Assembly: GCF_000478585.1 (NCBI RefSeq)
Contig: NZ_ARWI01000001.1
Location: 1 to 64,000 of the forward strand
Direction of reading: 5' to 3'
Source of the DNA: Thiomicrorhabdus sp. Kp2
GTDB taxonomy: Bacteria > Pseudomonadota > Gammaproteobacteria > Thiomicrospirales > Thiomicrospiraceae
DNA length: 64,000 bases
Below, piece after piece: positions 1-64,000 of the stretch. Under the pieces are notes generated by a model. The model was not told the DNA's origin, did not search any database, and saw nothing but the letters and a program-made list of their open reading frames with translations. Made by a program: the position numbers and the translations under genes. Positions within the stretch are counted from its first letter, which is position 1. The number at the start of each line of letters is the position of its first letter.

Positions 1-2
1 CC

Positions 3-1730
3 CGCCGACACTGTAACTACGGCCCAATTAACCCAATAGATGCGCATAAACTCTTTTTACGCCACGCCTTAGTTGAGGGTGAGTTGTTTACCAATGCCAA
101 ATTTTTTGTACATAACCAAGCCCTAATTCAAAAGGTTGAAAAGCTCGAGCATAAGTTACGTCGTCCAGACTTTTTGGTGGATGAAGAGGTGCTTTATCAG
201 TTTTACGATGAGCGCATTCCCAAACATATTTACAGTAAGCCCGCCTTTGAAAAGTGGGTGAAAAAAACTGAAAAAGAGTCACCTAAAAAACTCGAAGCCC
301 TGTTTTTAACCGAACAAGATTTAATGAAGCAGTCGGCAAGTGATTCTTTATTGCTTGATTTTCCTGACCAGGTGCATTTAAGCAATCAAATGTCATTAGA
401 GGTCGATTACCATTTTGAACCAGGTAAAAAACGTGATGGCTTAATTTATCATTTACCCTTGTCGGGTTTAAACAGTGTGCAGTCAGAAGACTTTGAATGG
501 TTAACACCAGGCCTGTTAAAAGAGAAAACAGCCTTTTACATTAAGTCACTACCTAAATCTTTGCGTAAACAGTTTATTCCTGCGCCGCAATATGCCGATT
601 TGGTTTTGACAGAAATGAGTCCCGATAAAATATTGAGTGGTTCTAAAAAAGAGCCGTATTTAAATCAATTGGTTTGGGCGTTAAATCGACGTGCTAACGT
701 AAAGGTCTCGCTCAATGATTTAAGTGATGTAGTCTTGCCAGAGCATTTAAAACCCTATTTTGTGCTTGAGGATGATAAAGGTCGTAAGCTCGCAGAAAAT
801 AGCCGTTTATTGGCGTTAAAAGAAGAATACCAACATTTAGTGGATGCTAAAATTCAAAAACATCAAGCTCAAAAACAGGCTGAAGACATCGTTATTACTG
901 AATGGGTTTTTGGCGATTTAGCGGATAGCCAAACCATTAAAAGCCAAGGCAAAGAGATGTTGGCTTACCCAGCGTTGCAATTGCAAAACAGCCAGATTGT
1001 ATTAGGCTTAATGGGCGAGCAACAAGCAGCCATGGAACAACATGGCCAAGCGGTTATCGTTTTAATTGAGCGGTTATTGTCAGATAAAAGCAAGTATTTG
1101 CAAAAGAAGCTGCCTATGCAAAAAGCCTGTTTATGTTACGCGCCTTATGGGACTTGCCAAGATTTAACCCAGCAAGTGATTGACCGAGCGTTGCATGAGC
1201 TAGTGCCTTATCCTGAAAAACTCCGTACTCAGAACGAATTTGAAAAAGTTTTGAATAAAGTGCAATCTAACTGGATTGATGTGGCTCAACGTATTGCCAA
1301 ACAGGTTAATACGATTTTTACCCTGCATCAGCAAGTCGCTAAACAGGTTAGGGGGAGGGTAAATCCCCGTTGGCTGGCGTCAGTATCCGATATTCAACAT
1401 CAGTTAGACGAGTTAATCTCAAAAGACTTTGTGCGAAATACCCCCGATTTTTGGTTTAAACAGATTGAGCGTTATTTAAAAGCGTTACAAATGCGTTTAG
1501 AGAAACTTGATTTGGATCCCAATAAAGATCAAAAATCGATTAGGGAGATACAACCATTGCTTAAAAAATATCAAGAGATTGCTCAAGAACCTGCTTACCA
1601 AAACCTACCAGGCCTGGTAGATATTCGTTGGATGCTTGAAGAGTTGCGTATTTCTTTGTTTTCTCAACCGATGAAAACCATAAAACCTGTTTCAATTCAA
1701 CGTATTGAAAAGCAAATTAAAGCGTTATGA
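3..1730 (+). CDS. hrpA: ATP-dependent RNA helicase HrpA, C-terminal part (5' end outside window)
   Basis: The reading frame is open from the first bases of the window with no credible start, so this is the C-terminal 575 residues of a protein that is normally about 1300 residues long. The first in-frame residues (NYGPINP, then HALVEGELFTN) match the junction between the DEAH helicase core and the DUF3418 tail of HrpA. The blocks LEHKLRRPDFLVDEE and FYDERIP are typical of that tail. HrpA is a DEAH-box RNA helicase that acts on mRNA and stalled ribosomes; its ATPase motifs lie upstream of the window. The gene contains one copy of the 12-bp palindrome reading Leu-Pro-Gly-Leu-Val-Asp (1607-1618) and one near-copy (506-517). 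A perfect 20-bp palindrome with a T run follows the stop codon. A TTG at 84 is an internal codon, not the start. Confidence 0.93.
   Translation, partial: RRHCNYGPINPIDAHKLFLRHALVEGELFTNAKFFVHNQALIQKVEKLEHKLRRPDFLVDEEVLYQFYDERIPKHIYSKPAFEKWVKKTEKESPKKLEALFLTEQDLMKQSASDSLLLDFPDQVHLSNQMSLEVDYHFEPGKKRDGLIYHLPLSGLNSVQSEDFEWLTPGLLKEKTAFYIKSLPKSLRKQFIPAPQYADLVLTEMSPDKILSGSKKEPYLNQLVWALNRRANVKVSLNDLSDVVLPEHLKPYFVLEDDKGRKLAENSRLLALKEEYQHLVDAKIQKHQAQKQAEDIVITEWVFGDLADSQTIKSQGKEMLAYPALQLQNSQIVLGLMGEQQAAMEQHGQAVIVLIERLLSDKSKYLQKKLPMQKACLCYAPYGTCQDLTQQVIDRALHELVPYPEKLRTQNEFEKVLNKVQSNWIDVAQRIAKQVNTIFTLHQQVAKQVRGRVNPRWLASVSDIQHQLDELISKDFVRNTPDFWFKQIERYLKALQMRLEKLDLDPNKDQKSIREIQPLLKKYQEIAQEPAYQNLPGLVDIRWMLEELRISLFSQPMKTIKPVSIQRIEKQIKAL
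1607..1618. repeat. 12-bp iterated palindrome, copy 1 (inside hrpA)
   Basis: A perfect ACCAGGCCTGGT, read in hrpA as part of LPGLVD. Confidence 0.9.
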
Positions 1731-1754
1731 TTTAGCGAAGCTTTGTTTTTACAG

Positions 1755-1777
1755 AACGACCAGGCCTGGTCGTTTTT
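1755..1777 (+). terminator. Intrinsic terminator of hrpA built on the 12-bp palindrome
   Basis: AACGACCAGGCCTGGTCGTT is a perfect 20-bp palindrome at 1755-1774, running into five T. It starts 25 bases after the hrpA stop. The 12-bp iterated palindrome is the centre of the stem. Confidence 0.6.
1759..1770. repeat. 12-bp iterated palindrome, copy 2 (hrpA terminator)
   Basis: A perfect copy at the centre of the 20-bp palindrome that forms the hrpA terminator. Confidence 0.9.
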
Positions 1778-2014
1778 AAAAATGAATATGTTTTCAATAT
1801 CGATTTGTATCTCTTATAAAGGTTTTTACGCATTTACTTGTTTCAGCGTTAAAACCGTTTTAAACTGATAAAGAATAACGAGTTTTATGCATAAAACACC
1901 TTTGTATGAGAGAGGTAGTTACAAAACATTTGTTAAACCCACAAAATGGGTTTAAGCCTGTAGGTTGGTCATCCCTCGCCAGCAAAGACTAAAAACTATA
2001 TAAGGATACGCATT

Positions 2015-2527
2015 ATGAAAAAACGTTTTAACTTTAAGAGTACAGCTGTTTTATCAACCGCTCTATTGAGTACGACTCTATTTTTGGTAGGCTGTTCAGG
2101 TGATAGTGATGAAGCTAAAACCGCTCAAGCGCCTGTAGCCGAACAAAATACCATGGCCGTAAAACAATCAGAACCTGTTGCAGCCCCTAAAGAAGCTTTA
2201 CAGCCTGCGCCAGCTCCAGTTGAAGAAGCGGTGGCAGAGGTAGAAGAAAAAATTGAAGAGATTAAGGAAGAGGCTGCCGCAGTGGTTGCAGCGGCTCCTT
2301 CTGGTGAAAAAGCTTATGCGACATGCATAGGTTGTCATGGTGCTCAAGCAGAGGGTGGTGTTGGACCACGTTTAAGTAATCAATCACCAGAAGATATTGT
2401 GGCTAAGCTTGAAAAATACAAAGCGGGTGAGCAAATGGGGCCAATGACAGCCATGATGGCGCCAATGGCGACACCATTAAGTACAGAAGATATGCAAGCG
2501 ATTGCGGATTATGTTACTAACCTGTAA
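2015..2527 (+). CDS. Cytochrome c (class I, c5-like) lipoprotein
   Basis: 170 residues. The N-terminus is a type II signal peptide with a lipobox ending LVGC at Cys27, so the mature protein should be lipid-anchored. A Pro/Ala/Glu-rich linker (about residues 35-95) precedes one monohaem domain with CIGCH at 104-108, and the Met-rich stretch MTAMMAPM supplies candidate axial Met ligands. The end, DMQAIADYVTNL, is the usual last helix of class I cytochromes c. An AAGGA ribosome site precedes the ATG. A role as a periplasmic electron shuttle, held at the membrane by a flexible tether, is inferred from this architecture; the redox partner is not evident from neighbours. Confidence 0.88.
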   Translation: MKKRFNFKSTAVLSTALLSTTLFLVGCSGDSDEAKTAQAPVAEQNTMAVKQSEPVAAPKEALQPAPAPVEEAVAEVEEKIEEIKEEAAAVVAAAPSGEKAYATCIGCHGAQAEGGVGPRLSNQSPEDIVAKLEKYKAGEQMGPMTAMMAPMATPLSTEDMQAIADYVTNL

Positions 2528-2591
2528 TTGGGTATAGTGTATAGCGTTACACTGACTATTCAGTGTGACGATCATTATTTGTAAAGAAAGG

Positions 2592-2622
2592 CACTTATAT
2601 GCAAAGCATATAGGTGTTTTTT
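2592..2622 (+). terminator. Intrinsic terminator of the cytochrome c gene
   Basis: An 11-bp stem (CACTTATATGC with GCATATAGGTG, one G-T pair) with an AAA loop is followed by six T. A second hairpin without a T run (ACACTGA/TCAGTGT) lies at about 2548-2565. Confidence 0.7.
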
Positions 2623-2675
2623 GCTATTTAAAAGTAAGTTTTACAAAAGCATTTCAATAACATTTCTATAACCTT

Positions 2676-2687
2676 ACCAGGCCTGGT
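2676..2687. repeat. 12-bp iterated palindrome, copy 3 (upstream of rluF)
   Basis: A perfect copy extended to the 16-mer TTACCAGGCCTGGTAA, between the cytochrome c terminator and rluF. Confidence 0.9.
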
Positions 2688-2775
2688 AACTCTAAAGTCT
2701 TTACTCATCTTTACTTCAAAACCTGCTTTAATGCCAAATACCTAGCCTTTGTGGTTTAATACTCTCTTAATTGAT

Positions 2776-3768
2776 ATGAGAGATTCTGTTTTGAACGCAC
2801 CATTAGAAAAACGCCTAAATAAATTTATAAGTGACTCTGGATTTTGTTCCCGCAGAGAGGCGGATCGATTTATTGAGCAGAACCGAGTTACCATTAATGG
2901 AAAACAACCTGAGCTTGGCAGTAAAGTGCAACCTGGTGATGTGGTGAAGGTTGATGGTCAGCGAATTCAGGCCAGTGCAGAAAATAAATCAGACCGTATT
3001 TATATCGCTTATAACAAACCCATAGGCATTATTTGTATTACGGATACCAGTATTGAAGACAATATTATTGATGCGATTGGTTTTCCGCAAAGAATTTTCC
3101 CGATTGGGCGTTTAGACAAACCCTCAGAAGGGCTGATTTTTTTAACCAATGATGGCGATATTGTTAATAAAATTTTACGTGCAGAAAATGCCCACGATAA
3201 AGAATATATCGTGACCGTAGATAAACCCATTACCGATCAGTTTGTTGACCACATGTCACGAGGTGTGCCGATTTTAGGCACTGTGACCAAACCCTGCAAA
3301 GTCACGGTACAGAGTCGCTATGTCTTTAAAATGATTCTTACTCAAGGCCTAAACCGACAAATTCGCCGTATGTGTGAACACCTAGGTTACGAGGTCACGC
3401 ACTTACAGCGTTCACGTATTATGAATGTAGAACTAGGTAACTTAAAACCTGGGCAGTGGCGTTATTTAAGCGAACAAGAGATGAGCGAAATGAATGAGGC
3501 GCTAAAAGACTCTAAAAAAACCGCAAGTGGCGTGCGTTCTGGGCCAAAAGCACAAAACTTTACCCGCCAAGAATATCGTCAAATTCTAAGAGAACGAGAA
3601 GAGGGCAAAAAATTAGCCGATATTGCCAAATCTTCAAAAAATTTAGAAAACCCTAAAAAACAGGGCGCCAATAAAGCAAGCCGATCATCAGACAAAAAAT
3701 CAGCAAAAGTACAAAAAGTACCGCGTGCAAATACCCTGCGACTAAAACCTAAAAATAAACAAAGTTAG
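2776..3768 (+). CDS. rluF: 23S rRNA pseudouridine(2604) synthase RluF
   Basis: An N-terminal S4 RNA-binding domain (RLNKFISDSGFCSRREAD) is followed by an RsuA-type pseudouridine synthase core. The catalytic motif GRLDKPSEGL has its Asp at about residue 114. The blocks VDKPITDQFV, GVPILGTVTK and LNRQIRRMCEHLGYEV identify the RluF branch, which modifies U2604 of 23S rRNA. The 330-residue product ends in a Lys/Arg-rich tail, as in other RluF proteins. The ATG at 2776 was preferred over a TTG at 2749 because it starts closer to the S4 domain; there is no strong ribosome site at either. Confidence 0.88.
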   Translation: MRDSVLNAPLEKRLNKFISDSGFCSRREADRFIEQNRVTINGKQPELGSKVQPGDVVKVDGQRIQASAENKSDRIYIAYNKPIGIICITDTSIEDNIIDAIGFPQRIFPIGRLDKPSEGLIFLTNDGDIVNKILRAENAHDKEYIVTVDKPITDQFVDHMSRGVPILGTVTKPCKVTVQSRYVFKMILTQGLNRQIRRMCEHLGYEVTHLQRSRIMNVELGNLKPGQWRYLSEQEMSEMNEALKDSKKTASGVRSGPKAQNFTRQEYRQILREREEGKKLADIAKSSKNLENPKKQGANKASRSSDKKSAKVQKVPRANTLRLKPKNKQS

Positions 3769-3890
3769 TTAAATTAACTAAAAGACCTTTGCGCAAGTTA
3801 TGTGTAAAGGCTTAATAAAACCTAACTCGGTTATTATCGATACTTTACCAAAGCGATTAAATAAATATAAAACAAGAATTAGATCTTAGA

Positions 3891-3924
3891 ATTCTTCGTG
3901 CTTTAGTGCCTTCGTGGTTAAAAC
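3891..3924. repeat. Dispersed 'TTCTTCGTGC..CTTCGTGGTT' repeat, copy A
   Basis: ATTCTTCGTGC, then TTTAGTG, then CCTTCGTGGTTA. It shares about 26 of 31 positions with the copy at 10402-10432. It lies just downstream of the 3' end of the parvulin gene (- strand) in a convergent gap. Confidence 0.55.
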
Positions 3925-3934
3925 TTCTGTTCTA

Positions 3935-4237
3935 TTAATCAACAAGCTGGCGTTTGGTTATCCAAACCAAATGATAGCCATGCACGGTTTTAATAGGGCC
4001 AATCACACGGTTAAGTGGGGCGTCGCTAAAAATCGTTTCAGCCATTTCAACCACAATCACCTCGGGTTTTACCAAACCAATATCTCCACCAATTTTGGCC
4101 GAAGGGCATTTTGAATGTTCTTTGGCTAAAGCACTAAATGTTTCTAAGCTCTCTATTTTCGGAATAAGCTCCAAACAAGCCTGTTCACTGTCTAATAAAA
4201 TATGATGCGCTTTGGCACGAGAGTCGGGGTGAATCAC
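3935..4237 (-). CDS. Small parvulin-type peptidyl-prolyl isomerase
   Basis: A 100-residue, single-domain parvulin (PpiC family). The signatures are AHHILL near the start, a central CPSAKIGGDIG and the C-terminal VHGYHLVWI. There is no signal peptide, so the protein is expected in the cytoplasm, where it would isomerise Xaa-Pro bonds. The start is a GTG with an AAGGA ribosome site about 9 bases upstream on the - strand. It is convergent with rluF. E. coli PpiC is about 93 residues, so the size is normal. Confidence 0.85.
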   Translation of the reverse strand: MIHPDSRAKAHHILLDSEQACLELIPKIESLETFSALAKEHSKCPSAKIGGDIGLVKPEVIVVEMAETIFSDAPLNRVIGPIKTVHGYHLVWITKRQLVD

Positions 4238-4447
4238 AACAAATTTCCTTTGATGAGCGTTATTTTAAGGTTTGCTATGTTACATTAAAGCGAGTCTAAG
4301 TGTTTAGCAGCATCGATTTTAAAAGATTCTTAATATCTGTATAAATAATACTATTTCTTTAAGCTTTAGGAATAAGGGGTAATTTCAAAAGAGTTGGGTA
4401 TACTACAGATACGAATAATTAGGTATCGCCAACTGGCTTTCATCAGT

Positions 4448-4897
4448 ATGACAAAAAATCTATTCTCTTTTCTTTTTATATTTATCTTATTGATTGTGTT
4501 TTCAAGTTTGACTTCTAAAGCGTATGCGGTTGATGGCAGGCAGGTAATCTACCTTAATGAGGCTGAAAAGGCGGTACTGCTTATAGAGATGCGTAATTTT
4601 TTGCGTGGTAGTCAAGAAGTTTTAGAAAACTCCTTACAAGAAGACATGGAACTGGTTCACCGCACAGCGAAACCGCTTGGGGTTAAAATGTTGAAAAATT
4701 TGCCCAAAGAGATGACGGCAAAAATGCCTAAGACGTTTTATGCCATGCTTAAGTCTTTACATTATGGGTTTGCTGAAATTGCTGATGTAGCAAAAAAACC
4801 AGATACTCAACCTAAGGTGATTATGCAAAAGCTGGCAAATATGCAAAAGCTTTGTGTCGCTTGTCATGCCAACTTTCAACTAAAAATTAAAGAGTAG
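4448..4897 (+). CDS. Periplasmic cytochrome c'-like protein
   Basis: 149 residues from the ATG at 4448. A strongly hydrophobic signal peptide ends SKAYA, with predicted cleavage after residue 27. The mature part is helical and carries one haem motif, CVACH, at about 136-140, nine residues from the C-terminus. A C-terminal haem motif on a small all-helical protein is the layout of cytochrome c' / cytochrome c-556, which bind gases or act in electron transfer. The family is assigned from layout only. The frame is open upstream to a TTG at 4394, but that would put 18 polar residues in front of the signal sequence. Confidence 0.75.
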   Translation: MTKNLFSFLFIFILLIVFSSLTSKAYAVDGRQVIYLNEAEKAVLLIEMRNFLRGSQEVLENSLQEDMELVHRTAKPLGVKMLKNLPKEMTAKMPKTFYAMLKSLHYGFAEIADVAKKPDTQPKVIMQKLANMQKLCVACHANFQLKIKE

Positions 4898-4920
4898 GGT
4901 TTTGATTTATTATGATTTGA

Positions 4921-5283
4921 TTAATCTTGTTCGTAATCAAAGTTATCTTCATACTCGCCTTCAAACTCATCTTCAAGCTCTTGTGCTTTAAGTTCAGCAG
5001 GTTTTTTGGTTCGGTTAGCAGGTTGCGCGACAACTTCTAGGTAAAAAGTTTCTAAGTTTTCCGCTAAGGCTTTATCAATAGATTGGCTTATTTCTGCCTC
5101 ATGGATTTCTACACTGCTCTCTGAATCCGCACCATATTTACATTTAAACGCCCAGAACTCAGTCCCTTTAGGTAAGGCTTTTTTACGTTCACGTTTTATG
5201 TATTTCTTTACTTCGCTTTTAATCGCATCTGCTAGGCGCGCAGGTTGGATTTTTTCGTGAGTCAATTTAAAGGTCTTTTTCAT
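4921..5283 (-). CDS. Conserved hypothetical protein (DUF6172-like)
   Basis: 120 residues, soluble and highly charged. The N-terminal 90 residues (MKKTFKLTHEKIQ, then VKKYIKRERKKALP, FWAFKCKYG) look like a small conserved proteobacterial family that I recall as DUF6172; the name is from memory. The tail from about residue 95 is very acidic and probably disordered. Nothing in the sequence indicates an activity. It lies convergent with the cytochrome c'-like gene and downstream of a VF530-family gene on the same strand, about 100 bases apart. Confidence 0.7.
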   Translation of the reverse strand: MKKTFKLTHEKIQPARLADAIKSEVKKYIKRERKKALPKGTEFWAFKCKYGADSESSVEIHEAEISQSIDKALAENLETFYLEVVAQPANRTKKPAELKAQELEDEFEGEYEDNFDYEQD

Positions 5284-5360
5284 GCTGTTCTCAATTCAGA
5301 ATAGGGGGTAAATAATGTGTGGATTATAGTGCATTTTATCTTTTGAGCTCTGTTTATTCA

Positions 5361-5384
5361 TAAGTTACCAGGCCTGGTAACTTA
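5361..5384. repeat. 12-bp iterated palindrome, copy 4, in a 24-bp perfect palindrome
   Basis: A perfect copy at 5367-5378 is extended symmetrically to a 24-bp perfect palindrome (TAAGTTACCAGG and its complement). The outer end overlaps the stop codon of the VF530-family gene on the - strand. There is no long T run in that direction, so terminator action is uncertain. Confidence 0.88.
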
Positions 5385-5663
5385 GTTTTTTTTGTATTTT
5401 CCCCAATTCTGTTTTGACTGTATGTATAGCTGTTCAACCTTTTCTCTTGCCCAGGGTGTTTTTCTAAGAAAAGTGAGGCTTGATTTTAGGCTGGGGTTAC
5501 TTTTAAAACAGTTGACAGGAATTCTCTCTGCAAGACCTTGCCAGCCATAATTTTCTTCAAGCTCTATCACAATACTTTTCAATGTTACGCCGTGTAATGG
5601 GTCTTTGGGGTGTTGGCATTTTTCAGTGTTATTTGGTGTGGTATTTTTATCAGAATCAGTCAT
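5382..5663 (-). CDS. VF530 family (DUF2132) DNA-binding protein
   Basis: 93 residues. The conserved core DPLHGVTLKSIV, then GWQGLAERIPVNCF, then SLKSSLTFLRKTPWAREKVE is the VF530/DUF2132 signature. The family fold is a small helical domain reported to bind DNA, but its cellular role is not established. The first 20 residues are polar and specific to this protein. The start is an ATG next to an AAGAG-like ribosome site. It runs in the same direction as the glycosyltransferase gene upstream, 53 bases away. Confidence 0.85.
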   Translation of the reverse strand: MTDSDKNTTPNNTEKCQHPKDPLHGVTLKSIVIELEENYGWQGLAERIPVNCFKSNPSLKSSLTFLRKTPWAREKVEQLYIQSKQNWGKYKKN

Positions 5664-5716
5664 CTCTTTGCTTCTTGTTAACTTCTTGTTAGCTTCTTGC
5701 TTTGGTGTTTTTATGG

Positions 5717-7057
5717 TTATTTATTTTTGGCTTCAATCCATTGTGCCATATATTTTGTGCTTTTATGCTGGTGATGGTTCAGCATGGCACCAATAAAGTT
5801 TTGGTTTCTATGATTGGTTAGATTGAGCGCGGTTTGATCAATATGTTTAATAAAGTCTACTTTTGAACTATTTTTATTTAACTCTGTATTTACATAGAGT
5901 TGAGATGCATTTTTAAAGCCTATTACTTGTTTGTTCAACCAGGCCTGGTTATCTTGGTAAAGGGTGACTGATGCGTTAACAAAGTCGTCTGTGTTATTAG
6001 CTATTATGCCAGGCCAGTTGTTTGAAGTGTTATCTGACGCAGAGTTGTGCTGAGTCATTGATTCGCAGCCTATTAAGGTTGTTACACTGGGTGTGCCATT
6101 TAACATCGCTTCAGCCAGCTTACCTTTGACGCCTGCGCCAAAACGTAAAGGGGCTAAAAGCACTCTGGCATTTTGAATGACTTCAAACGCATCTTCTGCC
6201 CAACCTTTAATTAAAAAACCTTGTTTTGGGTTGTGTAAAGCAGTCGCTTTAGGCGGTGGGTAAGCGCCATAAATATGCAGTTCGGCTTTGGGTAATTGTT
6301 GACGGATTTTAGGCCAAATAGACTCTTTTAACCAAAGTACGGCATCCCAGTTGGGTTCATGTCTAAAATTGCCAATGGTTACAAAATGCTGGCGCTCTTC
6401 AAAAGAGGGAAGTGATTGAGTGTTAATTGGCTCATACATAAACGGTAAATAGTAGAGTTGCTGTTTAGGCACTTTAAATTGCGCTTGTAATAATTGCATT
6501 TCAAATTCTGAAATCATTAAAGTTAAATCGCAACGGAAAATAGCGGCGATTTCACGTTTTGCAATGTCTGTATTGGCCATTTTTTCAAATAACCAGGCCT
6601 GGTTAGTTAAATCAAGCGGGGCTAAATCTATCTCAGTTGGCGAAGTTTTTAGGTAATCTTTAATAATTTGTTGGCGACATGCTCTTAATGAGTGCAGGTC
6701 TTCAGTGTTTAAAATTCTTAATGCCTTGGGGGCGAATTGTTCAACACGCCAACCAAACTGTTCTTCCATCATAAAACGGTCAAAAATTACCAGGCTTGGT
6801 TGTAATGCTTCAATAAAACCATCAAAACTGGAATCATTTAATGCTATGTTTTGTTCTTTAATACCATATTGTAAGAGGTCTTCTTTGTGTTCGCCAAGTC
6901 TAGCTGGGCTGGCAAAAGTAATTGTCCAACCTGCGTTTTGAAACAATTTAATGAGTTGCATCATTCTTGTTCCTGCTGCAGAGGAGTTAGGCTCGGGCCA
7001 GACGTAGCCTATAATCAATAGGTCATTAGAATTAGAAAGAGTTGATGTTTTGTTCAA
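5717..7057 (-). CDS. Glycosyltransferase, GT-B fold (GT4-like)
   Basis: 446 residues. The N-terminal half opens with LLIIGYVWPEPNSSAAGTR, a start typical of GT-B glycosyltransferases. The C-terminal half has FVTIGNFRHEPNWDAV, LHIYGAYPP and VLLAPLRFGAGVKGKLAEAM, the donor-binding region with its conserved glycine loop and acidic residue. It should transfer a sugar from a nucleotide donor; the acceptor is not predictable. No other polysaccharide genes are next to it. The start is TTG with a weak ribosome site. Two palindrome copies lie in the gene, both read as Asn-Gln-Ala-Trp-Leu, and a third one-mismatch copy is at 6789-6800. Confidence 0.85.
   Translation of the reverse strand: MNKTSTLSNSNDLLIIGYVWPEPNSSAAGTRMMQLIKLFQNAGWTITFASPARLGEHKEDLLQYGIKEQNIALNDSSFDGFIEALQPSLVIFDRFMMEEQFGWRVEQFAPKALRILNTEDLHSLRACRQQIIKDYLKTSPTEIDLAPLDLTNQAWLFEKMANTDIAKREIAAIFRCDLTLMISEFEMQLLQAQFKVPKQQLYYLPFMYEPINTQSLPSFEERQHFVTIGNFRHEPNWDAVLWLKESIWPKIRQQLPKAELHIYGAYPPPKATALHNPKQGFLIKGWAEDAFEVIQNARVLLAPLRFGAGVKGKLAEAMLNGTPSVTTLIGCESMTQHNSASDNTSNNWPGIIANNTDDFVNASVTLYQDNQAWLNKQVIGFKNASQLYVNTELNKNSSKVDFIKHIDQTALNLTNHRNQNFIGAMLNHHQHKSTKYMAQWIEAKNK
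5938..5949. repeat. 12-bp iterated palindrome, copy 5 (inside glycosyltransferase)
   Basis: A perfect copy, read on the - strand as Asn-Gln-Ala-Trp-Leu. Confidence 0.9.
6592..6603. repeat. 12-bp iterated palindrome, copy 6 (inside glycosyltransferase)
   Basis: A perfect copy, again read on the - strand as Asn-Gln-Ala-Trp-Leu. A one-mismatch copy (ACCAGGCTTGGT) is at 6789-6800 in the same gene. Confidence 0.9.
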
Positions 7058-7263
7058 AATAGAGTGTGCTCAGTTTTTAAAAAATAGAGTATTTCTTATT
7101 CAGGCTTATAAGCTTGAATTTAAAGAATTTAGCCCTATATTGTAATCGTGTTGCTGTGTTGTTATTAAGTTATAAAGTATAGAATGATTACACTTTAACA
7201 AATCACTCACCTCTACATTGCGTTTTAAATACCGTGTATTGGCTAAACATTTAAGGATTAAGA

Positions 7264-7611
7264 ATGCTAAAAAGAGTCGTATCCCCTTTATTGATTACAC
7301 TTTCGGTTGCATTATCAACCCAGGCGAATGCTGGACTTTGGGATGATACTAAAGAGTTGGCTTCAAGCGCTTGGGAAAGTACCAAAGAAACCTCTAATGA
7401 ACTAAAAGATAGTGCGGTTAAAAAGTGGGATGAAGTCACTTCTGAGAGTAGTTCAAATAATGCCAATGATGATGAATCTGGTTCTTTGTCGGATATTAAA
7501 AAACTCGCTGATAAGGAAACTTATGTAAAAGCTTGGGAAGGGATTAAAGAGAGCGCTAAAAACCCCGATGAGCCCAATGTTGATGAATATGGCGTACCTA
7601 AACAAGAGTAA
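7264..7611 (+). CDS. Small exported hypothetical protein
   Basis: 115 residues. A clear Sec signal peptide ends TQANA before GLWDD. The mature part is short, very hydrophilic and probably helical, with a repeated flavour of Trp-Xaa-(Ser/Thr)-Thr-Lys-Glu (WDDTKELA, then WESTKETS). The family is not recognised. An AAGGATTAAG ribosome site precedes the ATG. It is followed 54 bases later by a lipoprotein gene on the same strand, so the two may be co-transcribed envelope proteins. Confidence 0.7.
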   Translation: MLKRVVSPLLITLSVALSTQANAGLWDDTKELASSAWESTKETSNELKDSAVKKWDEVTSESSSNNANDDESGSLSDIKKLADKETYVKAWEGIKESAKNPDEPNVDEYGVPKQE

Positions 7612-7665
7612 TTTGCAGTCAGTGGTTGATAAAGGCGTGCAGTAAATGAGAAATTGGAGAATAAG

Positions 7666-8001
7666 ATGTCAATAGGTAAAGTACTCGGTTTAAGTTCCTT
7701 GTTGGTGGCGAGTTTGCTTAGTGTTTCAAGCTTAACGGGGTGTGAAAAAGTGGCCAATAGTGCTAAAAATTTGCAATCTGATTGGGTTGGGTTAAAACGT
7801 AATGTAGAAATTTATAGTTGTATGACGGGCAAGTTAATTAAGGTCTATCGAGGTGATGTCAGGATGAATCCAGAAGATGTACAAGGAACCTCATTACTAA
7901 TTGATGGAAAAAAAGTACACACCAACCTTTGTTATATTATTTCTGAAATTGGCACAAAAGAAGAGCCAGTTGTGCAAAATAACTTTATTAATGAAAAATA
8001 A
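7666..8001 (+). CDS. Small lipoprotein, hypothetical
   Basis: 111 residues from the ATG at 7666, chosen because GGAGA sits five bases upstream; a TTG at 7654 overlaps that ribosome site. The signal peptide is type II with lipobox SLTGC. The mature part has two further Cys (YSCMTGK and NLCYI) that could pair. The family is not recognised. The neighbours on both sides also encode small exported proteins, and this one shares with the gene at 8281 a pattern of lipobox then short basic/polar domain. Confidence 0.68.
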   Translation: MSIGKVLGLSSLLVASLLSVSSLTGCEKVANSAKNLQSDWVGLKRNVEIYSCMTGKLIKVYRGDVRMNPEDVQGTSLLIDGKKVHTNLCYIISEIGTKEEPVVQNNFINEK

Positions 8002-8280
8002 ATAGTAAATACTCACTTGAACTATATTGAGTGGTTTTCAAGGGGATGATGGCTAATTTGATAGGCCTTTTAAAAAGATTTCTGCTATGATGTTTCGCAT
8101 TAATATTGGCACAATTCAGTTGAGAGTGCGGAGCTTTAAAACCCACTCCATTTATCAAAATCTAAATGACGTTTGACTGAAGTCGAACGCCTTTAGAATG
8201 ATTATTAAATAGTAACGGTGATGTGAATGCGGAATCAAATTCCAGCAATACAAAAAATATTTAACAAGTCTCATATTCAG

Positions 8281-8703
8281 ATGACTAAATCTAAATCGCT
8301 GGTTGTTATGGCTTTAAGTGTATCGGCTTTAAATCTAACAGGCTGTTCAACTATTGCGGATGGCATGGATGCGGTTGGCTCAGGCGTTGTTTACGTAGCT
8401 GAAGGTTTTGACAAGGTTGCCAGTGAGGTCGCGATAGAAAAAAAAGCAGATGATCAATTTGTGTTAACTGAAAACTTTTATGAACCTGTTAGGTCCTTAG
8501 ATAGTTGGTCTATGAGAATAGAAGCGCGTGACGTTTGTCCTCAAGGTTATATTTATCTAAATCGTTTTGCACAAAAAACGTCTGGCTTTGCCTATTCTGA
8601 TGCGCAATGCGAAGCTGATATGCCTTGTGAATATAAGCTGGAGTGGCTAATAAAATGTCAAGATGTGCCAAAAGAGCCATTTAGCTTATTTGGTAAAACC
8701 TAA
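8281..8703 (+). CDS. Small lipoprotein, hypothetical
   Basis: 140 residues from the ATG at 8281, which places the lipobox NLTGC at a normal distance (Cys22). An upstream ATG at 8227 would add 18 residues that do not look like signal sequence, but neither start has a good ribosome site. The mature part contains four further Cys (DVCPQGY, AQCEADMPCEY, IKCQD), suggesting two disulfides. No family is recognised. The gene ends just before a clear terminator. Confidence 0.62.
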   Translation: MTKSKSLVVMALSVSALNLTGCSTIADGMDAVGSGVVYVAEGFDKVASEVAIEKKADDQFVLTENFYEPVRSLDSWSMRIEARDVCPQGYIYLNRFAQKTSGFAYSDAQCEADMPCEYKLEWLIKCQDVPKEPFSLFGKT

Positions 8704-8725
8704 ATCTCATTATTTTTGATTAAGA

Positions 8726-8751
8726 AGCCACACATTGTATGTGGCTTTTTT
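8726..8751 (+). terminator. Intrinsic terminator
   Basis: A stem AGCCACA/TGTGGCT with a 7-base loop is followed by six T, 22 bases after the lipoprotein stop. Confidence 0.8.
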
Positions 8752-8889
8752 ATAGGCTATTTAAGTGTTCTCTATCGTAGTTTAAACTTTGAATCGTTGA
8801 TTTAATTTCATGCGAAAGTGCAAAATATATTTGTAAAAAATAGATAAAGAGAGTGTGTTATTAATATTTTAACTCGGCATTACCTTTGG

Positions 8890-10161
8890 TTGGCAGCTCT
8901 ATCCATACTGGCCGTTTGGCAGGCTTTAAGTATTCAAACCTGGCCAAAATCTTGGTTAACTCTCGTGCAATATGCCCCTTATGCAATTGTGTTTATAGGC
9001 GCTTTTGTTAGCTTGTGGTTAAATCGTATTCAGCCATTTTTGGTTTTAGTGACGGTGTTATTGGTTAATCTATTATTTGTTTACTTTGCACCCGCTGCAC
9101 AAATCTCTATTGCACAATCTATACTCTTTCCTGTTTTGAGTTTAATGCTACCTATTAACCTATTTTTATGGAGTTTACTGCCTGAAAAAGGGGTGCAAAA
9201 TCAAACTTATAACAGCATGATTTTGGCCCTGTTTTTTATTCAAGCCATGTTGGTTTATTGGTTGATGACAGAGTTACCTTTGCAATGGATTGAGGTAATT
9301 TCGCTGCCTGTGTTAGCTGATTCCAAGGTTTACCATCTCACTTTTGCAAGTTCTTTTAGCTTTTTGATTGCTGGGTTTGTGTTGTCTTTGAAGTTGAGTA
9401 AACAATCGCAGTTACGAGTCTTTAATCATGCCATTGTTTTTATCTTATTGCTAATGGCTTTTGCTTTGAACCAATATATGCAACCAGGGGTTTTGGCTTG
9501 GGTCTCCTCAGTGGTTGGTCTAATGGTCATTCTATCGTTGGTTTTTGATGCGCACCATATCGCCTATACCGATGAGTTAACGGGGTTGAAAGGTCGAAGA
9601 GCCTTAAATGAGTCATTTATGGGCTTAGGCAAGCGTTATGCTGTCGCCATGATTGATATTGACCATTTCAAACAATTTAATGATACCTATGGACATGACG
9701 TTGGCGATAAGGTGTTAAAGAGTGTAGCGGCTATTTTGAATAGTGTTTCAGGCGGTAAAGCGTACCGTTTTGGTGGTGAGGAGTTTACCTTGATATTTCC
9801 TGGAAAATCCGCCGAATCGGTTGTGCAAGAGCTAGAGCGTTTGCGAGTTGAGATCTCTCAAGAGGTGATTTATGTTGAGATGGCTGAGGCTAATCAAAAT
9901 ACAAAATCTAAAGCGAATAAAACGTTTAAAGAGGTGAATGTCACAATCAGTATTGGTGTGGCTGAACCTGATGCACAGTATTCAACGCCTGAGCAAGTGA
10001 TTAAGTTTGCCGATGAAGGGTTGTATAAAGCGAAAAAAGCAGGGCGTAACAAATTAATTGTATCAAATCTTAAAGTCGCCTCAGTTAACAAAACAAAGGT
10101 TAACAAAACAAGTGTTAGCAAAGCAAAAGCTAGAAAGCCCGCTGCGGTCAACAAAAGTTAA
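8890..10161 (+). CDS. Membrane diguanylate cyclase (GGDEF)
   Basis: About 423 residues. Roughly six to seven hydrophobic segments fill the first 215 residues. A GGDEF domain follows, with DELTGLKGRRAL, then MIDIDHFKQFNDTYGHDVGD, then the active-site loop GGEEF, so it should make c-di-GMP from two GTP. There is no RxxD product-inhibition site five residues before the loop (the sequence is SGGKAYRF). A Lys/Ala-rich tail with repeated NKTKV/SKAKA units follows the domain. The start is unsettled: TTG at 8890 has no ribosome site, whereas AAAGAGAG lies upstream of an in-frame ATT at 8860. The membrane signal sensed is unknown. Confidence 0.85.
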   Translation: MAALSILAVWQALSIQTWPKSWLTLVQYAPYAIVFIGAFVSLWLNRIQPFLVLVTVLLVNLLFVYFAPAAQISIAQSILFPVLSLMLPINLFLWSLLPEKGVQNQTYNSMILALFFIQAMLVYWLMTELPLQWIEVISLPVLADSKVYHLTFASSFSFLIAGFVLSLKLSKQSQLRVFNHAIVFILLLMAFALNQYMQPGVLAWVSSVVGLMVILSLVFDAHHIAYTDELTGLKGRRALNESFMGLGKRYAVAMIDIDHFKQFNDTYGHDVGDKVLKSVAAILNSVSGGKAYRFGGEEFTLIFPGKSAESVVQELERLRVEISQEVIYVEMAEANQNTKSKANKTFKEVNVTISIGVAEPDAQYSTPEQVIKFADEGLYKAKKAGRNKLIVSNLKVASVNKTKVNKTSVSKAKARKPAAVNKS

Positions 10162-10495
10162 ATCAACTCGTCGCTAGTGTCATTTTTTTTAAATAAGATT
10201 GGGTAAGCGTATTTTATGGTTGATAAAAAAACAATTAATCACAAAAGTATGAAGAGTTAAAAAATCTAATATCCACTTTGTGTGAACGAATGACTGTTTT
10301 AAATGTAATTGGTTATTTATTCTAAAGCTCTATAAATAAAGTGCTGATGACGCGAGTTAAAATGTTGGACTGGGTTTATCGAATCGTTTTTGTTCATTTT
10401 TAATTCTTCGTGCCTCAGCGTCTTCGTGGTTGATTTTTATAATACCGAAGAATCAATTACAGAATATGGATACCCATAAAATTAAAGGGAGTGCT
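10162..10495. other. Intergenic region with a dispersed repeat
   Basis: An AT-rich gap between the diguanylate cyclase and the FKBP gene. Apart from the repeat at 10402-10432 I see no gene or terminator. The frame of the FKBP gene is open back to 10430, inside the gap, but that is not its start. Confidence 0.6.
10402..10432. repeat. Dispersed 'TTCTTCGTGC..CTTCGTGGTT' repeat, copy B
   Basis: AATTCTTCGTGCC, then TCAGCG, then TCTTCGTGGTTG. It is a near-match to 3891-3924, in the same orientation, and ends 63 bases before the FKBP start. Confidence 0.55.
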
Positions 10496-10951
10496 ATGTC
10501 TAGCAAATCAAATACGGCTTTGCCTACAGTAGCTGAAAACAGTGAAATTGCCATTACATTTAAGCTTGAATTAGCTGACGGTACTTTAGTAGAAGCCTCA
10601 CCCGAAAATGAACCGTTTCGATTTACGATTGGGGATGGCACTTTTATTAATACGCTTGAAAACCTATTGGTTGGTTTGGAGTTAGGTACACAGGCTAGAC
10701 TGAGTTTGTCTCCCGAACGCGCGTTTGGAATGGCTGATTCCGAGAATTTTCAAACGATGCAACGTGCCGATTTTCCCGCAGACATGCCATTAGAAATAGG
10801 GCATGTTATTGGTTTTAATACACCAACGGGTGAAGAAATTCCAGGTACGATTCATGATGTGACGGAAAATGAAGTGGTGGTGGATTTTAACCACCCTCTA
10901 GCGGGTGCAGACGTTGTATTTACCGCTAAGATTGAAGAGATATTTAGTTAA
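10496..10951 (+). CDS. slpA: FKBP-type peptidyl-prolyl isomerase, SlpA type
   Basis: 151 residues from the ATG at 10496, chosen because AGGGAG lies six bases upstream; the frame is open further up but without a ribosome site. The FKBP core reads ITFKLELADGTLVE, then TIGDGTF, then LLVGLELGTQARLSLSPERAFG. An inserted flap resembles SlyD/SlpA, ending VVVDFNHPLAGADVVFTAKI. It lacks the His-rich metal-binding tail of SlyD, so SlpA (FkpB) fits best. It is a cytoplasmic foldase. A 16-bp sequence covering the last codons and stop is tandemly repeated downstream. Confidence 0.85.
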   Translation: MSSKSNTALPTVAENSEIAITFKLELADGTLVEASPENEPFRFTIGDGTFINTLENLLVGLELGTQARLSLSPERAFGMADSENFQTMQRADFPADMPLEIGHVIGFNTPTGEEIPGTIHDVTENEVVVDFNHPLAGADVVFTAKIEEIFS

Positions 10952-10982
10952 AGGGATATTTAGTTAAAGGGATATTTAGTTA
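10939..10982. repeat. Tandem 16-bp repeat over the slpA stop codon
   Basis: The unit GATATTTAGTTAAAGG occurs at 10939-10954 and 10955-10970, with 12 bases of a third at 10971-10982. The first unit includes the codons for Ile-Phe-Ser and the TAA stop. Confidence 0.9.
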
Positions 10983-11003
10983 ATAAAAGGCCGAGCGGTT
11001 TTA

Positions 11004-11279
11004 TTACTTTTGGTTCTGCTGTTCGTGATATTGCTTCATATGTCCTTCACTGCAAAAAGTGTCTTTACCATCAAAATAGGCTTCTGCTTGGGGTAAATGC
11101 ACACCGCATAACGCACAACGTACCATCTCTTCGGGTGGTTTTTCAGTAGCGTTGTTTTGTTGTTCTTGTTTTAATCTTTCTTGGCGTTGCTTTTCGCGAA
11201 TTTCAATAATTCGATTCAAAGTAAAACGCGCAATAAAATAAACTAAAACAATAAATAATAAAAAGACAATGGCTCTCAC
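11004..11279 (-). CDS. PP0621-like membrane-anchored zinc-ribbon protein
   Basis: 91 residues from a GTG at 11279, preferred over the TTG at 11285 because AAAGGG then sits six bases away. One N-terminal transmembrane segment (IVFLLFIVLVYFIARF) is followed by a charged coiled stretch (about residues 25-45). A C-terminal metal-binding motif has CALCGVHLP and CSEGH. This is the layout of the PP0621 family, whose function is not known. In several proteobacteria such genes lie near sensor kinases; here it stands alone between slpA and sucC. Confidence 0.75.
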   Translation of the reverse strand: MRAIVFLLFIVLVYFIARFTLNRIIEIREKQRQERLKQEQQNNATEKPPEEMVRCALCGVHLPQAEAYFDGKDTFCSEGHMKQYHEQQNQK

Positions 11280-11540
11280 AAACAACCCTTTAAGTTAATA
11301 AAAAACAGACAAGTGTGATGATTATAAAACGATTTGTTCGTTAACCGTAAAATATTCGGTTTTTAACCGCTTAAAGTCCATGAATCGCGCGAATAGTTAA
11401 TGCATTCAATGCCTAAAAATCATACAATAAAAGCAATTTTATTCTTTAAATAAAGAACCCCATTTTTACCCATTTTAAATTTATTCTCAGCTAGGTGATT
11501 TGCTTAAAAATCTGAGATAAATCGATAGAGAAATATTTCC

Positions 11541-12704
11541 ATGAATTTACATGAATATCAGTCAAAAGCCTTGTTTTCAGAATATGGCATTGGTGTGCCA
11601 CAAGGGCAGTTGATTACTAAGTTAGAGCAGTTAGATTCTGCATTAGATGCCGTTGGTGACAACGCATGGGTTGTTAAGGCTCAGATTCACGCAGGGGCTC
11701 GTGGTAAAGCGGGTGGTGTTAAGTTAGTTACCAACCGAGAAGAAGCTAAACAAGTTGCGAGTGAGTTACTGGGTGGCAAGCTCGCTACTATTCAAACGGC
11801 GGGTAAAGAGTTACCCATTAATAGCCTTTTGATTGAACAAACTTTAAATATTGAAGAAGAGCTGTATTTAAGTTTAGTGGTTGACCGTGTTACTCGTACC
11901 CATACATTTGTCATTTCTGCCGCTGGTGGAATGGATATTGAAGCGGTTGCAGAAGAAACACCAGAGAAAATTTTAAGTGTGCACATAGACCCTACCGTGG
12001 GTGTGATGCCTTACCAGTGTCGTGAAGTAGGTTTTGCTTTAGGTTTAACGGGAGATGCTTTTAAACAAATGGGTCAGTTAATGACGCGTTTTTATAAGTT
12101 AGCGATAGATAAAGATATTTCTCAGTTAGAGATTAATCCACTGGTTAGAACGGCAGATAACGAACTTATTGCTTTAGATGCTAAAGTCAATATTGATTCT
12201 AATGCACTTTACAGACAACCAGGCCTGGTAGAACTGCGTGACTTCTCTCAAGAAGATGAGCGTGAAGCTAAAGCGTCTGAGTATCAGTTAAACTACATTG
12301 CTTTAGACGGTGATATTGGTTGTATGGTTAACGGTGCAGGGTTAGCGATGGCAACCATGGATTTAATTAAACTCAATGGTGGTGAGCCAGCTAACTTCTT
12401 AGACGTTGGTGGAGGCGCTACACCTGAGCGTGTGGCTGAAGCCTTTAAATTGATTTTATCTTCATCAGAAGTGAAGTCGATTCTAGTGAATATTTTTGGT
12501 GGTATCGTCCGTTGTGATTTGATTGCGGAAGGTATTATCCAAGCGGTTCAAGAAGTCGGGTTAAATATTCCAGTGGTGGTTCGTCTAGAGGGAACCAATG
12601 TTGAGTTAGGTAGAGAGATTTTAGCTAACAGTGATTTAAGCATTATTACCGCAGACGGTTTAGCCGATGCAGCGCGTAAAGTTGTAGAAGTGGCAGGAGC
12701 ATAA
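11541..12704 (+). CDS. sucC: Succinate-CoA ligase (ADP-forming), beta subunit
   Basis: 387 residues, essentially the same length as E. coli SucC. An N-terminal ATP-grasp domain ([37 protein letters not shown]) precedes the CoA-ligase domain ([32 protein letters not shown]). With SucD it interconverts succinyl-CoA and succinate with substrate-level phosphorylation in the citric acid cycle. It lies five bases upstream of sucD, and no oxoglutarate dehydrogenase genes are adjacent. A palindrome copy (12218-12229) reads Gln-Pro-Gly-Leu-Val-Glu. Confidence 0.97.
12218..12229. repeat. 12-bp iterated palindrome, copy 7 (inside sucC)
   Basis: A perfect copy, read as Pro-Gly-Leu-Val in sucC. Confidence 0.9.
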
Positions 12705-12709
12705 TTTAG

Positions 12710-13591
12710 ATGAGTATTTTAATTGATAGCAATACTAAGGTTATCTGCCAAGGTTTTACAGGGAAGCAAGGAACATTTCACTCAGAACAAGCGATTGCTT
12801 ACGGCACAAAAATGGTCGGTGGCGTTACGCCAGGTAAAGGGGGGCAAACCCATTTAGGTCTTCCTGTTTTTAATACGGTTGCCGAAGCGGTTGAACAAGC
12901 GGGCGCAGAGGCATCTATGATTTATGTGCCGCCTGCGTTTGCGGCAGACTCTATTATTGAAGCGATTGCCGCGGGTATTAAAGTCATTACCTGTATTACA
13001 GAAGGTATTCCCGTTGCAGATATGCTTAAAGTACGTGCGGTTTTAGAAAAGTCAGATGCGTATTTAATCGGGCCTAACTGCCCAGGGTTAATCACGCCAG
13101 GTGATGGAATGGAAGGCTGTAAGATTGGGATTATGCCAGGGCATATTCATTTGCCAGGTAAAATCGGTATTGTTTCTCGTTCAGGAACCTTAACCTATGA
13201 AGCGGTTCACCAAACTACACAAAATGGCTTAGGGCAATCGACTTGTGTGGGCATTGGTGGAGACCCAATTCAGGGTATGAACTTTATTGACTGCTTACGT
13301 CTGTTTCAAGAAGATCCACAAACCCAAGGTATTATTATGGTGGGTGAAATTGGTGGTCAAGCTGAAGAGGATGCTGCTGAGTTTATTAAAGCCAATGTGA
13401 CTAAACCTGTTGTGGCGTACATTGCGGGTGTAACCGCACCTGCTGGTAAACGTATGGGGCATGCTGGAGCTATTGTAAGTGGTGGCAAGGGAACGGCCGA
13501 AGCTAAATTTGCTGCACTTGAAGAGGCGGGGGTAACGGTTGTACGTTCACCTGCTGATTTAGGTGCCGCAATGAAAGAGCAACTGGCTTAA
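12710..13591 (+). CDS. sucD: Succinate-CoA ligase (ADP-forming), alpha subunit
   Basis: 293 residues. The N-terminal CoA-binding Rossmann domain shows [16 protein letters not shown] and [14 protein letters not shown]. The active-site His that is phosphorylated is in [17 protein letters not shown]. It is the partner of SucC, with start and stop separated by five bases, so the pair is surely co-transcribed. After the stop I see no strong terminator; a one-mismatch palindrome (13746-13757) lies in the gap before nadE. Confidence 0.97.
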
Positions 13592-13791
13592 TTCTTTTTA
13601 AACAAAATAGAAACCAAAACTGGGCAGAGTAAACTGTTTGCTTTGTTCAGATAAATGTCGGTTTACAAACCTAAATAAACAAAAGCAAACGATCTATTTA
13701 CTGTGATTACTGTAAAGGGTTTAGTAAAACTTTGCAGTAAAACTTACCAGGCCTGTTTGTATTCTTCTCATCGCAAAAAAAGAGATTCTCA

Positions 13792-15420
13792 ATGACTCAA
13801 AATGTAACCGTTGTTATGGGACAAATCGACCCAATTGTGGGCGATATTTCGGGTAATGTTGATTTGATTGTGGCCGCCGCAAAACGCGCCAGAAAAGAAC
13901 TTTCTGCAGATATTATTGTCTTTCCTGAAATGACTATTACGGGTTACCCGCCAGAAGATTTATTACTACGAGAAGGGCTTTACGCTCAAGTTAATCAAGC
14001 ATTAAGTCGTCTCTGTGAAGAGTTATCAGATATTGTATGTGTGGTGGGTTATCCCATGATGGATGAACTTGGTGAGCGCTTTAATATGGCTGCTTGGATT
14101 GAAAACGGTATGATTCAAGCCAGTTACATTAAACAGAACCTGCCTAACTACAGTGTGTTTGATGAGCAGCGTTATTTTACGGCTGGTCATAATCCTTGTG
14201 TCGTTGAGTACAAAGGGATTCACTTTGGCATCTTAATTTGTGAGGATATTTGGAAAATCACGCCTTGTACTCAAGCTAAAGAAGCGGGTGCGGATGTGAT
14301 TCTTAACTTAAATGCCTCGCCTTTCTCTGAAGAGAAACATCAAGATCGAATAGCGACTTTACAGCGACGTGTTGATGAGATTAAAAAGCCGATTATCTAT
14401 GTCAATCAAGTCGGTGGACAGGATGATTTGGTGTTTGATGGTGGCTCTTTTGCGATGTGTGCTGAAGGTGATGTCTGTGTTCAGGCGCCAGAGTTTAAAA
14501 CCGATTTAACCCCTGTTAATCTCGTTAAACAAGCGGATTCTGTGGTGATACTTGAAGGCGTAAAAGCACCGTTATTTGAGGGTGAAGCACGTATTTACGA
14601 AGCACTGAAAATGGGGGTAAAAGACTATGTGGTTAAGAACGGTTTTCCTGGGGTAATATTGGGATTATCAGGTGGTATTGATTCCGCATTAACTCTGGCG
14701 ATAGCGGTGGATGCGTTAGGAGCAGATAAGGTTGAGGCGGTAATGATGCCTTTCCGTTACACCGCTGAAATCAGTAAAGAAGATGCCGCTCAGCAAGCGA
14801 CTACATTAGGTATTCAGTACCAATCGATTCCTATCGAAAACATGTACTCGGCGTTTGAAGCTGCGCTTGCAAGCAGTTTTGAAGGCAAAGAGGCGGATTT
14901 AACCGAAGAAAATTTACAGGCTCGTATTCGCGGTACTCTGTTAATGGCGATTTCAAATAAGTCAGGTAAGATGGTTTTAGCGACCAGTAATAAGAGTGAA
15001 GTGGCGGTTGGCTATTCAACACTTTATGGCGATATGGTCGGTGGATTTTCACCGCTTAAAGATGTGCCTAAAACTTTAGTTTATCGTTTAGCGGAGTATC
15101 GAAACTCTTTGTCGGAGTGTATTCCTGAACGTGTTATCACTCGTCCACCGTCTGCAGAATTACGTCCAGATCAATTAGATCAAGACTCTTTGCCAGATTA
15201 CGATGTGTTAGATGCCATTATCAAACATTACGTTAAGTTAGATAAGACGCCAGACGAAATTATTGCAATGGGCTATCAAGAAGGTGAAGTGCGTAAAGTG
15301 ATTCGTTTAATTGAACGAAGTGAGTACAAGCGTCGTCAGTCGGCACCTGGCATTAAAATTACCCAACGTGCCTTTGGTCGTGATAGACGTTACCCAATTA
15401 CCAGTCATTATTCGGAATAA
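13792..15420 (+). CDS. nadE: NAD+ synthase, glutamine-hydrolysing
   Basis: 542 residues in two domains. The N-terminal nitrilase-type glutaminase has the catalytic triad Glu46 (FPEMTITG), Lys114 (IKQNLPNY) and Cys150 (ILICEDIW). The C-terminal synthetase domain has the ATP pyrophosphatase loop LGLSGGIDSAL. The enzyme makes NAD+ from nicotinic acid adenine dinucleotide, with ammonia channelled from glutamine. nadC for the same pathway lies about 5 kb away on the other strand. The gene is followed by a strong terminator. Confidence 0.95.
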   Translation: MTQNVTVVMGQIDPIVGDISGNVDLIVAAAKRARKELSADIIVFPEMTITGYPPEDLLLREGLYAQVNQALSRLCEELSDIVCVVGYPMMDELGERFNMAAWIENGMIQASYIKQNLPNYSVFDEQRYFTAGHNPCVVEYKGIHFGILICEDIWKITPCTQAKEAGADVILNLNASPFSEEKHQDRIATLQRRVDEIKKPIIYVNQVGGQDDLVFDGGSFAMCAEGDVCVQAPEFKTDLTPVNLVKQADSVVILEGVKAPLFEGEARIYEALKMGVKDYVVKNGFPGVILGLSGGIDSALTLAIAVDALGADKVEAVMMPFRYTAEISKEDAAQQATTLGIQYQSIPIENMYSAFEAALASSFEGKEADLTEENLQARIRGTLLMAISNKSGKMVLATSNKSEVAVGYSTLYGDMVGGFSPLKDVPKTLVYRLAEYRNSLSECIPERVITRPPSAELRPDQLDQDSLPDYDVLDAIIKHYVKLDKTPDEIIAMGYQEGEVRKVIRLIERSEYKRRQSAPGIKITQRAFGRDRRYPITSHYSE

Positions 15421-15442
15421 CGAATAAATAGGGCATAAAAAA

Positions 15443-15467
15443 AGCGACTTTTATAAGTCGCTTTTTT
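15443..15467. terminator. Bidirectional intrinsic terminator between nadE and bamD
   Basis: The stem AGCGACTT/AAGTCGCT with a TTAT loop has A-run and T-run flanks, so it can serve both converging genes. Confidence 0.88.
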
Positions 15468-15495
15468 ATTGTACTGATGATATTAAATGGTTTAG

Positions 15496-16365
15496 TTAAA
15501 ACCAACCATCAAACATACCAGTAAAGCTTGACCACCAAGAGCTGTCTTCTTTCTTTTTAGGTGTGTTTGGCTTCTCGCTGTTAGTTGCTTGGCTTGAACC
15601 AAAGTCAATATTAATGGCTTCTTGCTCAGCATTTTTGTTCAATTCATAGACACGCTTAATATCTTCAGCGGTTTCAGTCATTCCTAACTTGCTGTAGGAG
15701 TTTTCTAAGATTTCGAGTGCCTTAATGGTGACTGAGGCTTGTGGAAAGTTTTCTAGAATGTATTTTGCGCGGTTAGCCGAAGCCAAATAGGCTTGTTTGT
15801 TGTAGTAAAAGTTAGCGACTTTTACTTCATGTCTGGCCATTTGATTACGCAATATAATTAAACGTTTGCTTGCCGCCGTGGCGTATTTGCTATCAGGGAA
15901 TTGGTTTAATAATTCACTGTAGTAGCCATAAGCACGTTTTGCAGATTTTACATCGCGGGTTGCAGGGTCGGTGATATAGTTATCTAACCAGCTACGAATA
16001 ATAGAATCTGCCGATAAGGCTTTTAAATAATAGGCATAAGCGAGTTGTTTATGTTTTGGAAACAGTCTAATAAACTCATCTAACTCAACAATGGCTGATT
16101 CAGGCTCATCATATCGGTAGTAGGCGTAAGCTAATTCAAGGTGTGTCTGTTCTGCATAGCGGCCATAAGGGAAATACGCTTTTAACTTTTCATAGTTTTG
16201 AATGGCTGTGTCCCACTGTTGATCTTGAAAAGCTTCAGTTGCATCAGTATAAAACTCTTCTACCGTCTTATCATCATCTGGTTTTTCAATTAATCCATTT
16301 AGGGTGGAGCAGCCTTGTAAACTCAGGCTTGAAACTAACATTAAGGATAGTAGCGTTTTTTTCAT
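15496..16365 (-). CDS. bamD: Outer membrane protein assembly factor BamD
   Basis: 289 residues. A type II signal peptide has lipobox LQGC at residues 16-19. Five TPR-like repeats follow (for example DQQWDTAIQNYEKLKAYFPYGRYAEQ and EPESAIVELDEFIRLFPKH), the BamD/ComL fold. It is an essential lipoprotein of the BAM complex that inserts beta-barrel proteins in the outer membrane. The C-terminal 40 residues are longer than the core of the family and Ser/Lys-rich. It is divergent from rluD, an arrangement common in gammaproteobacteria. Confidence 0.94.
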   Translation of the reverse strand: MKKTLLSLMLVSSLSLQGCSTLNGLIEKPDDDKTVEEFYTDATEAFQDQQWDTAIQNYEKLKAYFPYGRYAEQTHLELAYAYYRYDEPESAIVELDEFIRLFPKHKQLAYAYYLKALSADSIIRSWLDNYITDPATRDVKSAKRAYGYYSELLNQFPDSKYATAASKRLIILRNQMARHEVKVANFYYNKQAYLASANRAKYILENFPQASVTIKALEILENSYSKLGMTETAEDIKRVYELNKNAEQEAINIDFGSSQATNSEKPNTPKKKEDSSWWSSFTGMFDGWF

Positions 16366-16551
16366 GTTTGTTCGGTACTCTTAGGTACAATAGGCGTTAA
16401 AATTGTCAATAATTGTATCACAAATATTGCATATTCAATGATTGCCTTTGCATAAAAACACCGCTGTGATAATTGCTTGCTCTGAGCGTATTTATTGGGT
16501 GTAAAATGACTCAGGCAAATAAGACGGTATATAAGAAGTAAAGGTAACCTT

Positions 16552-17595
16552 TTGACAACACAAACACTCACAGCCAATATTCCACACGAAGCCCTAGGTG
16601 AACGCCTTGATGTGGCATTATGCCCACTATTTTCTGATTACTCGCGCAACCGCATTCAGCAATGGATCAAAGACGGTAATGTAAAGTTAGATGGTGAGGT
16701 TTGGAAAAAGCCAAAACTGACTGTCTTAGGTGGTGAAAAGGTAGAGTTGATTGCTGAAATTGAAAATACAACCGAAATTCCAGCGCAAGAAATTGAATTA
16801 GATGTGGTTTATGAAGATGATTCGATTATGGTGATTAATAAACCACCAGGCCTGGTGGTTCACCCAGGAGCAGGCAATCCTGATGGTACCTTAATGAATG
16901 CGCTATTGTTCTATAACCCAGCCTTACGTGAAGTGCCTAGAGCAGGTATTGTGCACCGTTTAGATAAAGATACCTCTGGTTTAATGGTGGTGGCAAAAAC
17001 CATTCAAGCGCAAACTAGCTTGGTTGATCAGTTACAACGCCATGAAGTAGAGCGTATTTATGATGCGGTTGTGGTGGGCAAGTTAGCGCGAGGTGGAACC
17101 GTTGATAAAGCGATTGGTCGCAGTCCTTCTGACAGAAAAAAGATGGCGGTACGAGCCTTTGGTGGTAAAGAAGCGGTTTCGCATTATCGTGTACTAGAAC
17201 ATTTTAGAGAACACACTCGTGTGCGTGTTAAGTTAGAAACTGGGCGTACTCACCAAATACGTGTGCATATGGCGCATTTAGGTTATCCGTTGGTAGGTGA
17301 TCCTGTTTATGGATCTCGTTTTAGAATTCCTAAAAAGATGCATGAAGAGTTTGTACAATTCTTGCGTGGTTTTCATCGTCAAGCGTTACATGCTGGCGCT
17401 TTAAGTTTAAAGCACCCAGTAACAGGTAAAACCTTGAAGTGGAAGGCTGCTATGCCTGATGATTTGTTTGAATTGGTTGATGTGTTGCGTGAAGACCTTG
17501 AACTTTATGAATCTCAACAGCTGGGTTATGACGAGTTTGATTATGATTATGGTGTTGAGGTAGAGTGGGTCACAGATGAAGATATTCCCGATTAA
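16552..17595 (+). CDS. rluD: 23S rRNA pseudouridine(1911/1915/1917) synthase RluD
   Basis: 347 residues from a TTG with AAAGG eight bases upstream. An N-terminal S4 domain (ERLDVAL, then SRNRIQQWIKDGNVKLDG) precedes the RluA-type core with catalytic HRLDKDTSGLMV, Asp at about 138. The segment RVHMAHLGYPLVGDPVYG is typical of RluD. It modifies helix 69 of 23S rRNA. It is followed 31 bases later by pgeF, the usual gammaproteobacterial neighbour. The palindrome at 16845-16856 reads Pro-Gly-Leu-Val in the conserved NKPPGLVVHPG block. Confidence 0.94.
   Translation: MTTQTLTANIPHEALGERLDVALCPLFSDYSRNRIQQWIKDGNVKLDGEVWKKPKLTVLGGEKVELIAEIENTTEIPAQEIELDVVYEDDSIMVINKPPGLVVHPGAGNPDGTLMNALLFYNPALREVPRAGIVHRLDKDTSGLMVVAKTIQAQTSLVDQLQRHEVERIYDAVVVGKLARGGTVDKAIGRSPSDRKKMAVRAFGGKEAVSHYRVLEHFREHTRVRVKLETGRTHQIRVHMAHLGYPLVGDPVYGSRFRIPKKMHEEFVQFLRGFHRQALHAGALSLKHPVTGKTLKWKAAMPDDLFELVDVLREDLELYESQQLGYDEFDYDYGVEVEWVTDEDIPD
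16845..16856. repeat. 12-bp iterated palindrome, copy 8 (inside rluD)
   Basis: A perfect copy, in a 20-bp perfect palindrome AACCACCAGGCCTGGTGGTT (16841-16860), read as Pro-Pro-Gly-Leu-Val-Val. Confidence 0.9.
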
Positions 17596-17626
17596 TTGAG
17601 CAAAGTTTTCAAAAGGTTTTTCAGTT

Positions 17627-18379
17627 ATGTTTATCAGTCCAAATTGGCCCGTACCTAAAAATATCAAGGCTTTTTGTACGACTCGTAAAGGTGGGGAGAG
17701 CAAAAGACCTTTTGATTCTTTTAACTTGGCAACTCATGTCGAAGATGATTTAAATACGGTTTTACAAAATCGTCAATTGCTGCAAGAAGTCGCCCACCTT
17801 CCTTCAACGCCCATTTGGTTAAATCAACAGCATACCGATAGAGCTATCTCCTTAGTAGCGGATTCTGAATTCACTCAGCCACCTATTGCGGACGCCAGTT
17901 GGGCACAAACGCCAGATGTGGTTTGCGTGGTTATGACGGCAGACTGTTTGCCTATTTTAATCACCGATATGGATGGCACTTGCGTGGCCGCAATTCATGC
18001 AGGTTGGAAAGGTTTAGCGGATAGGATTGTTAGCAAAACCATAAAAGACCTACCTGTTGAACCCGAAAAATTAATGGCTTGGGTTGGTCCAGCTATCTCT
18101 CAACAGCATTTTGAAGTAGGTCAAGATGTGTTTGATGCGTTTATTGCAAAGGATATGAAACATAAAGCTTATTTTGAAATAAAAGAGCAAGCCGAAAATA
18201 AATATCTTGCTGACTTACCAGGCCTGGTAACTTCAGAATTGAATGCGTTAGGTGTTAATGACGTTTATCAAAGTGGATTATGCTCTTACGATGATGAAGA
18301 GCATTTTTACTCTTACCGAAGAGACGGTAAAACAGGGCGTATGGCCTCACTGATTTGGATTGAAAAGCCAACTGAATAA
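17627..18379 (+). CDS. pgeF: Purine nucleoside phosphorylase / polyphenol oxidase family protein PgeF
   Basis: 250 residues of the YfiH/DUF152 family. Conserved metal-site blocks are LNQQHTD, MTADCLPIL and AAIHAGWKGLA, then GLCSYDDEEHFYSYRRDG. Family members were described as laccase-like, as purine nucleoside phosphorylases, and as editing peptidoglycan precursors; which applies here is not visible. It is directly downstream of rluD and probably co-transcribed. The palindrome at 18217-18228 reads Leu-Pro-Gly-Leu-Val-Thr. Confidence 0.9.
   Translation: MFISPNWPVPKNIKAFCTTRKGGESKRPFDSFNLATHVEDDLNTVLQNRQLLQEVAHLPSTPIWLNQQHTDRAISLVADSEFTQPPIADASWAQTPDVVCVVMTADCLPILITDMDGTCVAAIHAGWKGLADRIVSKTIKDLPVEPEKLMAWVGPAISQQHFEVGQDVFDAFIAKDMKHKAYFEIKEQAENKYLADLPGLVTSELNALGVNDVYQSGLCSYDDEEHFYSYRRDGKTGRMASLIWIEKPTE
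18217..18228. repeat. 12-bp iterated palindrome, copy 9 (inside pgeF)
   Basis: A perfect copy with full 16-mer TTACCAGGCCTGGTAA, read as Leu-Pro-Gly-Leu-Val-Thr. Confidence 0.9.
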
Positions 18380-18417
18380 CAAGCGTTAAAAGGAAGTTAG
18401 CGAATAATCAATGCGTT

Positions 18418-20403
18418 TTATTTACCTAGGTGAAGGTATTTTTCAGCGCGATTAATATCTTCAGCCAGTCCACTCAATACCAAATGGTCATCTATTCTCA
18501 GTGTCGTTTCGCCATCTGGGTTGTCGCCACGAACATGTCCGCGTTTAATGGCGTCTACATTCACATTAAAACTATGTAGGTTTAAGTCTTTTAATTTAAT
18601 GCCCACCGCATAAGCAGAACTATTCAATATAACCGTATGAATAATACCGCTCATTACCTGGTGTTGTTCAAGTGGGTTGTCATCTTCTCCAGGGTAGAAG
18701 TTTTCAAGTAGTTTATAGCGTCCTTTACGTGCTTCTCGGGTGGCTCTAATCACTTTACTAGCAGGCTGTCCAAGCATTAGCATTAAGTGAGAAGAGAGCA
18801 TAATGCTTGATTCAAATGTATCGGGGATAACTTCCGTAGCGCCAGCTTCCATCAACTCATTTACGTGTAAATCATCTAAGGTTCTGACCAAGATTGGAAT
18901 TTCTTTATTTATGCGTCGTATGGTCTTTAAAATTTTAATGGCCGAGTGAAAGTCACTGAAGGTAATCATAATGACCTTGGCTTTATCTATGGAGGTTGCG
19001 TGTAAAATTGTCTCTTTAGCCGCATCGCCATAATAAACACGTTCGCCTGCGGCACGTGCTTCGTGAACACGTTTGATATCCATATCTAACGCAATAAACT
19101 CCTGATTAGAGGCATGTAAAAAGCGGCCAACCGTTTGCCCAACACGCCCAAAGCCGCACAAAATGACATGCTCGTTAATGTGTTTGGTGTCTTTTGAGAT
19201 GGTGTGTTCAACTTCATGTTGGTTTGCGGTATAACTACCACTCAATTTCTTGGCGATTTTGCCATTAAACTTCACTAAAAAAGGAGCTATCGACATGCTC
19301 AATACGGCAGAGGTTAATAGAATATTACCAATTTCTTCTGGTAGCAGTTTGTAGGTAAAGGCTAAGGTCATTAACACCAAACCAAACTCGCCCACTTGAG
19401 AGAGCGATAGAGCAATACGTAATGAGACGCCATTTTCTTTATTAAAGACACGTGACACTAAATAGAGTACCGAGCCTTTTACCACAAAAATGGCAAGGGT
19501 TAAGGCTAAGATAACCAGTAGGTTTTCTGATAACACATCAAGGGAAATCAGCATACCTACGGTCACAAAGAAGAGGCCTAATAAGATGTCTTGAAATGGG
19601 CGGATGTCCGATTCGATTTGATGGCGATACTCCGTTTCACTTAACATCATACCCGCTAAAAAAGCCCCTAAAGTCATGGAAAGTCCCATCTCTTCAGTAA
19701 AGGCCGCTGCACCTAATGCAACGGTTAAAACGGCAAGGGTAAAGAGTTCTTGAGATTTGGCTGAGGCGACTTCATGAAAGAGTGGGCGTAATAGGTATTT
19801 GCCAATTAAATGCATAATCACGACTACTAAAACCCCTTTAACAAACGCCATAGTGAGCGCCCAGGTTAGGGCGTTGTCGTCTGAACCACTCATGGCCAGG
19901 GCAGGAATCAAAATAAGCAAAGGTATGGCCATTATGTCTTGAAATATCAATATGCCCACAGTGGCACGTCCGTGCCGTGATTGGATTTCAGACTGTTCGG
20001 TTAACTGTTTGATAACGATAGCGGTTGAGGAGAGTGCAAAAGCACCAGCAATCACAATATTGGTGTTGGAATCTAAACCTGCTAGGTGTCCTAAGAGATA
20101 GACAACCGTGGCAGTAATTAAAACTTGTGCGCTGCCTAAGCCAAATACCTGCTTACGCATGGCGATCATTTGTGCGATTGAGAATTCTAGCCCTATTGCA
20201 AAAAGTAAGAATACAATGCCAAACTCGGCTAAAAGACTAATGGTTTCCTCTTTGGCAATAAAACCGAAGCCATTTGGCCCAACAATAATACCAACAATGA
20301 TGTAGCCTAAAATGGGTGGAAAGTGAAGTCTTCTTGAAACGGATACCGCAATGACGGCGACCGTCAAGAGTAATACTATATTTAAGAGTAGGTGATCGTG
20401 CAC
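18418..20403 (-). CDS. Monovalent cation:proton antiporter-2 (KefB/KefC type)
   Basis: 661 residues. The first 380 residues form about 12 to 13 hydrophobic segments of a CPA2 Na+/H+ or K+/H+ exchanger (GYIIVGIIVGPNGFGF, FLLFAIGLEF, ALSSTAIVIKQL). A cytosolic TrkA-N Rossmann domain follows (VILCGFGRVGQTVGRFL), then a TrkA-C domain with DHLVLSGLAEDI. This is the Kef-type design, in which nucleotide binding gates ion efflux. The start is GTG. It is convergent with pgeF and upstream of nothing in an operon. The ion specificity cannot be told. Confidence 0.92.
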   Translation of the reverse strand: MHDHLLLNIVLLLTVAVIAVSVSRRLHFPPILGYIIVGIIVGPNGFGFIAKEETISLLAEFGIVFLLFAIGLEFSIAQMIAMRKQVFGLGSAQVLITATVVYLLGHLAGLDSNTNIVIAGAFALSSTAIVIKQLTEQSEIQSRHGRATVGILIFQDIMAIPLLILIPALAMSGSDDNALTWALTMAFVKGVLVVVIMHLIGKYLLRPLFHEVASAKSQELFTLAVLTVALGAAAFTEEMGLSMTLGAFLAGMMLSETEYRHQIESDIRPFQDILLGLFFVTVGMLISLDVLSENLLVILALTLAIFVVKGSVLYLVSRVFNKENGVSLRIALSLSQVGEFGLVLMTLAFTYKLLPEEIGNILLTSAVLSMSIAPFLVKFNGKIAKKLSGSYTANQHEVEHTISKDTKHINEHVILCGFGRVGQTVGRFLHASNQEFIALDMDIKRVHEARAAGERVYYGDAAKETILHATSIDKAKVIMITFSDFHSAIKILKTIRRINKEIPILVRTLDDLHVNELMEAGATEVIPDTFESSIMLSSHLMLMLGQPASKVIRATREARKGRYKLLENFYPGEDDNPLEQHQVMSGIIHTVILNSSAYAVGIKLKDLNLHSFNVNVDAIKRGHVRGDNPDGETTLRIDDHLVLSGLAEDINRAEKYLHLGK

Positions 20404-20523
20404 AGTAGGTATCTCATTGAAAAGCGTTTTAATTGTGTGGGGTTTATGTATAGAATTTAAGTACTAACATATTGAATTTTTGCATTTAATTCAATATGTT
20501 TTAATCATTTATATGTGTTTAAA

Positions 20524-21372
20524 TTAACTTCTTGTCATTTTAAAACGCATGGATAAATCAATACAGCGTAAGTGTTTGGTAATCGCACCTGTAGAAATAA
20601 AATCAACATTAGTTTCTGCAAGGGTTTTAAGGTGCTGAATCTCTACATTGCCTGACACTTCAAGTTTTGCTCGGTGATTGACCAATGTTACCGCTTTGTG
20701 CATCATCTCAAGTGTGAAGTTATCTAGCATGATAATATCCGCACCGCCTTCTAACGCCTGTTCAACTTCGTCCAGGTTTTCTGTTTCTACTTCAACGGTT
20801 TTACCAGGGTGTTGAAACTTAGCCAGACCAATCGCTTCAGCAATGCCACCTGCGGCAATAATATGATTTTCTTTCAATAAAATAGCATCATATAAACCAA
20901 TACGATGATTTTGACCACCGCCACACGCTACGGCATACTTTTGTGCTAAGCGTAAGCCTGGTAAAGTTTTACGGGTATCTAATAGTTTGGTTTTGGTATC
21001 CAGTAACGGTTTAACGTATTCAGCTGTAGTGGTGGCTGTACCTGATAGCGTTTGTAAAAAATTCAGTGCTGTTCTTTCAGCGGTCAAAATATTGCGTGCA
21101 GAGCCTTTAATCGTACAAATTAACTGATCAGGTTTAACTTCTTCACCCTCTTCACATAACCACTCTACGGTAAGTTGTTCGTCTACTTGTCTAAAGACTT
21201 CATCAAACCATGGGCGTCCACAAATGAAAGCGGTTTCTCGACAATAGATATTGGCAACGGCTTGTATATTTTCTGGAATCAGCCCCGCGGTTAAATCCCC
21301 CGTTTTAATGTCTTCATCTAAAGCCAGTGATACAGTTTCTTCAATATTCTCAAAATAGTTAATGTCGTTCAT
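20524..21372 (-). CDS. nadC: Nicotinate-nucleotide diphosphorylase (carboxylating)
   Basis: 282 residues. The blocks ALDEDIKTGDLTAGLIP, ILTAERTALNFLQTLSGTAT, LDTRKTLPGLRLAQKYAV, GGGQNHRIGLYDAILLKENH and FISTGAITKH are the NadC signatures for quinolinate and PRPP binding. It converts quinolinate to nicotinic acid mononucleotide in de novo NAD synthesis. It is divergent from ampD with a 121-base gap, an arrangement often seen in gammaproteobacteria. Confidence 0.95.
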   Translation of the reverse strand: MNDINYFENIEETVSLALDEDIKTGDLTAGLIPENIQAVANIYCRETAFICGRPWFDEVFRQVDEQLTVEWLCEEGEEVKPDQLICTIKGSARNILTAERTALNFLQTLSGTATTTAEYVKPLLDTKTKLLDTRKTLPGLRLAQKYAVACGGGQNHRIGLYDAILLKENHIIAAGGIAEAIGLAKFQHPGKTVEVETENLDEVEQALEGGADIIMLDNFTLEMMHKAVTLVNHRAKLEVSGNVEIQHLKTLAETNVDFISTGAITKHLRCIDLSMRFKMTRS

Positions 21373-21493
21373 AGTCGTTTTTTTATTTGTGAGTTAAGGT
21401 GCATTAAATTGCGTATTTTTTATAATGGGCTGTATTATACCGAAATAGCCAATGTGAACTCTACCAATACCCAGAGATTGAAATAAAAAGAAT

Positions 21494-22087
21494 ATGCCAA
21501 TGCCTAAAACAGATTTATACGCAATAAATACTCCTTTAACGGTGGATAAAAAAACGGGGTTAATTGTGGGGGGGGAATATATCCAGAGCCCAAACTTTGA
21601 TAACCGCCCCAATAATGAGTTACCAGGCCTGGTGGTTGTTCACGGAATCAGTTTGCCACCAAATCAATTTGGTGGAGAGGGTATTACCCAGTTATTTACC
21701 AATCAGTTAGACCCTAAAGAACATCCTTATTATGAAGCTATTCAGCATTTAAAAGTCTCTGCACATGCCTTAATACGACGTAATGGTCAAATTATTCAAT
21801 ATGTTCCGTTTCATAAACGAGCTTGGCACGCGGGTGTTTCTGAGTTTGATGGACGTGAACGTTGTAATGATTTTTCGATTGGTATTGAATTAGAGGGTAC
21901 GGATCAAACTTGTTACACCGCTTCTCAGTATCAATCCTTATCGCGTTTGATTAAAGCATTATGGGATTCTTATCCATCGATTAAAAGAGAAAATCTAGCA
22001 GGACACTGTGATATCGCACCTGGTCGGAAAACCGATCCAGGTGAGTATTTTCTCTGGTCTTCTCTTAAACGTTTATTAGAAACCTAA
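21494..22087 (+). CDS. ampD: 1,6-anhydro-N-acetylmuramyl-L-alanine amidase AmpD
   Basis: 197 residues, cytoplasmic (no signal peptide). The amidase_2 domain shows zinc-ligand blocks VVVHGIS, KRAWHAG and AGHCDIAPGRKTDPG, with the AmpD-specific spacing. It cleaves the stem peptide from anhydro-muropeptides during peptidoglycan recycling. Two ATG codons, at 21494 and 21500, are possible; the first is used here. The palindrome at 21622-21633 reads Leu-Pro-Gly-Leu-Val-Val just before the first His ligand. Confidence 0.94.
   Translation: MPMPKTDLYAINTPLTVDKKTGLIVGGEYIQSPNFDNRPNNELPGLVVVHGISLPPNQFGGEGITQLFTNQLDPKEHPYYEAIQHLKVSAHALIRRNGQIIQYVPFHKRAWHAGVSEFDGRERCNDFSIGIELEGTDQTCYTASQYQSLSRLIKALWDSYPSIKRENLAGHCDIAPGRKTDPGEYFLWSSLKRLLET
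21622..21633. repeat. 12-bp iterated palindrome, copy 10 (inside ampD)
   Basis: A perfect copy, read as Pro-Gly-Leu-Val. Confidence 0.9.
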
Positions 22088-22137
22088 TTTATAGAGTTAA
22101 TATTGCAGAACTTACGTTACCTAACTTAGGTTGCGCG

Positions 22138-24150
22138 TTAAATGCCTGTTAGCATCAATCCAATGACATCATTATTGTAGCCATCGCCGTTTTTGTATTC
22201 TCTGTAGCCCGTGCTCACTTTGTAGCCAACAAGGTAGGTGGTGTTATTCCATTGCCATGCAATAGTGTCATTTTCACCGTTTTCTGCTTCCAGTACCTCT
22301 TTAGGCATATTGAGAATGCTCTCTGCTTTGATATCAGGATGGGTCGATGAGATGACTTTTCCATCGCGATCGATGTAGGCACTAAATGTGGTTTTATTGA
22401 TGGCATCGTTTAGGTACTTGGGTTCAGTTTCTTTTAGCATGGCAAAAAACTCAGGTTTAGAGTCAAAAATCAATGCGATACCACCTACATTGGTATTTAA
22501 GTCTTCCCACGCTTTGACTGGCGCATGATAAATATAAGTATATTCATTATCATATAGTTCAGATTTGTGAAATTCTGAAACCGTATAAGATTGAGTATCT
22601 TGCAGTTTTAAACAGCGAGCCGTTTCAGTCGGTCGTGGAAGAGTTGTGCCCACAATATGGTTTTCTGATTCATTAGACACAGCGAGTATTTTGCCTGAAT
22701 TATCATATAAAATAATATTGGTATAAACGGTATACAGGCTATTAATATAAGCGAGTATCTTGGTTAAACGTTTACTCTCTTCAGGTGTAATACTTCCTAT
22801 TTGGTGGTTTTTAGTCAAAATTTGTCTAAAGCTACTGTTTAAAGCCCACCAGCGGCAGTCATTCGCTCTTTCATAAAGGTTTCTGTCCATAACATCAATT
22901 GCCAAAGCCGCACTAAATGACGCTTTAGACTGAATTGTGTCAATCAATACTTGATGAATATGCCTAATGAATCGAGAGAAAATATCCTGAATTTCCAAGC
23001 TAATCACTTGAAAGCGGTCAAGAATAGGCAGGAATGACTTTACCTCTCGTTTTAAAGACATGATTTTGCCGTTTAAAATTACCGTTAATAAGAGGGTGCT
23101 TACCTTAAGGTTTGTCTGTTCTAAATCCTGTAAATAAAGAGGGGATTCTTTAGGGATTTCAATGCCAAGATCTTTTTTATTCTGTTTGTCTTTAAACGCA
23201 TCATTCATTTCAATTTCGGCATAGCCTAACCAGGGCAAACCATAGAAGCCCTGGTACCCATTTGTTTTGGTTGCAAATCTTAATGTATTGCCGTTTCTTA
23301 CGGGTTTTGAATCTTCAGAGAAAGAAGCTGTGAATTGAGTGCCCAAAGATTTTTTGCTGTTGTTTGAAGCGATTACCTTTTGCTCTTTATCAAGTAACAT
23401 TAAGGTATAGCCCGTCTGATTTTCAAGAGCGCGAAAAATGTCTTTCATTTCTTCGTCAAAATTGAAGCTTAGGCATAGCACACCAAGATTCTGTTCCGAT
23501 CCGTTTTCATTGGTTTGTGTGATTTTTTTTGCGTAAATCAGTGAGGATTGGTTCACAAACAAATCGGAGTTACGAAAAACTTCTACATAATCCTCTTTGG
23601 TGTTTAGGGCTTCTTTAATTAAAGGGTCTGATGAGTGGGTAACTGGGTTAGACTTATTTAACTTAGCCTTAATATCACCATTTGGTTTTACTAAAACAAT
23701 ATCATCATATACCGTGTATTTAGCCACATATTCTTGAATACGTTGGTCTATAAAATCATCGTCTTCAGAGGTAATGTTTTCCTTCGCCATAAACTCAATA
23801 AGGTCATCATCGGTCGCTAAAAACCCCACATCAGCGGTTCGTTCAAATAAGTTACGAATTAAAATATCTATAGTGGTTTGAGCCTTCAGCATGATTTCAC
23901 TATTAGCCTGGTTTAAGTAGCGGCCAATCAATTCGTTAATCATAATATCTCTAAGGTTCTGAAACTCTTTTTGAGTTTCAACGATTGAAACTAGCAGCTG
24001 AGAATCAATATTTTCATTATTGATTTTGCCGACCATGCCAACTGTACTCCACCATAAATCTTGGTGTTCAAGCTCTCCAATGTAAGCTTTTACTGCTGGA
24101 AGATAATTAATATAGGATTTATTGTCTAGTGAACTATTTTTTTGAGTCAT
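22138..24150 (-). CDS. Soluble double-Cache sensor-like protein without an output domain
   Basis: 670 residues with no clear signal peptide or membrane segment. Two similar modules are visible. The first has LFERTADVGFLATDDDLIEF (about 115) followed by a Cache-like region (YDDIVLVKPNGDI to LGYAEIEM). The second has NLYERANDCRWWALNSS (about 430) followed by YTNIILYDNSGKILA and SAYIDRDGKVISSTHP. Such FER(T/A)xD-Cache modules are usually input parts of chemotaxis-type proteins. Here the protein ends after the second Cache with no HAMP, MCP signalling, kinase or GGDEF domain. I infer a cytoplasmic ligand sensor acting in trans; the partner is not adjacent. Confidence 0.65.
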   Translation of the reverse strand: MTQKNSSLDNKSYINYLPAVKAYIGELEHQDLWWSTVGMVGKINNENIDSQLLVSIVETQKEFQNLRDIMINELIGRYLNQANSEIMLKAQTTIDILIRNLFERTADVGFLATDDDLIEFMAKENITSEDDDFIDQRIQEYVAKYTVYDDIVLVKPNGDIKAKLNKSNPVTHSSDPLIKEALNTKEDYVEVFRNSDLFVNQSSLIYAKKITQTNENGSEQNLGVLCLSFNFDEEMKDIFRALENQTGYTLMLLDKEQKVIASNNSKKSLGTQFTASFSEDSKPVRNGNTLRFATKTNGYQGFYGLPWLGYAEIEMNDAFKDKQNKKDLGIEIPKESPLYLQDLEQTNLKVSTLLLTVILNGKIMSLKREVKSFLPILDRFQVISLEIQDIFSRFIRHIHQVLIDTIQSKASFSAALAIDVMDRNLYERANDCRWWALNSSFRQILTKNHQIGSITPEESKRLTKILAYINSLYTVYTNIILYDNSGKILAVSNESENHIVGTTLPRPTETARCLKLQDTQSYTVSEFHKSELYDNEYTYIYHAPVKAWEDLNTNVGGIALIFDSKPEFFAMLKETEPKYLNDAINKTTFSAYIDRDGKVISSTHPDIKAESILNMPKEVLEAENGENDTIAWQWNNTTYLVGYKVSTGYREYKNGDGYNNDVIGLMLTGI

Positions 24151-24518
24151 CTTGAAGGCTTTGTCTTATAACGTATGTTTTTGGAAAGGTTTGTAACTTT
24201 TTGTCACGTTATGGCTAAGCAGGTTGTATTCCAGTTTTTGTTATAGGCTGTTTTTTTAGAGAAAAAAAGATTTTTATGCGTGTTTATACTGGTTTTGAGG
24301 GGTTTTACGGTGGTTTATTAGTGGCTTAAAATGAAGGATATGAATATTTTGGATCAGGCATGCACATATTTAAAACATCTTTACCAGTCTGTATAGATAA
24401 AAGGTTTGGTTTTTGAGTTTTAAATTGACCTAGGTTTAAGCGTTAATGGCTATGGTTTCAAAAAAACACTTTAAATGTGATTAAGAATATTTTGTTTTGA
24501 TTGTAATCAAAGCAAGGA
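24151..24518. other. Intergenic region, no feature seen
   Basis: This 368-base AT-rich gap lies between the start of the double-Cache gene and the end of the small Cys-rich gene, both on the - strand. I see no open frame, repeat or convincing terminator. The bases next to 24150 probably hold the promoter of the double-Cache gene. Confidence 0.5.
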
Positions 24519-24731
24519 TTAGGCTATCCACCCAGTCTTTTTTGGTTGTGTGGTGTTTTCTTGTTTAGGGCAAAACTTTAAACAAGGTTCGCCAGAGGTT
24601 TCTAAAACCACATCACTTGGCATTCGTCTTGTTTTAAACGCAAACGCTTTACACCCTCTTGGTGAATTGGCATCCCATGTTATATAAAAATGCTGGCATT
24701 TAAAGCAGTCTATTTGATTAGTTTTATTCAT
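24519..24731 (-). CDS. Small Cys-rich conserved hypothetical protein
   Basis: 70 residues with five Cys: CFKCQHFYITWD, PRGCKAF, and EPCLKFCPK. The block FKTRRMPSDVVLETSGEPC is strongly patterned and resembles a short conserved bacterial family whose function I do not know; some database members carry a doubtful uracil-DNA glycosylase label. The Cys spacing suggests a metal site. It is monocistronic and divergent from flavodoxin. Confidence 0.65.
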   Translation of the reverse strand: MNKTNQIDCFKCQHFYITWDANSPRGCKAFAFKTRRMPSDVVLETSGEPCLKFCPKQENTTQPKKTGWIA

Positions 24732-24966
24732 GTTTCTGTATAAAAATAAGTAAATTCTTAAATAATAGACACTGTGCTATTATGCGATTCTGGTTATAAG
24801 TAGTCGTTATTGAGCATAAACAAAAGTTTGTCTAAATTGTCTTTCGTCAACAAATATTCAACTTTTTACGATTTTACGTTGCTTTACGTTAGCTTTTCTT
24901 AATAATGTAACTAAATAGTTTAAATAACATTCTACTAAAAAATTAAATGTTTAAAAGGGTAATCAA

Positions 24967-25482
24967 ATGAGTAAAGTTGGCCTATTCTACGGAACGGATA
25001 CAGGTAATACAGAACGTGTTGCAGACATGATTAAAGACAAAATTGGTGCAGATATTTGTGAAGTGCACGATATCGCCACAGCCAGTGCTGCTGATTTTGC
25101 CCAGTATGACAATATTATTCTAGGGCAACCAACCTGGTACTACGGTGAACTACAAAGTAGCTGGGATGACTTTTGGGAAGACTTTAAAGGTATCGACTTT
25201 ACAGGTAAAACAGTTGCCTGTTTTGGTCTAGGTGACCAAGCGGACTATTCAGAATATTTTTTAGACGCCATGGGTTTAATGCACGATATCGCTATTGAAA
25301 ATGGCGCAACCCCAGCAGGTTATACCTCAACAGACGGTTTTGAGTTTGATGAATCAAAAGCCATTACTGAAGACGAAGCGTTCTTTGTTGGTTTAGGAAT
25401 CGATGAAGACCAACAACCAGAGCACACTGCTGGCCGTGTTGATGAATGGGTTGACCAAATTAAAGAAGAGTTTGGTATTTAA
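24967..25482 (+). CDS. fldA: Flavodoxin (long chain)
   Basis: 171 residues. The FMN phosphate loop is GTDTGNTE (9-16), the 50s loop is GQPTWYYGELQSSWDDF, and the 90s loop is GLGDQADYSEYFLDAMG. The inserted segment after residue 120 marks a long-chain flavodoxin of the FldA/IsiB type. It is a low-potential one-electron carrier that often replaces ferredoxin under iron limitation. A ribosome site AAAGGG lies upstream. The last two-thirds of the gene is duplicated at 28664-28992, beyond the TonB-dependent receptor gene. Confidence 0.94.
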   Translation: MSKVGLFYGTDTGNTERVADMIKDKIGADICEVHDIATASAADFAQYDNIILGQPTWYYGELQSSWDDFWEDFKGIDFTGKTVACFGLGDQADYSEYFLDAMGLMHDIAIENGATPAGYTSTDGFEFDESKAITEDEAFFVGLGIDEDQQPEHTAGRVDEWVDQIKEEFGI

Positions 25483-25531
25483 AGTTGAAATCTAAAATTT
25501 AAATTATTTGTTTAAATTCTATTTTACTCTA

Positions 25532-25567
25532 AAGCCACTTAGCTATATTGCCTAAGTGGCTTTTTTT
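25532..25567 (+). terminator. Intrinsic terminator of flavodoxin
   Basis: The stem AAGCCACTTAG/CTAAGTGGCTT is followed by seven T. The same CCACTTAG/CTAAGTGG stem recurs in the terminator at 28465-28498. Confidence 0.88.
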
Positions 25568-25755
25568 ATGTGTGTTGTAAATTATTTAACCTATCTATAA
25601 GAAAATCACGGCTTCGCTAAATTTATATAAAATCGACTTGGTAAATAGTAATAAATTTAGGCTGTTACACAACCTATTGTTTAAAAGTATATGGTGGTGT
25701 GAAGTTTAGTAATTATATAAGATATTTTTATTAATACATATTAAAAAACTTTGGT

Positions 25756-26160
25756 ATGATTTCTTTTATGAAAATAAAATCATTTGTTTTTTCGTTAGTT
25801 TTAAGCCTTGTCACGGTTAATGTTTTATCTGTGTCGCATAGTGCTGTGCATTTTTTTCATGCAGACGAAACTCACGAATTGTTAGTCAATGCCTATAATC
25901 AAAGCCAAAACCATACTCATTCTCATGATATTGAGGCTGAAGAAGAGTTGCATAATGAGCATTCTTTTGAACTAGGGGGCTTTTTTTGTGACCTTTTTGA
26001 TGAGGTCGCGCATTCTGCTTTTGTTATTTTTTCTTTTATAGTTGAATTTTTATGGCTTGCAGCCGTCATTCTTTTAACGCCTCTCTTAGTTACCGTTTAT
26101 TCAGCGGCCTTTTATCCTAATTTTTGGGGGCGCGCGCCTCCTGTATTCTCTTCTATTTAA
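25756..26160 (+). CDS. His-rich membrane protein, hypothetical
   Basis: 134 residues. An N-terminal hydrophobic segment (residues 5-28, possible signal anchor) is followed by a His/Glu-rich loop with HFFHADETHE, NHTHSHD and EELHNEHS. A second hydrophobic segment follows (FVIFSFIVEFLWLAAVILLTPLLV). The His pattern suggests binding of zinc, copper or another metal on the periplasmic side. A possible second start is the ATG at 25771. It lies 210 bases upstream of a TonB-dependent receptor on the same strand, which supports a role in metal uptake or sensing. No family is recognised. Confidence 0.62.
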   Translation: MISFMKIKSFVFSLVLSLVTVNVLSVSHSAVHFFHADETHELLVNAYNQSQNHTHSHDIEAEEELHNEHSFELGGFFCDLFDEVAHSAFVIFSFIVEFLWLAAVILLTPLLVTVYSAAFYPNFWGRAPPVFSSI

Positions 26161-26248
26161 AATCCAAATTATAAAGTCGTTTAGCGAATCCTTGTCTTTG
26201 GTTAGTACCAAAAAGATGAGTGTGTTTTGCTGGACTTGAATATTATTT

Positions 26249-26343
26249 GAGAATTTTACTCGAGAGATAAGCTGCATAAAATTAAAGCAAATCATCAAGT
26301 TTTAATCATTTTTATCTGTTCATTTATCTCGTGTAAAACTCTC
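26249..26343. promoter_or_regulatory. Long inverted repeat in the leader of the TonB-dependent receptor
   Basis: GAGAATTTTACTCGAGAGATAA (26249-26270, given here only for its pattern GAGA-TTTTAC-CGAGA-TAA) pairs imperfectly with the complement of 26324-26343. The arms are separated by 53 bases and end 27 bases before the ATG. It could be an mRNA stem-loop or a pair of operator half-sites. Confidence 0.4.
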
Positions 26344-26370
26344 TACTTATAAAGTTGAAGAGAATTAACC

Positions 26371-28407
26371 ATGAATTACTCCATTTTATATCGTGCCGTC
26401 TTTTTGGGATTGACGCCGATGATAATTTCTACACAAGTTAGCGCGCATGAAGAGCATGATGCTGTCATGTTAGACACCATCAAAATAGAAGGTCAAGTCA
26501 ATCAAGATACCTTTGATAGAGAAGTCAATACAGAATATTTAGAGCGAACGCAAGCTCAAGATTTGCAAGACATTTTTAAACTAGAGCCATCGGTACAGGT
26601 CGGTACGGGGTCAAGAAATGGTCAAAAAATATTTATGCGTGGTGTTGAGGACTTGCACTTAAATGTACAGGTTGATGGAGTTCGTCAAGGGTCAAATAAC
26701 TTTCATCATCAAGGTCGTGTTGATGTCGATCCCTTTTTATTAAAAAAGGTTGAGGTTAAACCAGGGCCAGCAGCGGCAGATGCCGGGCCTGGTGCTTTGG
26801 GCGGTAGTGTTAAGTTTGAAACCGTAGATGCACAAGACTTGTTAAAGCCAGGCCAAACCGTTGGCGCACGTATAGGCGCTAATTATGAAAGCTCAAGTAA
26901 TCTAACTGGCGGCATGGCTACCGTTTATGGTAAAGCGGGTGAACATGCTGGTTTATTAGTGCATACACGCCGTAGCAGTAATGATGCAATGCGTGCAGGC
27001 GGAGGAGATGATCGTGATTCTACGGCGGGCTGGCATGAAGACTATCAAATTAAAGCAAGTCTATTAGATATGGACGGACATAGCTTACGTCTTAATGTTC
27101 AAAATCGTGTAGATGATGGTGGCGATTTACGAGCTAACTTTCCATGGGAAACCAACTATGGAACGACAAAGGCAGGTGAGGACCTAAGTATTTATGATAG
27201 CTCACAGAGCCTTAATTACGGTTATCGTCCAGAAGGGCAAGATAAGATTGATTTAAAGTTTAGTATGTATAACTCAAAAACAGGCTTAAAACATGTCTTT
27301 AATTCTAAAGATGCAGACTGGCGAACTTTAGGTTATGGTGGTGATTTACATAACACCTCGTTATTTAAAACAGAATCTATGACACACGCCTTAACCTATG
27401 GTGTCGATTATTTTTATACTGAAGGTCAAGATGACACAGAAGGTAATCCTTTATTAAAAGAGCACGGTTCTAATACAGGGGTTTACATTCAAGACCGTAT
27501 CGATTTAGGTGCGGTACGTTTGTCAGCAGGTTTACGTCAAGACAGTTATCAAGCTAAATACGATAATCAATATGATGATTCTGGCTCCGAAATTTCACCC
27601 AATATTAGCGGTGAATGGGATCTATTAAAAGGCGATACGAACCTAACCTTATTTGCAGGTTACGGTCAATCGATTAGAGGTGGTCGCCTTAACCAAGCGG
27701 GTTGGATTCGTAAATATCCAGCCGATCCTACAACTTTTCAATTGGGTAAAAACGGCAGTTTAAAACCAGAAACTGCGCACCAAACTGAATGGGGTGCACG
27801 TTGGCATGACGTTAATTTCTTTACCAAAAATGATCATATTGGTGTAGACGTTACTTTTTACGACAACGTAATTAAAGATTATTTAATTACCCCTGGCGAA
27901 GGTTCTGCAGCTACAGACAGTCTTTATAATGCCGATGGCGATGTAACTTCTAAAGGGGTTGAAGTAAGAGGCCACTGGGGTGTTCGTGATTTATTACTCA
28001 GTTTAAGTTACAGCCATAATAGATTCCGTGACTATGAAGGGTTACCTGGTGATACCACGGGTTCTTCAGCTCGTGTTGGTGCTTCAACAGGTGATCGTTG
28101 GGTGTTTGATGGAACATGGGATGTAAAACCGAACGTAACACTTGGTTATACCTTAACAGCGGTAGATAAACTTACCGATGTTCGACCTGGTAGCCCTGAA
28201 AAACCGGGTTATTTGGTGCAAGATATTCAGCTTCTATGGCAACCGAGCATTGCAAAAGATGATTTGCATATTACTTTAGCACTTGAAAACATTACCGACG
28301 AACGTTATGCCGAACATACCACGGTTCGTACCTACTATAACGGCAGTGAACTCGCTAGTTGGGAATCAGGACGTAACTTACGTGTAGGGGTTGAATGGCT
28401 TTTTTAA
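26371..28407 (+). CDS. TonB-dependent outer membrane receptor
   Basis: 678 residues. A signal peptide ends QVSA before HEEHD. The TonB-box region is LDTIKIEG, followed by a plug domain (QDLQDIFKLEPSVQVGTGSRNGQKIFMRGVED, here only noted by its ends QDLQDIF and MRGVED; then VEVKPGPAAADAGPGALGG). A beta-barrel follows, with ALENITDERYAEHTTVRTYY and a C-terminal Phe. It imports a metal chelate, haem or a vitamin by TonB energy. The substrate is unknown; the His-rich neighbour and the adjacent flavodoxin genes hint at iron or another metal. AGAGAA lies upstream of the ATG. GC content is slightly above that of its surroundings. Confidence 0.88.
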   Translation: MNYSILYRAVFLGLTPMIISTQVSAHEEHDAVMLDTIKIEGQVNQDTFDREVNTEYLERTQAQDLQDIFKLEPSVQVGTGSRNGQKIFMRGVEDLHLNVQVDGVRQGSNNFHHQGRVDVDPFLLKKVEVKPGPAAADAGPGALGGSVKFETVDAQDLLKPGQTVGARIGANYESSSNLTGGMATVYGKAGEHAGLLVHTRRSSNDAMRAGGGDDRDSTAGWHEDYQIKASLLDMDGHSLRLNVQNRVDDGGDLRANFPWETNYGTTKAGEDLSIYDSSQSLNYGYRPEGQDKIDLKFSMYNSKTGLKHVFNSKDADWRTLGYGGDLHNTSLFKTESMTHALTYGVDYFYTEGQDDTEGNPLLKEHGSNTGVYIQDRIDLGAVRLSAGLRQDSYQAKYDNQYDDSGSEISPNISGEWDLLKGDTNLTLFAGYGQSIRGGRLNQAGWIRKYPADPTTFQLGKNGSLKPETAHQTEWGARWHDVNFFTKNDHIGVDVTFYDNVIKDYLITPGEGSAATDSLYNADGDVTSKGVEVRGHWGVRDLLLSLSYSHNRFRDYEGLPGDTTGSSARVGASTGDRWVFDGTWDVKPNVTLGYTLTAVDKLTDVRPGSPEKPGYLVQDIQLLWQPSIAKDDLHITLALENITDERYAEHTTVRTYYNGSELASWESGRNLRVGVEWLF

Positions 28408-28464
28408 AATTATTTAAATAAAGCAATCTTAGCTAAAACACAATTATAAATTGTTTGAAATAAT

Positions 28465-28498
28465 AGCCACTTAGATACTGTTTCTAAGTGGCTTTTTT
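28465..28498 (+). terminator. Intrinsic terminator of the receptor gene
   Basis: The stem AGCCACTTAGA/TCTAAGTGGCT has a 7-base loop and is followed by six T. It is closely similar to the flavodoxin terminator. Confidence 0.85.
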
Positions 28499-28539
28499 GT
28501 TATCTTTTTTTAGTTGTTTTTTTTATTATTTTTACTTTT

Positions 28540-28551
28540 ACCAGGCCTGGT
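28540..28551. repeat. 12-bp iterated palindrome, copy 11
   Basis: A perfect copy with the 16-mer TTACCAGGCCTGGTAA, just downstream of the receptor terminator. Confidence 0.9.
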
Positions 28552-28572
28552 AAATTCAATTAAACTGGTTTG

Positions 28573-28660
28573 CAATAATTGGAGTCAGAGTGAAATTAAA
28601 TTAATAACTTATTGATATTATTTATTATATTTAAAATAATTTTACTCTTATCTCAATCAA
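28573..28660. mobile_element. Degenerate 'GGGGTCAGAGTAAAATTAAA' type inverted-repeat element
   Basis: AATTGGAGTCAGAGTGAAATT at the left and TTTTACTCTTATCTCAAT at the right look like decayed arms of the element seen intact at 38910-38990. Its right end lies four bases before the start of the duplicated flavodoxin fragment. Confidence 0.4.
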
Positions 28661-28663
28661 AAT

Positions 28664-28992
28664 AAAGTAGCTGGGATGACTTTTGGGAAGATTTCAAAGG
28701 TATCGACTTTACAGGTAAAACAGTTGCCTGTTTTGGTCTAGGTGACCAAGCGGACTATTCAGAATATTTTTTAGACGCCATGGGTTTAATGCGCGATATC
28801 GCTATTGAAAGCGGCGCAACCCCAGCAGGTTATACCTCAACAGACGGTTTTGAGTTTGATGAATCAAAAGCCATCACCGAAGACGAAGCGTTCTTTGTTG
28901 GTTTAGGAATCGACGAAGACCAACAACCAGAACTCACCGCTGGCCGTGTTGATGAATGGGTAGACCAAATTAAAGGAGAGTTTGGAATTTAA
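28664..28992 (+). pseudogene. Truncated flavodoxin copy (3' 329 bases of fldA)
   Basis: The segment matches 25154-25482 without indels, at a constant offset of 3510 bases, with about 14 differences seen by eye. It lacks the first 62 codons, so it has no FMN phosphate loop (TDTGNTE) and no PTWYYGE loop. It cannot make a normal flavodoxin. An internal ATG at 28780 would give 70 residues with four changes from the parent (for example His to Arg after GLM), but there is no ribosome site. The breakpoint lies next to a degenerate inverted-repeat element. Confidence 0.9.
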
Positions 28993-29035
28993 GTTTTAAT
29001 ACACAAGCTAATAAAAGATTAGCCTTTCTTAAAAA

Positions 29036-29070
29036 AACACCGTTTAGAACAATATCTAAGCGGTGTTTTT
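29036..29070 (+). terminator. Intrinsic terminator after the flavodoxin fragment
   Basis: The stem AACACCGTTTAG/CTAAGCGGTGTT with an 8-base loop is followed by a T run. A one-mismatch palindrome (ACCAGGCCTGGC, 29084-29095) follows. It also faces the HAD gene on the other strand. Confidence 0.8.
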
Positions 29071-29098
29071 GTTTTTCTAATTTACCAGGCCTGGCAGG

Positions 29099-29752
29099 TT
29101 ATCTTAAACTGATACATGGCCAGCCATTTTCTTTAGCAATCGCTTGCAGTTTTTCATCACCATCTACTACCACTGGGTTGTCTACTATTTCCAATAATGG
29201 CAGGTCATTAAAAGAGTCAGAGTAGAAAAAGCTACCATCCAGGGTTTCTTGTTCGCGCTTTAGCCATTCATTTAAACGTGTGACTTTTCCTTCTTGAAAG
29301 GTAGGAATGCCATCAACTTCACCAGTGTAGCGATTATTGATGATTTCACCATTAGTACCAAGCAACTCAGCAATGCCATAACGTAAGCCAATTCTGCGGG
29401 TAATAAAGGTGTTGGTAGCGGTAATGATTATGACTCGATCACCTTTTGCCTTATGTTGATCAACTAAAGCTTGTGCCTTTGGCAGAATGATTGGCTCAAT
29501 AAAGGTTCTCATGAATTCCGCGTGCCATTCGTTTAGCGTTTCCATGCTTTGCTCACTCAATGGTTTTAAAGCAAAACGTTGGTAAGCAAAAATGTCTAAG
29601 TTTCCACTTTTGTAATCTTCATAAAATTGGGCATTTTGTTTGGCAAAGTCTTCGGCATCAACATGGCCACTTTGTACTAAAAACTCTCCCCAAAGAAAGT
29701 CGCTGTCGTTTGCTATTAAAGTGTTGTCTAAATCAAAGATCGCCAGTGCCAT
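29099..29752 (-). CDS. HAD-IB family phosphatase (SerB-like)
   Basis: 217 residues. HAD motif I is IFDLDNTLI with the nucleophile and acid Asp. Motif II is IITATN, motif III Lys is in EGKVTRL, and motif IV is YSDSFNDLPLL. A helical cap domain lies at about 20-85, the subclass IB layout of phosphoserine phosphatase relatives. The physiological substrate is not predictable; phosphoserine or histidinol phosphate are possibilities in the family. It is divergent from rppH, a conserved gammaproteobacterial arrangement. Confidence 0.85.
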   Translation of the reverse strand: MALAIFDLDNTLIANDSDFLWGEFLVQSGHVDAEDFAKQNAQFYEDYKSGNLDIFAYQRFALKPLSEQSMETLNEWHAEFMRTFIEPIILPKAQALVDQHKAKGDRVIIITATNTFITRRIGLRYGIAELLGTNGEIINNRYTGEVDGIPTFQEGKVTRLNEWLKREQETLDGSFFYSDSFNDLPLLEIVDNPVVVDGDEKLQAIAKENGWPCISLR

Positions 29753-29958
29753 AAGTTTCTCAATATTGCTTTTTTAATGTGAATGTTTGCGGTGCTAATC
29801 GTAATCTAAAGCGTTTATACAAACAAGCTAAGCCCTTGTAAATTGTAATTGCAAACCGTAAATAGTAATTAAATATGAACAAAGCAGTGATTTTGGATTG
29901 AAAAAACCTCAATTTTTAGGCACTATTAAATAAATAAAAATTTTAGGCTAAGGTTCTC

Positions 29959-30450
29959 ATGATAGATTCAGATGGATATCGGCCAAATGTCGGTATCATA
30001 ATTGTAAATAAAGAGGGCAAGCTGTTTTGGGGAAAACGCATACAACAAGATGCATGGCAGTTTCCACAAGGAGGGATTCGTGAAAACGAAACTCCGCAAC
30101 AAGCCGTCTTTAGAGAGTTAAAAGAAGAGGTAGGTTTAGACCCGTCTGATGTTCGTGTTTTAGGCAGAACGCAAGATTGGATTAGTTATGATTTGCCCAA
30201 ACATTTAATACGCCACTACAGCCAGCCAGTGTGTGTTGGCCAAAAACAGATTTGGTTTATGTTGGGATTAGAGGGCGAGTCAGATCGCATTAATCTTAGT
30301 CACCATGAAACCCCTGAGTTTGAAGATTGGGATTGGGTGGACTATTGGCGACCTGTTCAAGAGGTGGTGAGTTTTAAACAAGCGGTCTATCACCAAGCTC
30401 TGACCGAGTTAGAAGATTCTATAAATACCTTTTGGTTAAACCGTAAGTAA
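29959..30450 (+). CDS. rppH: RNA pyrophosphohydrolase RppH
   Basis: 163 residues. The Nudix box reads GGIRENETPQQAVFRELKEE with the required Glu residues and is followed by VGLDP. The start MIDSDGYRPNVGIIIVN and the end, with WVDYWRPV, match RppH (NudH). The enzyme removes pyrophosphate from 5' triphosphorylated RNA and so starts mRNA decay. It is a single gene, followed by a clear terminator. Confidence 0.95.
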   Translation: MIDSDGYRPNVGIIIVNKEGKLFWGKRIQQDAWQFPQGGIRENETPQQAVFRELKEEVGLDPSDVRVLGRTQDWISYDLPKHLIRHYSQPVCVGQKQIWFMLGLEGESDRINLSHHETPEFEDWDWVDYWRPVQEVVSFKQAVYHQALTELEDSINTFWLNRK

Positions 30451-30464
30451 TTTCATCTTATCTA

Positions 30465-30501
30465 AACCACTTAGATTGATAATAGTCTGAGTGGTTTTTT
30501 T
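30465..30501 (+). terminator. Intrinsic terminator of rppH
   Basis: The stem AACCACTTAGA/TCTGAGTGGTT (one G-T pair) has a 10-base loop and is followed by seven T. It belongs to the same CACTTAG/CTAAGTG terminator type as 25532 and 28465. Confidence 0.85.
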
Positions 30502-30945
30502 ATGTCTAAAATTTGTTGTTGAGCTGATTTTTTGTGTTGTTAACTTATTGATATTTATCATGATAGAAAAAGCCTGAAAATGTGTCGTTGAAAATATCCT
30601 TTATCTATAAATGATTAGCTTTCAATAGTTTATAAGCTTTTTATGATGTCTTTAGCTTGTTTTAGGCCTTCTAATAAGGGTTACAATGTGATTTTTGTTA
30701 AAAAAATGTTATTATTCACCAAATTTTTTGTCTCTTTTTAACCCTGTTTGCCGTTCGTTCATGGCGACTTACAAAAGGGCAACTTTAAGAAGTGCCCACT
30801 AAGAGAATGCTTTGGAACACTAAGTAGCTGGAGCCCAAAGTAACAATTGTTGGCGGTACACTGTATGACCTACGTTGTATCGAACCCCTTCAGGCTTACC
30901 CAGCACCTGAAGAAAAATTATCCAACCCATTGAGGTAATCATCAT
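30502..30945 (+). promoter_or_regulatory. Long structured leader region upstream of aceE
   Basis: The first part is AT-rich. From about 30745 the composition becomes more even and hairpins appear: GGGCAACTT/AAGTGCCC at 30777-30797 and CTTCAGG/CCTGAAG at 30888-30912. A TGAGG ribosome site precedes the aceE ATG. I could not match it to a riboswitch or known RNA family. It probably carries the promoter and untranslated leader of aceE. Confidence 0.4.
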
Positions 30946-33606
30946 ATGAGCGAAAATTTCGTTGACCAGGATCCACAAGAAACTCAAGAATGGCTAGACG
31001 CCTTAGAAGCGGTAGTTTCTTTTGAAGGATCAGATAAAGCACAGCACATTATTGCGACTTTAATTGAAAAGGCGCGTGTGCATGGAATTGATATTCCGTA
31101 CGCAGCAAATACGCCTTATTGCAATACCATTGCCGAAGAAGAACAAGCACACTATCCAGGTAACGTTGGCATTGAACAAAAAATGCGTGCAATGTTACGT
31201 TGGAATGCGATGGCAATCGTATCTGGCGCAAACAAGAATACCAGCGTAGGTGGTCACATTGCCTCTTATGCATCAAGCTGTACTTTATATGAAGTAGGTA
31301 TGAACCACTTCTTCAAAGGTCCTAAGCACGAAAAAGGTGCTGATATGATTTTCTTCCAGGGGCACACGGCGCCTGGTATGTACGCACGTTCATTTATGGA
31401 AGGGCGTTTAAATGAAGAACAACTTAGAAATTACCGTCAAGAAGTCGATGGTAATGGTTTATCTTCTTATCCGCATCCTTGGTTAATGAGTGATTACTGG
31501 CAGTTCCCAACGGTTTCTATGGGTCTTGGGCCGCTAATGGCAATTTACCAAGCACGTTTTATGAAATATATGGAAGCACGCGGTTTAGCTAAGACTGACG
31601 GACGTAAGGTTTGGGCGTTCTTAGGTGATGGTGAAATGGATGAGCCAGAATCACGTGGTGCGTTACAGCTTGCTAAACGTGAAAAGCTAGATAATCTTGT
31701 ATTTGTTATTAACTGTAACTTACAGCGTTTAGATGGCCCGGTTCGTGGTAACGACAGCATTATTCAAGAACTTGAAGGTGTGTTCCGTGGTGCTGGTTGG
31801 GCAGTCACTAAAGTGATTTGGGGTTCTGGTTGGGATCGTCTTTTACAAAAAGACACCTCTGGAAAACTGATTGAGCGTATGGGTGAAGTGGTTGATGGTG
31901 AGTACCAGGCTTACAAAGCTAAAGACGGTGCTTTCGTTCGTGAACACTTCTTTGGTAAATACCCAGAAACCGCAGCACTTGTTGCCGATATGACCGATGA
32001 CCAAATCTTCAAACTTTCTCGTGGTGGTCACTCTCCTCGTAAAATCTATAACGCTTATAAACGTGCAGAAGAGACTAAAGGGCAGCCAACGGTTATCTTA
32101 GCGAAGACCGTTAAAGGTTACGGAATGGGGCCATATGGTGAATCGGCTAACACCGCTCACCAACAGAAAAAATTGGATTACGAAGGGTATAAATACTTCC
32201 GTGACCGTTTTGCGATTCCATTCTCAGATGAAGATTTAGCCAAACAAGTGCCTTTCTATGTGCCAGACGAAGACTCTGATGTGATGAAATATATGAGAGA
32301 GCGTCGTGAAGCTCTAGGTGGTTCATTACCTACTCGCCAAGACAACGCTGAACCACTTCCAGTTCCAGCATTAGAAACCTTCAAAATGTTAACTGAAGGT
32401 ACTGGCGACCGTGAAATGTCAACCACTATGGCGTTTGTGCGTATCGTATCTATTTTGTTACGTGATAAGGCAATCGGACCACGTGTTGTGCCAATCATCC
32501 CTGATGAAGCACGTACTTTCGGTATGGAAGGTCTATTCCGTCAAGTCGGTATTTACGATCCAGCTGGCCAGTTATATGAGCCAATGGATAACGATCAGTT
32601 GATGTGGTACAAAGAGTCTTCAAACGGACAAGTATTTGAAGAAGGGATCAACGAAGCGGGTGCAATGGCTAACTGGATTGCGGCCTCTACAGCTTATGCA
32701 AACTACGGCGTAAGCATGATTCCTTTCTATATCTACTACTCAATGTTTGGTTTCCAACGTATTGGTGACTTGGCTTGGGCAGCGGGTGATTCACGTGCAC
32801 GTGGTTTCTTAATTGGTGGTACAGCAGGTCGTACTACACTTGAAGGTGAAGGTCTTCAGCACCAAGATGGACATAACTTAATTCAGTATGATCACATTCC
32901 TAACTGTATTTCTTATGACCCTACATTCGCTTTTGAAATGGCTGTTATTATTCGTGACGGTATCAAGCGTATGTTCCATGAGAAAGAAGATGTTTTCTAT
33001 TACATCACTGCGATGAACGAAAACTACTCACACCCTGCTATGCCAGAAGGGTCTGAAGATGACATCTTAAAAGGTCTATACAAATTTAAAGACTCAACCG
33101 CTAAACACAAAAACCGTGTTCAGTTAATGGGCTCAGGTACGATTTTCCGTGAAGTGATTCAAGCGGCAGAAATGCTTGAAAATGACTGGAATGTTGCTGC
33201 CGATATCTGGGGTGTACCAAGTTTCAACTTGCTACGTCGTGATGGAGTTGAAGCAACGCGTTGGAACACAATGCACCCAACTTCAACACCTAAAGTACCG
33301 TTTGTCACTGAAAAGTTACAAGGTTCTGAAGGGCCATTCATTGTGGCTACGGATTACATCCGTGACTACCCAGAGCGTATTCGTCAATATGTTCCTGGTG
33401 ACTATTATGTATTAGGTACAGACGGCTTTGGTCGTTCTGATACGCGTGAACAGCTACGTAAGTTCTTCGAAGTTAACAGCCAGTATGTGGTTGTAGAAGC
33501 ACTTAAAGCGTTAGCTGATGCTGGAAAAATCAAGCCAGAAGTGGTGGCAGAGGCCATTACTAAGTACGGCATTGATAGCGAAAAAACTTTCCCAGTACAC
33601 GCTTAA
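30946..33606 (+). CDS. aceE: Pyruvate dehydrogenase E1, homodimeric type
   Basis: 886 residues, the length of E. coli AceE. The thiamine diphosphate motif is in FLGDGEMDEPESRGALQLA, ending with INCNLQRLDGPVRGN. Other family blocks are GGHIASYASSCTLYEVG, KTVKGYGMG and YYSMFGFQRIGDLAWAAGD. It decarboxylates pyruvate and passes the acetyl unit to lipoyl-E2. It heads the aceE-aceF-lpd cluster, but a terminator-like hairpin lies between it and aceF, so downstream expression may depend on readthrough or a second promoter. Confidence 0.97.
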   Translation: MSENFVDQDPQETQEWLDALEAVVSFEGSDKAQHIIATLIEKARVHGIDIPYAANTPYCNTIAEEEQAHYPGNVGIEQKMRAMLRWNAMAIVSGANKNTSVGGHIASYASSCTLYEVGMNHFFKGPKHEKGADMIFFQGHTAPGMYARSFMEGRLNEEQLRNYRQEVDGNGLSSYPHPWLMSDYWQFPTVSMGLGPLMAIYQARFMKYMEARGLAKTDGRKVWAFLGDGEMDEPESRGALQLAKREKLDNLVFVINCNLQRLDGPVRGNDSIIQELEGVFRGAGWAVTKVIWGSGWDRLLQKDTSGKLIERMGEVVDGEYQAYKAKDGAFVREHFFGKYPETAALVADMTDDQIFKLSRGGHSPRKIYNAYKRAEETKGQPTVILAKTVKGYGMGPYGESANTAHQQKKLDYEGYKYFRDRFAIPFSDEDLAKQVPFYVPDEDSDVMKYMRERREALGGSLPTRQDNAEPLPVPALETFKMLTEGTGDREMSTTMAFVRIVSILLRDKAIGPRVVPIIPDEARTFGMEGLFRQVGIYDPAGQLYEPMDNDQLMWYKESSNGQVFEEGINEAGAMANWIAASTAYANYGVSMIPFYIYYSMFGFQRIGDLAWAAGDSRARGFLIGGTAGRTTLEGEGLQHQDGHNLIQYDHIPNCISYDPTFAFEMAVIIRDGIKRMFHEKEDVFYYITAMNENYSHPAMPEGSEDDILKGLYKFKDSTAKHKNRVQLMGSGTIFREVIQAAEMLENDWNVAADIWGVPSFNLLRRDGVEATRWNTMHPTSTPKVPFVTEKLQGSEGPFIVATDYIRDYPERIRQYVPGDYYVLGTDGFGRSDTREQLRKFFEVNSQYVVVEALKALADAGKIKPEVVAEAITKYGIDSEKTFPVHA

Positions 33607-33613
33607 ATGTTGC

Positions 33614-33644
33614 AAGCCGTTAGCTTTGGTCTAGCGGCTTTTTT
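33614..33644 (+). terminator. Intrinsic terminator between aceE and aceF
   Basis: The stem AAGCCGTTAG/CTAGCGGCTT (one G-T pair) has a 7-base loop and is followed by six T, eight bases after the aceE stop. Confidence 0.8.
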
Positions 33645-33755
33645 CATTAGGGTGTTTTTTTGAATAAAACAGATTACAAACACCCGAATACCGAATTTTT
33701 GAGACCTTAGCAAAGAACATAAATACTAAGGCCTCCATACAAAGGAAACTTTGAC

Positions 33756-35099
33756 ATGGCGATACAACAAATTACGATTCCAGATATTGGTGATTTTGAC
33801 GCAGTTGAAATCATTGAAGTCTTAGTCTCAGTAGGCGATACCGTTGCCGTTGATGACTCATTATTAACTTTAGAATCTGATAAAGCGACGATGGAAATTC
33901 CATCGCCATTTGCAGGAACAGTAACCAAAATTGCTGTTGAAGTAGGTGGCAGTGTTTCAGAAGGTGATTACGTTTTAGATATTGATGTCTCTGATGATGC
34001 AGCGGCAGAAAAACCTGAAGCCGCGAAAGCAGAAGAAAAACCTGCCCTGGTAGCCGAAGCTCCTAAAGAAGCACCTAAAGCCGCTGAAAATCATAAAGCG
34101 ACCACCATCACGCACGCTACCGTTGAAACCTCTCCCATTGTGGCAGCAGCGGCTAATAAGCCAGTTAATGCTCAAGACATGGGGTCAAAATCTCACGCCT
34201 CACCATCAGTACGTGCATTTGCTCGTACTTTAGGTGTTGATTTAACTAATGTTGCTGGTTCAGGGCCAAAAGGTCGTATTCAGCAAACAGACGTTGAAGC
34301 CGCAATTAAAGCGGTAATGAGTGGCCAAACAGCGGCACCTGGTCAAGCGGCTATGAGTGGTACAGGTATTCCGCCAATTCCAGAAGTCGATTTCAGTAAG
34401 TTTGGTGAAACCACAACTGAAGAACTTGGCAGAATCAAGAAAATCTCTGGTAAGTTCCTACATGCAAGCTGGTTAAACGTACCTCACGTCACTCAGTTTG
34501 ATGAGTCTGACATTACCGAGATGGATCAGTTCCGTAAAGATCAAAAAGCCGCTGCCGAGAAGCAGGGTGTTAAATTAACACCACTGGTTTTCGTAATGAA
34601 AGCCGTGGTTAAAGCGTTACAAGACTTCCCAAGCTTTAACGCTTCACTGTCTTCGGATGGCCAATCCATCATCAAAAAATCTTACTACAATATCGGTATT
34701 GCAGTAGATACACCAAATGGCCTAATGGTTCCAGTGGTGAAAGACGTTGATAAAAAAGGCATTTACGAACTTTCTCGTGACCTAATGGAAATCTCTGCTA
34801 AAGCACGTGATGGTAAGTTAGGGCCAGCCGATATGGCAGGTGGCACGTTCACCATCTCTAGTTTAGGTGGTATTGGTGGTACTCAGTTCACACCAATCGT
34901 AAACGCACCAGAAGTGGCGATTATGGGGCTATCTAAAGCCAAAATGCAGCCAGTTTGGAACGGTTCAGAATTCATTCCACGCTTAATCATGCCATTCAGC
35001 GTCTCTTACGATCACCGTGCTATTGACGGTGCGGAAGGCGTTCGTTTCACCACTGCGGTTGGCAACTACCTGTCTGACCTACGTCAGCTGATTCTTTAA
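33756..35099 (+). CDS. aceF: Pyruvate dehydrogenase E2, dihydrolipoyl acetyltransferase
   Basis: 447 residues. There is a single N-terminal lipoyl domain with the lipoylated Lys in ESDKATMEIP (about 44). An Ala/Pro/Glu-rich linker is followed by a peripheral-subunit-binding domain (SPSVRAFARTLGVDL, GSGPKGRIQQTDV) and the catalytic domain ending SYDHRAIDGAEG with the active-site His. E. coli E2 has three lipoyl domains; having one here is common in other bacteria. It lies 12 bases upstream of lpd. An AAAGGAAA ribosome site precedes the ATG. Confidence 0.96.
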   Translation: MAIQQITIPDIGDFDAVEIIEVLVSVGDTVAVDDSLLTLESDKATMEIPSPFAGTVTKIAVEVGGSVSEGDYVLDIDVSDDAAAEKPEAAKAEEKPALVAEAPKEAPKAAENHKATTITHATVETSPIVAAAANKPVNAQDMGSKSHASPSVRAFARTLGVDLTNVAGSGPKGRIQQTDVEAAIKAVMSGQTAAPGQAAMSGTGIPPIPEVDFSKFGETTTEELGRIKKISGKFLHASWLNVPHVTQFDESDITEMDQFRKDQKAAAEKQGVKLTPLVFVMKAVVKALQDFPSFNASLSSDGQSIIKKSYYNIGIAVDTPNGLMVPVVKDVDKKGIYELSRDLMEISAKARDGKLGPADMAGGTFTISSLGGIGGTQFTPIVNAPEVAIMGLSKAKMQPVWNGSEFIPRLIMPFSVSYDHRAIDGAEGVRFTTAVGNYLSDLRQLIL

Positions 35100-35111
35100 T
35101 AGGAGCTTAAG

Positions 35112-36884
35112 ATGAGTAAAATTATAGACATCGTTGTTCCAGACATCGGCGATTTCGCCGAAGTCGATATTATTGAAGTATTGGTTTCAGCGGGTGAAGA
35201 AGTCGCTCAAGATGACTCTTTAGTGACTTTAGAATCAGATAAAGCCACGATGGAAATCCCTGCGCCATTCGCAGGTAAGATTGTTTCTTTCTCAGCAGAG
35301 GTGGGCGACAAAGTCAAAGAGGGTTCAATTCTAGGAACCATTGAAATTGCCGACCATAACACCGTTTTAGCGAATGTAGAAGAAAGTGTAGCGCCTGCTG
35401 AGCCAGAAGCACCAAAAACTGAAACGCCTGCGCCTCAAGCGGTTGCTGCCAGTGATTTACCTCCTGCAGATATTCAGTGTGAAGTCTTGGTTCTAGGTTC
35501 AGGCCCTGGTGGCTACACAGCGGCATTCCGTGCGGCTGACCTGGGTAAAAAAGTGGTGATGGTTGAGCGTTACAGCAATATCGGTGGTGTTTGCCTAAAC
35601 GTCGGTTGTATTCCATCAAAAGCCTTATTGCACATGTCTGTGGTGTTAAATGAAACCAAAGAAATGAGCGCACACGGCATTACTTTTGCCGAACCTCAAA
35701 TTGATATTGATAAGATTCGTGCTTTTAAAGACGGGGTTATCAATAAACTAACAGGCGGTTTATCAGGCCTGGCAAAAGCCCGTAAAGTAGAAGTCGTCAC
35801 CGGTTACGGTAAATTCACATCAGGTAATACGGTTTCGGTAGAAGCAGACGATGGGTCTATTAAGACCATTGCGTTTGAAAAAGCGATTATTGCCGCGGGT
35901 TCACGTGTTATCAAATTACCATTTATTCCACATGATGACCCACGTGTTATGGATTCAACCGATGCCTTAGCTTTAGAAGAAATTCCAAAACGTCTATTGG
36001 TTATTGGTGGCGGAATCATCGGTCTAGAAATGGCGCAGGTTTATGACTCTTTAGGGTCAAAAATCACGGTGGTTGAGCTTGGAGATACCATTATCCCAGG
36101 TGCGGATAAAGACATTTCTAAACCACTGCTTAAAAAGATTAAAAAGCAATACGAAAACGTATTTCTAAAATCAAAAGTCACCAATGTCGAAGCCAAGCCA
36201 GAAGGCTTATTAGTTACGTTTGAAGGTAAAGGCTGCCCAGAAACCGACCTATTTGACCGTGTATTAGTTGCCGTAGGCCGTGCCGCAAATGGTAAGCTGA
36301 TTGATGCAGACAAAGCTGGGGTTGCCGTAAACGATTGGGGCTTTATTGACGTTAACGAACGTCAAGAAACCAATGTAAGCAATATCTACGCAATCGGTGA
36401 TATTGTAGGCCAGCCAATGCTAGCTCACAAAGCCGTACACGAAGGTAAAGTCGCCGCTGAAGTCATTTGCGGAATGCCAAGCGCCTTTACACCAATGTCT
36501 ATACCATCGGTGGCCTATACCGACCCAGAAGTGGCTTGGGCAGGTAAAACTGAAGAAGAACTTAAAGCCGAAGGCATTGAATACGAAAAAGGCGCCTTCC
36601 CTTGGGCGGCTTCAGGTCGTAGCTTAAGCCTAGGGCGTGACGAAGGTCTAACCAAAGCCATGTTCTGTGCCAAAACACACCGTTTACTCGGTTGTGGAAT
36701 GGTCGGGCCAAACGCAGGTGAGCTGATTGCAGAAGCGATGCTAGCAATTGAGATGGGTGCAGATATGCAAGATATTGGATTGACGATTCATCCGCATCCT
36801 ACTCTAAGTGAAACGCTTTGTTTTGCGGCTGAGATGGCGGAGGGGACGATTACCGATCTAATGCCTCCTAAGCGTAAAAAGTAA
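35112..36884 (+). CDS. lpdA: Dihydrolipoyl dehydrogenase (E3) with N-terminal lipoyl domain
   Basis: 590 residues. Residues 1-80 are a lipoyl domain closely similar to that of AceF, with Lys in ESDKATMEIP. After an Ala/Pro/Glu linker comes the flavoprotein: the FAD loop VLGSGPGGYTAAFRA, the redox disulfide GGVCLNVGCIPSKALLH, the NAD loop VIGGGIIGLEMA and the C-terminal His-Pro block TIHPHPTLSE. It reoxidises dihydrolipoyl groups with NAD+. The lipoyl-E3 fusion is known from a subset of proteobacteria, such as the Neisseria P64k protein. Confidence 0.96.
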   Translation: MSKIIDIVVPDIGDFAEVDIIEVLVSAGEEVAQDDSLVTLESDKATMEIPAPFAGKIVSFSAEVGDKVKEGSILGTIEIADHNTVLANVEESVAPAEPEAPKTETPAPQAVAASDLPPADIQCEVLVLGSGPGGYTAAFRAADLGKKVVMVERYSNIGGVCLNVGCIPSKALLHMSVVLNETKEMSAHGITFAEPQIDIDKIRAFKDGVINKLTGGLSGLAKARKVEVVTGYGKFTSGNTVSVEADDGSIKTIAFEKAIIAAGSRVIKLPFIPHDDPRVMDSTDALALEEIPKRLLVIGGGIIGLEMAQVYDSLGSKITVVELGDTIIPGADKDISKPLLKKIKKQYENVFLKSKVTNVEAKPEGLLVTFEGKGCPETDLFDRVLVAVGRAANGKLIDADKAGVAVNDWGFIDVNERQETNVSNIYAIGDIVGQPMLAHKAVHEGKVAAEVICGMPSAFTPMSIPSVAYTDPEVAWAGKTEEELKAEGIEYEKGAFPWAASGRSLSLGRDEGLTKAMFCAKTHRLLGCGMVGPNAGELIAEAMLAIEMGADMQDIGLTIHPHPTLSETLCFAAEMAEGTITDLMPPKRKK

Positions 36885-36920
36885 TTGGGTTGCGGCTAAA
36901 ACGTGCCATTTCTGCGTTAT

Positions 36921-36958
36921 GAAAATGATCACATACTTATAGTATGCTCAACATTTTC
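36921..36958. repeat. Imperfect inverted repeat downstream of lpd
   Basis: GAAAATG and CATTTTC form the outer arms, CATACT and AGTATG the inner arms, with TAT at the centre. It has no T run. It may be a repetitive extragenic element or part of an mRNA 3' structure. Confidence 0.45.
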
Positions 36959-37030
36959 AAGCCTTGAACTGACAAGTTTTATCTCGCAACGATTTTGTTG
37001 CTGGCAAAGTAGTAATTGATTTCTAAATTT

Positions 37031-37042
37031 ACCAGGCCTGGT
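37031..37042. repeat. 12-bp iterated palindrome, copy 12 (before lpd terminator)
   Basis: A perfect copy, 19 bases upstream of the terminator at 37061. Confidence 0.9.
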
Positions 37043-37060
37043 AGGTTTGAACACTTAAAG

Positions 37061-37084
37061 AACCCGCTTTTTAGCGGGTTTTTT
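37061..37084 (+). terminator. Intrinsic terminator of the pyruvate dehydrogenase cluster
   Basis: The stem AACCCGCT/AGCGGGTT with a TTTT loop is followed by T. It lies 176 bases after the lpd stop and 19 bases after a palindrome copy. Confidence 0.85.
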
Positions 37085-37183
37085 ATTGGTTTTATTACGT
37101 ATTTTTTAGGTTAATGGAAAATTTATGTATTTAAAATGTATTATCATTGCTCTACGCTTAAGTATTCATAGGTTATAAGTTTT

Positions 37184-38887
37184 ATGCTTGAAAATTTAAA
37201 GAACTTACAAAAGATTTATACCTTTCGTGATGTTTTAAGGCATTCACGAGTACTAATATTGTTGATTTTGTCATTTTTAACATTGTTCTCTTGGTGGCTT
37301 TTGGAATCAGGGGTTGCGTGGGCATTTGATTATGTGTGGTTTTTTGCTTTATTAGCGGTGACTTTATTTGTTTGGAAGCTGTGGCCAGGACATAGTTCTT
37401 TTCGGCGTAAAAAAATTCTCAATGCAAATTCATTAATCAAACATGGTTTATTTTCAGATGCTTATCAAATTTATCAGCGACTTAATAGGCTGGCTGTTTT
37501 CCCTTGGGAAAAGCATCAGGCGCAGTTAGATTTGGCTTGGTTCTTATTTGAAGTAGGTAATCATCAACGAGCTTATGCATTAGCCGAAGAGTTAGCTGTA
37601 CATTCTGGTAATCTTTCTGACCGGGTTCGTGTGAATTTGGATTTTTTGTTGGTTAGGAAATTGGAAAGTGCTCAACTATATGATCAGGCCTTATCCCGTC
37701 TAGAAGTTCTTTTAGAATCGGTTGAAAAACCAAGATTACGTATGCAAATATACAATAACCGCGGTCGCATTTATACCTTTTTACATCAACTGGATTTTGC
37801 ACAAGTTGAGTATGAAAAATCTTATAGATTATTTAAACAAAAAATAGAGCCAGAGTTTTTTTCAGTAATTGTTCATAATTTATTGCTGAACTATGCTCGT
37901 CAAGGTTTATTAGATAAATCTGAGTGCTTAATTTTAGAGTATGAAAAATTTCTGGATAAAAACAATCGTGAACAATGGATTGAGTATTCTAATGATTTGC
38001 TCCATGCAGGCAGGGAGGCAGAGTGTCAAGCTTGGATAGACAAGGCTTATGCCATACAGACAAAGTTTCCTCCACAAAGTGAGGAAGATGTATTTGTTTT
38101 TCGATTAAGTGAGTTACGCATGCGTTTAAATGATGGCAAAGCATTTAATAAAAGCTATGACAGTTTTATGCCTAAGCTCAAAGTCAATCTTGAAGAAGGA
38201 AAGCTTGATCTTGGTAAGAAATTATTAATCCATCGAGAGCTGACGCATGTGTTGAATGCGCAAATTGCAAAAAACATTGGTAACCAACGATGGTTGGATG
38301 ATTATATGTGGTTGACTGTTCAGTCCAAACAATGGCTACCGTTTATTGATCAGATGATTGGGAAAATAAATACGGCGTTGCCGATTGATAAGGTGAATTG
38401 GCTAAAAGCAAAGGAACGACTGATAATATCTTCGATTGCCTTTGAATTGGATTTAGCTGTTCTAGAACTGGCATTAAAAGAAATTGTAAAGTTGCAAAAT
38501 CGTGTGATTGATTTATGGCAAGACGTTGAAAATGTCCATGATACGGTAGAAGAGCAGATTGTCCTTGTAGATTTGGCCATTACTTCCACCACGCAAGCCA
38601 GCTGCCAAAATGAGCATGCGATGATGGTTAGAGTATTTCGTGAGTCTGTAGAAAGCGCGTTGGATAATCTGATTGAATGGGTCACCAGTTTGCAAACATA
38701 TCACGGTCAAGAAGCGCGGGTTATTTTTATTGCATGGGCACTCTTGAATATCCGTAATAATAAGATACTCGCTGATAAGTTGATTAAAAAACTACATACA
38801 GAACAATTTTCGCTCAAACATTATGCGCTGTTTGTTAGAGAACAACATACACAGGTGATTAGTATATTAAGGAATACTTGTGACTAA
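37184..38887 (+). CDS. Membrane-anchored TPR protein, hypothetical
   Basis: 567 residues. Two transmembrane segments near the N-terminus (LILLILSFLTLFSWWLL and WFFALLAVTLFVWKLW, about 24-68) form a hairpin. The rest is cytoplasmic and helical with TPR-like repeats, for example GLFSDAYQIYQRLNRL, GNHQRAYALAEELA and QLYDQALSRLEVLLE. No catalytic motif is visible. It probably serves as a scaffold. Composition is ordinary for the window. It stands alone, at the left edge of a decayed accessory stretch. Confidence 0.75.
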   Translation: MLENLKNLQKIYTFRDVLRHSRVLILLILSFLTLFSWWLLESGVAWAFDYVWFFALLAVTLFVWKLWPGHSSFRRKKILNANSLIKHGLFSDAYQIYQRLNRLAVFPWEKHQAQLDLAWFLFEVGNHQRAYALAEELAVHSGNLSDRVRVNLDFLLVRKLESAQLYDQALSRLEVLLESVEKPRLRMQIYNNRGRIYTFLHQLDFAQVEYEKSYRLFKQKIEPEFFSVIVHNLLLNYARQGLLDKSECLILEYEKFLDKNNREQWIEYSNDLLHAGREAECQAWIDKAYAIQTKFPPQSEEDVFVFRLSELRMRLNDGKAFNKSYDSFMPKLKVNLEEGKLDLGKKLLIHRELTHVLNAQIAKNIGNQRWLDDYMWLTVQSKQWLPFIDQMIGKINTALPIDKVNWLKAKERLIISSIAFELDLAVLELALKEIVKLQNRVIDLWQDVENVHDTVEEQIVLVDLAITSTTQASCQNEHAMMVRVFRESVESALDNLIEWVTSLQTYHGQEARVIFIAWALLNIRNNKILADKLIKKLHTEQFSLKHYALFVREQHTQVISILRNTCD

Positions 38888-38909
38888 AAAAGAATAATTG
38901 GGGTCAAAC

Positions 38910-38990
38910 AATTGGGGTCAGAGTAAAATTAAATTTTCAAGCTGTTGAAAAACATAGTGAATTAGAAATAACTTAATTCTGACCCCAATT
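38910..38990. mobile_element. Small non-autonomous inverted-repeat element (GGGGTCAGA type)
   Basis: The left arm AATTGGGGTCAGAGT (38910-38924) and the right arm ATTCTGACCCCAATT (38976-38990) are complementary at 14 of 15 positions, with 51 bases between. No transposase is encoded. A partial extra left arm (AATTGGGGTCAAACA) sits just upstream at about 38896. The ends resemble widespread repeats that I associate with REP-associated (Y1) transposases; that link is from memory. Confidence 0.6.
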
Positions 38991-38997
38991 AAAAGTT

Positions 38998-39009
38998 ACC
39001 AGGCCTGGT
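38998..39009. repeat. 12-bp iterated palindrome, copy 13
   Basis: A perfect copy between the small inverted-repeat element and the terminator at 39019. Confidence 0.9.
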
Positions 39010-39018
39010 TAAATTGTT

Positions 39019-39053
39019 AAAACCGTTTAGCATTTTTGTTAAGCGGTTTTTTT
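39019..39053 (+). terminator. Intrinsic terminator, AACCGTTTAG..TTAAGCGGTT type
   Basis: AAACCGTTTAG pairs with TTAAGCGGTTT with wobble pairs, followed by seven T. It lies 10 bases after a palindrome copy. Confidence 0.75.
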
Positions 39054-39164
39054 ATATTTAAACTCTACTAATTACGTATTTTTACTCAATCTTGATTAGG
39101 GTTTGGTAAACTAGATTTTTATGTCAGTTCTTTGGTATTATCCAGATGGATAAAAAATGGTACA

Positions 39165-39470
39165 ATGAAAGTTAGAAAATTTTGGTTAGGTGAGTTATGT
39201 CCTTTTGATGATAGCTTTCGGCGCGTTAAAGATCCACAGGCAAAAGCTAAAATCTTAACTCGGTTACGGCGTTTGGAGTTAGGTAATCGAGGTGACTTTA
39301 AAAATATTGAAGGCAATCTGTATGAGTTGCGTATTGATGTTGGCAAGGGGTGGCGAGTTTATTATCAACAACAGGCACATGATGTGGTTTTACTCTACCT
39401 AACAGGGAATAAATCAACCCAAGCAAAAGATATTGAAAAAGTAAAAGGCTGGATAAATGAAAACAACTGA
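39165..39470 (+). CDS. HigB/RelE-like toxin of a type II toxin-antitoxin system
   Basis: 101 residues from the ATG at 39165. The blocks RLRRLELGNRGDFKNIEGNL (ending before YELRIDVG), GWRVYYQQ, LLYLTGNKSTQAKDIEKV match the addiction-module killer family (HigB-like, RelE fold), which cleaves mRNA at the ribosome. Its stop overlaps the antitoxin start by 14 bases, a toxin-first order usual for HigBA-like loci. The start is tentative because there is no clear ribosome site; the frame runs open to a TTG at 39132. Confidence 0.85.
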   Translation: MKVRKFWLGELCPFDDSFRRVKDPQAKAKILTRLRRLELGNRGDFKNIEGNLYELRIDVGKGWRVYYQQQAHDVVLLYLTGNKSTQAKDIEKVKGWINENN

Positions 39471-39729
39471 ATTGAATGTCTCTGACTATTTAGCAACAGA
39501 AGAGGACGTTAAGCAGTATTTACAAGCGGCGTTAGATGAGAATGATCCAGAGTTTTTTATTGATGCTTTGGCGATCGTAAGCCGTTCTAAAGGCATGAAA
39601 GAAATATCAGAAAAGACAGGCCTGGGTTATCAGAGTTTATACAAGTCTTTTGGTGCTGGTAAACACCCGCGTTTTGAAACGGTTTATAAGGTCATACACG
39701 CTTTAGGGTTAAACTTTAGGTTGGTTTAA
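39457..39729 (+). CDS. HigA-like antitoxin with HTH
   Basis: 90 residues. An N-terminal segment DYLATEEDVKQYLQAALDE is followed by a helix-turn-helix (MKEISEKTGLGYQSLYKSFG) and ends FETVYKVIHALGLNFRLV. This is the 'putative addiction module antidote' family that pairs with HigB-like killers. It should bind and neutralise the toxin and repress the operon. It overlaps the toxin gene by 14 bases. Confidence 0.88.
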   Translation: MKTTELNVSDYLATEEDVKQYLQAALDENDPEFFIDALAIVSRSKGMKEISEKTGLGYQSLYKSFGAGKHPRFETVYKVIHALGLNFRLV

Positions 39730-40092
39730 AAGATGGGATACAGTTTAAAGTAACCAGGCCTTTATACCCCCTTTCGGGGTGTGGTAGTTTATAAAAAGAA
39801 CACGCTTAGCAAGTTTTGTTAAGCGGGTTTTATGATTTTGGCAATGCTTGATTTTTTGATTAAAGGGGGCAGAGTCCTTTAATAAAAAAGGGGTCAAAGC
39901 CGTTTTTTGTGGATAAGTTATCTTTTTAATTTTGTAGTTATTAAGTTTTCGTTGGTTTCAGTGATAGCAGGCCTGGTAGAATTGTTTTTAAAATATGTGA
40001 GGTAGGTTGTTAATCTTAAACTCTACTGAAATACACATCTGTATACTAATGGTCAAAATGCTTAATAAACCCTTATCTAAATACATTAATTT
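39730..40092. other. Intergenic stretch of broken repeats
   Basis: Contents in order: an interrupted palindrome copy (39754-39784) whose halves ACCAGGCC and TGGT are split by a 21-base hairpin-containing insert with ACCCC/GGGGT; a weak terminator (39800-39831, CGCTTAG/TTAAGCG then GGGTTTT); a run resembling the GGGGTCAGA-type repeat (GGGGGCAGAGTCC, GGGGTCAAAGCC, 39866-39901); and a one-mismatch palindrome (39966-39977). No gene is seen. Confidence 0.55.
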
Positions 40093-40303
40093 ATGAATCC
40101 AGAGAACTTAAAGAAACTTGTTGAAGTCACGATGCCTTACGGTAAATACAAGGGTCGAATTATCGCTGATTTGCCAGGCAATTACCTTAATTGGTTTGCT
40201 AGAAAGGGTTTTCCGCCTGGTAATTTAGGGCAGTTATTGGCTTCTAATGCAGGAGTTGGATCATAATGGTTTAAAGTCACTACTTGACCCTTTAAGAGAG
40301 TGA
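40093..40303 (+). pseudogene. DUF3820-family protein, frameshifted
   Basis: From the ATG at 40093 the frame gives MPYGKYKGRIIADLPGNYL and WFARKGFPPGNLGQLL, the DUF3820 core, then breaks and stops at 57 residues. In the +1 frame from 40247 the expected end continues as MQELDHNGLK, then SLLDPLRE, with stop at 40301-40303. Removing one T in GCTTCTAATG (about 40242-40243) restores a 69-residue protein. This is either a real single-base insertion or a sequencing error. DUF3820 function is unknown to me. Confidence 0.8.
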
Positions 40304-40389
40304 GTTTTATGAGAGAATTGAGTTTTTAAATAACCCTATATCTGCAAAGCATATTGGCCGCAGGATATGCCAGGCCAGGTAGTTTTCAA

Positions 40390-40422
40390 AAAACGTTTAG
40401 CCTTTTTGTTAAGCGGTTTTTT
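40390..40422 (+). terminator. Weak intrinsic terminator, CGTTTAG..TTAAGCG type
   Basis: AAACGTTTAG and TTAAGCGGTTTTTT form the same stem type as 39019, with a decayed left arm. It lies 10 bases after an imperfect palindrome GCCAGGCCAGGT (40369-40380). Confidence 0.5.
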
Positions 40423-40550
40423 ATGTCTGAAAAGAAACAAAAGTTGATAATCTAATGTATAGGTAGTTTTTGCCCAGTGATAAAATAATTTGATTTTGAC
40501 TGATAGGAAAATGTTATATGATTTTGCCCGAAATAATAATAGGTGAAAAC

Positions 40551-40679
40551 ATGTCTAATCAAACTCAAAACAAAGTTAAAACGGCTTCATGGCTAAAATA
40601 TGGTCTTATCGGGGCATTACTTTTACTGGCTCCAATTACATTGATTAGTGAAATTGTATTGCCAATAGCAACGGCTTAG
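40551..40679 (+). CDS. 42-residue single-span membrane peptide
   Basis: The sequence starts MSNQTQNKVKTASWLKYG, then has one hydrophobic span (LIGALLLLAPITLISEIVL), and ends PIATA. A good ribosome site, AGGTG, lies upstream of the ATG, and a strong terminator follows 27 bases after the stop, so this looks like a real small gene with its own transcription unit. Family and role are unknown. A type I toxin peptide is conceivable but no antisense RNA is evident. Confidence 0.62.
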   Translation: MSNQTQNKVKTASWLKYGLIGALLLLAPITLISEIVLPIATA

Positions 40680-40705
40680 TTGACTATTTAAATAATGCTT
40701 ATAGA

Positions 40706-40743
40706 AAAGCCGAGTTATCTTTTTGAGGTAACTCGGCTTTTTT
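40706..40743 (+). terminator. Strong intrinsic terminator after the 42-residue peptide gene
   Basis: A 12-bp perfect stem AAAGCCGAGTTA/TAACTCGGCTTT is followed by a T run. Confidence 0.9.
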
Positions 40744-40783
40744 ATTTGGAATTGAATTTACCTAACGATTCTTTCAAAAACCT

Positions 40784-40795
40784 ACCAGGCCTGGT
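40784..40795. repeat. 12-bp iterated palindrome, copy 14
   Basis: A perfect copy downstream of the peptide gene terminator. Confidence 0.9.
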
Positions 40796-40952
40796 TGCCC
40801 TGTAAAGGATTTGATACTCATTATTTTCTGACTGTAAAATCATTTTTATCAGGGGTTGCTTTGTTTTATCATAAAGATTATTTTTTGTCATTTATCGCTG
40901 TTCAGGCTGATTGGCATCGTTAATAAAAACCATTTATAAAAAAAGCGAGTTG

Positions 40953-41944
40953 ATGACTACGCAGATTAATGAAAATAAAACGGTTTCAAGTGCTGATGAA
41001 CTTAGGTATTTAAAGCCGTTTGGAACAATTCTGAAGATAATCTGTTCATCGTCTTGAAAACAGAGGATGGGGATTTTATTACCGAACGTAGCAATCCTGC
41101 TTTGGTAAAGCTTTTTAAAATGACTCCTCAACAGGCATCAGGTGCCTCCTTAAAAACACTGCTTCCAGTAGAAGCTTTTCAAAAAATTGCGCAACGTTAT
41201 AACGACTGTTTACAAAACAACGCCCCTGTTCATTATGCGGAAACTCATGTTCTTGATGACTCTGGTGAAGCACGCTATTGGGAAACAATGATTCTTCCCA
41301 TTATTGATGAATAAACTGGAGCACAACGCATTTTTGGTATTTCGCGTGAGTTTACTCGACTCAAACGTATAGAAGAGCAATTAAAACTGACTAATGAAAA
41401 GCTTGAGGAAACAGTAAAGGCCAGAACTAAAGAGCTTGAAGAGGCACTCCAAAAAATGGAGAAAATCTCAATCTACGATAAGTTGACTATGCTTTACAAC
41501 CGCCATAAGTTAGACAATGAGTTAACTAAGGAGGTTAATTTTGCCAAACGTTACGGTAATTGCTTTGGTTTGATTTTAATAGATGTTGATAATTTTAAGG
41601 TTATTAATGACTCTTTAGGTCACGTATTTGGCGACAGAGTTTTAAAGGAATTTGCCGATGTTTTGAAGCGCTCGATCCGCCAAACAGATATTGCTGGTAG
41701 ATGGGGAGGGGATGAGTTTTTGATTATTGTGCCCAAAGCCTCTAAAGAAACCATTTTACACTTGGCAAAGACCCTTCAGAATCATATAAAACAACATAAG
41801 TTTGAAAAGATTGGACTTTTAACCTTGAGTATTGGTGGTGCCGTTTACCCAGAATCAGATAATGTAGATTCAATCATTCAACGTGCGGATAAAGCTTTGT
41901 ATGGTTCGAAAGATAAAGGCAAAGACAATTTCACGTTAGAATAA
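40953..41944 (+). pseudogene. Diguanylate cyclase with PAS domain, inactivated
   Basis: The ATG at 40953 starts MTTQINENKTVSSADELRYLKPF, noted by its ends MTTQINENK and LRYLKPF. The frame then shifts near 41020, after which the expected WNNSEDNLFIVLKTEDGD continues. In that second frame a TAA at 41312-41314 interrupts the PAS domain (LPIIDE, stop, TGAQRIFGISREF). The coiled coil and GGDEF domain follow intact (DKLTMLYNRHKL, IDVDNFKVINDSLGH, RQTD, GGDEF). Two independent lesions make this a true pseudogene. The segment from 41456 could still give a free GGDEF domain. Confidence 0.88.
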
Positions 41945-42010
41945 GGTTGTAATCAATAGATTCTTTAATGTGAATTTAAAATAGTGATTATTTCTATTTT
42001 ATGCTTGAAT

Positions 42011-42040
42011 AAAACCTGCGCCTAAAAATGCAGGTTTTTT
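42011..42040 (+). terminator. Intrinsic terminator
   Basis: The stem AAAACCTGC/GCAGGTTTT with a 10-base loop and T run, 66 bases after the diguanylate cyclase pseudogene. Confidence 0.75.
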
Positions 42041-42150
42041 GTTTTCGGTTCTCAGGCTTTTTCATTTCTGCTAAGTGGGACAGCAGTGGAGCTAACCCCT
42101 TTTATGGATGACTAACACACTAAAAATAAGAGAGGATCGAGACTGACAGT

Positions 42151-42783
42151 ATGAGCGATATTCCTGAATTGCCACCGTTGCCAGAGCGTTTTGAAGCTCT
42201 GTTATGGGAACTTTTAAAAACACGGCAGAGCATCAGTGAATATGAACTCTTGCGATATTTATCTGAACAAGGTTTATCTGACTTTAAACCTGACTTGGAT
42301 CCATTAACGCTATTTCGTGCCCATTTTTTACTCTTTCACCTACTTTATCGTATACAAGACCAGTGGTTTTTTGAAAGTCGTGGTTGGCTTAGCATCCATA
42401 CGACAGATATTCATTTACAGGAAATGGCATTTTCTCCGAAGTCTGTCGAGAGAACGCCACAAGAGGTGCATAAAGATGACCCCGTCAAAGCTTATTATCT
42501 GGATTACCGTGAATTTTTAAACACACAAGAAGAGGATGTACTGGGCTTATTGGATGATTTTTGGAAAAAGATGGCCAGCCATCCTATTTACCCCATTAAT
42601 GAGGGGGCCAGATTGCAAGCCCAGCAAACTCTTGGTTTGGAAAATCAGATTGTATCTAGGCAGAGTGTGAAATTACAGTTTCGTAACTTGTGTCAGCAAC
42701 ACCATCCTGATAAGGGTGGGGATGCTCAGGTTTTTAGGCAGATTTGCGATGCTAAAGAGATTTTGCTTCAGGGGTTAAATTAA
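42151..42783 (+). CDS. DnaJ-related protein with C-terminal J domain
   Basis: 210 residues. An N-terminal DNAJ-related region (LPPLPERFEALLWELLK, then LFRAHFLLFHLLYRIQDQW) is followed by a short C-terminal J domain with the invariant His-Pro-Asp in CQQHHPDKGGD. The HPD loop stimulates Hsp70 ATPase, so it is probably a specialised DnaK co-chaperone. There is no signal peptide or membrane span. The start ATG is 126 bases after the terminator at 42011; the ribosome site is weak (GAGGATCGAG). Confidence 0.82.
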   Translation: MSDIPELPPLPERFEALLWELLKTRQSISEYELLRYLSEQGLSDFKPDLDPLTLFRAHFLLFHLLYRIQDQWFFESRGWLSIHTTDIHLQEMAFSPKSVERTPQEVHKDDPVKAYYLDYREFLNTQEEDVLGLLDDFWKKMASHPIYPINEGARLQAQQTLGLENQIVSRQSVKLQFRNLCQQHHPDKGGDAQVFRQICDAKEILLQGLN

Positions 42784-42907
42784 AAGCGGATCCTGGCGAG
42801 TTGTTCTGATTCGTTCAAGCCATTTAAAAAACGCTTAAAACCGTTTTTTACTCGGCCACTCATTATTTTAGACTGGATGAAATACTTAACAAGTTAAAGG
42901 TATGGTT

Positions 42908-44002
42908 ATGATTATTTTAAGAACTCTGTTATTGATGCTTTTTACCACAATCTTGTTGCCTGTAAATGCGAGTGAAAAACCGTTTGTGATTAAACCGCTT
43001 GCAGAGGATTTAGGGATTGTCTGGGGCATGGATTTTTTGGATGAGACAAATCTGATTTTTACCCAACGAAGTGGGCAAGCAGGTTTGCTTAATATTCAGA
43101 CAGGCCAGGTCACTTGGTTAAAAGGCTTGCCAGAAGTTCATAATGAAAACCAGGGCGGTTTGTTAGATGTAAAAGCGGCGCCCAATTATGCCCAAATAGG
43201 TTGGATTTATTTTACCTATAGCAAACCAACCGTTACTTCGGCAGTGACCACTTTGGCTCGTGCAAAGCTAGCAGGCAATAACTTACTAAACTGGCAAGAT
43301 TTAATGGTTACTCAATCCGAAAGTTTTAAAGACATTCACTTTGGTAGCCGAATTGCGTTTGATGACCAAGACCATGTTTTTTTCAGTGTAGGAGATCGCG
43401 GTAACAGAGGAAATGCCCAAGATTTAAGCAATCATGCGGGTACCATTATTCGATTAAACCAGGATGGCTCTGTCCCCAAAGACAACCCGTTTGTGGGCGA
43501 TGCTAATGCATTGGATGAGATTTGGAGTTATGGTCATCGTAATCCGCAAGGGTTAGTGTTTGACGGTAAAACCAATCGTTTATGGGAGATAGAACATGGC
43601 CCGCGTGGTGGAGATGAAATCAACCTTATAGAGAAAGGTCAAAATTACGGATGGCCAATCGTCTCGCAAGGTAAAGAGTATTTTTCAGGTAGGCCTGTGG
43701 GCGAGCGCCATCAAGAAGGGGTGATTGAACCAGTCAAAGTCTATATCCCGTCTATTGCACCTAGTGGTTTGATTGTGTATCAGGGAAATGAATTCCGCAC
43801 ATGGCAAGGGAGTCTATTTGCAGGGGCTTTGGTATTACGCCATCTCAATCAAGTGGTATTGGATAAAAATGGCAAAGCCATTGCCGAAAATCGTTATTTA
43901 CAAGCCTTGGAACAACGCGTAAGAAGTTTAACTCAAGATAAACAAGGGCGAATCTATGTGGCAACGGATAATGGCGTGATTTATAGGCTGAGCGCTCAAT
44001 AA
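42908..44002 (+). CDS. PQQ-dependent sugar dehydrogenase, periplasmic (YliI-like)
   Basis: 364 residues from the ATG at 42908, chosen because AAAGG is seven bases upstream; another ATG at 42902 is too close. A signal peptide ends PVNASE. The six-bladed propeller has IVWGMDFL, NQGGLLDVKAAPNY, GSRIAFDDQDHVFFSVGDRG, WSYGHRNPQGLVFD and WEIEHGPRGGDEIN, the GDH-like PQQ-binding set seen in E. coli YliI. It would oxidise aldose sugars in the periplasm and pass electrons onward. Whether the cell makes PQQ is not visible here. Confidence 0.88.
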   Translation: MIILRTLLLMLFTTILLPVNASEKPFVIKPLAEDLGIVWGMDFLDETNLIFTQRSGQAGLLNIQTGQVTWLKGLPEVHNENQGGLLDVKAAPNYAQIGWIYFTYSKPTVTSAVTTLARAKLAGNNLLNWQDLMVTQSESFKDIHFGSRIAFDDQDHVFFSVGDRGNRGNAQDLSNHAGTIIRLNQDGSVPKDNPFVGDANALDEIWSYGHRNPQGLVFDGKTNRLWEIEHGPRGGDEINLIEKGQNYGWPIVSQGKEYFSGRPVGERHQEGVIEPVKVYIPSIAPSGLIVYQGNEFRTWQGSLFAGALVLRHLNQVVLDKNGKAIAENRYLQALEQRVRSLTQDKQGRIYVATDNGVIYRLSAQ

Positions 44003-44146
44003 TCGGTTTTAAGTTTTGTATTGAATAACTGAATGCGCCTTACTGAAATAGAAAAACGGCAAACAGCCTTGGCTTTGAGAAAATTCAGGCATGGTTGAAA
44101 GGGATGGGTTTTACTAACAACACATCCCTGTAACTTTATTTGCTAG

Positions 44147-45193
44147 TTAAGGCGAAGGGTAGGTGTATTTTTGGTGAATTTGTTCCAGCTCTGTAAGCAG
44201 TTCATCGTTTAATTTGGTGTGAATGGAGTCGATGTTCTCTTTGAGTTGTGACATTGTCGTGGCACCAATGATATTGCTGGTGACAAATGGACGTGTGTTG
44301 ACATAACTCAGTGCCATTTGGGTTAAAGACAGCTCATGCTTTTGAGCTAAATCATAATAAGCTTGAGTGGCTGCTTGCGCTTGTGGGTTTTGGTAGCGAT
44401 CAAAACGAGGAAAGAGAGTGATGCGTGCCTCTTCAGGCCATTGATTATTCAGGTACTTTCCGCTTAATACACCAAAAGCCAAAGGCGAGTAGGCTAGTAA
44501 GCCAACATTTTCTTGGTGAGCAATTTCAGCCAATCCAACTTCATAACTGCGGTTTAAAAGATTGTACGGGTTTTGTACTGAAACAATCTTCTCCAGCCCA
44601 AGCTCTTTAGCGACTTGGATAAACTTCATGGTAGCCCACGCTGTCTCATTTGATAAACCAATGCTACGAATTTTACCCGCTTTCACTTGTTTTGAAAGCG
44701 CCTCTAAGGTCTCCGCGATTGGCGTTAAATCTTCTGGTGAGTTTTTAGGGTGTTCAAAACCGAGTTGACCAAAATAGTTGGTTGGGCGTTCAGGCCAATG
44801 CAGTTGGTAAAGATCAAGGTAGTCGGTTTGAAGGCGTGTGAGTGATTGATTTAGGGCTGTTTCAATAGTCAATTGATTAAAGCGCGTTTTGCCATCACGA
44901 ATATGCTCAACAAATTCACCTGGGCCTGCAATTTTAGAAGCCAGTACAATTTCATCTCGGCGTCCAGTTGCGGCAAGCCAGTTGCCGATAATACGTTCCG
45001 TTGCTCCATAGGTTTCGGCTTTGGGTGGTACGGAGTAGAGCTCTGCTGTGTCCCAAAAGTTAACGCCTTGACCTAAAGCAAAATCCATCTGTTTAAAGGC
45101 TTCTGCTTGAGTGTTTTGTTGACCCCAAGTCATGGTGCCTAAACAGATTTTACTCACTTTGATCGAAGTATTTCCTAAATGACTGTATTGCAT
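44147..45193 (-). CDS. tas: NADP(H)-dependent aldo/keto reductase, Tas type
   Basis: 348 residues, an AKR barrel. Catalytic residues are Asp and Tyr in FWDTAELYSVPP, Lys in VLASKIAGPG and His in YQLHWPERP. The long insert after ETYGATERIIGNWLA and the start MQYSHLGNTSIKVSKICLGTM match E. coli Tas. It reduces aldehydes or ketones with NADPH; the natural substrate is not known. An AAGGGG ribosome site precedes the ATG. It is convergent with the sugar dehydrogenase gene. Confidence 0.88.
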   Translation of the reverse strand: MQYSHLGNTSIKVSKICLGTMTWGQQNTQAEAFKQMDFALGQGVNFWDTAELYSVPPKAETYGATERIIGNWLAATGRRDEIVLASKIAGPGEFVEHIRDGKTRFNQLTIETALNQSLTRLQTDYLDLYQLHWPERPTNYFGQLGFEHPKNSPEDLTPIAETLEALSKQVKAGKIRSIGLSNETAWATMKFIQVAKELGLEKIVSVQNPYNLLNRSYEVGLAEIAHQENVGLLAYSPLAFGVLSGKYLNNQWPEEARITLFPRFDRYQNPQAQAATQAYYDLAQKHELSLTQMALSYVNTRPFVTSNIIGATTMSQLKENIDSIHTKLNDELLTELEQIHQKYTYPSP

Positions 45194-45499
45194 ATTGCCC
45201 CTTTGAAAGCCGTTTGAATTTTGATTGTATTACGACACTCTATAATATTATAAAACGTGATTCATTCAGAAGAAAAAGACTCAACAAAACAGAACCTCCA
45301 GAGCAATTAGCAGCTAGTTCGCTCTTCTTTTCATTGATTTAATTTTTAATTTGAGTTCATTGATTAATCTTGTTGGTTTAGAAACCCAGTTATTATTTTT
45401 TTGCAGGATTCAGTTTATTGGTAACGAAGTGTTGGTAACTAAATGTTGTTTAGGATACGATGAATGATAATTTCATAATAAATACATTTAGAAGCGACA
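45194..45499. other. Divergent intergenic region
   Basis: A 306-base AT-rich gap between tas (-) and the solute-binding protein gene (+). It must hold both promoters. I see no repeat, operator or open frame that I can support. Confidence 0.5.
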
Positions 45500-46309
45500 A
45501 TGATGAACCTGATTGCTACCTTGCAGAGAAAGCGTAAATTACATTTTGTAACCTTTATTTTTAGTTTCGTTCTATTTGTACCCCAACAAAGCATGGCGGA
45601 TACTTTAAGAATAGCAACGGATGAATGGTGTCCTTATGACTGTATTGCCTCTCAGAATGATGGCAAAGTCGGTTATATGGGTGATCTTTTGGTTGCCGCT
45701 ATGCAGAACAGGGGGCATAAAGTTGAGTTTGTTGAGGTTTCTTATTCTAGAGGTTTAGAACTGGTTAGAGAAGGAAAGTTGGATGCTACGATGGCTTGCT
45801 TTAAAGAGGAAGCCCCCGATTTTGTCTTTTCAAATGCGGTTCAAGGAATAAGCAATAGCACCTTTTTTAGTCGCAAAGGCAATGATTGGCGCTATCAAGG
45901 ATTAGATTCCCTTAAGCAAGCTAAAATGATTGGTGTCATTAAAGGATATGATTATGTCGATTCTGAGGTTATGGATTATATTAATCAACACCCTAAAAAT
46001 GTTTTGGAAATTACTGGCGAAAAGCCTCTTGAAAGGCTGTTGCAAATGTTATTGTCAGGACGTTTGACTGCGGTTATTGACGATAAAATGGTTCTGGAAT
46101 ACAAAATACAGCAAATGGGGTATGCCGATCAGGTTCGGGTTTCTGGCTCGACCTCCGCGGTGATTAATGTTTACTCAGGATTCTCTCCAGTACTTCCAAA
46201 ATCTAAGCAGTATGCCCAGATTTTAGAAGAGGAAGTTGAAAAGATGCGTCAAAGTGGCCAGTTGCAAAAAATCCTGTCGACTTATGGTATTCAAGATTGG
46301 CAGCGTTAA
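45500..46309 (+). CDS. Periplasmic solute-binding protein, family 3
   Basis: 269 residues. A signal peptide with a basic start (QRKRKLH) ends SMADT. The mature protein begins LRIATDEWCPYDC and has GYMGDLLVAAMQNRGHKVEFVE, the SBP family 3 lobes, with two close Cys. Members bind amino acids or other small polar ligands. No ABC permease or ATPase gene follows. Instead, the next gene, 17 bases downstream, is a membrane diguanylate cyclase, so this protein is more likely a signal receptor than a transport component. Confidence 0.88.
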   Translation: MMNLIATLQRKRKLHFVTFIFSFVLFVPQQSMADTLRIATDEWCPYDCIASQNDGKVGYMGDLLVAAMQNRGHKVEFVEVSYSRGLELVREGKLDATMACFKEEAPDFVFSNAVQGISNSTFFSRKGNDWRYQGLDSLKQAKMIGVIKGYDYVDSEVMDYINQHPKNVLEITGEKPLERLLQMLLSGRLTAVIDDKMVLEYKIQQMGYADQVRVSGSTSAVINVYSGFSPVLPKSKQYAQILEEEVEKMRQSGQLQKILSTYGIQDWQR

Positions 46310-46326
46310 GTTCAAGTTAGACGATT

Positions 46327-47676
46327 ATGTTCCGATATCGCCACTCCATTGCACTACATTTATTAGTAGTCATTTTCGGTTTTTATTTTATTGTGACGCT
46401 ATTGGTTACTGCCATTCAGCTTTATAAAGAGTACGAGAATACTAAAAATACCTTCTATCAAGAAATCCAGTTATTGCCAGCGACTTTTAGCCAAGGGATT
46501 AGTGACTCTGTCTGGACTTATAATCAAGAATTACTTGAATCCATTTTAAAAGGCGTCTACAACATCCCGATTGTTGTGGGCGTTGAAGTGAAATCTCTCG
46601 ACCATAAAATGGATTATAAGATCGGTGCGATATTCGATGATGAATTACGCCCAGTATTTTATGATAGCCAAGGAAAACTTTCTCAGCCAACTGAGACTGG
46701 GTTGGGGTCGTCCTCTCTTTTTAGTCACACTTTTCCAATTACGTATAATGGGCCCGCTTTCAAGGAGCTGCAACCTTTAGGTCAAGTGACGCTTTATTCG
46801 AATGAACGTCTGGTTTTTGAGCGCGTGAAATACGGTTTCTTTTTGATTCTGATTAACTCAGTGGTCAAAACCTTTGCGCTTTGGCTGATTGCTTTTTATT
46901 TTATCAAACGTTATTTGGGCGAACCCCTAAATGAGTTTACCGATAAAATTAAGAGTCAGGATATAAACGAACCTAAGCCAATCACTTTAGAACTGCCCTG
47001 GTCCGATAAAAATGAGATACAGGTTCTAAAAGGCAGTTATAACCAAATGATTGAAGAGTTAAACACCAAACAGCAAGCATTGGTGACGCTTAATGCCGAA
47101 CTCGATCAAATGGTTAAAGTTCGTACACATCAGCTTGAAAAGGCAAAAGATGAGGCTGAATTACTTGCTTCTACCGATATGCTCACCAATTTAAAGACGC
47201 GTCGTGCCTTTTTCGATATTGGTAATCATCTCTTTAATGAAGCCGTCCGTAATGGTGAACATTTGAGTATGATTATGATGGATATCGACCACTTTAAAAC
47301 CATTAACGATACTTATGGTCACTCGGCTGGAGATAAGGTACTAGCAGCTTTTGCGCAAACAATTTCATCGCTTATTCGTACTTCAGATTTGAATGGACGG
47401 CTTGGCGGTGAAGAATTTGCCCTAATTCTAGCTCGGACTGATGAGCAAGGAGCTAAGTTGTTAGCGGAAAAAATTCGGCAGGCATTTATGAAGCTTCAGG
47501 TGGAGCACGAGGGACAAATCATTACCAGTAGTGCGAGTTTTGGTGTGATCGAAGCTAATCCAAAAAACTTTACTTTAGAGGAGACTTTAGCTCAATCCGA
47601 TCAAGCTTTATACGAAGCAAAACACCGAGGTAGGAATCAGGTAGTCTGTTACAGCGAGCTTCACTCTGTCTCTTGA
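46327..47676 (+). CDS. Membrane diguanylate cyclase with periplasmic sensor domain
   Basis: 449 residues. A first membrane span (residues 10-30) and a second (about 176-195) enclose a periplasmic domain of about 140 residues. A HAMP-like linker and coiled coil (about 195-280) lead to a GGDEF domain: TDMLTNLKTRRAF, MDIDHFKTINDTYGHSAGD, and the active loop GGEEF. The RTSD motif five residues before the loop is a c-di-GMP inhibition site. It is probably translated with the binding protein gene 17 bases upstream. Confidence 0.9.
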   Translation: MFRYRHSIALHLLVVIFGFYFIVTLLVTAIQLYKEYENTKNTFYQEIQLLPATFSQGISDSVWTYNQELLESILKGVYNIPIVVGVEVKSLDHKMDYKIGAIFDDELRPVFYDSQGKLSQPTETGLGSSSLFSHTFPITYNGPAFKELQPLGQVTLYSNERLVFERVKYGFFLILINSVVKTFALWLIAFYFIKRYLGEPLNEFTDKIKSQDINEPKPITLELPWSDKNEIQVLKGSYNQMIEELNTKQQALVTLNAELDQMVKVRTHQLEKAKDEAELLASTDMLTNLKTRRAFFDIGNHLFNEAVRNGEHLSMIMMDIDHFKTINDTYGHSAGDKVLAAFAQTISSLIRTSDLNGRLGGEEFALILARTDEQGAKLLAEKIRQAFMKLQVEHEGQIITSSASFGVIEANPKNFTLEETLAQSDQALYEAKHRGRNQVVCYSELHSVS

Positions 47677-47820
47677 AATATAAAATCAATACAACCACTC
47701 TCAATAAAGTGACTCTGTTGTTTCAAATCTAAATGAATAAAAAGAACTTAAAGTGGATATTTATTTTTCATTAGATTGTGAGTGGTTAAGCTTGAGTAAT
47801 TTTTTATTTAAACGAATAAA

Positions 47821-47904
47821 AACCCCGTTTAGTGAAGTGCCCTCATAGATTGGTGTCCAACCTTTAGGGGGGCACTTTATAGCCATTTGGTTAAGCGGGT
47901 TTTA
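47821..47904 (+). terminator. Terminator-like hairpin with a nested hairpin insert
   Basis: Outer arms AACCCCGTTTA and GGTTAAGCGGGTTTT match the terminator family seen at 39019 and 55477. The normal short loop is replaced by about 55 bases that fold into AAGTGCCC/GGGCACTT with an inner TTGG/CCAA. Confidence 0.55.
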
Positions 47905-47940
47905 TTAAAATAGTTTGATTAAAACCAACCTGTTTTACAT

Positions 47941-48375
47941 CTAGAATTCAAACGCTTTTATAACATTATCCACGTTTTGCTGAGTCAGGTTTTTTGCGAG
48001 AGATTTAGATATTTTTGATTTTGTTGTCGCGGTAAGTTTTGTTTCTACTTTACTGTGAATGGGATCAGAAATAGCGAGATAAATTTTTTCTTCATGTTTG
48101 TCTGCAAATTCATTAATAAACCCGCTAATGAGTTCAATGGAGCGGTGTTTTATTTCAAGGTCGCTTTTGTTTTCATAGGAACTATTGGCCCCAGTAACAG
48201 AGTTGGAATAGTCTCCCGCCTTGTCGCTATAGAGTTCAGATATTTTTGTGCGAACCTCTGTGTTTTCAGTTGATTGGTAGGCTTGTAGAGAAGTGCTGTT
48301 TTGTTCACTTTTATTGACCGCAAAAACTTTAATATTTCCTAAATCAACAAGTATTGCATAACCGATTGTGCTCAT
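47941..48375 (-). CDS. Host-attachment (bacterial eRF1-like) family protein, divergent
   Basis: 144 residues, cytoplasmic. The start YAILVDLGNIKVFAVNK and the end IYLAISDPIHSKVETKL, then SKSLAKNLTQQNVDNVIKAF follow the pattern of the Host_attach/baeRF family, related to archaeal release factor domains. Similarity is partial and judged by eye. No function is established for the family beyond early work on plant attachment. A very strong ribosome site (GGAGG) precedes the ATG. Confidence 0.55.
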   Translation of the reverse strand: MSTIGYAILVDLGNIKVFAVNKSEQNSTSLQAYQSTENTEVRTKISELYSDKAGDYSNSVTGANSSYENKSDLEIKHRSIELISGFINEFADKHEEKIYLAISDPIHSKVETKLTATTKSKISKSLAKNLTQQNVDNVIKAFEF

Positions 48376-48588
48376 TTGAATCCTCCTAAATTGGAAATTT
48401 ACATATGTATGCTTTGTGGGTTATAACTAGAGACATATTAGGCATGTAATGTTCGGAAAAACAAATGCTTATCTTGTCCCAATCTTTCATACTAAACTAA
48501 TTTTGGGATTCATTCGAATCTTTATTGTTTATATTTAGTGTTCCGTTTTGTGGGGGAAGCTTTAAAGACTTTTAATGAGAGCCTGTCT

Positions 48589-48600
48589 ACCAGGCCTGGT
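48589..48600. repeat. 12-bp iterated palindrome, copy 15
   Basis: A perfect copy 36 bases before the start of the gene at 48637, in its 5' region. Confidence 0.9.
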
Positions 48601-48636
48601 AAACTTATCAATAACCGTTTTGTTGGAGGAGGTCTT

Positions 48637-48984
48637 ATGAACTTATTACAAGTACTTGTTTCTTGGCCAACCGTTGATTTTAAAAGAGTGTTACATAAAG
48701 AGCTTCAGCAAGTGGATAAATCGCAATGGCCTTTACAGCAAGGGCTGGCCATGAGTAACCGTGTGGCAGACACGGATATTAGTTTTATGTTACTTAATGC
48801 CGATGAAACTAAGCAAGCTTTGGTTTTGACGGTATTGGTATTTTATACTGGCATGGAGGCGGGAGATTGTTGTGCGGATGATCCAACGCCTATTTGCGAA
48901 CTACCCGAACAGTGCAAAATAAGACTGACCATTCATAAACCTGCTGGAGAAACCGATGTTTGTTTGCTTGCCGAAGGTGCGTAA
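48637..48984 (+). CDS. Conserved hypothetical protein with Cys cluster
   Basis: 115 residues from the ATG at 48637, chosen for the strong site GGAGGAGG upstream; the frame is open to a TTG at 48538, but that would read through a palindrome copy. There is no signal peptide. The sequence VLVSWPTVDFKRVL, then FYTGMEAGDCCADDPTPICELPEQC, has a notable group of four Cys that could bind a metal. I do not recognise a named family. It is monocistronic with a palindrome copy on each side. Confidence 0.7.
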   Translation: MNLLQVLVSWPTVDFKRVLHKELQQVDKSQWPLQQGLAMSNRVADTDISFMLLNADETKQALVLTVLVFYTGMEAGDCCADDPTPICELPEQCKIRLTIHKPAGETDVCLLAEGA

Positions 48985-48987
48985 ATA

Positions 48988-48999
48988 ACCAGGCCTGGT
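48988..48999. repeat. 12-bp iterated palindrome, copy 16
   Basis: A perfect copy four bases after the stop codon of the gene at 48637. Confidence 0.9.
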
Positions 49000-49245
49000 A
49001 TGTTCAGTGTCCAATGAGCTTTTGAAAACATAGAGTGCTTAATTTTATATATCAAAATTGTTTAACCCTCGTTTAATCTTTGTTTAATCAACCTGTTAGA
49101 GCAGGTATGTTAAAACCAATAAAACACGCCTTTCATTTCTTATTGGTTAATTCCTCTAGCGCCTTTATACATTTTGTTTTTTACGGCCTTCTGGTAATAT
49201 CAATACTGAACGACTAGCCAAATTGAGCTAATTGAAGGAGGAGTC

Positions 49246-49914
49246 ATGTTTTATAAAATGTTATTAATGTGTACCACCGTTATCATGCTTTTTTCAGTAC
49301 CAGCTTGGTCTGCAGAAGTGTCCAAGCCTGAACTTAAGGTAAAAATCACCGATAAAATCGGTTCTATCACCGTGTTGCACAATGGCAAGCCGATTGTGAT
49401 ACAGCGTAACCAAAATGCAGAAAACACCATTGTTAAAGATTACGCTTTAACCTCAAGAAATTGCCCGCCTTTTTGTGTGCAACCCATCAATTTACTGCCA
49501 GGGGTTCATACAATTGGTGAACTGGAGATGTTAACTTTTCTTAAAGGTAAATCGAATGGGGATAAGAACCTATTAATTATTGATTCACGAACGCCAGACT
49601 GGGTTGCTAAAGGCACTATTCCTACGGCGATTAATATTCCGTGGACGCAACTGTACCGTAAAGCGTCTAATTTTGAACCAATGGTGGTTGAGAGTATTTT
49701 GACCGAGCGTTTTGGAGCCAAAGTGGAAGATGGCATTTGGGACTTTTCCAATGCAAAGGATTTGGTGATGTTTTGTAATGGTCCTTGGTGTGGTCAGTCA
49801 CCAACTAATATTAAAACCTTAGTCAGTATGGGCTATCCAGCAGATAAAATTTATTGGTATCGAGGCGGTATGCAAGCCTGGAATGCGTTAGGCTTAACAA
49901 CGGTTAAACCATAA
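49246..49914 (+). CDS. Periplasmic rhodanese-like protein
   Basis: 222 residues. The signal peptide ends PAWSAE. A single rhodanese domain has LLIIDSRTPDWVAKGTIPTAINIPW and the active loop MFCNGPWCGQSP with the nucleophilic Cys, then YPADKIYWYRGGMQAWNALGL. It should carry a persulfide, so it may take part in periplasmic sulfur transfer. An additional CPPFC motif (RNCPPFCVQP) lies before the domain. A GGAGGAG ribosome site precedes the ATG. Confidence 0.85.
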   Translation: MFYKMLLMCTTVIMLFSVPAWSAEVSKPELKVKITDKIGSITVLHNGKPIVIQRNQNAENTIVKDYALTSRNCPPFCVQPINLLPGVHTIGELEMLTFLKGKSNGDKNLLIIDSRTPDWVAKGTIPTAINIPWTQLYRKASNFEPMVVESILTERFGAKVEDGIWDFSNAKDLVMFCNGPWCGQSPTNIKTLVSMGYPADKIYWYRGGMQAWNALGLTTVKP

Positions 49915-50026
49915 ACAAACCCTGAACTAACCATAATCTAACCGTAATATAACTCTTAAAACAATCTCGTTTTATACAAAATTTAATTTACCGTAGGCTT
50001 ACAAGACATCGTTAAACTCTATGTTT

Positions 50027-50090
50027 GCCAGGCCTGGTAAATTAAATGTATTGAAAGCCCCGTTTGACCAGTGTGTGAAACGGGTTTTTT
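50027..50090 (+). terminator. Near-palindrome plus intrinsic terminator after the rhodanese gene
   Basis: GCCAGGCCTGGT (one mismatch to the 12-mer) is at 50027-50038. The terminator CCCGTTT/AAACGGG with T run is at 50058-50090. Confidence 0.75.
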
Positions 50091-50205
50091 ATTGGGTAAT
50101 GAAATGATTTAGGGTAGCGGCAATGGATGGGGTTTAAATAAAACTTTCCAACAGGCGCTTTATAAATATAAGATGGTTGAAGTTTCTCTATAAGAGGGTT
50201 TACAG

Positions 50206-51468
50206 GTGCGTATTTGGCTTTTTTTGATAATGGTTTTTTTGGGTGTTTCAACTGCACAAGCAAGTAGCCATTTTAATTTGTCGCTTGATTCTGGTGAGGA
50301 GGTGGCGGTTAAAGTTTATCCAGCGACTTTTTCGGACTCAGAAAAGCCTTTATTAATCTGGTTTACCGAAGGCTATGCAAGCCGTCCGCCTTTTAGACAA
50401 TTAATATCTGAATTCAATGACCTAGGTTATGAGTTTTGGCAGGTTGATTTGTTGGAGTCTTATTTTATTGAGCGCACACCAACCAATGTTCGAGCTTTAA
50501 CAGGTGAAGGTGTGGCGGCCGTTTTGCAATATGCAAACCAACAAAATCGAGGTTTTGTGCCAGTTAGTACAGGGCGAATGAGTTTGGTGTTATTGCGAGG
50601 TAGTCGTTTATGGCAGCTTAAAAGCGACCCTCAAAATGGGGTTGGAAAGTTGAAGCAGGTGGTGACCTTTTTTCCGAATCTATTTGATGCCCCTAAAAAA
50701 GCGGGGGATGCACCTGCGTTATTCCCAATTGTTTCTGCAAGCAGTTTGCCGATTACGCTTGTTCAGCCAACACAGGGCACCTATAAATGGAAATTACCTG
50801 AAGTCATTGAGGCGTTGGAAAGAAACCAGAGCCAAGTAACGGTTGCTGCGGCGCTTGATGTTAGAGATTGGTATTTTTTAAGACGTGAACCGACGGCTTT
50901 GGAGAAAAAATTAGGCGAGATGATTCCAGAGCAATTGGAAGTTTGGTTAAAAGCTGGGCTGGTTGCAGAAAACACTCGCTTTAAGCCTGTTAAAACCCTT
51001 TTAAACAAAGAGGCAACTGTTAGCGTAAAAGGGTTGGTGCCGATTGCCAGCCGTCCAGCACCTAATTTTCAGTTAACCGATATCTACGGTAAGGCGATTC
51101 AGTTAAACAATAAGCGGGGCAAAGTCATATTGCTGAATTTTTGGGCGAGTTGGTGTCCACCTTGTGTGAAAGAGATTCCTTCGATGAATCGCCTAGCAGA
51201 ATCGTTTAAGACGAGTGATTTTGAGATTGTCTCTGTGAATTTTAAAGAGAACCCAGAAACGATTGCAGCGTTTTTAAAGAGTGTAAAAGTGGATTTTCCA
51301 GTGCTGATTGATTTGGATGGAAAAGTCTCTAACCGTTATGAAATATTTTCTTTTCCAAGCTCTTTCATTATTGATGCCCAAGGTAATTTACGCTATTCAG
51401 TAAATGCGGCGATTGAGTGGGATGAACCTAAAATCAAAGAGACAATTGAATTAATGATTAAGGAGTAG
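50206..51468 (+). CDS. Exported protein with hydrolase-like N-terminus and TlpA thioredoxin domain
   Basis: 420 residues from a GTG. A signal peptide ends AQAS. Residues 25-270 look like an alpha/beta-hydrolase-type or unknown domain (LLIWFTEGYASRPPFRQL, DLGYEFWQVDLLESYF) without an obvious GxSxG nucleophile. The last 145 residues are a TlpA/ResA thioredoxin domain: PAPNFQLTDIYGKAI, then ILLNFWASWCPPCVKEIPSM with the redox pair CPPC, and a cis-Pro in FSFPSSFI. It should act as a periplasmic thiol-disulfide reductant. Confidence 0.85.
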   Translation: MRIWLFLIMVFLGVSTAQASSHFNLSLDSGEEVAVKVYPATFSDSEKPLLIWFTEGYASRPPFRQLISEFNDLGYEFWQVDLLESYFIERTPTNVRALTGEGVAAVLQYANQQNRGFVPVSTGRMSLVLLRGSRLWQLKSDPQNGVGKLKQVVTFFPNLFDAPKKAGDAPALFPIVSASSLPITLVQPTQGTYKWKLPEVIEALERNQSQVTVAAALDVRDWYFLRREPTALEKKLGEMIPEQLEVWLKAGLVAENTRFKPVKTLLNKEATVSVKGLVPIASRPAPNFQLTDIYGKAIQLNNKRGKVILLNFWASWCPPCVKEIPSMNRLAESFKTSDFEIVSVNFKENPETIAAFLKSVKVDFPVLIDLDGKVSNRYEIFSFPSSFIIDAQGNLRYSVNAAIEWDEPKIKETIELMIKE

Positions 51469-51554
51469 TCGTGTGATAGCAAAAATTTCTTTGAATTATT
51501 TTATTGGTCATTGGTTAATAACAAACCTTTGTAAAGAATTGGAAAGTAAAGCCT

Positions 51555-52028
51555 ATGTTAACGATTGAAGTACCTGGTAATGACACCCTAGAGTTAAAAC
51601 ACCTAGTTTTGGATTATAACGGCACCGTCGCTTGCGATGGCATTCTAAAAGAGAATGTTTTGAGCAAATTACAGGCGCTTTCTAGTCTATTGCAAGTGCA
51701 TGTGATTACCGCAGATACGCATGGTTCGGTGCATAACGCTTTTTTGGGCAGTGGGGTCACGATTTATGTGATTGAAAAGAGTCATCAAGACAAGCAGAAA
51801 CAAGACTATGTTAACCATTTGAACGCAAAAAACTGTGTTGCAGTTGGTAATGGCTTTAATGATGCGTTTATGCTTAAAGAGGCTGCTTTGGGAATTGTGG
51901 TTATTCAAGAGGAAGGCTGTTTCACCAAAACGCTTATGGCAAGCGATTTAGTATTTAGTAGTATTGTGGATGTTTTAGACTCTTTGCTTAAACCTAAGCG
52001 CCTAATGGCTTCTTTGCGTAATGCCTAA
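51555..52028 (+). CDS. Small HAD-like protein (soluble P-type ATPase family)
   Basis: 157 residues with no cap domain. Motif I is VLDYNGTVACDG; the second Asp of the usual DxD is replaced by Asn, as in P-type ATPases. Motif II is VITADTHG and motif IV is AVGNGFNDAFMLKEA. This matches COG4087 'soluble P-type ATPase' proteins, small HAD phosphatase relatives. The substrate is unknown. It is 86 bases after the TlpA-domain gene on the same strand. Confidence 0.78.
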   Translation: MLTIEVPGNDTLELKHLVLDYNGTVACDGILKENVLSKLQALSSLLQVHVITADTHGSVHNAFLGSGVTIYVIEKSHQDKQKQDYVNHLNAKNCVAVGNGFNDAFMLKEAALGIVVIQEEGCFTKTLMASDLVFSSIVDVLDSLLKPKRLMASLRNA

Positions 52029-52280
52029 TCTCATAAGGCGGGTTTAAACGAGTTAAGCAGCTGAATGGGGGGTAGATAGAGTGCATTAATCCTCTTAAGT
52101 TATGCCCAATAATAATATGACATACCATTTTGGATTAAACGTTATAATCAAAATTACTTGTGAGATTAACGAATGTTTGCTTTATTTAATGGGTAAAACG
52201 TTTCTCACTTGCTTTCTGATAAGTGAACCTGTTGGTAAATCTTTCTAATAATTATGAATAGCTTTGGTGCTTAATACATT

Positions 52281-53150
52281 ATGAATTTGGATACGCTTAA
52301 ACAACGCGCTAAGGCTTTTGATTATCTGTTCGATGCAGTGGTCGTAACGGATTTACAAGGCGTCATAATCGATTGGAATAAGGGTTCAGAAGAGTTGTAC
52401 GGCTATTCTAAAAATGAAGCCATTGGACAACCCGTTAACATCTTACATGTTCCAGAGGATTCTGAAAAAATCACTTTAGAAGTGATTTCAGCGGTTGAAA
52501 AATTTGGCAAATGGTCTGGTGAAATTAGGATGTTGCGTAAAAACGGTGATATTGGCTGGATTGAGTCTATGTGTGTACCCATTTATGCAGACAATGAACA
52601 GATGATAGGCGCATTAGGTATCAATCGTGATATCACGGATCGTATAAAAGAAACTAAGCGACTTGAGCAGCTTGCACATTATGATTACCTCACAAAAATT
52701 CCTAATCGTTACCTTCTGATTGACCGTATTGAACATTTAATTGCACAGTCAGAACGTAGTAAAAATCACTTTGCTTTGCTTTTTATCGATTTGGATGATT
52801 TTAAAGTCATTAACGACACAAAAGGCCATACATTTGGCGATCAAGTTCTGGTTGAAACGGCTTCACGCTTGGAGAAAACCATTCGCAAATCAGATACGGT
52901 CGGCAGAATTGGTGGTGATGAATTTGTTCTGTTATTAGAAAATATCTCTAATAAAAATGATCTTTCTAGCATGGTTGAAACGATTGAAAACAAATTAAAT
53001 GAAGTATTTATTTTTGATGATAAACAGCTTCAAGTCAGTTGTAGTATTGGTGTAGCCATTTACCCTGAAGATGGCACAACAATGGACAGTTTACTTACGG
53101 CTGCCGATGTTGATATGTACAAAGCCAAAGGGAAGAGAGCTTGTTCCTAG
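52281..53150 (+). CDS. PAS-GGDEF diguanylate cyclase, soluble
   Basis: 289 residues. A PAS domain lies at about 10-125 (FDAVVVTDLQGVIIDWNKGSEELYG, given by its ends VVTDLQG and EELYGYS, then LGINRDITDR). The GGDEF domain starts at DYLTKIPNRYLL and has FIDLDDFKVINDTKGH and the active loop GGDEF (211-215). The RKSD motif at 202-205 is the c-di-GMP inhibition site. There is no membrane span. The domain ends soon after DVDMYKAKGKRA, with no EAL. The PAS ligand is not predictable. Confidence 0.9.
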   Translation: MNLDTLKQRAKAFDYLFDAVVVTDLQGVIIDWNKGSEELYGYSKNEAIGQPVNILHVPEDSEKITLEVISAVEKFGKWSGEIRMLRKNGDIGWIESMCVPIYADNEQMIGALGINRDITDRIKETKRLEQLAHYDYLTKIPNRYLLIDRIEHLIAQSERSKNHFALLFIDLDDFKVINDTKGHTFGDQVLVETASRLEKTIRKSDTVGRIGGDEFVLLLENISNKNDLSSMVETIENKLNEVFIFDDKQLQVSCSIGVAIYPEDGTTMDSLLTAADVDMYKAKGKRACS

Positions 53151-53355
53151 CCATTAAACACCTGGAAATAGTAATAAAATAAAAGATAGATTGTTAAGCC
53201 CTCTTTTCAGTATTCAAAGTTTGATAGAGCTTGTATAACCGTTTTTTTTGCTCTTTTTATATCAGCATATTCACAATAAATTCATTTTTAAACTTGCTAA
53301 AAGAGTAATATTAAATGGGTTTATATTATTTTCAGTTTAAGTCTTGGAGGTGGTT

Positions 53356-53682
53356 ATGGAACGATTACAGGAAACAGGGGCGATGATGGAACGTCTTATG
53401 AAAGATATGCCAGAGCAGTTAAAACAGTTTGGCGGTTTTGTTAAAGTGGCCGAAGCGGATGGTGCTTTAGAAGAAAAAACCAAACATTTAATGTTGCTTT
53501 CTTTAGGTGTGGCATTTCAATGCGCTTGGTGTATAGCAGTGCATGTAAAAGGGTGTGTGGATCAAAAAGCGACGAAAGAAGAGATTCTTGAAGCCGCTAT
53601 GATGGCGGTTGTCATGGGAGGCGGTCCAAAGTTAATGTATATTGAAGTGGTCTATGAAGAGTTGGATAAATACTTTAAATAA
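53356..53682 (+). CDS. AhpD-like / carboxymuconolactone decarboxylase family protein
   Basis: 108 residues from the ATG at 53356, with GGAGG five bases upstream. The helical AhpD-like core has the redox motif CAWCIAVHVKGC: Cys56, Cys59 and His63. This is the small single-domain CMD family, whose members act in peroxide defence or as reductants. It begins after a stretch of DNA without features and is not in an obvious operon. Confidence 0.85.
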   Translation: MERLQETGAMMERLMKDMPEQLKQFGGFVKVAEADGALEEKTKHLMLLSLGVAFQCAWCIAVHVKGCVDQKATKEEILEAAMMAVVMGGGPKLMYIEVVYEELDKYFK

Positions 53683-53785
53683 TTGGCCTTCACACAATCT
53701 GAATTAAATTACACCTAAATCATATAGTCGATATTCTGGCTAGGTTAAGAGTCTAATTTGATTTACTCTCAATAAGCACAAAACC

Positions 53786-53809
53786 AAACCTACTTCATGT
53801 AGGTTTTTT
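53786..53809 (+). terminator. Intrinsic terminator
   Basis: The stem AAACCTAC/GTAGGTTT with a 5-base loop is followed by six T. Confidence 0.85.
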
Positions 53810-53964
53810 GTATCAATCTCATAAATAAAATTTTTTACTTGAAATCCCGCAAAGACTGAGTTGACTTATCTCTATTCATTTTAAGCTCGCTTGAGTTATT
53901 ACCCTATTTTTTTTAATGAAATTATGTTTAATTATTGCTGGTAAGACTAATTTGGAGTGAAGTT

Positions 53965-55404
53965 ATGTCAAAAGACCAAAAGCAGAATGATTCTATTGGT
54001 TTGTTACACCCACGTTCTCTTAAATACCTCACGAACTATTTACAGTCTATGGTTCATAATCGCTTGTGGCTACAGGTTTTAATTGGAATGGTTTTAGGGA
54101 TTGTGACTGGAGTACTCATTGGGCCTTCGGTAGGTTTGGTTGAACCTTCAATGGCAATCTTGGTTGGGGACTGGCTGGCTTTTCCAGGAAAATTATTTCT
54201 GGCACTTATTCAGATGATTGTTATACCGCTCATTTTTGCCTCAATTATACGAGGGCTTGCCGCTACAGAGGATCTTGAGCAACTTCGCAGTATGGGGTTT
54301 CGTGTTGTGTTGTTTTTTATCGCGACTACGGCAATGGCAATTGTTATTGGGTTAATCGTAGCTTCGGTCATTAAGCCTGGTACCTACATCGATAGTCAGG
54401 CACTCCAGGCCAATATGTCAATTGCACCTGTATTAGCTGAACAAGCCTCGTCACAAAGTATCAATATTTCAGACCTGCCTCAAAAAGTGGTCTCTTTGCT
54501 TCCTGCAAACCCATTAGGGTCGATGGTTGAAAGTGATATGCTGCAAGTGGTCATCTTTGCTATGGTTGTTGGGGTTGCATTAGTGATGATGGCTCCAGCA
54601 CAGGCTAAACCGATGTTAGATTTGTTAGGTTCTTTGCAGGAAGTCTGTATGACGGTCGTGCGCTGGGCTATGGTGTTAGCACCCATTGCAGTGTTTGGTT
54701 TATTGGCGCAATTGACGGCCAAACTGGGTATGGATGCTTTACTCGGTATGGCCGTTTATGTTGGAACGGTTTTGTTCGCTTTGTTGTTATTGTTCATGAC
54801 CTATTTGATTATGATTTTTCTTATTGCAAGAGAGTATCCATTCAGTTTTATCCGTGACATAAGAGAGGTTATGTTACTGGCATTTTCAACCTCGAGTTCT
54901 GCAGCGGTCATGCCATTATCTATTAAAACAGCCGAAGAGAAGTTAAAAGTAAGGCCCTCGGTCTCTCAATTTGTTATTCCGCTCGGTGCAACCATTAATA
55001 TGAATGGAACGGCTTTGTATCAAGGGGTTGCCGCATTATTTCTTGCTCAGGTGTTTGGTATTGAAATCGGTCTGAGTGGAATGGTATTGATAATATTAAC
55101 CTCTGTGGGAGCTTCTATCGGTGCTCCAGCTACGCCAGGCGTGGGGATTGTTATTTTGGCTATGGTACTTAACTCGGTCGGAATTCCACCCGCAGGAATC
55201 GCATTGATTATGGGGGTTGACCGTATTCTTGATATGAGTCGTACCGCTATTAATGTTACAGGTGATTTGGTTGCTGCTAAACTTATGGATCGTTGGGTCG
55301 GCTCAAAAGCGACATTGAAAGAAGAGCTAAAAGAAGAATCTTTACATGAGGATATTCGTGAGAAAACGGGGATGGATGTTTTAACCCCAGAGAATGTGAA
55401 GTAA
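53965..55404 (+). CDS. Dicarboxylate/amino acid:cation symporter (DAACS family)
   Basis: 479 residues from the ATG at 53965, chosen for GGAGTGAAG upstream. About eight membrane spans and the two re-entrant hairpins are visible. Signature blocks are AFSTSSSAAVMPLSI (HP1 serine-rich), GATINMNGTALYQGVAALFLAQ (NMNGT sodium-binding motif) and GASIGAPATPGVGIVI (HP2). It is a GltP/GltT-type carrier that takes up glutamate, aspartate or C4-dicarboxylates with Na+ or H+. It stands alone. Confidence 0.94.
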   Translation: MSKDQKQNDSIGLLHPRSLKYLTNYLQSMVHNRLWLQVLIGMVLGIVTGVLIGPSVGLVEPSMAILVGDWLAFPGKLFLALIQMIVIPLIFASIIRGLAATEDLEQLRSMGFRVVLFFIATTAMAIVIGLIVASVIKPGTYIDSQALQANMSIAPVLAEQASSQSINISDLPQKVVSLLPANPLGSMVESDMLQVVIFAMVVGVALVMMAPAQAKPMLDLLGSLQEVCMTVVRWAMVLAPIAVFGLLAQLTAKLGMDALLGMAVYVGTVLFALLLLFMTYLIMIFLIAREYPFSFIRDIREVMLLAFSTSSSAAVMPLSIKTAEEKLKVRPSVSQFVIPLGATINMNGTALYQGVAALFLAQVFGIEIGLSGMVLIILTSVGASIGAPATPGVGIVILAMVLNSVGIPPAGIALIMGVDRILDMSRTAINVTGDLVAAKLMDRWVGSKATLKEELKEESLHEDIREKTGMDVLTPENVK

Positions 55405-55446
55405 TTGATACTATTTGTGTTTAAAAAAGGTAAATCTATTGTAGCT

Positions 55447-55506
55447 TCCAGGCCTGGTCTCTTTTACACCAGTCAAGCCCGCTAACTGTTATTAAGCGGG
55501 TTTTTT
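55447..55506 (+). terminator. Near-palindrome plus intrinsic terminator of the symporter gene
   Basis: TCCAGGCCTGGT (one mismatch) is at 55447-55458. The terminator CCCGCT..AGCGGG with T run is at 55477-55506. Confidence 0.8.
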
Positions 55507-55581
55507 ATTGACCCAGATAATGTATTTTCGTTATATTGGCTGGACGATAATCGACATGATTTGCAAAAAGGTTAGGATTTT

Positions 55582-57135
55582 ATGGACTCAAATATTTCAA
55601 TAGAAGATTCAGAGCATCGACTGATATTAAGAAATTTAGAATTAACCGATTTTCCTGATCTTAAAGAGATGATGGCGATTGTGTACCCCGATATGGATGG
55701 TGCTGGGCCAGAGAAGGTGTTTAAAGCGCAATTAGCCACTTTTCCAGAGGGGCAGATATGTATTGAAGATCATGGAAAAGTGATTGCCGCCGCCTTCTCA
55801 TTAATTGTGGATTATGACAAGTTTGGCGACTATCACACTTATGAAGAGATTACTGGTAATGCTTATCTTACAACCCACGATCCAAGGGGCGATGTGTTGT
55901 ACGGCGCAGAGGTGGTGGTGCATCCTGATTACCAAGGAATGCGTTTAGGCCGCAGGTTGTACGAAGCCAGAAAAGAGCTGTGTCAGAACTTAAATCTCAA
56001 GTCGATTGTGGCTGGTGGTCGAATTCCAAATTATAAAAATCACGCCCATGAGATGTCTCCGCAAAAGTATATTGAACGGGTTAAGAAAAAAGAGATTTAC
56101 GACCCGATTTTAACCTTTCAACTCTCTAATGATTTTGAAGTGAAGAGAGTACTAAGTGACTACCTGCCTGAAGATAAAGAATCAAAAGGCTATGCTACTT
56201 TGCTGGAATGGACTAACCTCTATTACGATAAGCAGAAAGCACCACTGTTTGGTGCAGTAAAAACGTCGGCAAGAATTGGTTGTGTTCAGTGGCAAATGCG
56301 CCCCGTACAATCTATGGAAGATTTGATTCAACAGGTTGAATTTTTTGTGGATGCATTGGCCGACTATCAGTGTGATTTAGCGCTTTTTCCAGAGCTCTTT
56401 AATGCGCCATTAATGGGGATTGATACCCATCAGAACTCAATCGATTCAATTAAGGCGCTCTCTGAATATTCTGAGCAGACGGTTGAAGAAATATCTCGTT
56501 TAGCCGTTGCATATAACATCAGTATTATCGCGGGTTCACTGCCTGTTATGGAAAATAACGTGCTCTATAATGTCTCCTATTTTTGCCGAAGGGACGGTAC
56601 GATTGAATCGCAGTATAAAATTCATCCAACGCCACATGAAAAACGCGCTTGGATTATGGCGGGCGGTAATAAATTAAATGTGTTTGATACCGATTTTGGC
56701 AAAATTGGTATTTTGATTTGTTATGACGTGGAGTTTCCAGAGCTTGCACGTATGCAATCGGAAGAGGGGATGCAAATCCTGTTTGTGCCATTTTGGACAG
56801 ATACCAAAAATGCTTATTTACGGGTACGCTGCTGCGCTCAAGCCAGAGCAATTGAAAACGAATGTTATGTGGCGATTGCAGGAAGTGTGGGAAATTTACC
56901 CAAAGTGGATGGGGCAGACATTCAATATGCACAATCGGCGGTATTTTCGCCTTCTGATTTTTCGTTTCCACATGATGCGATTATGGCAGAAACGACCCCA
57001 AATACAGAAATGACACTCATTGTTGATTTAGATTTAGAAAAACTCAGTGTGCTTAAAAACGAAGGTTCTGTACGTAACTATTTAGACCGTCGCCGTGACT
57101 TATACCGTATTAATTGGATTGGCGATAAAGAGTAA
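55582..57135 (+). CDS. GNAT acetyltransferase-nitrilase fusion protein
   Basis: 517 residues. The N-terminal part (1-200) is a GNAT domain with the acetyl-CoA loop VVVHPDYQGMRLGRRLYE. The C-terminal part (about 230-510) is a carbon-nitrogen hydrolase with the triad Glu (LFPELFNAP), Lys (YKIHPTPHE) and Cys (ILICYDVEFPE). Such fusions are widespread and annotated as bifunctional GNAT/amidohydrolase, but substrates are not known to me. It is a single gene ending before a palindrome-terminator module. Confidence 0.9.
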   Translation: MDSNISIEDSEHRLILRNLELTDFPDLKEMMAIVYPDMDGAGPEKVFKAQLATFPEGQICIEDHGKVIAAAFSLIVDYDKFGDYHTYEEITGNAYLTTHDPRGDVLYGAEVVVHPDYQGMRLGRRLYEARKELCQNLNLKSIVAGGRIPNYKNHAHEMSPQKYIERVKKKEIYDPILTFQLSNDFEVKRVLSDYLPEDKESKGYATLLEWTNLYYDKQKAPLFGAVKTSARIGCVQWQMRPVQSMEDLIQQVEFFVDALADYQCDLALFPELFNAPLMGIDTHQNSIDSIKALSEYSEQTVEEISRLAVAYNISIIAGSLPVMENNVLYNVSYFCRRDGTIESQYKIHPTPHEKRAWIMAGGNKLNVFDTDFGKIGILICYDVEFPELARMQSEEGMQILFVPFWTDTKNAYLRVRCCAQARAIENECYVAIAGSVGNLPKVDGADIQYAQSAVFSPSDFSFPHDAIMAETTPNTEMTLIVDLDLEKLSVLKNEGSVRNYLDRRRDLYRINWIGDKE

Positions 57136-57148
57136 TTTAGATCAATTT

Positions 57149-57160
57149 ACCAGGCCTGGT
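57149..57160. repeat. 12-bp iterated palindrome, copy 17
   Basis: A perfect copy with the full 16-mer TTACCAGGCCTGGTAA, 13 bases after the GNAT-nitrilase stop. Confidence 0.9.
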
Positions 57161-57192
57161 AACGATGATTTTTCGTCGGTGGTTTGATTCTT

Positions 57193-57222
57193 AACCTGCT
57201 TGAATCATTCAGCGGGTTTTTT
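57193..57222 (+). terminator. Intrinsic terminator of the GNAT-nitrilase gene
   Basis: AACCTGC pairs with GCGGGTT (wobble), TGAA with TTCA, followed by T. It lies 32 bases after palindrome copy 17. Confidence 0.75.
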
Positions 57223-57306
57223 ATTATCTGTATTTAGCTCTGTGGAGTTTTCGACTAAGATAGTCGCTACAAAAATAATCGATACCAAAATAATTGAGGA
57301 AAAAAT

Positions 57307-57966
57307 ATGACTCTTGTTGAAGCCGTTAAAAGGCGTTATGCAACCAAAAAGTTTGATGCAAACAAACGTATTTCAGATTCTGATTTTGCACAGATTAAGA
57401 CTTTACTGCGATTGAGTCCATCCAGTGTGAACTCTCAGCCTTGGCATTTTGTGATTGCCGATAATTTAGACGCCAAAAAGCGACTGGCTAAAGGCGCACA
57501 AGGTGTATACAGTGCTAATGAACCTAAGATTTTAGATGCCTCACATGTGGTTTTGTTTTGTGCTAAAACGGAGATGAGTGATGAGTATTTACAGCACTTG
57601 TTAGAAAACGAAGATAAAAATGGTCGTTTTCCAAAGCCAGAAGCAAAGGAAATCGCAGGTAAGGTACGTGGGTTTTATGCTGACTTACACAGAAAGAATT
57701 TGAATGACACGCAAAGTTGGATGGAAAAGCAGGTCTATCTGAACATAGGTACGATTTTATTGGGTGCTAGTATGCTCGAAATTGACGCTGTGCCAATTGA
57801 AGGGGTTGATGTGAGTGTGCTAAATAACGAGTTTGAGTTAATCGAAAAAGGCTATACCGCTATCGCAATGGTGGCATTAGGCTATCGTCATAAAGAGGAT
57901 TTTAATTCATCTTTGCCAAAATCAAGACTTCCAGAAGAGGAAGTGTTTACTTTTCTAAATCACTAA
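57307..57966 (+). CDS. nfsB: Oxygen-insensitive NAD(P)H nitroreductase
   Basis: 219 residues. FMN-binding blocks are KRRYATKKFD at the start, LSPSSVNSQPWHFVI and IEKGYTAIAMVALGYR at the end. Length and the block GTILLGASMLEIDAVPIEG match NfsB/NfnB (217 residues in E. coli). It reduces nitroaromatics, quinones or flavins with NAD(P)H. AGGAAAAAAT precedes the ATG. Single gene. Confidence 0.93.
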   Translation: MTLVEAVKRRYATKKFDANKRISDSDFAQIKTLLRLSPSSVNSQPWHFVIADNLDAKKRLAKGAQGVYSANEPKILDASHVVLFCAKTEMSDEYLQHLLENEDKNGRFPKPEAKEIAGKVRGFYADLHRKNLNDTQSWMEKQVYLNIGTILLGASMLEIDAVPIEGVDVSVLNNEFELIEKGYTAIAMVALGYRHKEDFNSSLPKSRLPEEEVFTFLNH

Positions 57967-58182
57967 GCTGAACCAGTTCAGCTATTGACCATAACGGTAC
58001 ATTGTTAGCTATATATTGGTGCTTTTTGCACCATTTTCCTTAAATCATCATCTCTTTTTATTGATTATTTGTTACTGTTAAGTATTAACCTTCTATTATA
58101 TGGTTAGTTATAAATTAAGGTATTCTTTTTGCTTTATTGTGAGAAATAAGCCTTTATATCTACATTATAATTGGAGTTTCTA

Positions 58183-60015
58183 ATGGAAGTAGAGCTTTTA
58201 GATACGCTTTGGGTGTTGTTGAGTGCAATTTTAGTTGCCTTTATGCAACCAGGATTTACTGCCTTAGAAGCGGGTCAAACTCGTGCCAAAAACTCCATAT
58301 CTACTGCAATAAAGAACACCAGTGATTTTCTAATCTCATTTATTGTTTTTATTATTTTCGGAGCAAGCATAATGCTCGGGAACTCTATAAGCGGTTGGAT
58401 AGGTTGGAATCAACTGTTTTTCTATGAAGGTAGTTTGTCAGAAATTGTTTTTGTTCTTTTTCAGGCTATGTTTGCATCAACGGCCGTTACCATTATTTCT
58501 GGCGCTATAGCTGAAAGAACGCGCTATCCAACTTATCTTTTAATTGCCATTTGGGTATCTTTAGTGGTTTATCCTGTTCAGGCACACTGGATTTGGAATG
58601 AGGCTGGCTGGCTCGCTCAAATGGGGTTTGTGGATTTTGCTGGTTCTACGGTTGTTCACTCTGTAGGTGGTTGGGCGGCACTGGCGGCCATCATTATAAT
58701 TGGCCCGCGTTTGGGACGTTTTGAATTAAAGAACGGCTTTGAAAAATCCAATCTTGCTTTAAGTGCTTTAGGGATTTTCTTTATCTGGCTTGGTTGGATT
58801 GGTTTTAATGGTGGCAGTATGTTGGCATTGAATCACAAGACTGGGATTGTTATTTTAAATACCTTAATTTCAGGTTCTATTGGTGGTATAGCAGGGTTAA
58901 TCTATAGTCGCTATGTTTTTGGATACTATGATGTCAGTACGATTATGCATGGCATTCTTGCTGGGTTAGTTTGTATTACGGCTTCAGCAAACCTCGCGCA
59001 ACCCATTGATGCTATTTTTATCGGAATTGTGGGATATCTCTCTTACGAATTTGGTCGCTATGTTTTGGTTAAGTTTCAAATTGATGATGCGATTGATGCC
59101 ATTCCAGTTCATCTTTTTGCGGGTATAAGTGGTACTTTAGCGGTTGCATTTTTTTATCCTCAAGATCAAATCTTTCACCAACTGGGGGTTCAATTAATAG
59201 GTGTATTGACGGTAGGGGTTTACGCCTTTACAACCTCTTATCTGTTTTTAAAAATGGCCACGCATTTTATGAGGCTCAGAGCAAGCGAGGCGGATGAAAT
59301 TATTGGTTTAAATATTAGTGAACATAATGCCTCTAACTCCATGACTGACTTGGCGCAGATGATGCATCGGCAAGCAAAGTCTAAAGATTTTAGTCAAAAA
59401 ATTATGGTGGAACCTTATGCTGATGCAGCTCTGATTGCTGAGTTTTATAATAATGTAACTTCTGCATTTAATAAGTTAACAGATGAAAATCAGTCTTTAA
59501 TTGCAGAAATTGCCTATAGGGCAAATTATGATCAACTTACAGGCCTGCCAAAACGGCAGTTATTATTTACAGAGCTTGAAAAAGCGATTGTTCATCTTGA
59601 AATAGAACCTCAAATGCACGGTTTGTATTTTGTAGATTTAGATGGTTTTAAACAAGCGAATGATCAGTTTGGACATGATGCTGGTGATGAAATACTCAAA
59701 GCTGTAGCAAAACGAATGCAGTTATTAGTTAGAAAAATTGGTATGGCCGCTCGCTTTGGGGGCGATGAGTTTGTAATTTTGATTTTAGAGCTTAACAATG
59801 AAACTGAAGCCGCTAATTTTGCAGAAAAACTTTTAGAGTCTATTCGTCAGCCAGTACAAATATCTGAACAACGGATGATTGAAATAGATAGCTCAATCGG
59901 TTTAAAGATTTTTAACCAAGATAGTAATATGAGTATAGATAGTTTAATAAAGGATGCTGATTCAGCGATGTATGTAGCTAAAAAACGTGGAAAAGGTACT
60001 TGGGTTTTAGCTTAA
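58183..60015 (+). CDS. Ammonium transporter-like (Amt) domain fused to GGDEF diguanylate cyclase
   Basis: 610 residues from the ATG at 58183, chosen for TTGGAG upstream. Residues 1-365 are a full Amt domain of about 11 spans. The pore twin-His are His159 (DFAGSTVVHSVGG) and His310 (AIPVHLFAGISG), Asp151 is kept, and GWIGFNGGS supplies the inner gate Phe. After a cytoplasmic linker (366-445) comes GGDEF: NYDQLTGLPKRQLL, FVDLDGFKQANDQFGHDAGD, and the active loop GGDEF (526-530). The RxxD inhibition site is not conserved (RKIG). It is likely an ammonium sensor that sets c-di-GMP, or a transporter with a signalling tail. Confidence 0.93.
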   Translation: MEVELLDTLWVLLSAILVAFMQPGFTALEAGQTRAKNSISTAIKNTSDFLISFIVFIIFGASIMLGNSISGWIGWNQLFFYEGSLSEIVFVLFQAMFASTAVTIISGAIAERTRYPTYLLIAIWVSLVVYPVQAHWIWNEAGWLAQMGFVDFAGSTVVHSVGGWAALAAIIIIGPRLGRFELKNGFEKSNLALSALGIFFIWLGWIGFNGGSMLALNHKTGIVILNTLISGSIGGIAGLIYSRYVFGYYDVSTIMHGILAGLVCITASANLAQPIDAIFIGIVGYLSYEFGRYVLVKFQIDDAIDAIPVHLFAGISGTLAVAFFYPQDQIFHQLGVQLIGVLTVGVYAFTTSYLFLKMATHFMRLRASEADEIIGLNISEHNASNSMTDLAQMMHRQAKSKDFSQKIMVEPYADAALIAEFYNNVTSAFNKLTDENQSLIAEIAYRANYDQLTGLPKRQLLFTELEKAIVHLEIEPQMHGLYFVDLDGFKQANDQFGHDAGDEILKAVAKRMQLLVRKIGMAARFGGDEFVILILELNNETEAANFAEKLLESIRQPVQISEQRMIEIDSSIGLKIFNQDSNMSIDSLIKDADSAMYVAKKRGKGTWVLA

Positions 60016-60067
60016 AACAATGCAAAACAGGTTTAGCCATAAAGCCAATGTTATTTAAGGAGTTGTA

Positions 60068-60517
60068 ATGAAAAGATTTGTTTTTACTGTGTTGGTGATG
60101 TTGGTATCTGTTTCGTCTGCCTATGCAGTTGAAGGAATGGTTAAGGTTAAAAGCGCTCTAACGGTTGATGAAACTGTAAATAAGATGCAAGCGGTTTTAG
60201 AAGAGAAGGGTATGACGATTTTTAACCGTATCAATCATTCCGATGCTGCTCATAAAGTAGGGATCAATTTAAGTGAAACAGTTTTGCTTATTTTTGGAAA
60301 TCCTAAGGCTGGGAGTTTATTAATGCAATGTCAGCAAGAAGTGGCAATAGATTTACCACTGAAAGCACTCATTTGGAAAGATGAAAAAGACCAGGTTTGG
60401 ATCTCATATAGCGATCCACGTTATTTAGAACAAAAATACAATATTAAGGGCTGTGAAACGATTTTATCCAAAATGGAAAAAGGTTTACAAGGGATGGTTA
60501 AGTTGGCAGTGAAATAA
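60068..60517 (+). CDS. Periplasmic DUF302 protein
   Basis: 149 residues. A signal peptide ends SAYA. The DUF302 fold is seen in KSALTVDETVNKMQAVLEEKG, then FNRINHSDAAHKVG, LLIFGNPKAGSLLMQ and LPLKALIWKDE. Function of DUF302 proteins is not established; many are periplasmic and occur in sulfur-oxidising bacteria. It lies 52 bases after the Amt-GGDEF gene on the same strand, so it may share its transcript. AAGGAG precedes the ATG. Confidence 0.88.
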   Translation: MKRFVFTVLVMLVSVSSAYAVEGMVKVKSALTVDETVNKMQAVLEEKGMTIFNRINHSDAAHKVGINLSETVLLIFGNPKAGSLLMQCQQEVAIDLPLKALIWKDEKDQVWISYSDPRYLEQKYNIKGCETILSKMEKGLQGMVKLAVK

Positions 60518-60585
60518 TGATGTGAAATATTCTTTACTTAGCAAACTCACACAGATGGGTGTGAAGGAAAGGTAAAAATAAAAAA

Positions 60586-60615
60586 AGCCAAAGTCTATTA
60601 AAGACTTTGGCTTTT
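60586..60615. terminator. Bidirectional intrinsic terminator
   Basis: A perfect 11-bp stem AGCCAAAGTCT/AGACTTTGGCT with A-run and T-run flanks lies between the converging DUF302 and peroxiredoxin genes. Confidence 0.9.
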
Positions 60616-60660
60616 AACATTCTAAGATTAATGAGCTAGTGGCTCAATCTTAGATAAGAC

Positions 60661-61311
60661 TTAGATTGATTTAGTACAGAAGTAGAAATCAACACAGTCA
60701 TATTCGCCAGATGCCATACGTGCTTTAGCTTCTTCTGCTGTTGCTGCAGGAGGAACGATTACTTTTTCACCTGGCTGCCAAGCGGCTGGTGTAGCTACTT
60801 TATGCTCATCAGAAGTTTGCATTGCTTTAACAAGACGTACAAACTCATCCATAGAACGACCGTTGCTCATTGGGTAGTACATCATTGCACGAAGTACACC
60901 TTTATCGTCAATGATAAAAGTTGCACGTACTGCAGAAGTATCTGCCGCACCTGGGTGAACCATTCCGTAAGAGCTTGCTACTTTCATGTCTAGATCAGCA
61001 ATGATTGGGAATTCGATTTCCATACCCCAGTTTTGTTTAATATTTAATTCCCAAGCAATGTGAGAGTGGTGAGAGTCAATAGAAAGACCTAAAAGCTCAC
61101 AGTTCATAGCATCAAATTGTGGTTTACGCTCTTGGAAAGCCATAAATTCAGTGGTACAAACTGGCGTAAAGTCAGCTGGGTGAGAGAAAAGAATTAACCA
61201 CTTACCCTTATAATCTTCTAGTGTTTTACGGCCGTGAGTCGTTACTGCATCAAATGCTGGTGCTGCTTCATTTAAACGTGGTAATGAAATGATTTGTTCT
61301 TGATTTTCCAT
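60661..61311 (-). CDS. Peroxiredoxin (AhpC/TSA family, Prx6-like)
   Basis: 216 residues. The peroxidatic Cys52 is in PADFTPVCTTEF with the conserved Pro and Thr. The C-terminal extension ends with two further Cys, C206 and C212 (CVDFYFCTKSI), a pattern of the longer Prx6-type bacterial enzymes that use a C-terminal resolving Cys. It reduces hydrogen peroxide and organic peroxides. AGGAGA precedes the ATG. Codon choice (for example many GGT, CGT and GTA) looks like that of a highly expressed gene. Confidence 0.92.
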   Translation of the reverse strand: MENQEQIISLPRLNEAAPAFDAVTTHGRKTLEDYKGKWLILFSHPADFTPVCTTEFMAFQERKPQFDAMNCELLGLSIDSHHSHIAWELNIKQNWGMEIEFPIIADLDMKVASSYGMVHPGAADTSAVRATFIIDDKGVLRAMMYYPMSNGRSMDEFVRLVKAMQTSDEHKVATPAAWQPGEKVIVPPAATAEEAKARMASGEYDCVDFYFCTKSI

Positions 61312-61740
61312 ATTGTATCTCCTGAATGAAAATTTAACTTACCTGATTAATAATTTATATCTATATAAGTTTTATTAATCTTGAAACCTATGGTAAAGAA
61401 TTTTTCTAAATTAATCTAATTAATTATAAAAAGATTTTTAATAGTTTTTAACTATTGGTTAATCAGGCTAATTAAATAAGGATAAAGCATTTAAAATCTA
61501 GGTATTCAATATTCAAAGACAAATTAGACTGGTTAACTCTACTTATTGTATCGAGCAGGAGGGGGCGGTCAATGCTATTATTTGAGCATTCATATAACTT
61601 TAATATCTAGCCTTTTTATTTTATTGAGCTTATGATGCTTCTTTGAGGGTTATGAGCTTGGGTTAATGATAAAGCCTAATATAAATAACTCTTTTCAGCA
61701 TTCAATTAGTTTGTCACAAAATCTATAAGGAGATAGTCTT
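61312..61740. other. Divergent intergenic region
   Basis: A 429-base, very AT-rich gap between the peroxiredoxin gene (-) and the hydrolase gene (+), which must contain both promoters. A short G-rich run (GGAGGGGGCGG, about 61558-61568) stands out against the AT background. I see no open frame, and no clear OxyR-like site. Confidence 0.45.
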
Positions 61741-62652
61741 GTGAAAAAAATATTGAGCCTTTTTTCGGCATCCTTTCTTGCTCTGCAGTTACTTTCAGTA
61801 TCGACTTCTTCACAAGCCGCTGAAGTTAAAGAGATTAAACAAAAATTTAATAATCAAACGGTTAACGCCAACTTAATGATGGCGGATGGTAAAACCTACA
61901 GTGATAACCTTGTGTTATTAACTCACGGGACTTTAACCCATAAAGAGCGTTCTACCTATGCACAGTTACAGAAAAATTTGGCAGCACAAGGCGTCAGTTC
62001 TTTGGCGATTAACCTATCATTAGGTTTAGATGACCGTCATGGCGAATATGATTGTGCTGTAGCTCACACTTATAAACATACCGATGCCATGAAAGAAATC
62101 GATTTTTGGCTAAACTGGTTAAATAAACAAGGTGCTGATAATGTCACTTTAATGGGGCACTCGCGTGGCGGTAACCAAACAGCTTGGTATGCGGTAGAGA
62201 GTGATAGTGATAAATTTAAAAAGGTGGTTTTACTTGCACCCGCTACAGGTGAACAGCAGTCTGCTGAAGAGTATGAAGAAAAGTACGGTAAAGCGTTACA
62301 GCCTATTTTAGATAACGCCAAAAAGTTGGTTTCGCAAGGCAAAGGTAAAACTATGCTGAAAGAGACTGACTTTATTTACTGTAAAAAAGCCCAAGTAACG
62401 GCTGAAGCTTTTGTTGATAATTATGAGGTTAAACCACAATTTGATACACCAACGTTACTTAAAACAGCAGTAAAACCGACCTTAGTAATTATGGGAACAG
62501 CGGATACAGCGGTACCCGATTTACCAGAAAAAATGCAAGCCTTAGAAGGTTCTGACATGGTACAAACCGTAATGATTGAAGATGGAACGCATTTCTTTTT
62601 AGACTTTGCAAATGAAGATGTGGCAACGGCGGTGTCTGAGTTTTTAGAATAA
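61741..62652 (+). CDS. Exported alpha/beta hydrolase
   Basis: 303 residues from a GTG with AAGGAG upstream. A signal peptide ends SSQA before AEVKE. The hydrolase core has the nucleophile elbow GHSRGGNQ, Asp in VIMGTADTAVPD and His in EDGTHFFLD, a complete catalytic triad. There is an HGT(L) oxyanion block near LLTHGTLTHKE. It is likely a periplasmic esterase or lipase-like enzyme; the substrate is unknown. It is convergent with the carbonic anhydrase gene. Confidence 0.85.
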   Translation: MKKILSLFSASFLALQLLSVSTSSQAAEVKEIKQKFNNQTVNANLMMADGKTYSDNLVLLTHGTLTHKERSTYAQLQKNLAAQGVSSLAINLSLGLDDRHGEYDCAVAHTYKHTDAMKEIDFWLNWLNKQGADNVTLMGHSRGGNQTAWYAVESDSDKFKKVVLLAPATGEQQSAEEYEEKYGKALQPILDNAKKLVSQGKGKTMLKETDFIYCKKAQVTAEAFVDNYEVKPQFDTPTLLKTAVKPTLVIMGTADTAVPDLPEKMQALEGSDMVQTVMIEDGTHFFLDFANEDVATAVSEFLE

Positions 62653-62707
62653 AAAGCTCGCTCGCCCTTTAATAGGGAGTTGATACTCCTTATTGAGACT
62701 GGTAATA

Positions 62708-62747
62708 AAAAACCCGCAAACCAAATTAATTGGTTTAGCGGGTTTTT
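62708..62747. terminator. Bidirectional intrinsic terminator
   Basis: The stem AAACCCGC..AACCA / TGGTT..GCGGGTTT carries A-run and T-run flanks between the converging hydrolase and carbonic anhydrase genes. Confidence 0.88.
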
Positions 62748-62776
62748 AATGGTCAACCGTTAACGGTTATGATTCA

Positions 62777-63640
62777 TTATTGAATTTTAGAAAGTAATTC
62801 TGGGTTAATCACTAAGTTTCTTACCCCGTGTGCATGGTCTTCTTTAAAGACATTGCCTTTACACCATTGTGCAACACTTTCAATATTAACCTTAGCTACC
62901 TTAGGACGTACACTCCAAGTTACTTGGAAAGGAGAGCCTTTTTCATTGTAACCAGGGCCTGTCGTTGAGCCAGCATAGTTAACAGGGTCACCAGTGTTTG
63001 ATGGAATATTTAACGCCTGCTGAACACCGTTTTTTATACCATGTTTAGTCAACTCATTGAAGTCTAACGCATTCTTATCGTTCACTAAAACATACACTTG
63101 CGCTTCTACACGTAACTGAGGATTTTTAATTGAATCACTTAAGCAAGAGCCTAATGTTGGGCCAGGGTTTACCTTCGCGGTTGAGTGAACATAGTGCACT
63201 TCAATCGTGTCACCAGGGTGTAGGCTTCCGTGAGCACTAGGGCAAATATCAGAATGTACCTGTTTCGTTTCGCTTTCAGATAACTTACCAGAATAGGCGT
63301 AACCGCTTAGATAACCATGACCATCACCATTACCTGCATATTGAGTAAATTCACCCCCTTTATGCTCAGCATTTTTGTGAAAGTGAATATTACATAAGTT
63401 CATATTGGTGTAAGCTGGCGCGGCATTGAATTTAATTGTATTGCTACCTGTTGCTGAATCAATGTCTCTTGGCGATTGAGGACCAAAACCTTTACCATCT
63501 GTGTTTTTAGCTAAGGCTGCACGCTGCTCAGCAACCACTTCATCAGCCACAGGACCGTGATGTTCATGATGATTTGATGTTGTCGCACAAGCTTGTAAAA
63601 GTAGAGTTGCCGATACAACGGCAATAATTTTTGTATTCAA
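62777..63640 (-). CDS. Delta-class carbonic anhydrase, lipoprotein
   Basis: 287 residues from a TTG with GAGGATT upstream. A type II signal peptide has lipobox LQAC at Cys18, then a His-rich stretch NHHEHHG. The blocks FGPQSPRDI, NLCNIHFHKNAEHKGGEF (His86, His88, His93), HPGDTIEVHYVHST (His141, His149, His152) and FQVTWSVRPKV recall the delta carbonic anhydrase family first known from diatoms. Family assignment is from memory of these motifs. The enzyme would interconvert CO2 and bicarbonate, anchored in the cell envelope, consistent with an autotroph that concentrates inorganic carbon. Confidence 0.82.
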   Translation of the reverse strand: MNTKIIAVVSATLLLQACATTSNHHEHHGPVADEVVAEQRAALAKNTDGKGFGPQSPRDIDSATGSNTIKFNAAPAYTNMNLCNIHFHKNAEHKGGEFTQYAGNGDGHGYLSGYAYSGKLSESETKQVHSDICPSAHGSLHPGDTIEVHYVHSTAKVNPGPTLGSCLSDSIKNPQLRVEAQVYVLVNDKNALDFNELTKHGIKNGVQQALNIPSNTGDPVNYAGSTTGPGYNEKGSPFQVTWSVRPKVAKVNIESVAQWCKGNVFKEDHAHGVRNLVINPELLSKIQ

Positions 63641-64000
63641 TTTTGTAATCCTCGGTACTTATTAAAATAAATAATCTCATGCAGAATAATCTCATAAGAT
63701 TTTGATTGCTTAATTCGAAAACAGGTACATAAAAGTTGGCTTTTTTCAGAATTGTGCATAGTATATAAAAATACGCACGAATTGCGCTTAATACTTGTTT
63801 ATTTCAATCATAACCTCCGTTTATGGGTTATCGACTATTCTTATTTTTTATGAGTAATGTTAAACGAAGTTTTTCTCTCAATTTAATAAGAAAATGAATC
63901 GGTAAAAACGAATCAAAAAAATATTAGCTTTAAGAACGACAGATAAACACGTGTATTACCAGGCCTGGTAGGTTTGATTGAATAATTAAAAGGCTGAATT
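63641..64000. other. Region upstream of the carbonic anhydrase gene
   Basis: A 360-base AT-rich stretch at the window edge. It should hold the carbonic anhydrase promoter on the - strand. Apart from palindrome copy 18 near the end, no gene or clear operator was seen. Confidence 0.5.
63958..63969. repeat. 12-bp iterated palindrome, copy 18
   Basis: A perfect copy (TTACCAGGCCTGGTAG context), 318 bases upstream of the carbonic anhydrase start. Confidence 0.9.

Follow-up and report, generated by a model that had tools for sequence, protein, structure and literature searches.

A palindromic word iterated in the genome of Thiomicrorhabdus sp. Kp2 and its alternate forms in relatives: a candidate DNA-uptake-sequence-like system

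Introduction

The first 64,000 nucleotides of contig NZ_ARWI01000001.1 of the marine sulfur oxidiser Thiomicrorhabdus sp. Kp2, hereafter the window, carry many copies of the 12-bp palindrome ACCAGGCCTGGT, which raises the question of what multiplies such a word and what keeps it in place. The initial annotation offered four options, namely an uptake sequence, a methylation site, a chromosome-organisation site and a HIP1-like iterated palindrome. Self-specific uptake words have been described for the Neisseriaceae and Pasteurellaceae, and to our knowledge these are the only two families with such words.

Results

Abundance, extent and spacing of the word

All 18 perfect and 7 one-mismatch copies that had been listed for the window lie exactly at the positions given (Table 1), and 100 dinucleotide-preserving shuffles of the window contained on average 0.06 and never more than 1 copy with ≤1 mismatch. 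The five copies described as extended (TTACCAGGCCTGGTAA) were likewise recovered by reading their flanks. Genome-wide excess had been set beforehand as the test, and 557 copies of ACCAGGCCTGGT were counted in the 2,725,706-bp genome, not near the expectation of ~0.4, which was scaled from a 464 kb sample consisting of the window and 20 evenly spaced 20-kb stretches of the same genome; as a control, the pattern read backwards gave 0 copies. In the sample itself, a Markov check found 106 copies vs. ~0.07 expected at order 3 (0.133 when the palindrome is counted on both strands). Each of the 20 stretches held 2–7 copies, therefore the copies are not clustered in the window alone.

Table 1. Perfect and one-mismatch copies of the word in the window.
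Position	Copy	Form	Location
506..517	one mismatch	ACCAGGCCTGTT	
1607..1618	perfect		in ORF 84-1730 (+), reads PGLV
1759..1770	perfect		intergenic, 28 bp 3' of stop of ORF 84-1730
2676..2687	perfect, extended	TTACCAGGCCTGGTAA	intergenic
5367..5378	perfect, extended	AAGTTACCAGGCCTGGTAACTT	intergenic
5938..5949	perfect		in ORF 5717-7057 (-)
6592..6603	perfect		in ORF 5717-7057 (-)
6789..6800	one mismatch	ACCAGGCTTGGT	
12218..12229	perfect		in ORF 11541-12704 (sucC-like by eye), reads PGLV
13746..13757	one mismatch	ACCAGGCCTGTT	
16845..16856	perfect		in ORF 16552-17595
18217..18228	perfect, extended		in ORF 17627-18379, reads LPGLV
21622..21633	perfect		in ORF 21494-22087 (ampD-like by eye), reads LPGLV
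28540..28551	perfect, extended	TTACCAGGCCTGGTAA	intergenic
29084..29095	one mismatch	ACCAGGCCTGGC	
37031..37042	perfect		intergenic
38998..39009	perfect		intergenic per gene caller
39966..39977	one mismatch	AGCAGGCCTGGT	
40784..40795	perfect		intergenic per gene caller
48589..48600	perfect		in ORF 48538-48984 (missed by gene caller), reads TRPG
48988..48999	perfect		3 bp 3' of ORF 48538-48984
50027..50038	one mismatch	GCCAGGCCTGGT	
55447..55458	one mismatch	TCCAGGCCTGGT	
57149..57160	perfect, extended		13 bp 3' of stop of ORF 55582-57135
63958..63969	perfect		outside called genes, right end of window

The recurrent unit extends past the 12-mer into the flanks AANYT/ARNTT, which bring it to ~22 bp in total, and single-base changes are frequent at the two outer positions and rare within the core CAGGCCTG. 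Spacing was more even than random by variance/mean over the 20 stretches (0.37, P 0.005) and by the gap CV over 100 sites (0.79, P 0.007), and was not significantly so in two further tests (longest gap, P 0.15; 20-kb bins, P 0.14). The word occurs both inside and between genes, as had been claimed, judged by ORF placement in the window and by the sample, in which 36 of the 106 sites are genic and 70 intergenic. The genic copies are frame-biased (17 QAW, 15 PGLV and 4 TRPG among the 36). Strong over-representation of a 9–12 bp word, by which DUS and USS are recognised, and iteration of a palindrome at high frequency, which marks HIP1-type words, are both found here. Eight genomes of the g6 group, with 48 of 63 sites in genes, do not share the preference for spacers seen in the window's species.

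Distribution and alternate words in relatives

Across the order the core CAGGCCTG is bimodal, with 236–1173 copies in 32 of 62 genomes (the positive genomes) and 0–74 in the other 30. Of 365 gammaproteobacteria sampled from other orders, none exceeded 5 copies of the 12-mer. Within this sampling, the word is restricted to a single order of bacteria. Within a single genus it is missing from several lineages. In viral contigs, a 14-mer form was found in 46 stretches, and every stretch examined held ≤2 copies of the 12-mer.

Some relatives carry alternate words, the palindromic ACCGGCCGGT and the non-palindromic AACAGGCCGGGT and AAAATCTGCCAGGYTGGG, each almost wholly limited to its own genomes by counts in sampled stretches only. 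The overlapping CCWGG sites to which the initial annotation drew attention in the window's word are absent from ACCGGCCGGT and AACAGGCCGGGT. The alternate words track a ComEC tree built by a quick method, again with words counted in sampled stretches only. In this tree, the genomes with AAAATCTGCCAGGYTGGG (G007, G008 and G013) form a single clade, and G023, with the asymmetric AACAGGCCGGGT, falls into a fully supported clade with G024, G041, G046 and G047, which carry CAGGCCTG with few ACC..GGT ends (16–38 of 653–1173 whole-genome copies). Family restriction and dialects that follow the phylogeny, as in DUS and USS, are thus both observed. At the same chromosomal place, CCARCCTGGCAGATTTAAA stands in G008 and G007, and CAGGCCTGGTTGATTTAAAA in G032. 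The asymmetric words are orientation-biased in genes (7/7 in G007, G008 and G013; 8/10 in G023); frame and orientation biases have also been reported for uptake sequences (PMC2346458). In the clade G037/38/44/45, the top candidate word, AAAAAGCCAAG, was rejected as being partly two terminator hairpins, each found on both strands (4/9 matches). G025, G030, G050 and the clade G029/31/40/42/51 yielded no strong word, though a weak one there could have escaped notice.

Site maintenance

Between positive genomes, 288 of 753 aligned sites were retained, vs. 7.7% of control 8-mers. In aligned genomes without the word, only 2 of 162 sites were retained, vs. 6.4% for the control. These results indicate that maintenance of the positions depends on the genome having the word.

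Uptake machinery

The window genome carries ComEC (346 bits vs. an equivalog cut-off of 190) and pilus-type genes. Among the positive genomes, 31 of 32 had ComEC matches, the frame of G023, which has its own word, being short (594 aa). ComEC was found just as often in word-free genomes, and with matches in 56 of 62 genomes overall its presence or absence was rejected as a correlate of the word. Of the 32 positives, 25 had PilQ-like matches of E 1e-51 or better, all short of the model cut-off, and in the other seven (G006, G035, G048, G052, G056, G057 and G060) no PilQ match was better than E 1e-31. The secretin examined in the window genome's L149 cluster (575 aa) is of the MshL type; together with these seven positives, this suggests that not every positive genome has a PilQ-type machine. 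As PilQ-like matches were also strong in many word-free genomes, the secretin was discarded as a correlate.

A ComP-type receptor (PF16732) was over the cut-off in 0 of 62 genomes, with a best E of 9.9e-4 (G051), and 0 of 14 control genomes matched either. The GspH family was rejected as a correlate, being found in three of the 62 genomes, all without the word. Pilins were present in all 10 genomes searched, each of which has a pilin cluster, with or without the word, and 55 of 61 pilin-like proteins fall into one homology cluster, therefore no receptor was singled out. Among the families searched, neither pilins nor other genes showed a presence pattern matching that of the word. For USS, the receptor itself is described as only predicted (PMC12616744). 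Literature searches listed no studies of competence or DNA uptake for these genera, and among the matches listed for CAGGCCTG none was related by title.

Discussion

Of the four options first proposed for the word, the uptake sequence is the best supported, by the alternate words of relatives, two of them non-palindromic, by even spacing, by maintenance and by the lack of a common methylase. We lean towards reading the word as a local dialect within a candidate DNA-uptake-sequence-like system in a third family, mostly palindromic; it is most likely a tag for recognising and taking up own-kind DNA. The ~22-bp palindrome would be bound by a sequence-specific factor acting in trans, for which a minor pilin of an uptake machine resembling a pilus is one candidate, and fragments bearing the word would be preferentially taken up and then recombined into the chromosome. 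Copies would spread and persist at permissive places such as spacers and certain codons, and some intergenic ones may have been co-opted as terminator hairpins. A shift of specificity would let the set drift to a new dialect, palindromic or not, and a loss of specificity would let the sites decay. Uptake as the driving process, a pilin as receptor, spread by recombination and this order of gains, shifts and losses are what we infer.

An intracellular DNA-binding protein with a role in the nucleoid, segregation, repair or recombination might instead need many even sites, and the alternate words would then reflect changes of the protein. This is rather unlikely, although a ~22-bp palindrome with symmetric flank preference suits a dimeric protein, the sites lie all round the chromosome at maintained positions, and the tie of the word to uptake is not direct, 7 of the 32 positives having at best weak PilQ-like matches. 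However, two of the words are non-palindromic, and the lack of the word in several lineages of one genus is easier to reconcile with a dispensable function than with one at the core of chromosome biology. The sites are also unlike known macrodomain, segregation and Chi sites, which are clustered, few or directional; the chromosome-organisation option, in its clustered macrodomain form, is disfavoured by the even spread. Like Chi, the word is short and over-represented, but Chi acts with direction, whereas the palindrome is directionless and individual 20-kb stretches contain the asymmetric word of G007, G008 and G013 in both directions. A broader proposal, which we put forward tentatively and with some doubt, is that the palindromic ~22 bp sites belong to a class distinct from Chi, uptake sequences and HIPs, hundreds of copies of which are kept by a non-methylase trans factor whose specificity changed at least three times in one family, palindromic and asymmetric words being interchangeable at one place.

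The remaining explanations fare less well. The word shares with HIP1 and the alternate HIPs of cyanobacteria an iterated palindrome in hundreds of copies, variation at the first and last bases, and alternate words that replace one another, and for HIP1 an origin by a DNA methyltransferase with linked mismatch repair has been proposed (Elhai, 2015). The window's own genome matches all three methylase families searched, C5 (PF00145), N6/N4 (PF01555) and D12 (PF02086), the last being the family of a GGCC methylase in Anabaena. HIPs are described as paired with matching methyltransferases, but here none of the three families, searched over 62 genomes, is common to all positives: ten of the 32 (G006, G022, G024, G026, G046, G048, which is 86% complete, G049, G058, G060 and G061) lack matches to them at E 0.001, therefore these families do not supply a HIP1-type methylase that could be the cause in all positives. 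The asymmetry of two words also departs from HIPs, and such an origin is improbable here; methylation, as initially suggested, is contradicted as a common cause for the families tested. Still less probable is that intrinsic transcription terminators share the word as their conserved tip. Such a role would suit the 70 of 106 sample sites that are intergenic though spacers make up 19% of the sequence (similar at five gene-calling thresholds), the denser intergenic sites between convergent than divergent genes, the covariation of intergenic flanks as a hairpin (334 paired vs. 275 expected; 0/2000 shuffles as high) and the 24 of 70 intergenic sites that are terminator-like. Against it, 36 of the 106 sites lie inside genes, with borderline covariation of flanks (P 0.0545) and only 5 terminator-like, most sites of the eight g6 genomes are genic, and the words of G023 and of G007, G008 and G013 cannot form such hairpins alone because they are non-palindromic. 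A hairpin plus T-run after genes is not found for the site set as a whole, and the genic and non-palindromic copies exclude the terminator as general or sole cause. One word at high copy number might also be left over from an element that spread, or be an artefact of sequencing or assembly, but this is hardly credible: little common sequence extends beyond ~22 bp, 32 genomes from different species are rich in the core, genic copies favour two frames, and aligned positions shared by different genomes refute it.

If the uptake reading is true, free-living sulfur oxidisers provide a third, independent family with uptake words, and one tree holding palindromic words, asymmetric words and word-free lineages makes it possible to test how specificity evolved, what serves as the receptor, and whether drive or benefit maintains uptake words. 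Sister species with and without the word, apparently including the cultivated H. marinus, would allow a receptor search by co-variation.

The likeness to the DUS of Neisseriaceae lies in hundreds to thousands of copies, conservation within species, dialects that follow the phylogeny, family members without an obvious dialect and, at terminators, DUS arranged as inverted pairs. Simonsiella has two overlapping DUS that form a dyad, and its recognition by a dimer was suggested (Frye et al., 2013). In contrast to DUS, the commonest form here is itself a perfect palindrome, the genomes carry fewer copies (at most 718 of the 12-mer and 1173 of the core), none of the 62 genomes has a ComP match that passes the Pfam cut-off, and uptake is putative. 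Non-palindromic words, as in DUS and USS, are those of G023 and of G007, G008 and G013, the window's word being palindromic. The USS of Pasteurellaceae similarly combine a core with an A/T-rich flank, but are described as non-palindromic with a different core. As a lead only, the right half of the extended USS AAAGTGCGGTCAATTTT resembles CCTGGTCAATT, for which G021 shows a tendency, and G006 a weaker one, in a half-site table that leaves out G060 and G061.

Abundance and Distribution of the 12-mer

All 18 perfect and seven one-mismatch window copies of the 12-bp palindrome (the 12-mer) were recovered where the initial annotation had placed them, while shuffled sequence yielded 0.06. The genome-wide count that it had proposed was far above control, with 557 copies vs. 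0 of the reversed word on the single contig of 2,725,706 bp, and each of 20 evenly spaced 20-kb stretches carried 2–7 copies. In the 464-kb own sample (the window plus these stretches; 106 copies), it was the top-ranked over-represented 12-mer. The consensus of the sites reached approximately AANYTACCAGGCCTGGTARNTT, and single-base changes were found chiefly at the two outer positions, being rare inside the core, CAGGCCTG.

At least one copy of the 12-mer was found in 41 of 62 genomes of the order, many of them with hundreds. The suggested comparison with relatives showed CAGGCCTG to be abundant in 32 of the 62, as counts were bimodal, 236–1173 in these 32 genomes (positives) and 0–74 in the other 30; the control word, read backwards, had 0–36 copies per genome, although the CG in it makes it an imperfect compositional match. 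Outside the order, none of 365 gammaproteobacteria (from 369 evenly drawn, four belonging to the order) had more than five copies of the 12-mer.

Replacement Words and Site Maintenance

In sampled stretches, the bases flanking CAGGCCTG differed by genome (e.g., GCC..GGC in G005, CCC..GGG in G015, AAC..GTT in G024 and G046), and this variation was graded, with a mixture in most positives. Three words were clear replacements, namely ACCGGCCGGT in G027, the non-palindromic AACAGGCCGGGT with its extended form AAAACTCAACAGGCCGGGT in G023, and AAAATCTGCCAGGYTGGG in G007, G008, and G013 (22 copies in 175 kb). In the word-count table of the sampled stretches, AACAGGCCGGGT was confined to G023 and CTGCCAGGYTGG to G007/G008/G013; ACCGGCCGGT occurred once each in G015 and G030 beyond G027, and the own sample contained two copies of AACAGGCCTGTT. 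At one shared chromosomal place, the sole such case among those listed, G008 and G007 carried CCARCCTGGCAGATTTAAA vs. CAGGCCTGGTTGATTTAAAA in G032.

When 50 genomes were placed on a tree of ComEC (built by a quick method with SH-aLRT support; some deep forks open; G007/G008/G013 labelled negative), the positives clustered, with 8 changes vs. 15.5 for shuffled labels and 0 of 500 shuffles that low. G023 joined G024, G041, G046, and G047, all four CAGGCCTG-rich, in a clade with support of 100. The simplest reading would be a single old origin of the word, followed by several losses and replacements.

Site maintenance was scored at aligned sites in BLASTN alignments, using 8-mers with six G/C as control. 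Between positives, CAGGCCTG was retained in 288 of 753 site-genome comparisons (217 distinct sites), which are non-independent, each pair being counted both ways and the genomes being related, vs. 3323 of 42932 (7.7%) for the control. Against 14 genomes without any word, it was retained in 2 of 162 (control 6.4%), against G007/G008/G013 in 0 of 31, and against G023/G027 in 0 of 42. An earlier run on fewer loci, with these five genomes pooled with the negatives, gave 66/126 for positives vs. 1/74. For 48 sites, alignments existed in both classes; 38 of them were retained in at least one positive genome, and 1 in at least one negative genome.

Placement, Orientation, and Spacing of the Sites

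The claim that copies lie both within and between genes held, as 36 of the 106 own-sample sites were genic and 70 intergenic, with 19% of bases intergenic by a simple gene caller that overlooked at least one ORF (see table); the split was similar at other caller thresholds. Spacers between convergent genes contained 20 sites in 15.7 kb, those between co-directional genes 41 in 53.4 kb, and those between divergent genes 5 in 16.5 kb; the remaining 4 intergenic sites lay at stretch ends. The genic sites were read as QAW (17), PGLV (15), or TRPG (4). In eight genomes of genus g6, 48 of 63 sites were genic at a coding fraction of 82%, therefore the spacer preference is lineage-specific. Asymmetric words inside genes shared one orientation, 7/7 in G007/G008/G013 and 8/10 in G023, stretches <5 kb being omitted.

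In the own genome, sites were spaced more evenly than random according to the counts per stretch (P 0.005), the gap CV (P 0.007), and bins of 10 kb (P 0.039) and 5 kb (P 0.027); 20-kb bins (P 0.137, first 431 kb) and the longest gap (P 0.15) gave no significant departure.

Flanks of intergenic own-sample sites covaried in a hairpin-like manner, at a level that none of 2000 shuffles reached, and 24 of the 70 sites appeared terminator-like; for genic sites, covariation was borderline (P 0.0545) and 5 of 36 were terminator-like. In genus g3 (L077 of G015, L071 of G005, L074 of G010), several CAGGCCTG copies lay within long palindromes, e.g., AAAACGCCCAGGCCTGGGCGTTTT, resembling two-way terminators. 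A terminator-like hairpin, AAAAAGCCAAG...CTTGGCTTTTT, occurred once each in L230 (G037) and L232 (G044), from genomes without the word.

Candidate Readers and Known Word Classes

Three classes of such over-represented oligomers, Chi, uptake sequences, and HIPs, are listed by Elhai (2015). For the HIP1-like methylation option of the initial annotation, three methylase families were searched, and PF00145, PF01555, and PF02086 matched 24, 24, and 10 of the 62 genomes. PF02086 (D12) was included because a GGCC methylase of Anabaena is a member (Elhai, 2015). The own genome matched all three, but 10 of the 32 positives matched none and no tested family was common to all positives, which speaks against a methylase of these families as the common cause. 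Chi is directional, whereas a palindrome has no direction.

The uptake-sequence option would predict alternate words, asymmetric relatives, decay without the system, sites serving as terminators, and a biased orientation of words inside genes. A palindromic form has a precedent in the overlapping dyad DUS of Simonsiella, for which dimer recognition was suggested (Frye, 2013). The proposed competence-gene check found ComEC above the equivalog cut-off in the own genome; it was present in 31 of 32 positives, yet also in nearly all remaining genomes. Strong TIGR02515 (PilQ) matches, all below the model cut-off, occurred in 25 of 32 positives, being weak or absent in G006, G035, G048, G052, G056, G057, and G060. 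ComP_DUS had no match above cut-off in the 62 genomes, and none of the families searched contained a gene whose presence tracks the word. Alternate words, maintenance, and orientation bias favour this option. No receptor was found, however, and machinery of the PilQ type is not shared by every positive, so we write that the word would work like, rather than is, an uptake sequence, and lean slightly towards a candidate uptake-sequence-like system.

In open-licence PMC full text, neither the 12-mer nor Thiomicrospira with a DNA uptake sequence was found; titles and abstract beginnings among the matches listed described no such word or competence in Thiomicrospira, Hydrogenovibrio, or Thiomicrorhabdus, and parts of a Hydrogenovibrio genome paper mention neither competence nor DNA uptake (PMC6501319).

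Other Genes and Loci

At locus L149 of the own genome, an MshL-type secretin is clustered with a GspF-like protein and a PilB/GspE-like ATPase that carries an MshEN domain; the prepilins of this genome sit outside this cluster. The genes of another, prepilin-like cluster (L150) differ from species to species. ComEC matches were absent from G050 (same genus, 99% complete; word also absent) and G036 (92% complete, fragmented).

Coordinates of ORFs and clusters noted in the window and in sampled loci
Feature	Location	Coordinates	Remarks
Large sensor-like ORF	window	22138-24150	by eye; near TonB-receptor-like ORF (region 22138-28407)
Flavodoxin-like ORF	window	24967-25482	by eye; near TonB-receptor-like ORF
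TonB-receptor-like ORF	window	26371-28407	by eye
ORF overlooked by gene caller	window	48538-48984	
ORF resembling delta-type carbonic anhydrase	window	62777-63640	by eye
Large prepilin-like proteins	L150	5524-10455	467 and 567 aa; flanked by rpsI-like and miaB-like genes (by eye)
Short ComEC frame	L271, G023:C1	86900-90100	594 aa; relatives mostly 800-950
D12-type methylase match	G023:C1	87209-87769	adjoins short ComEC
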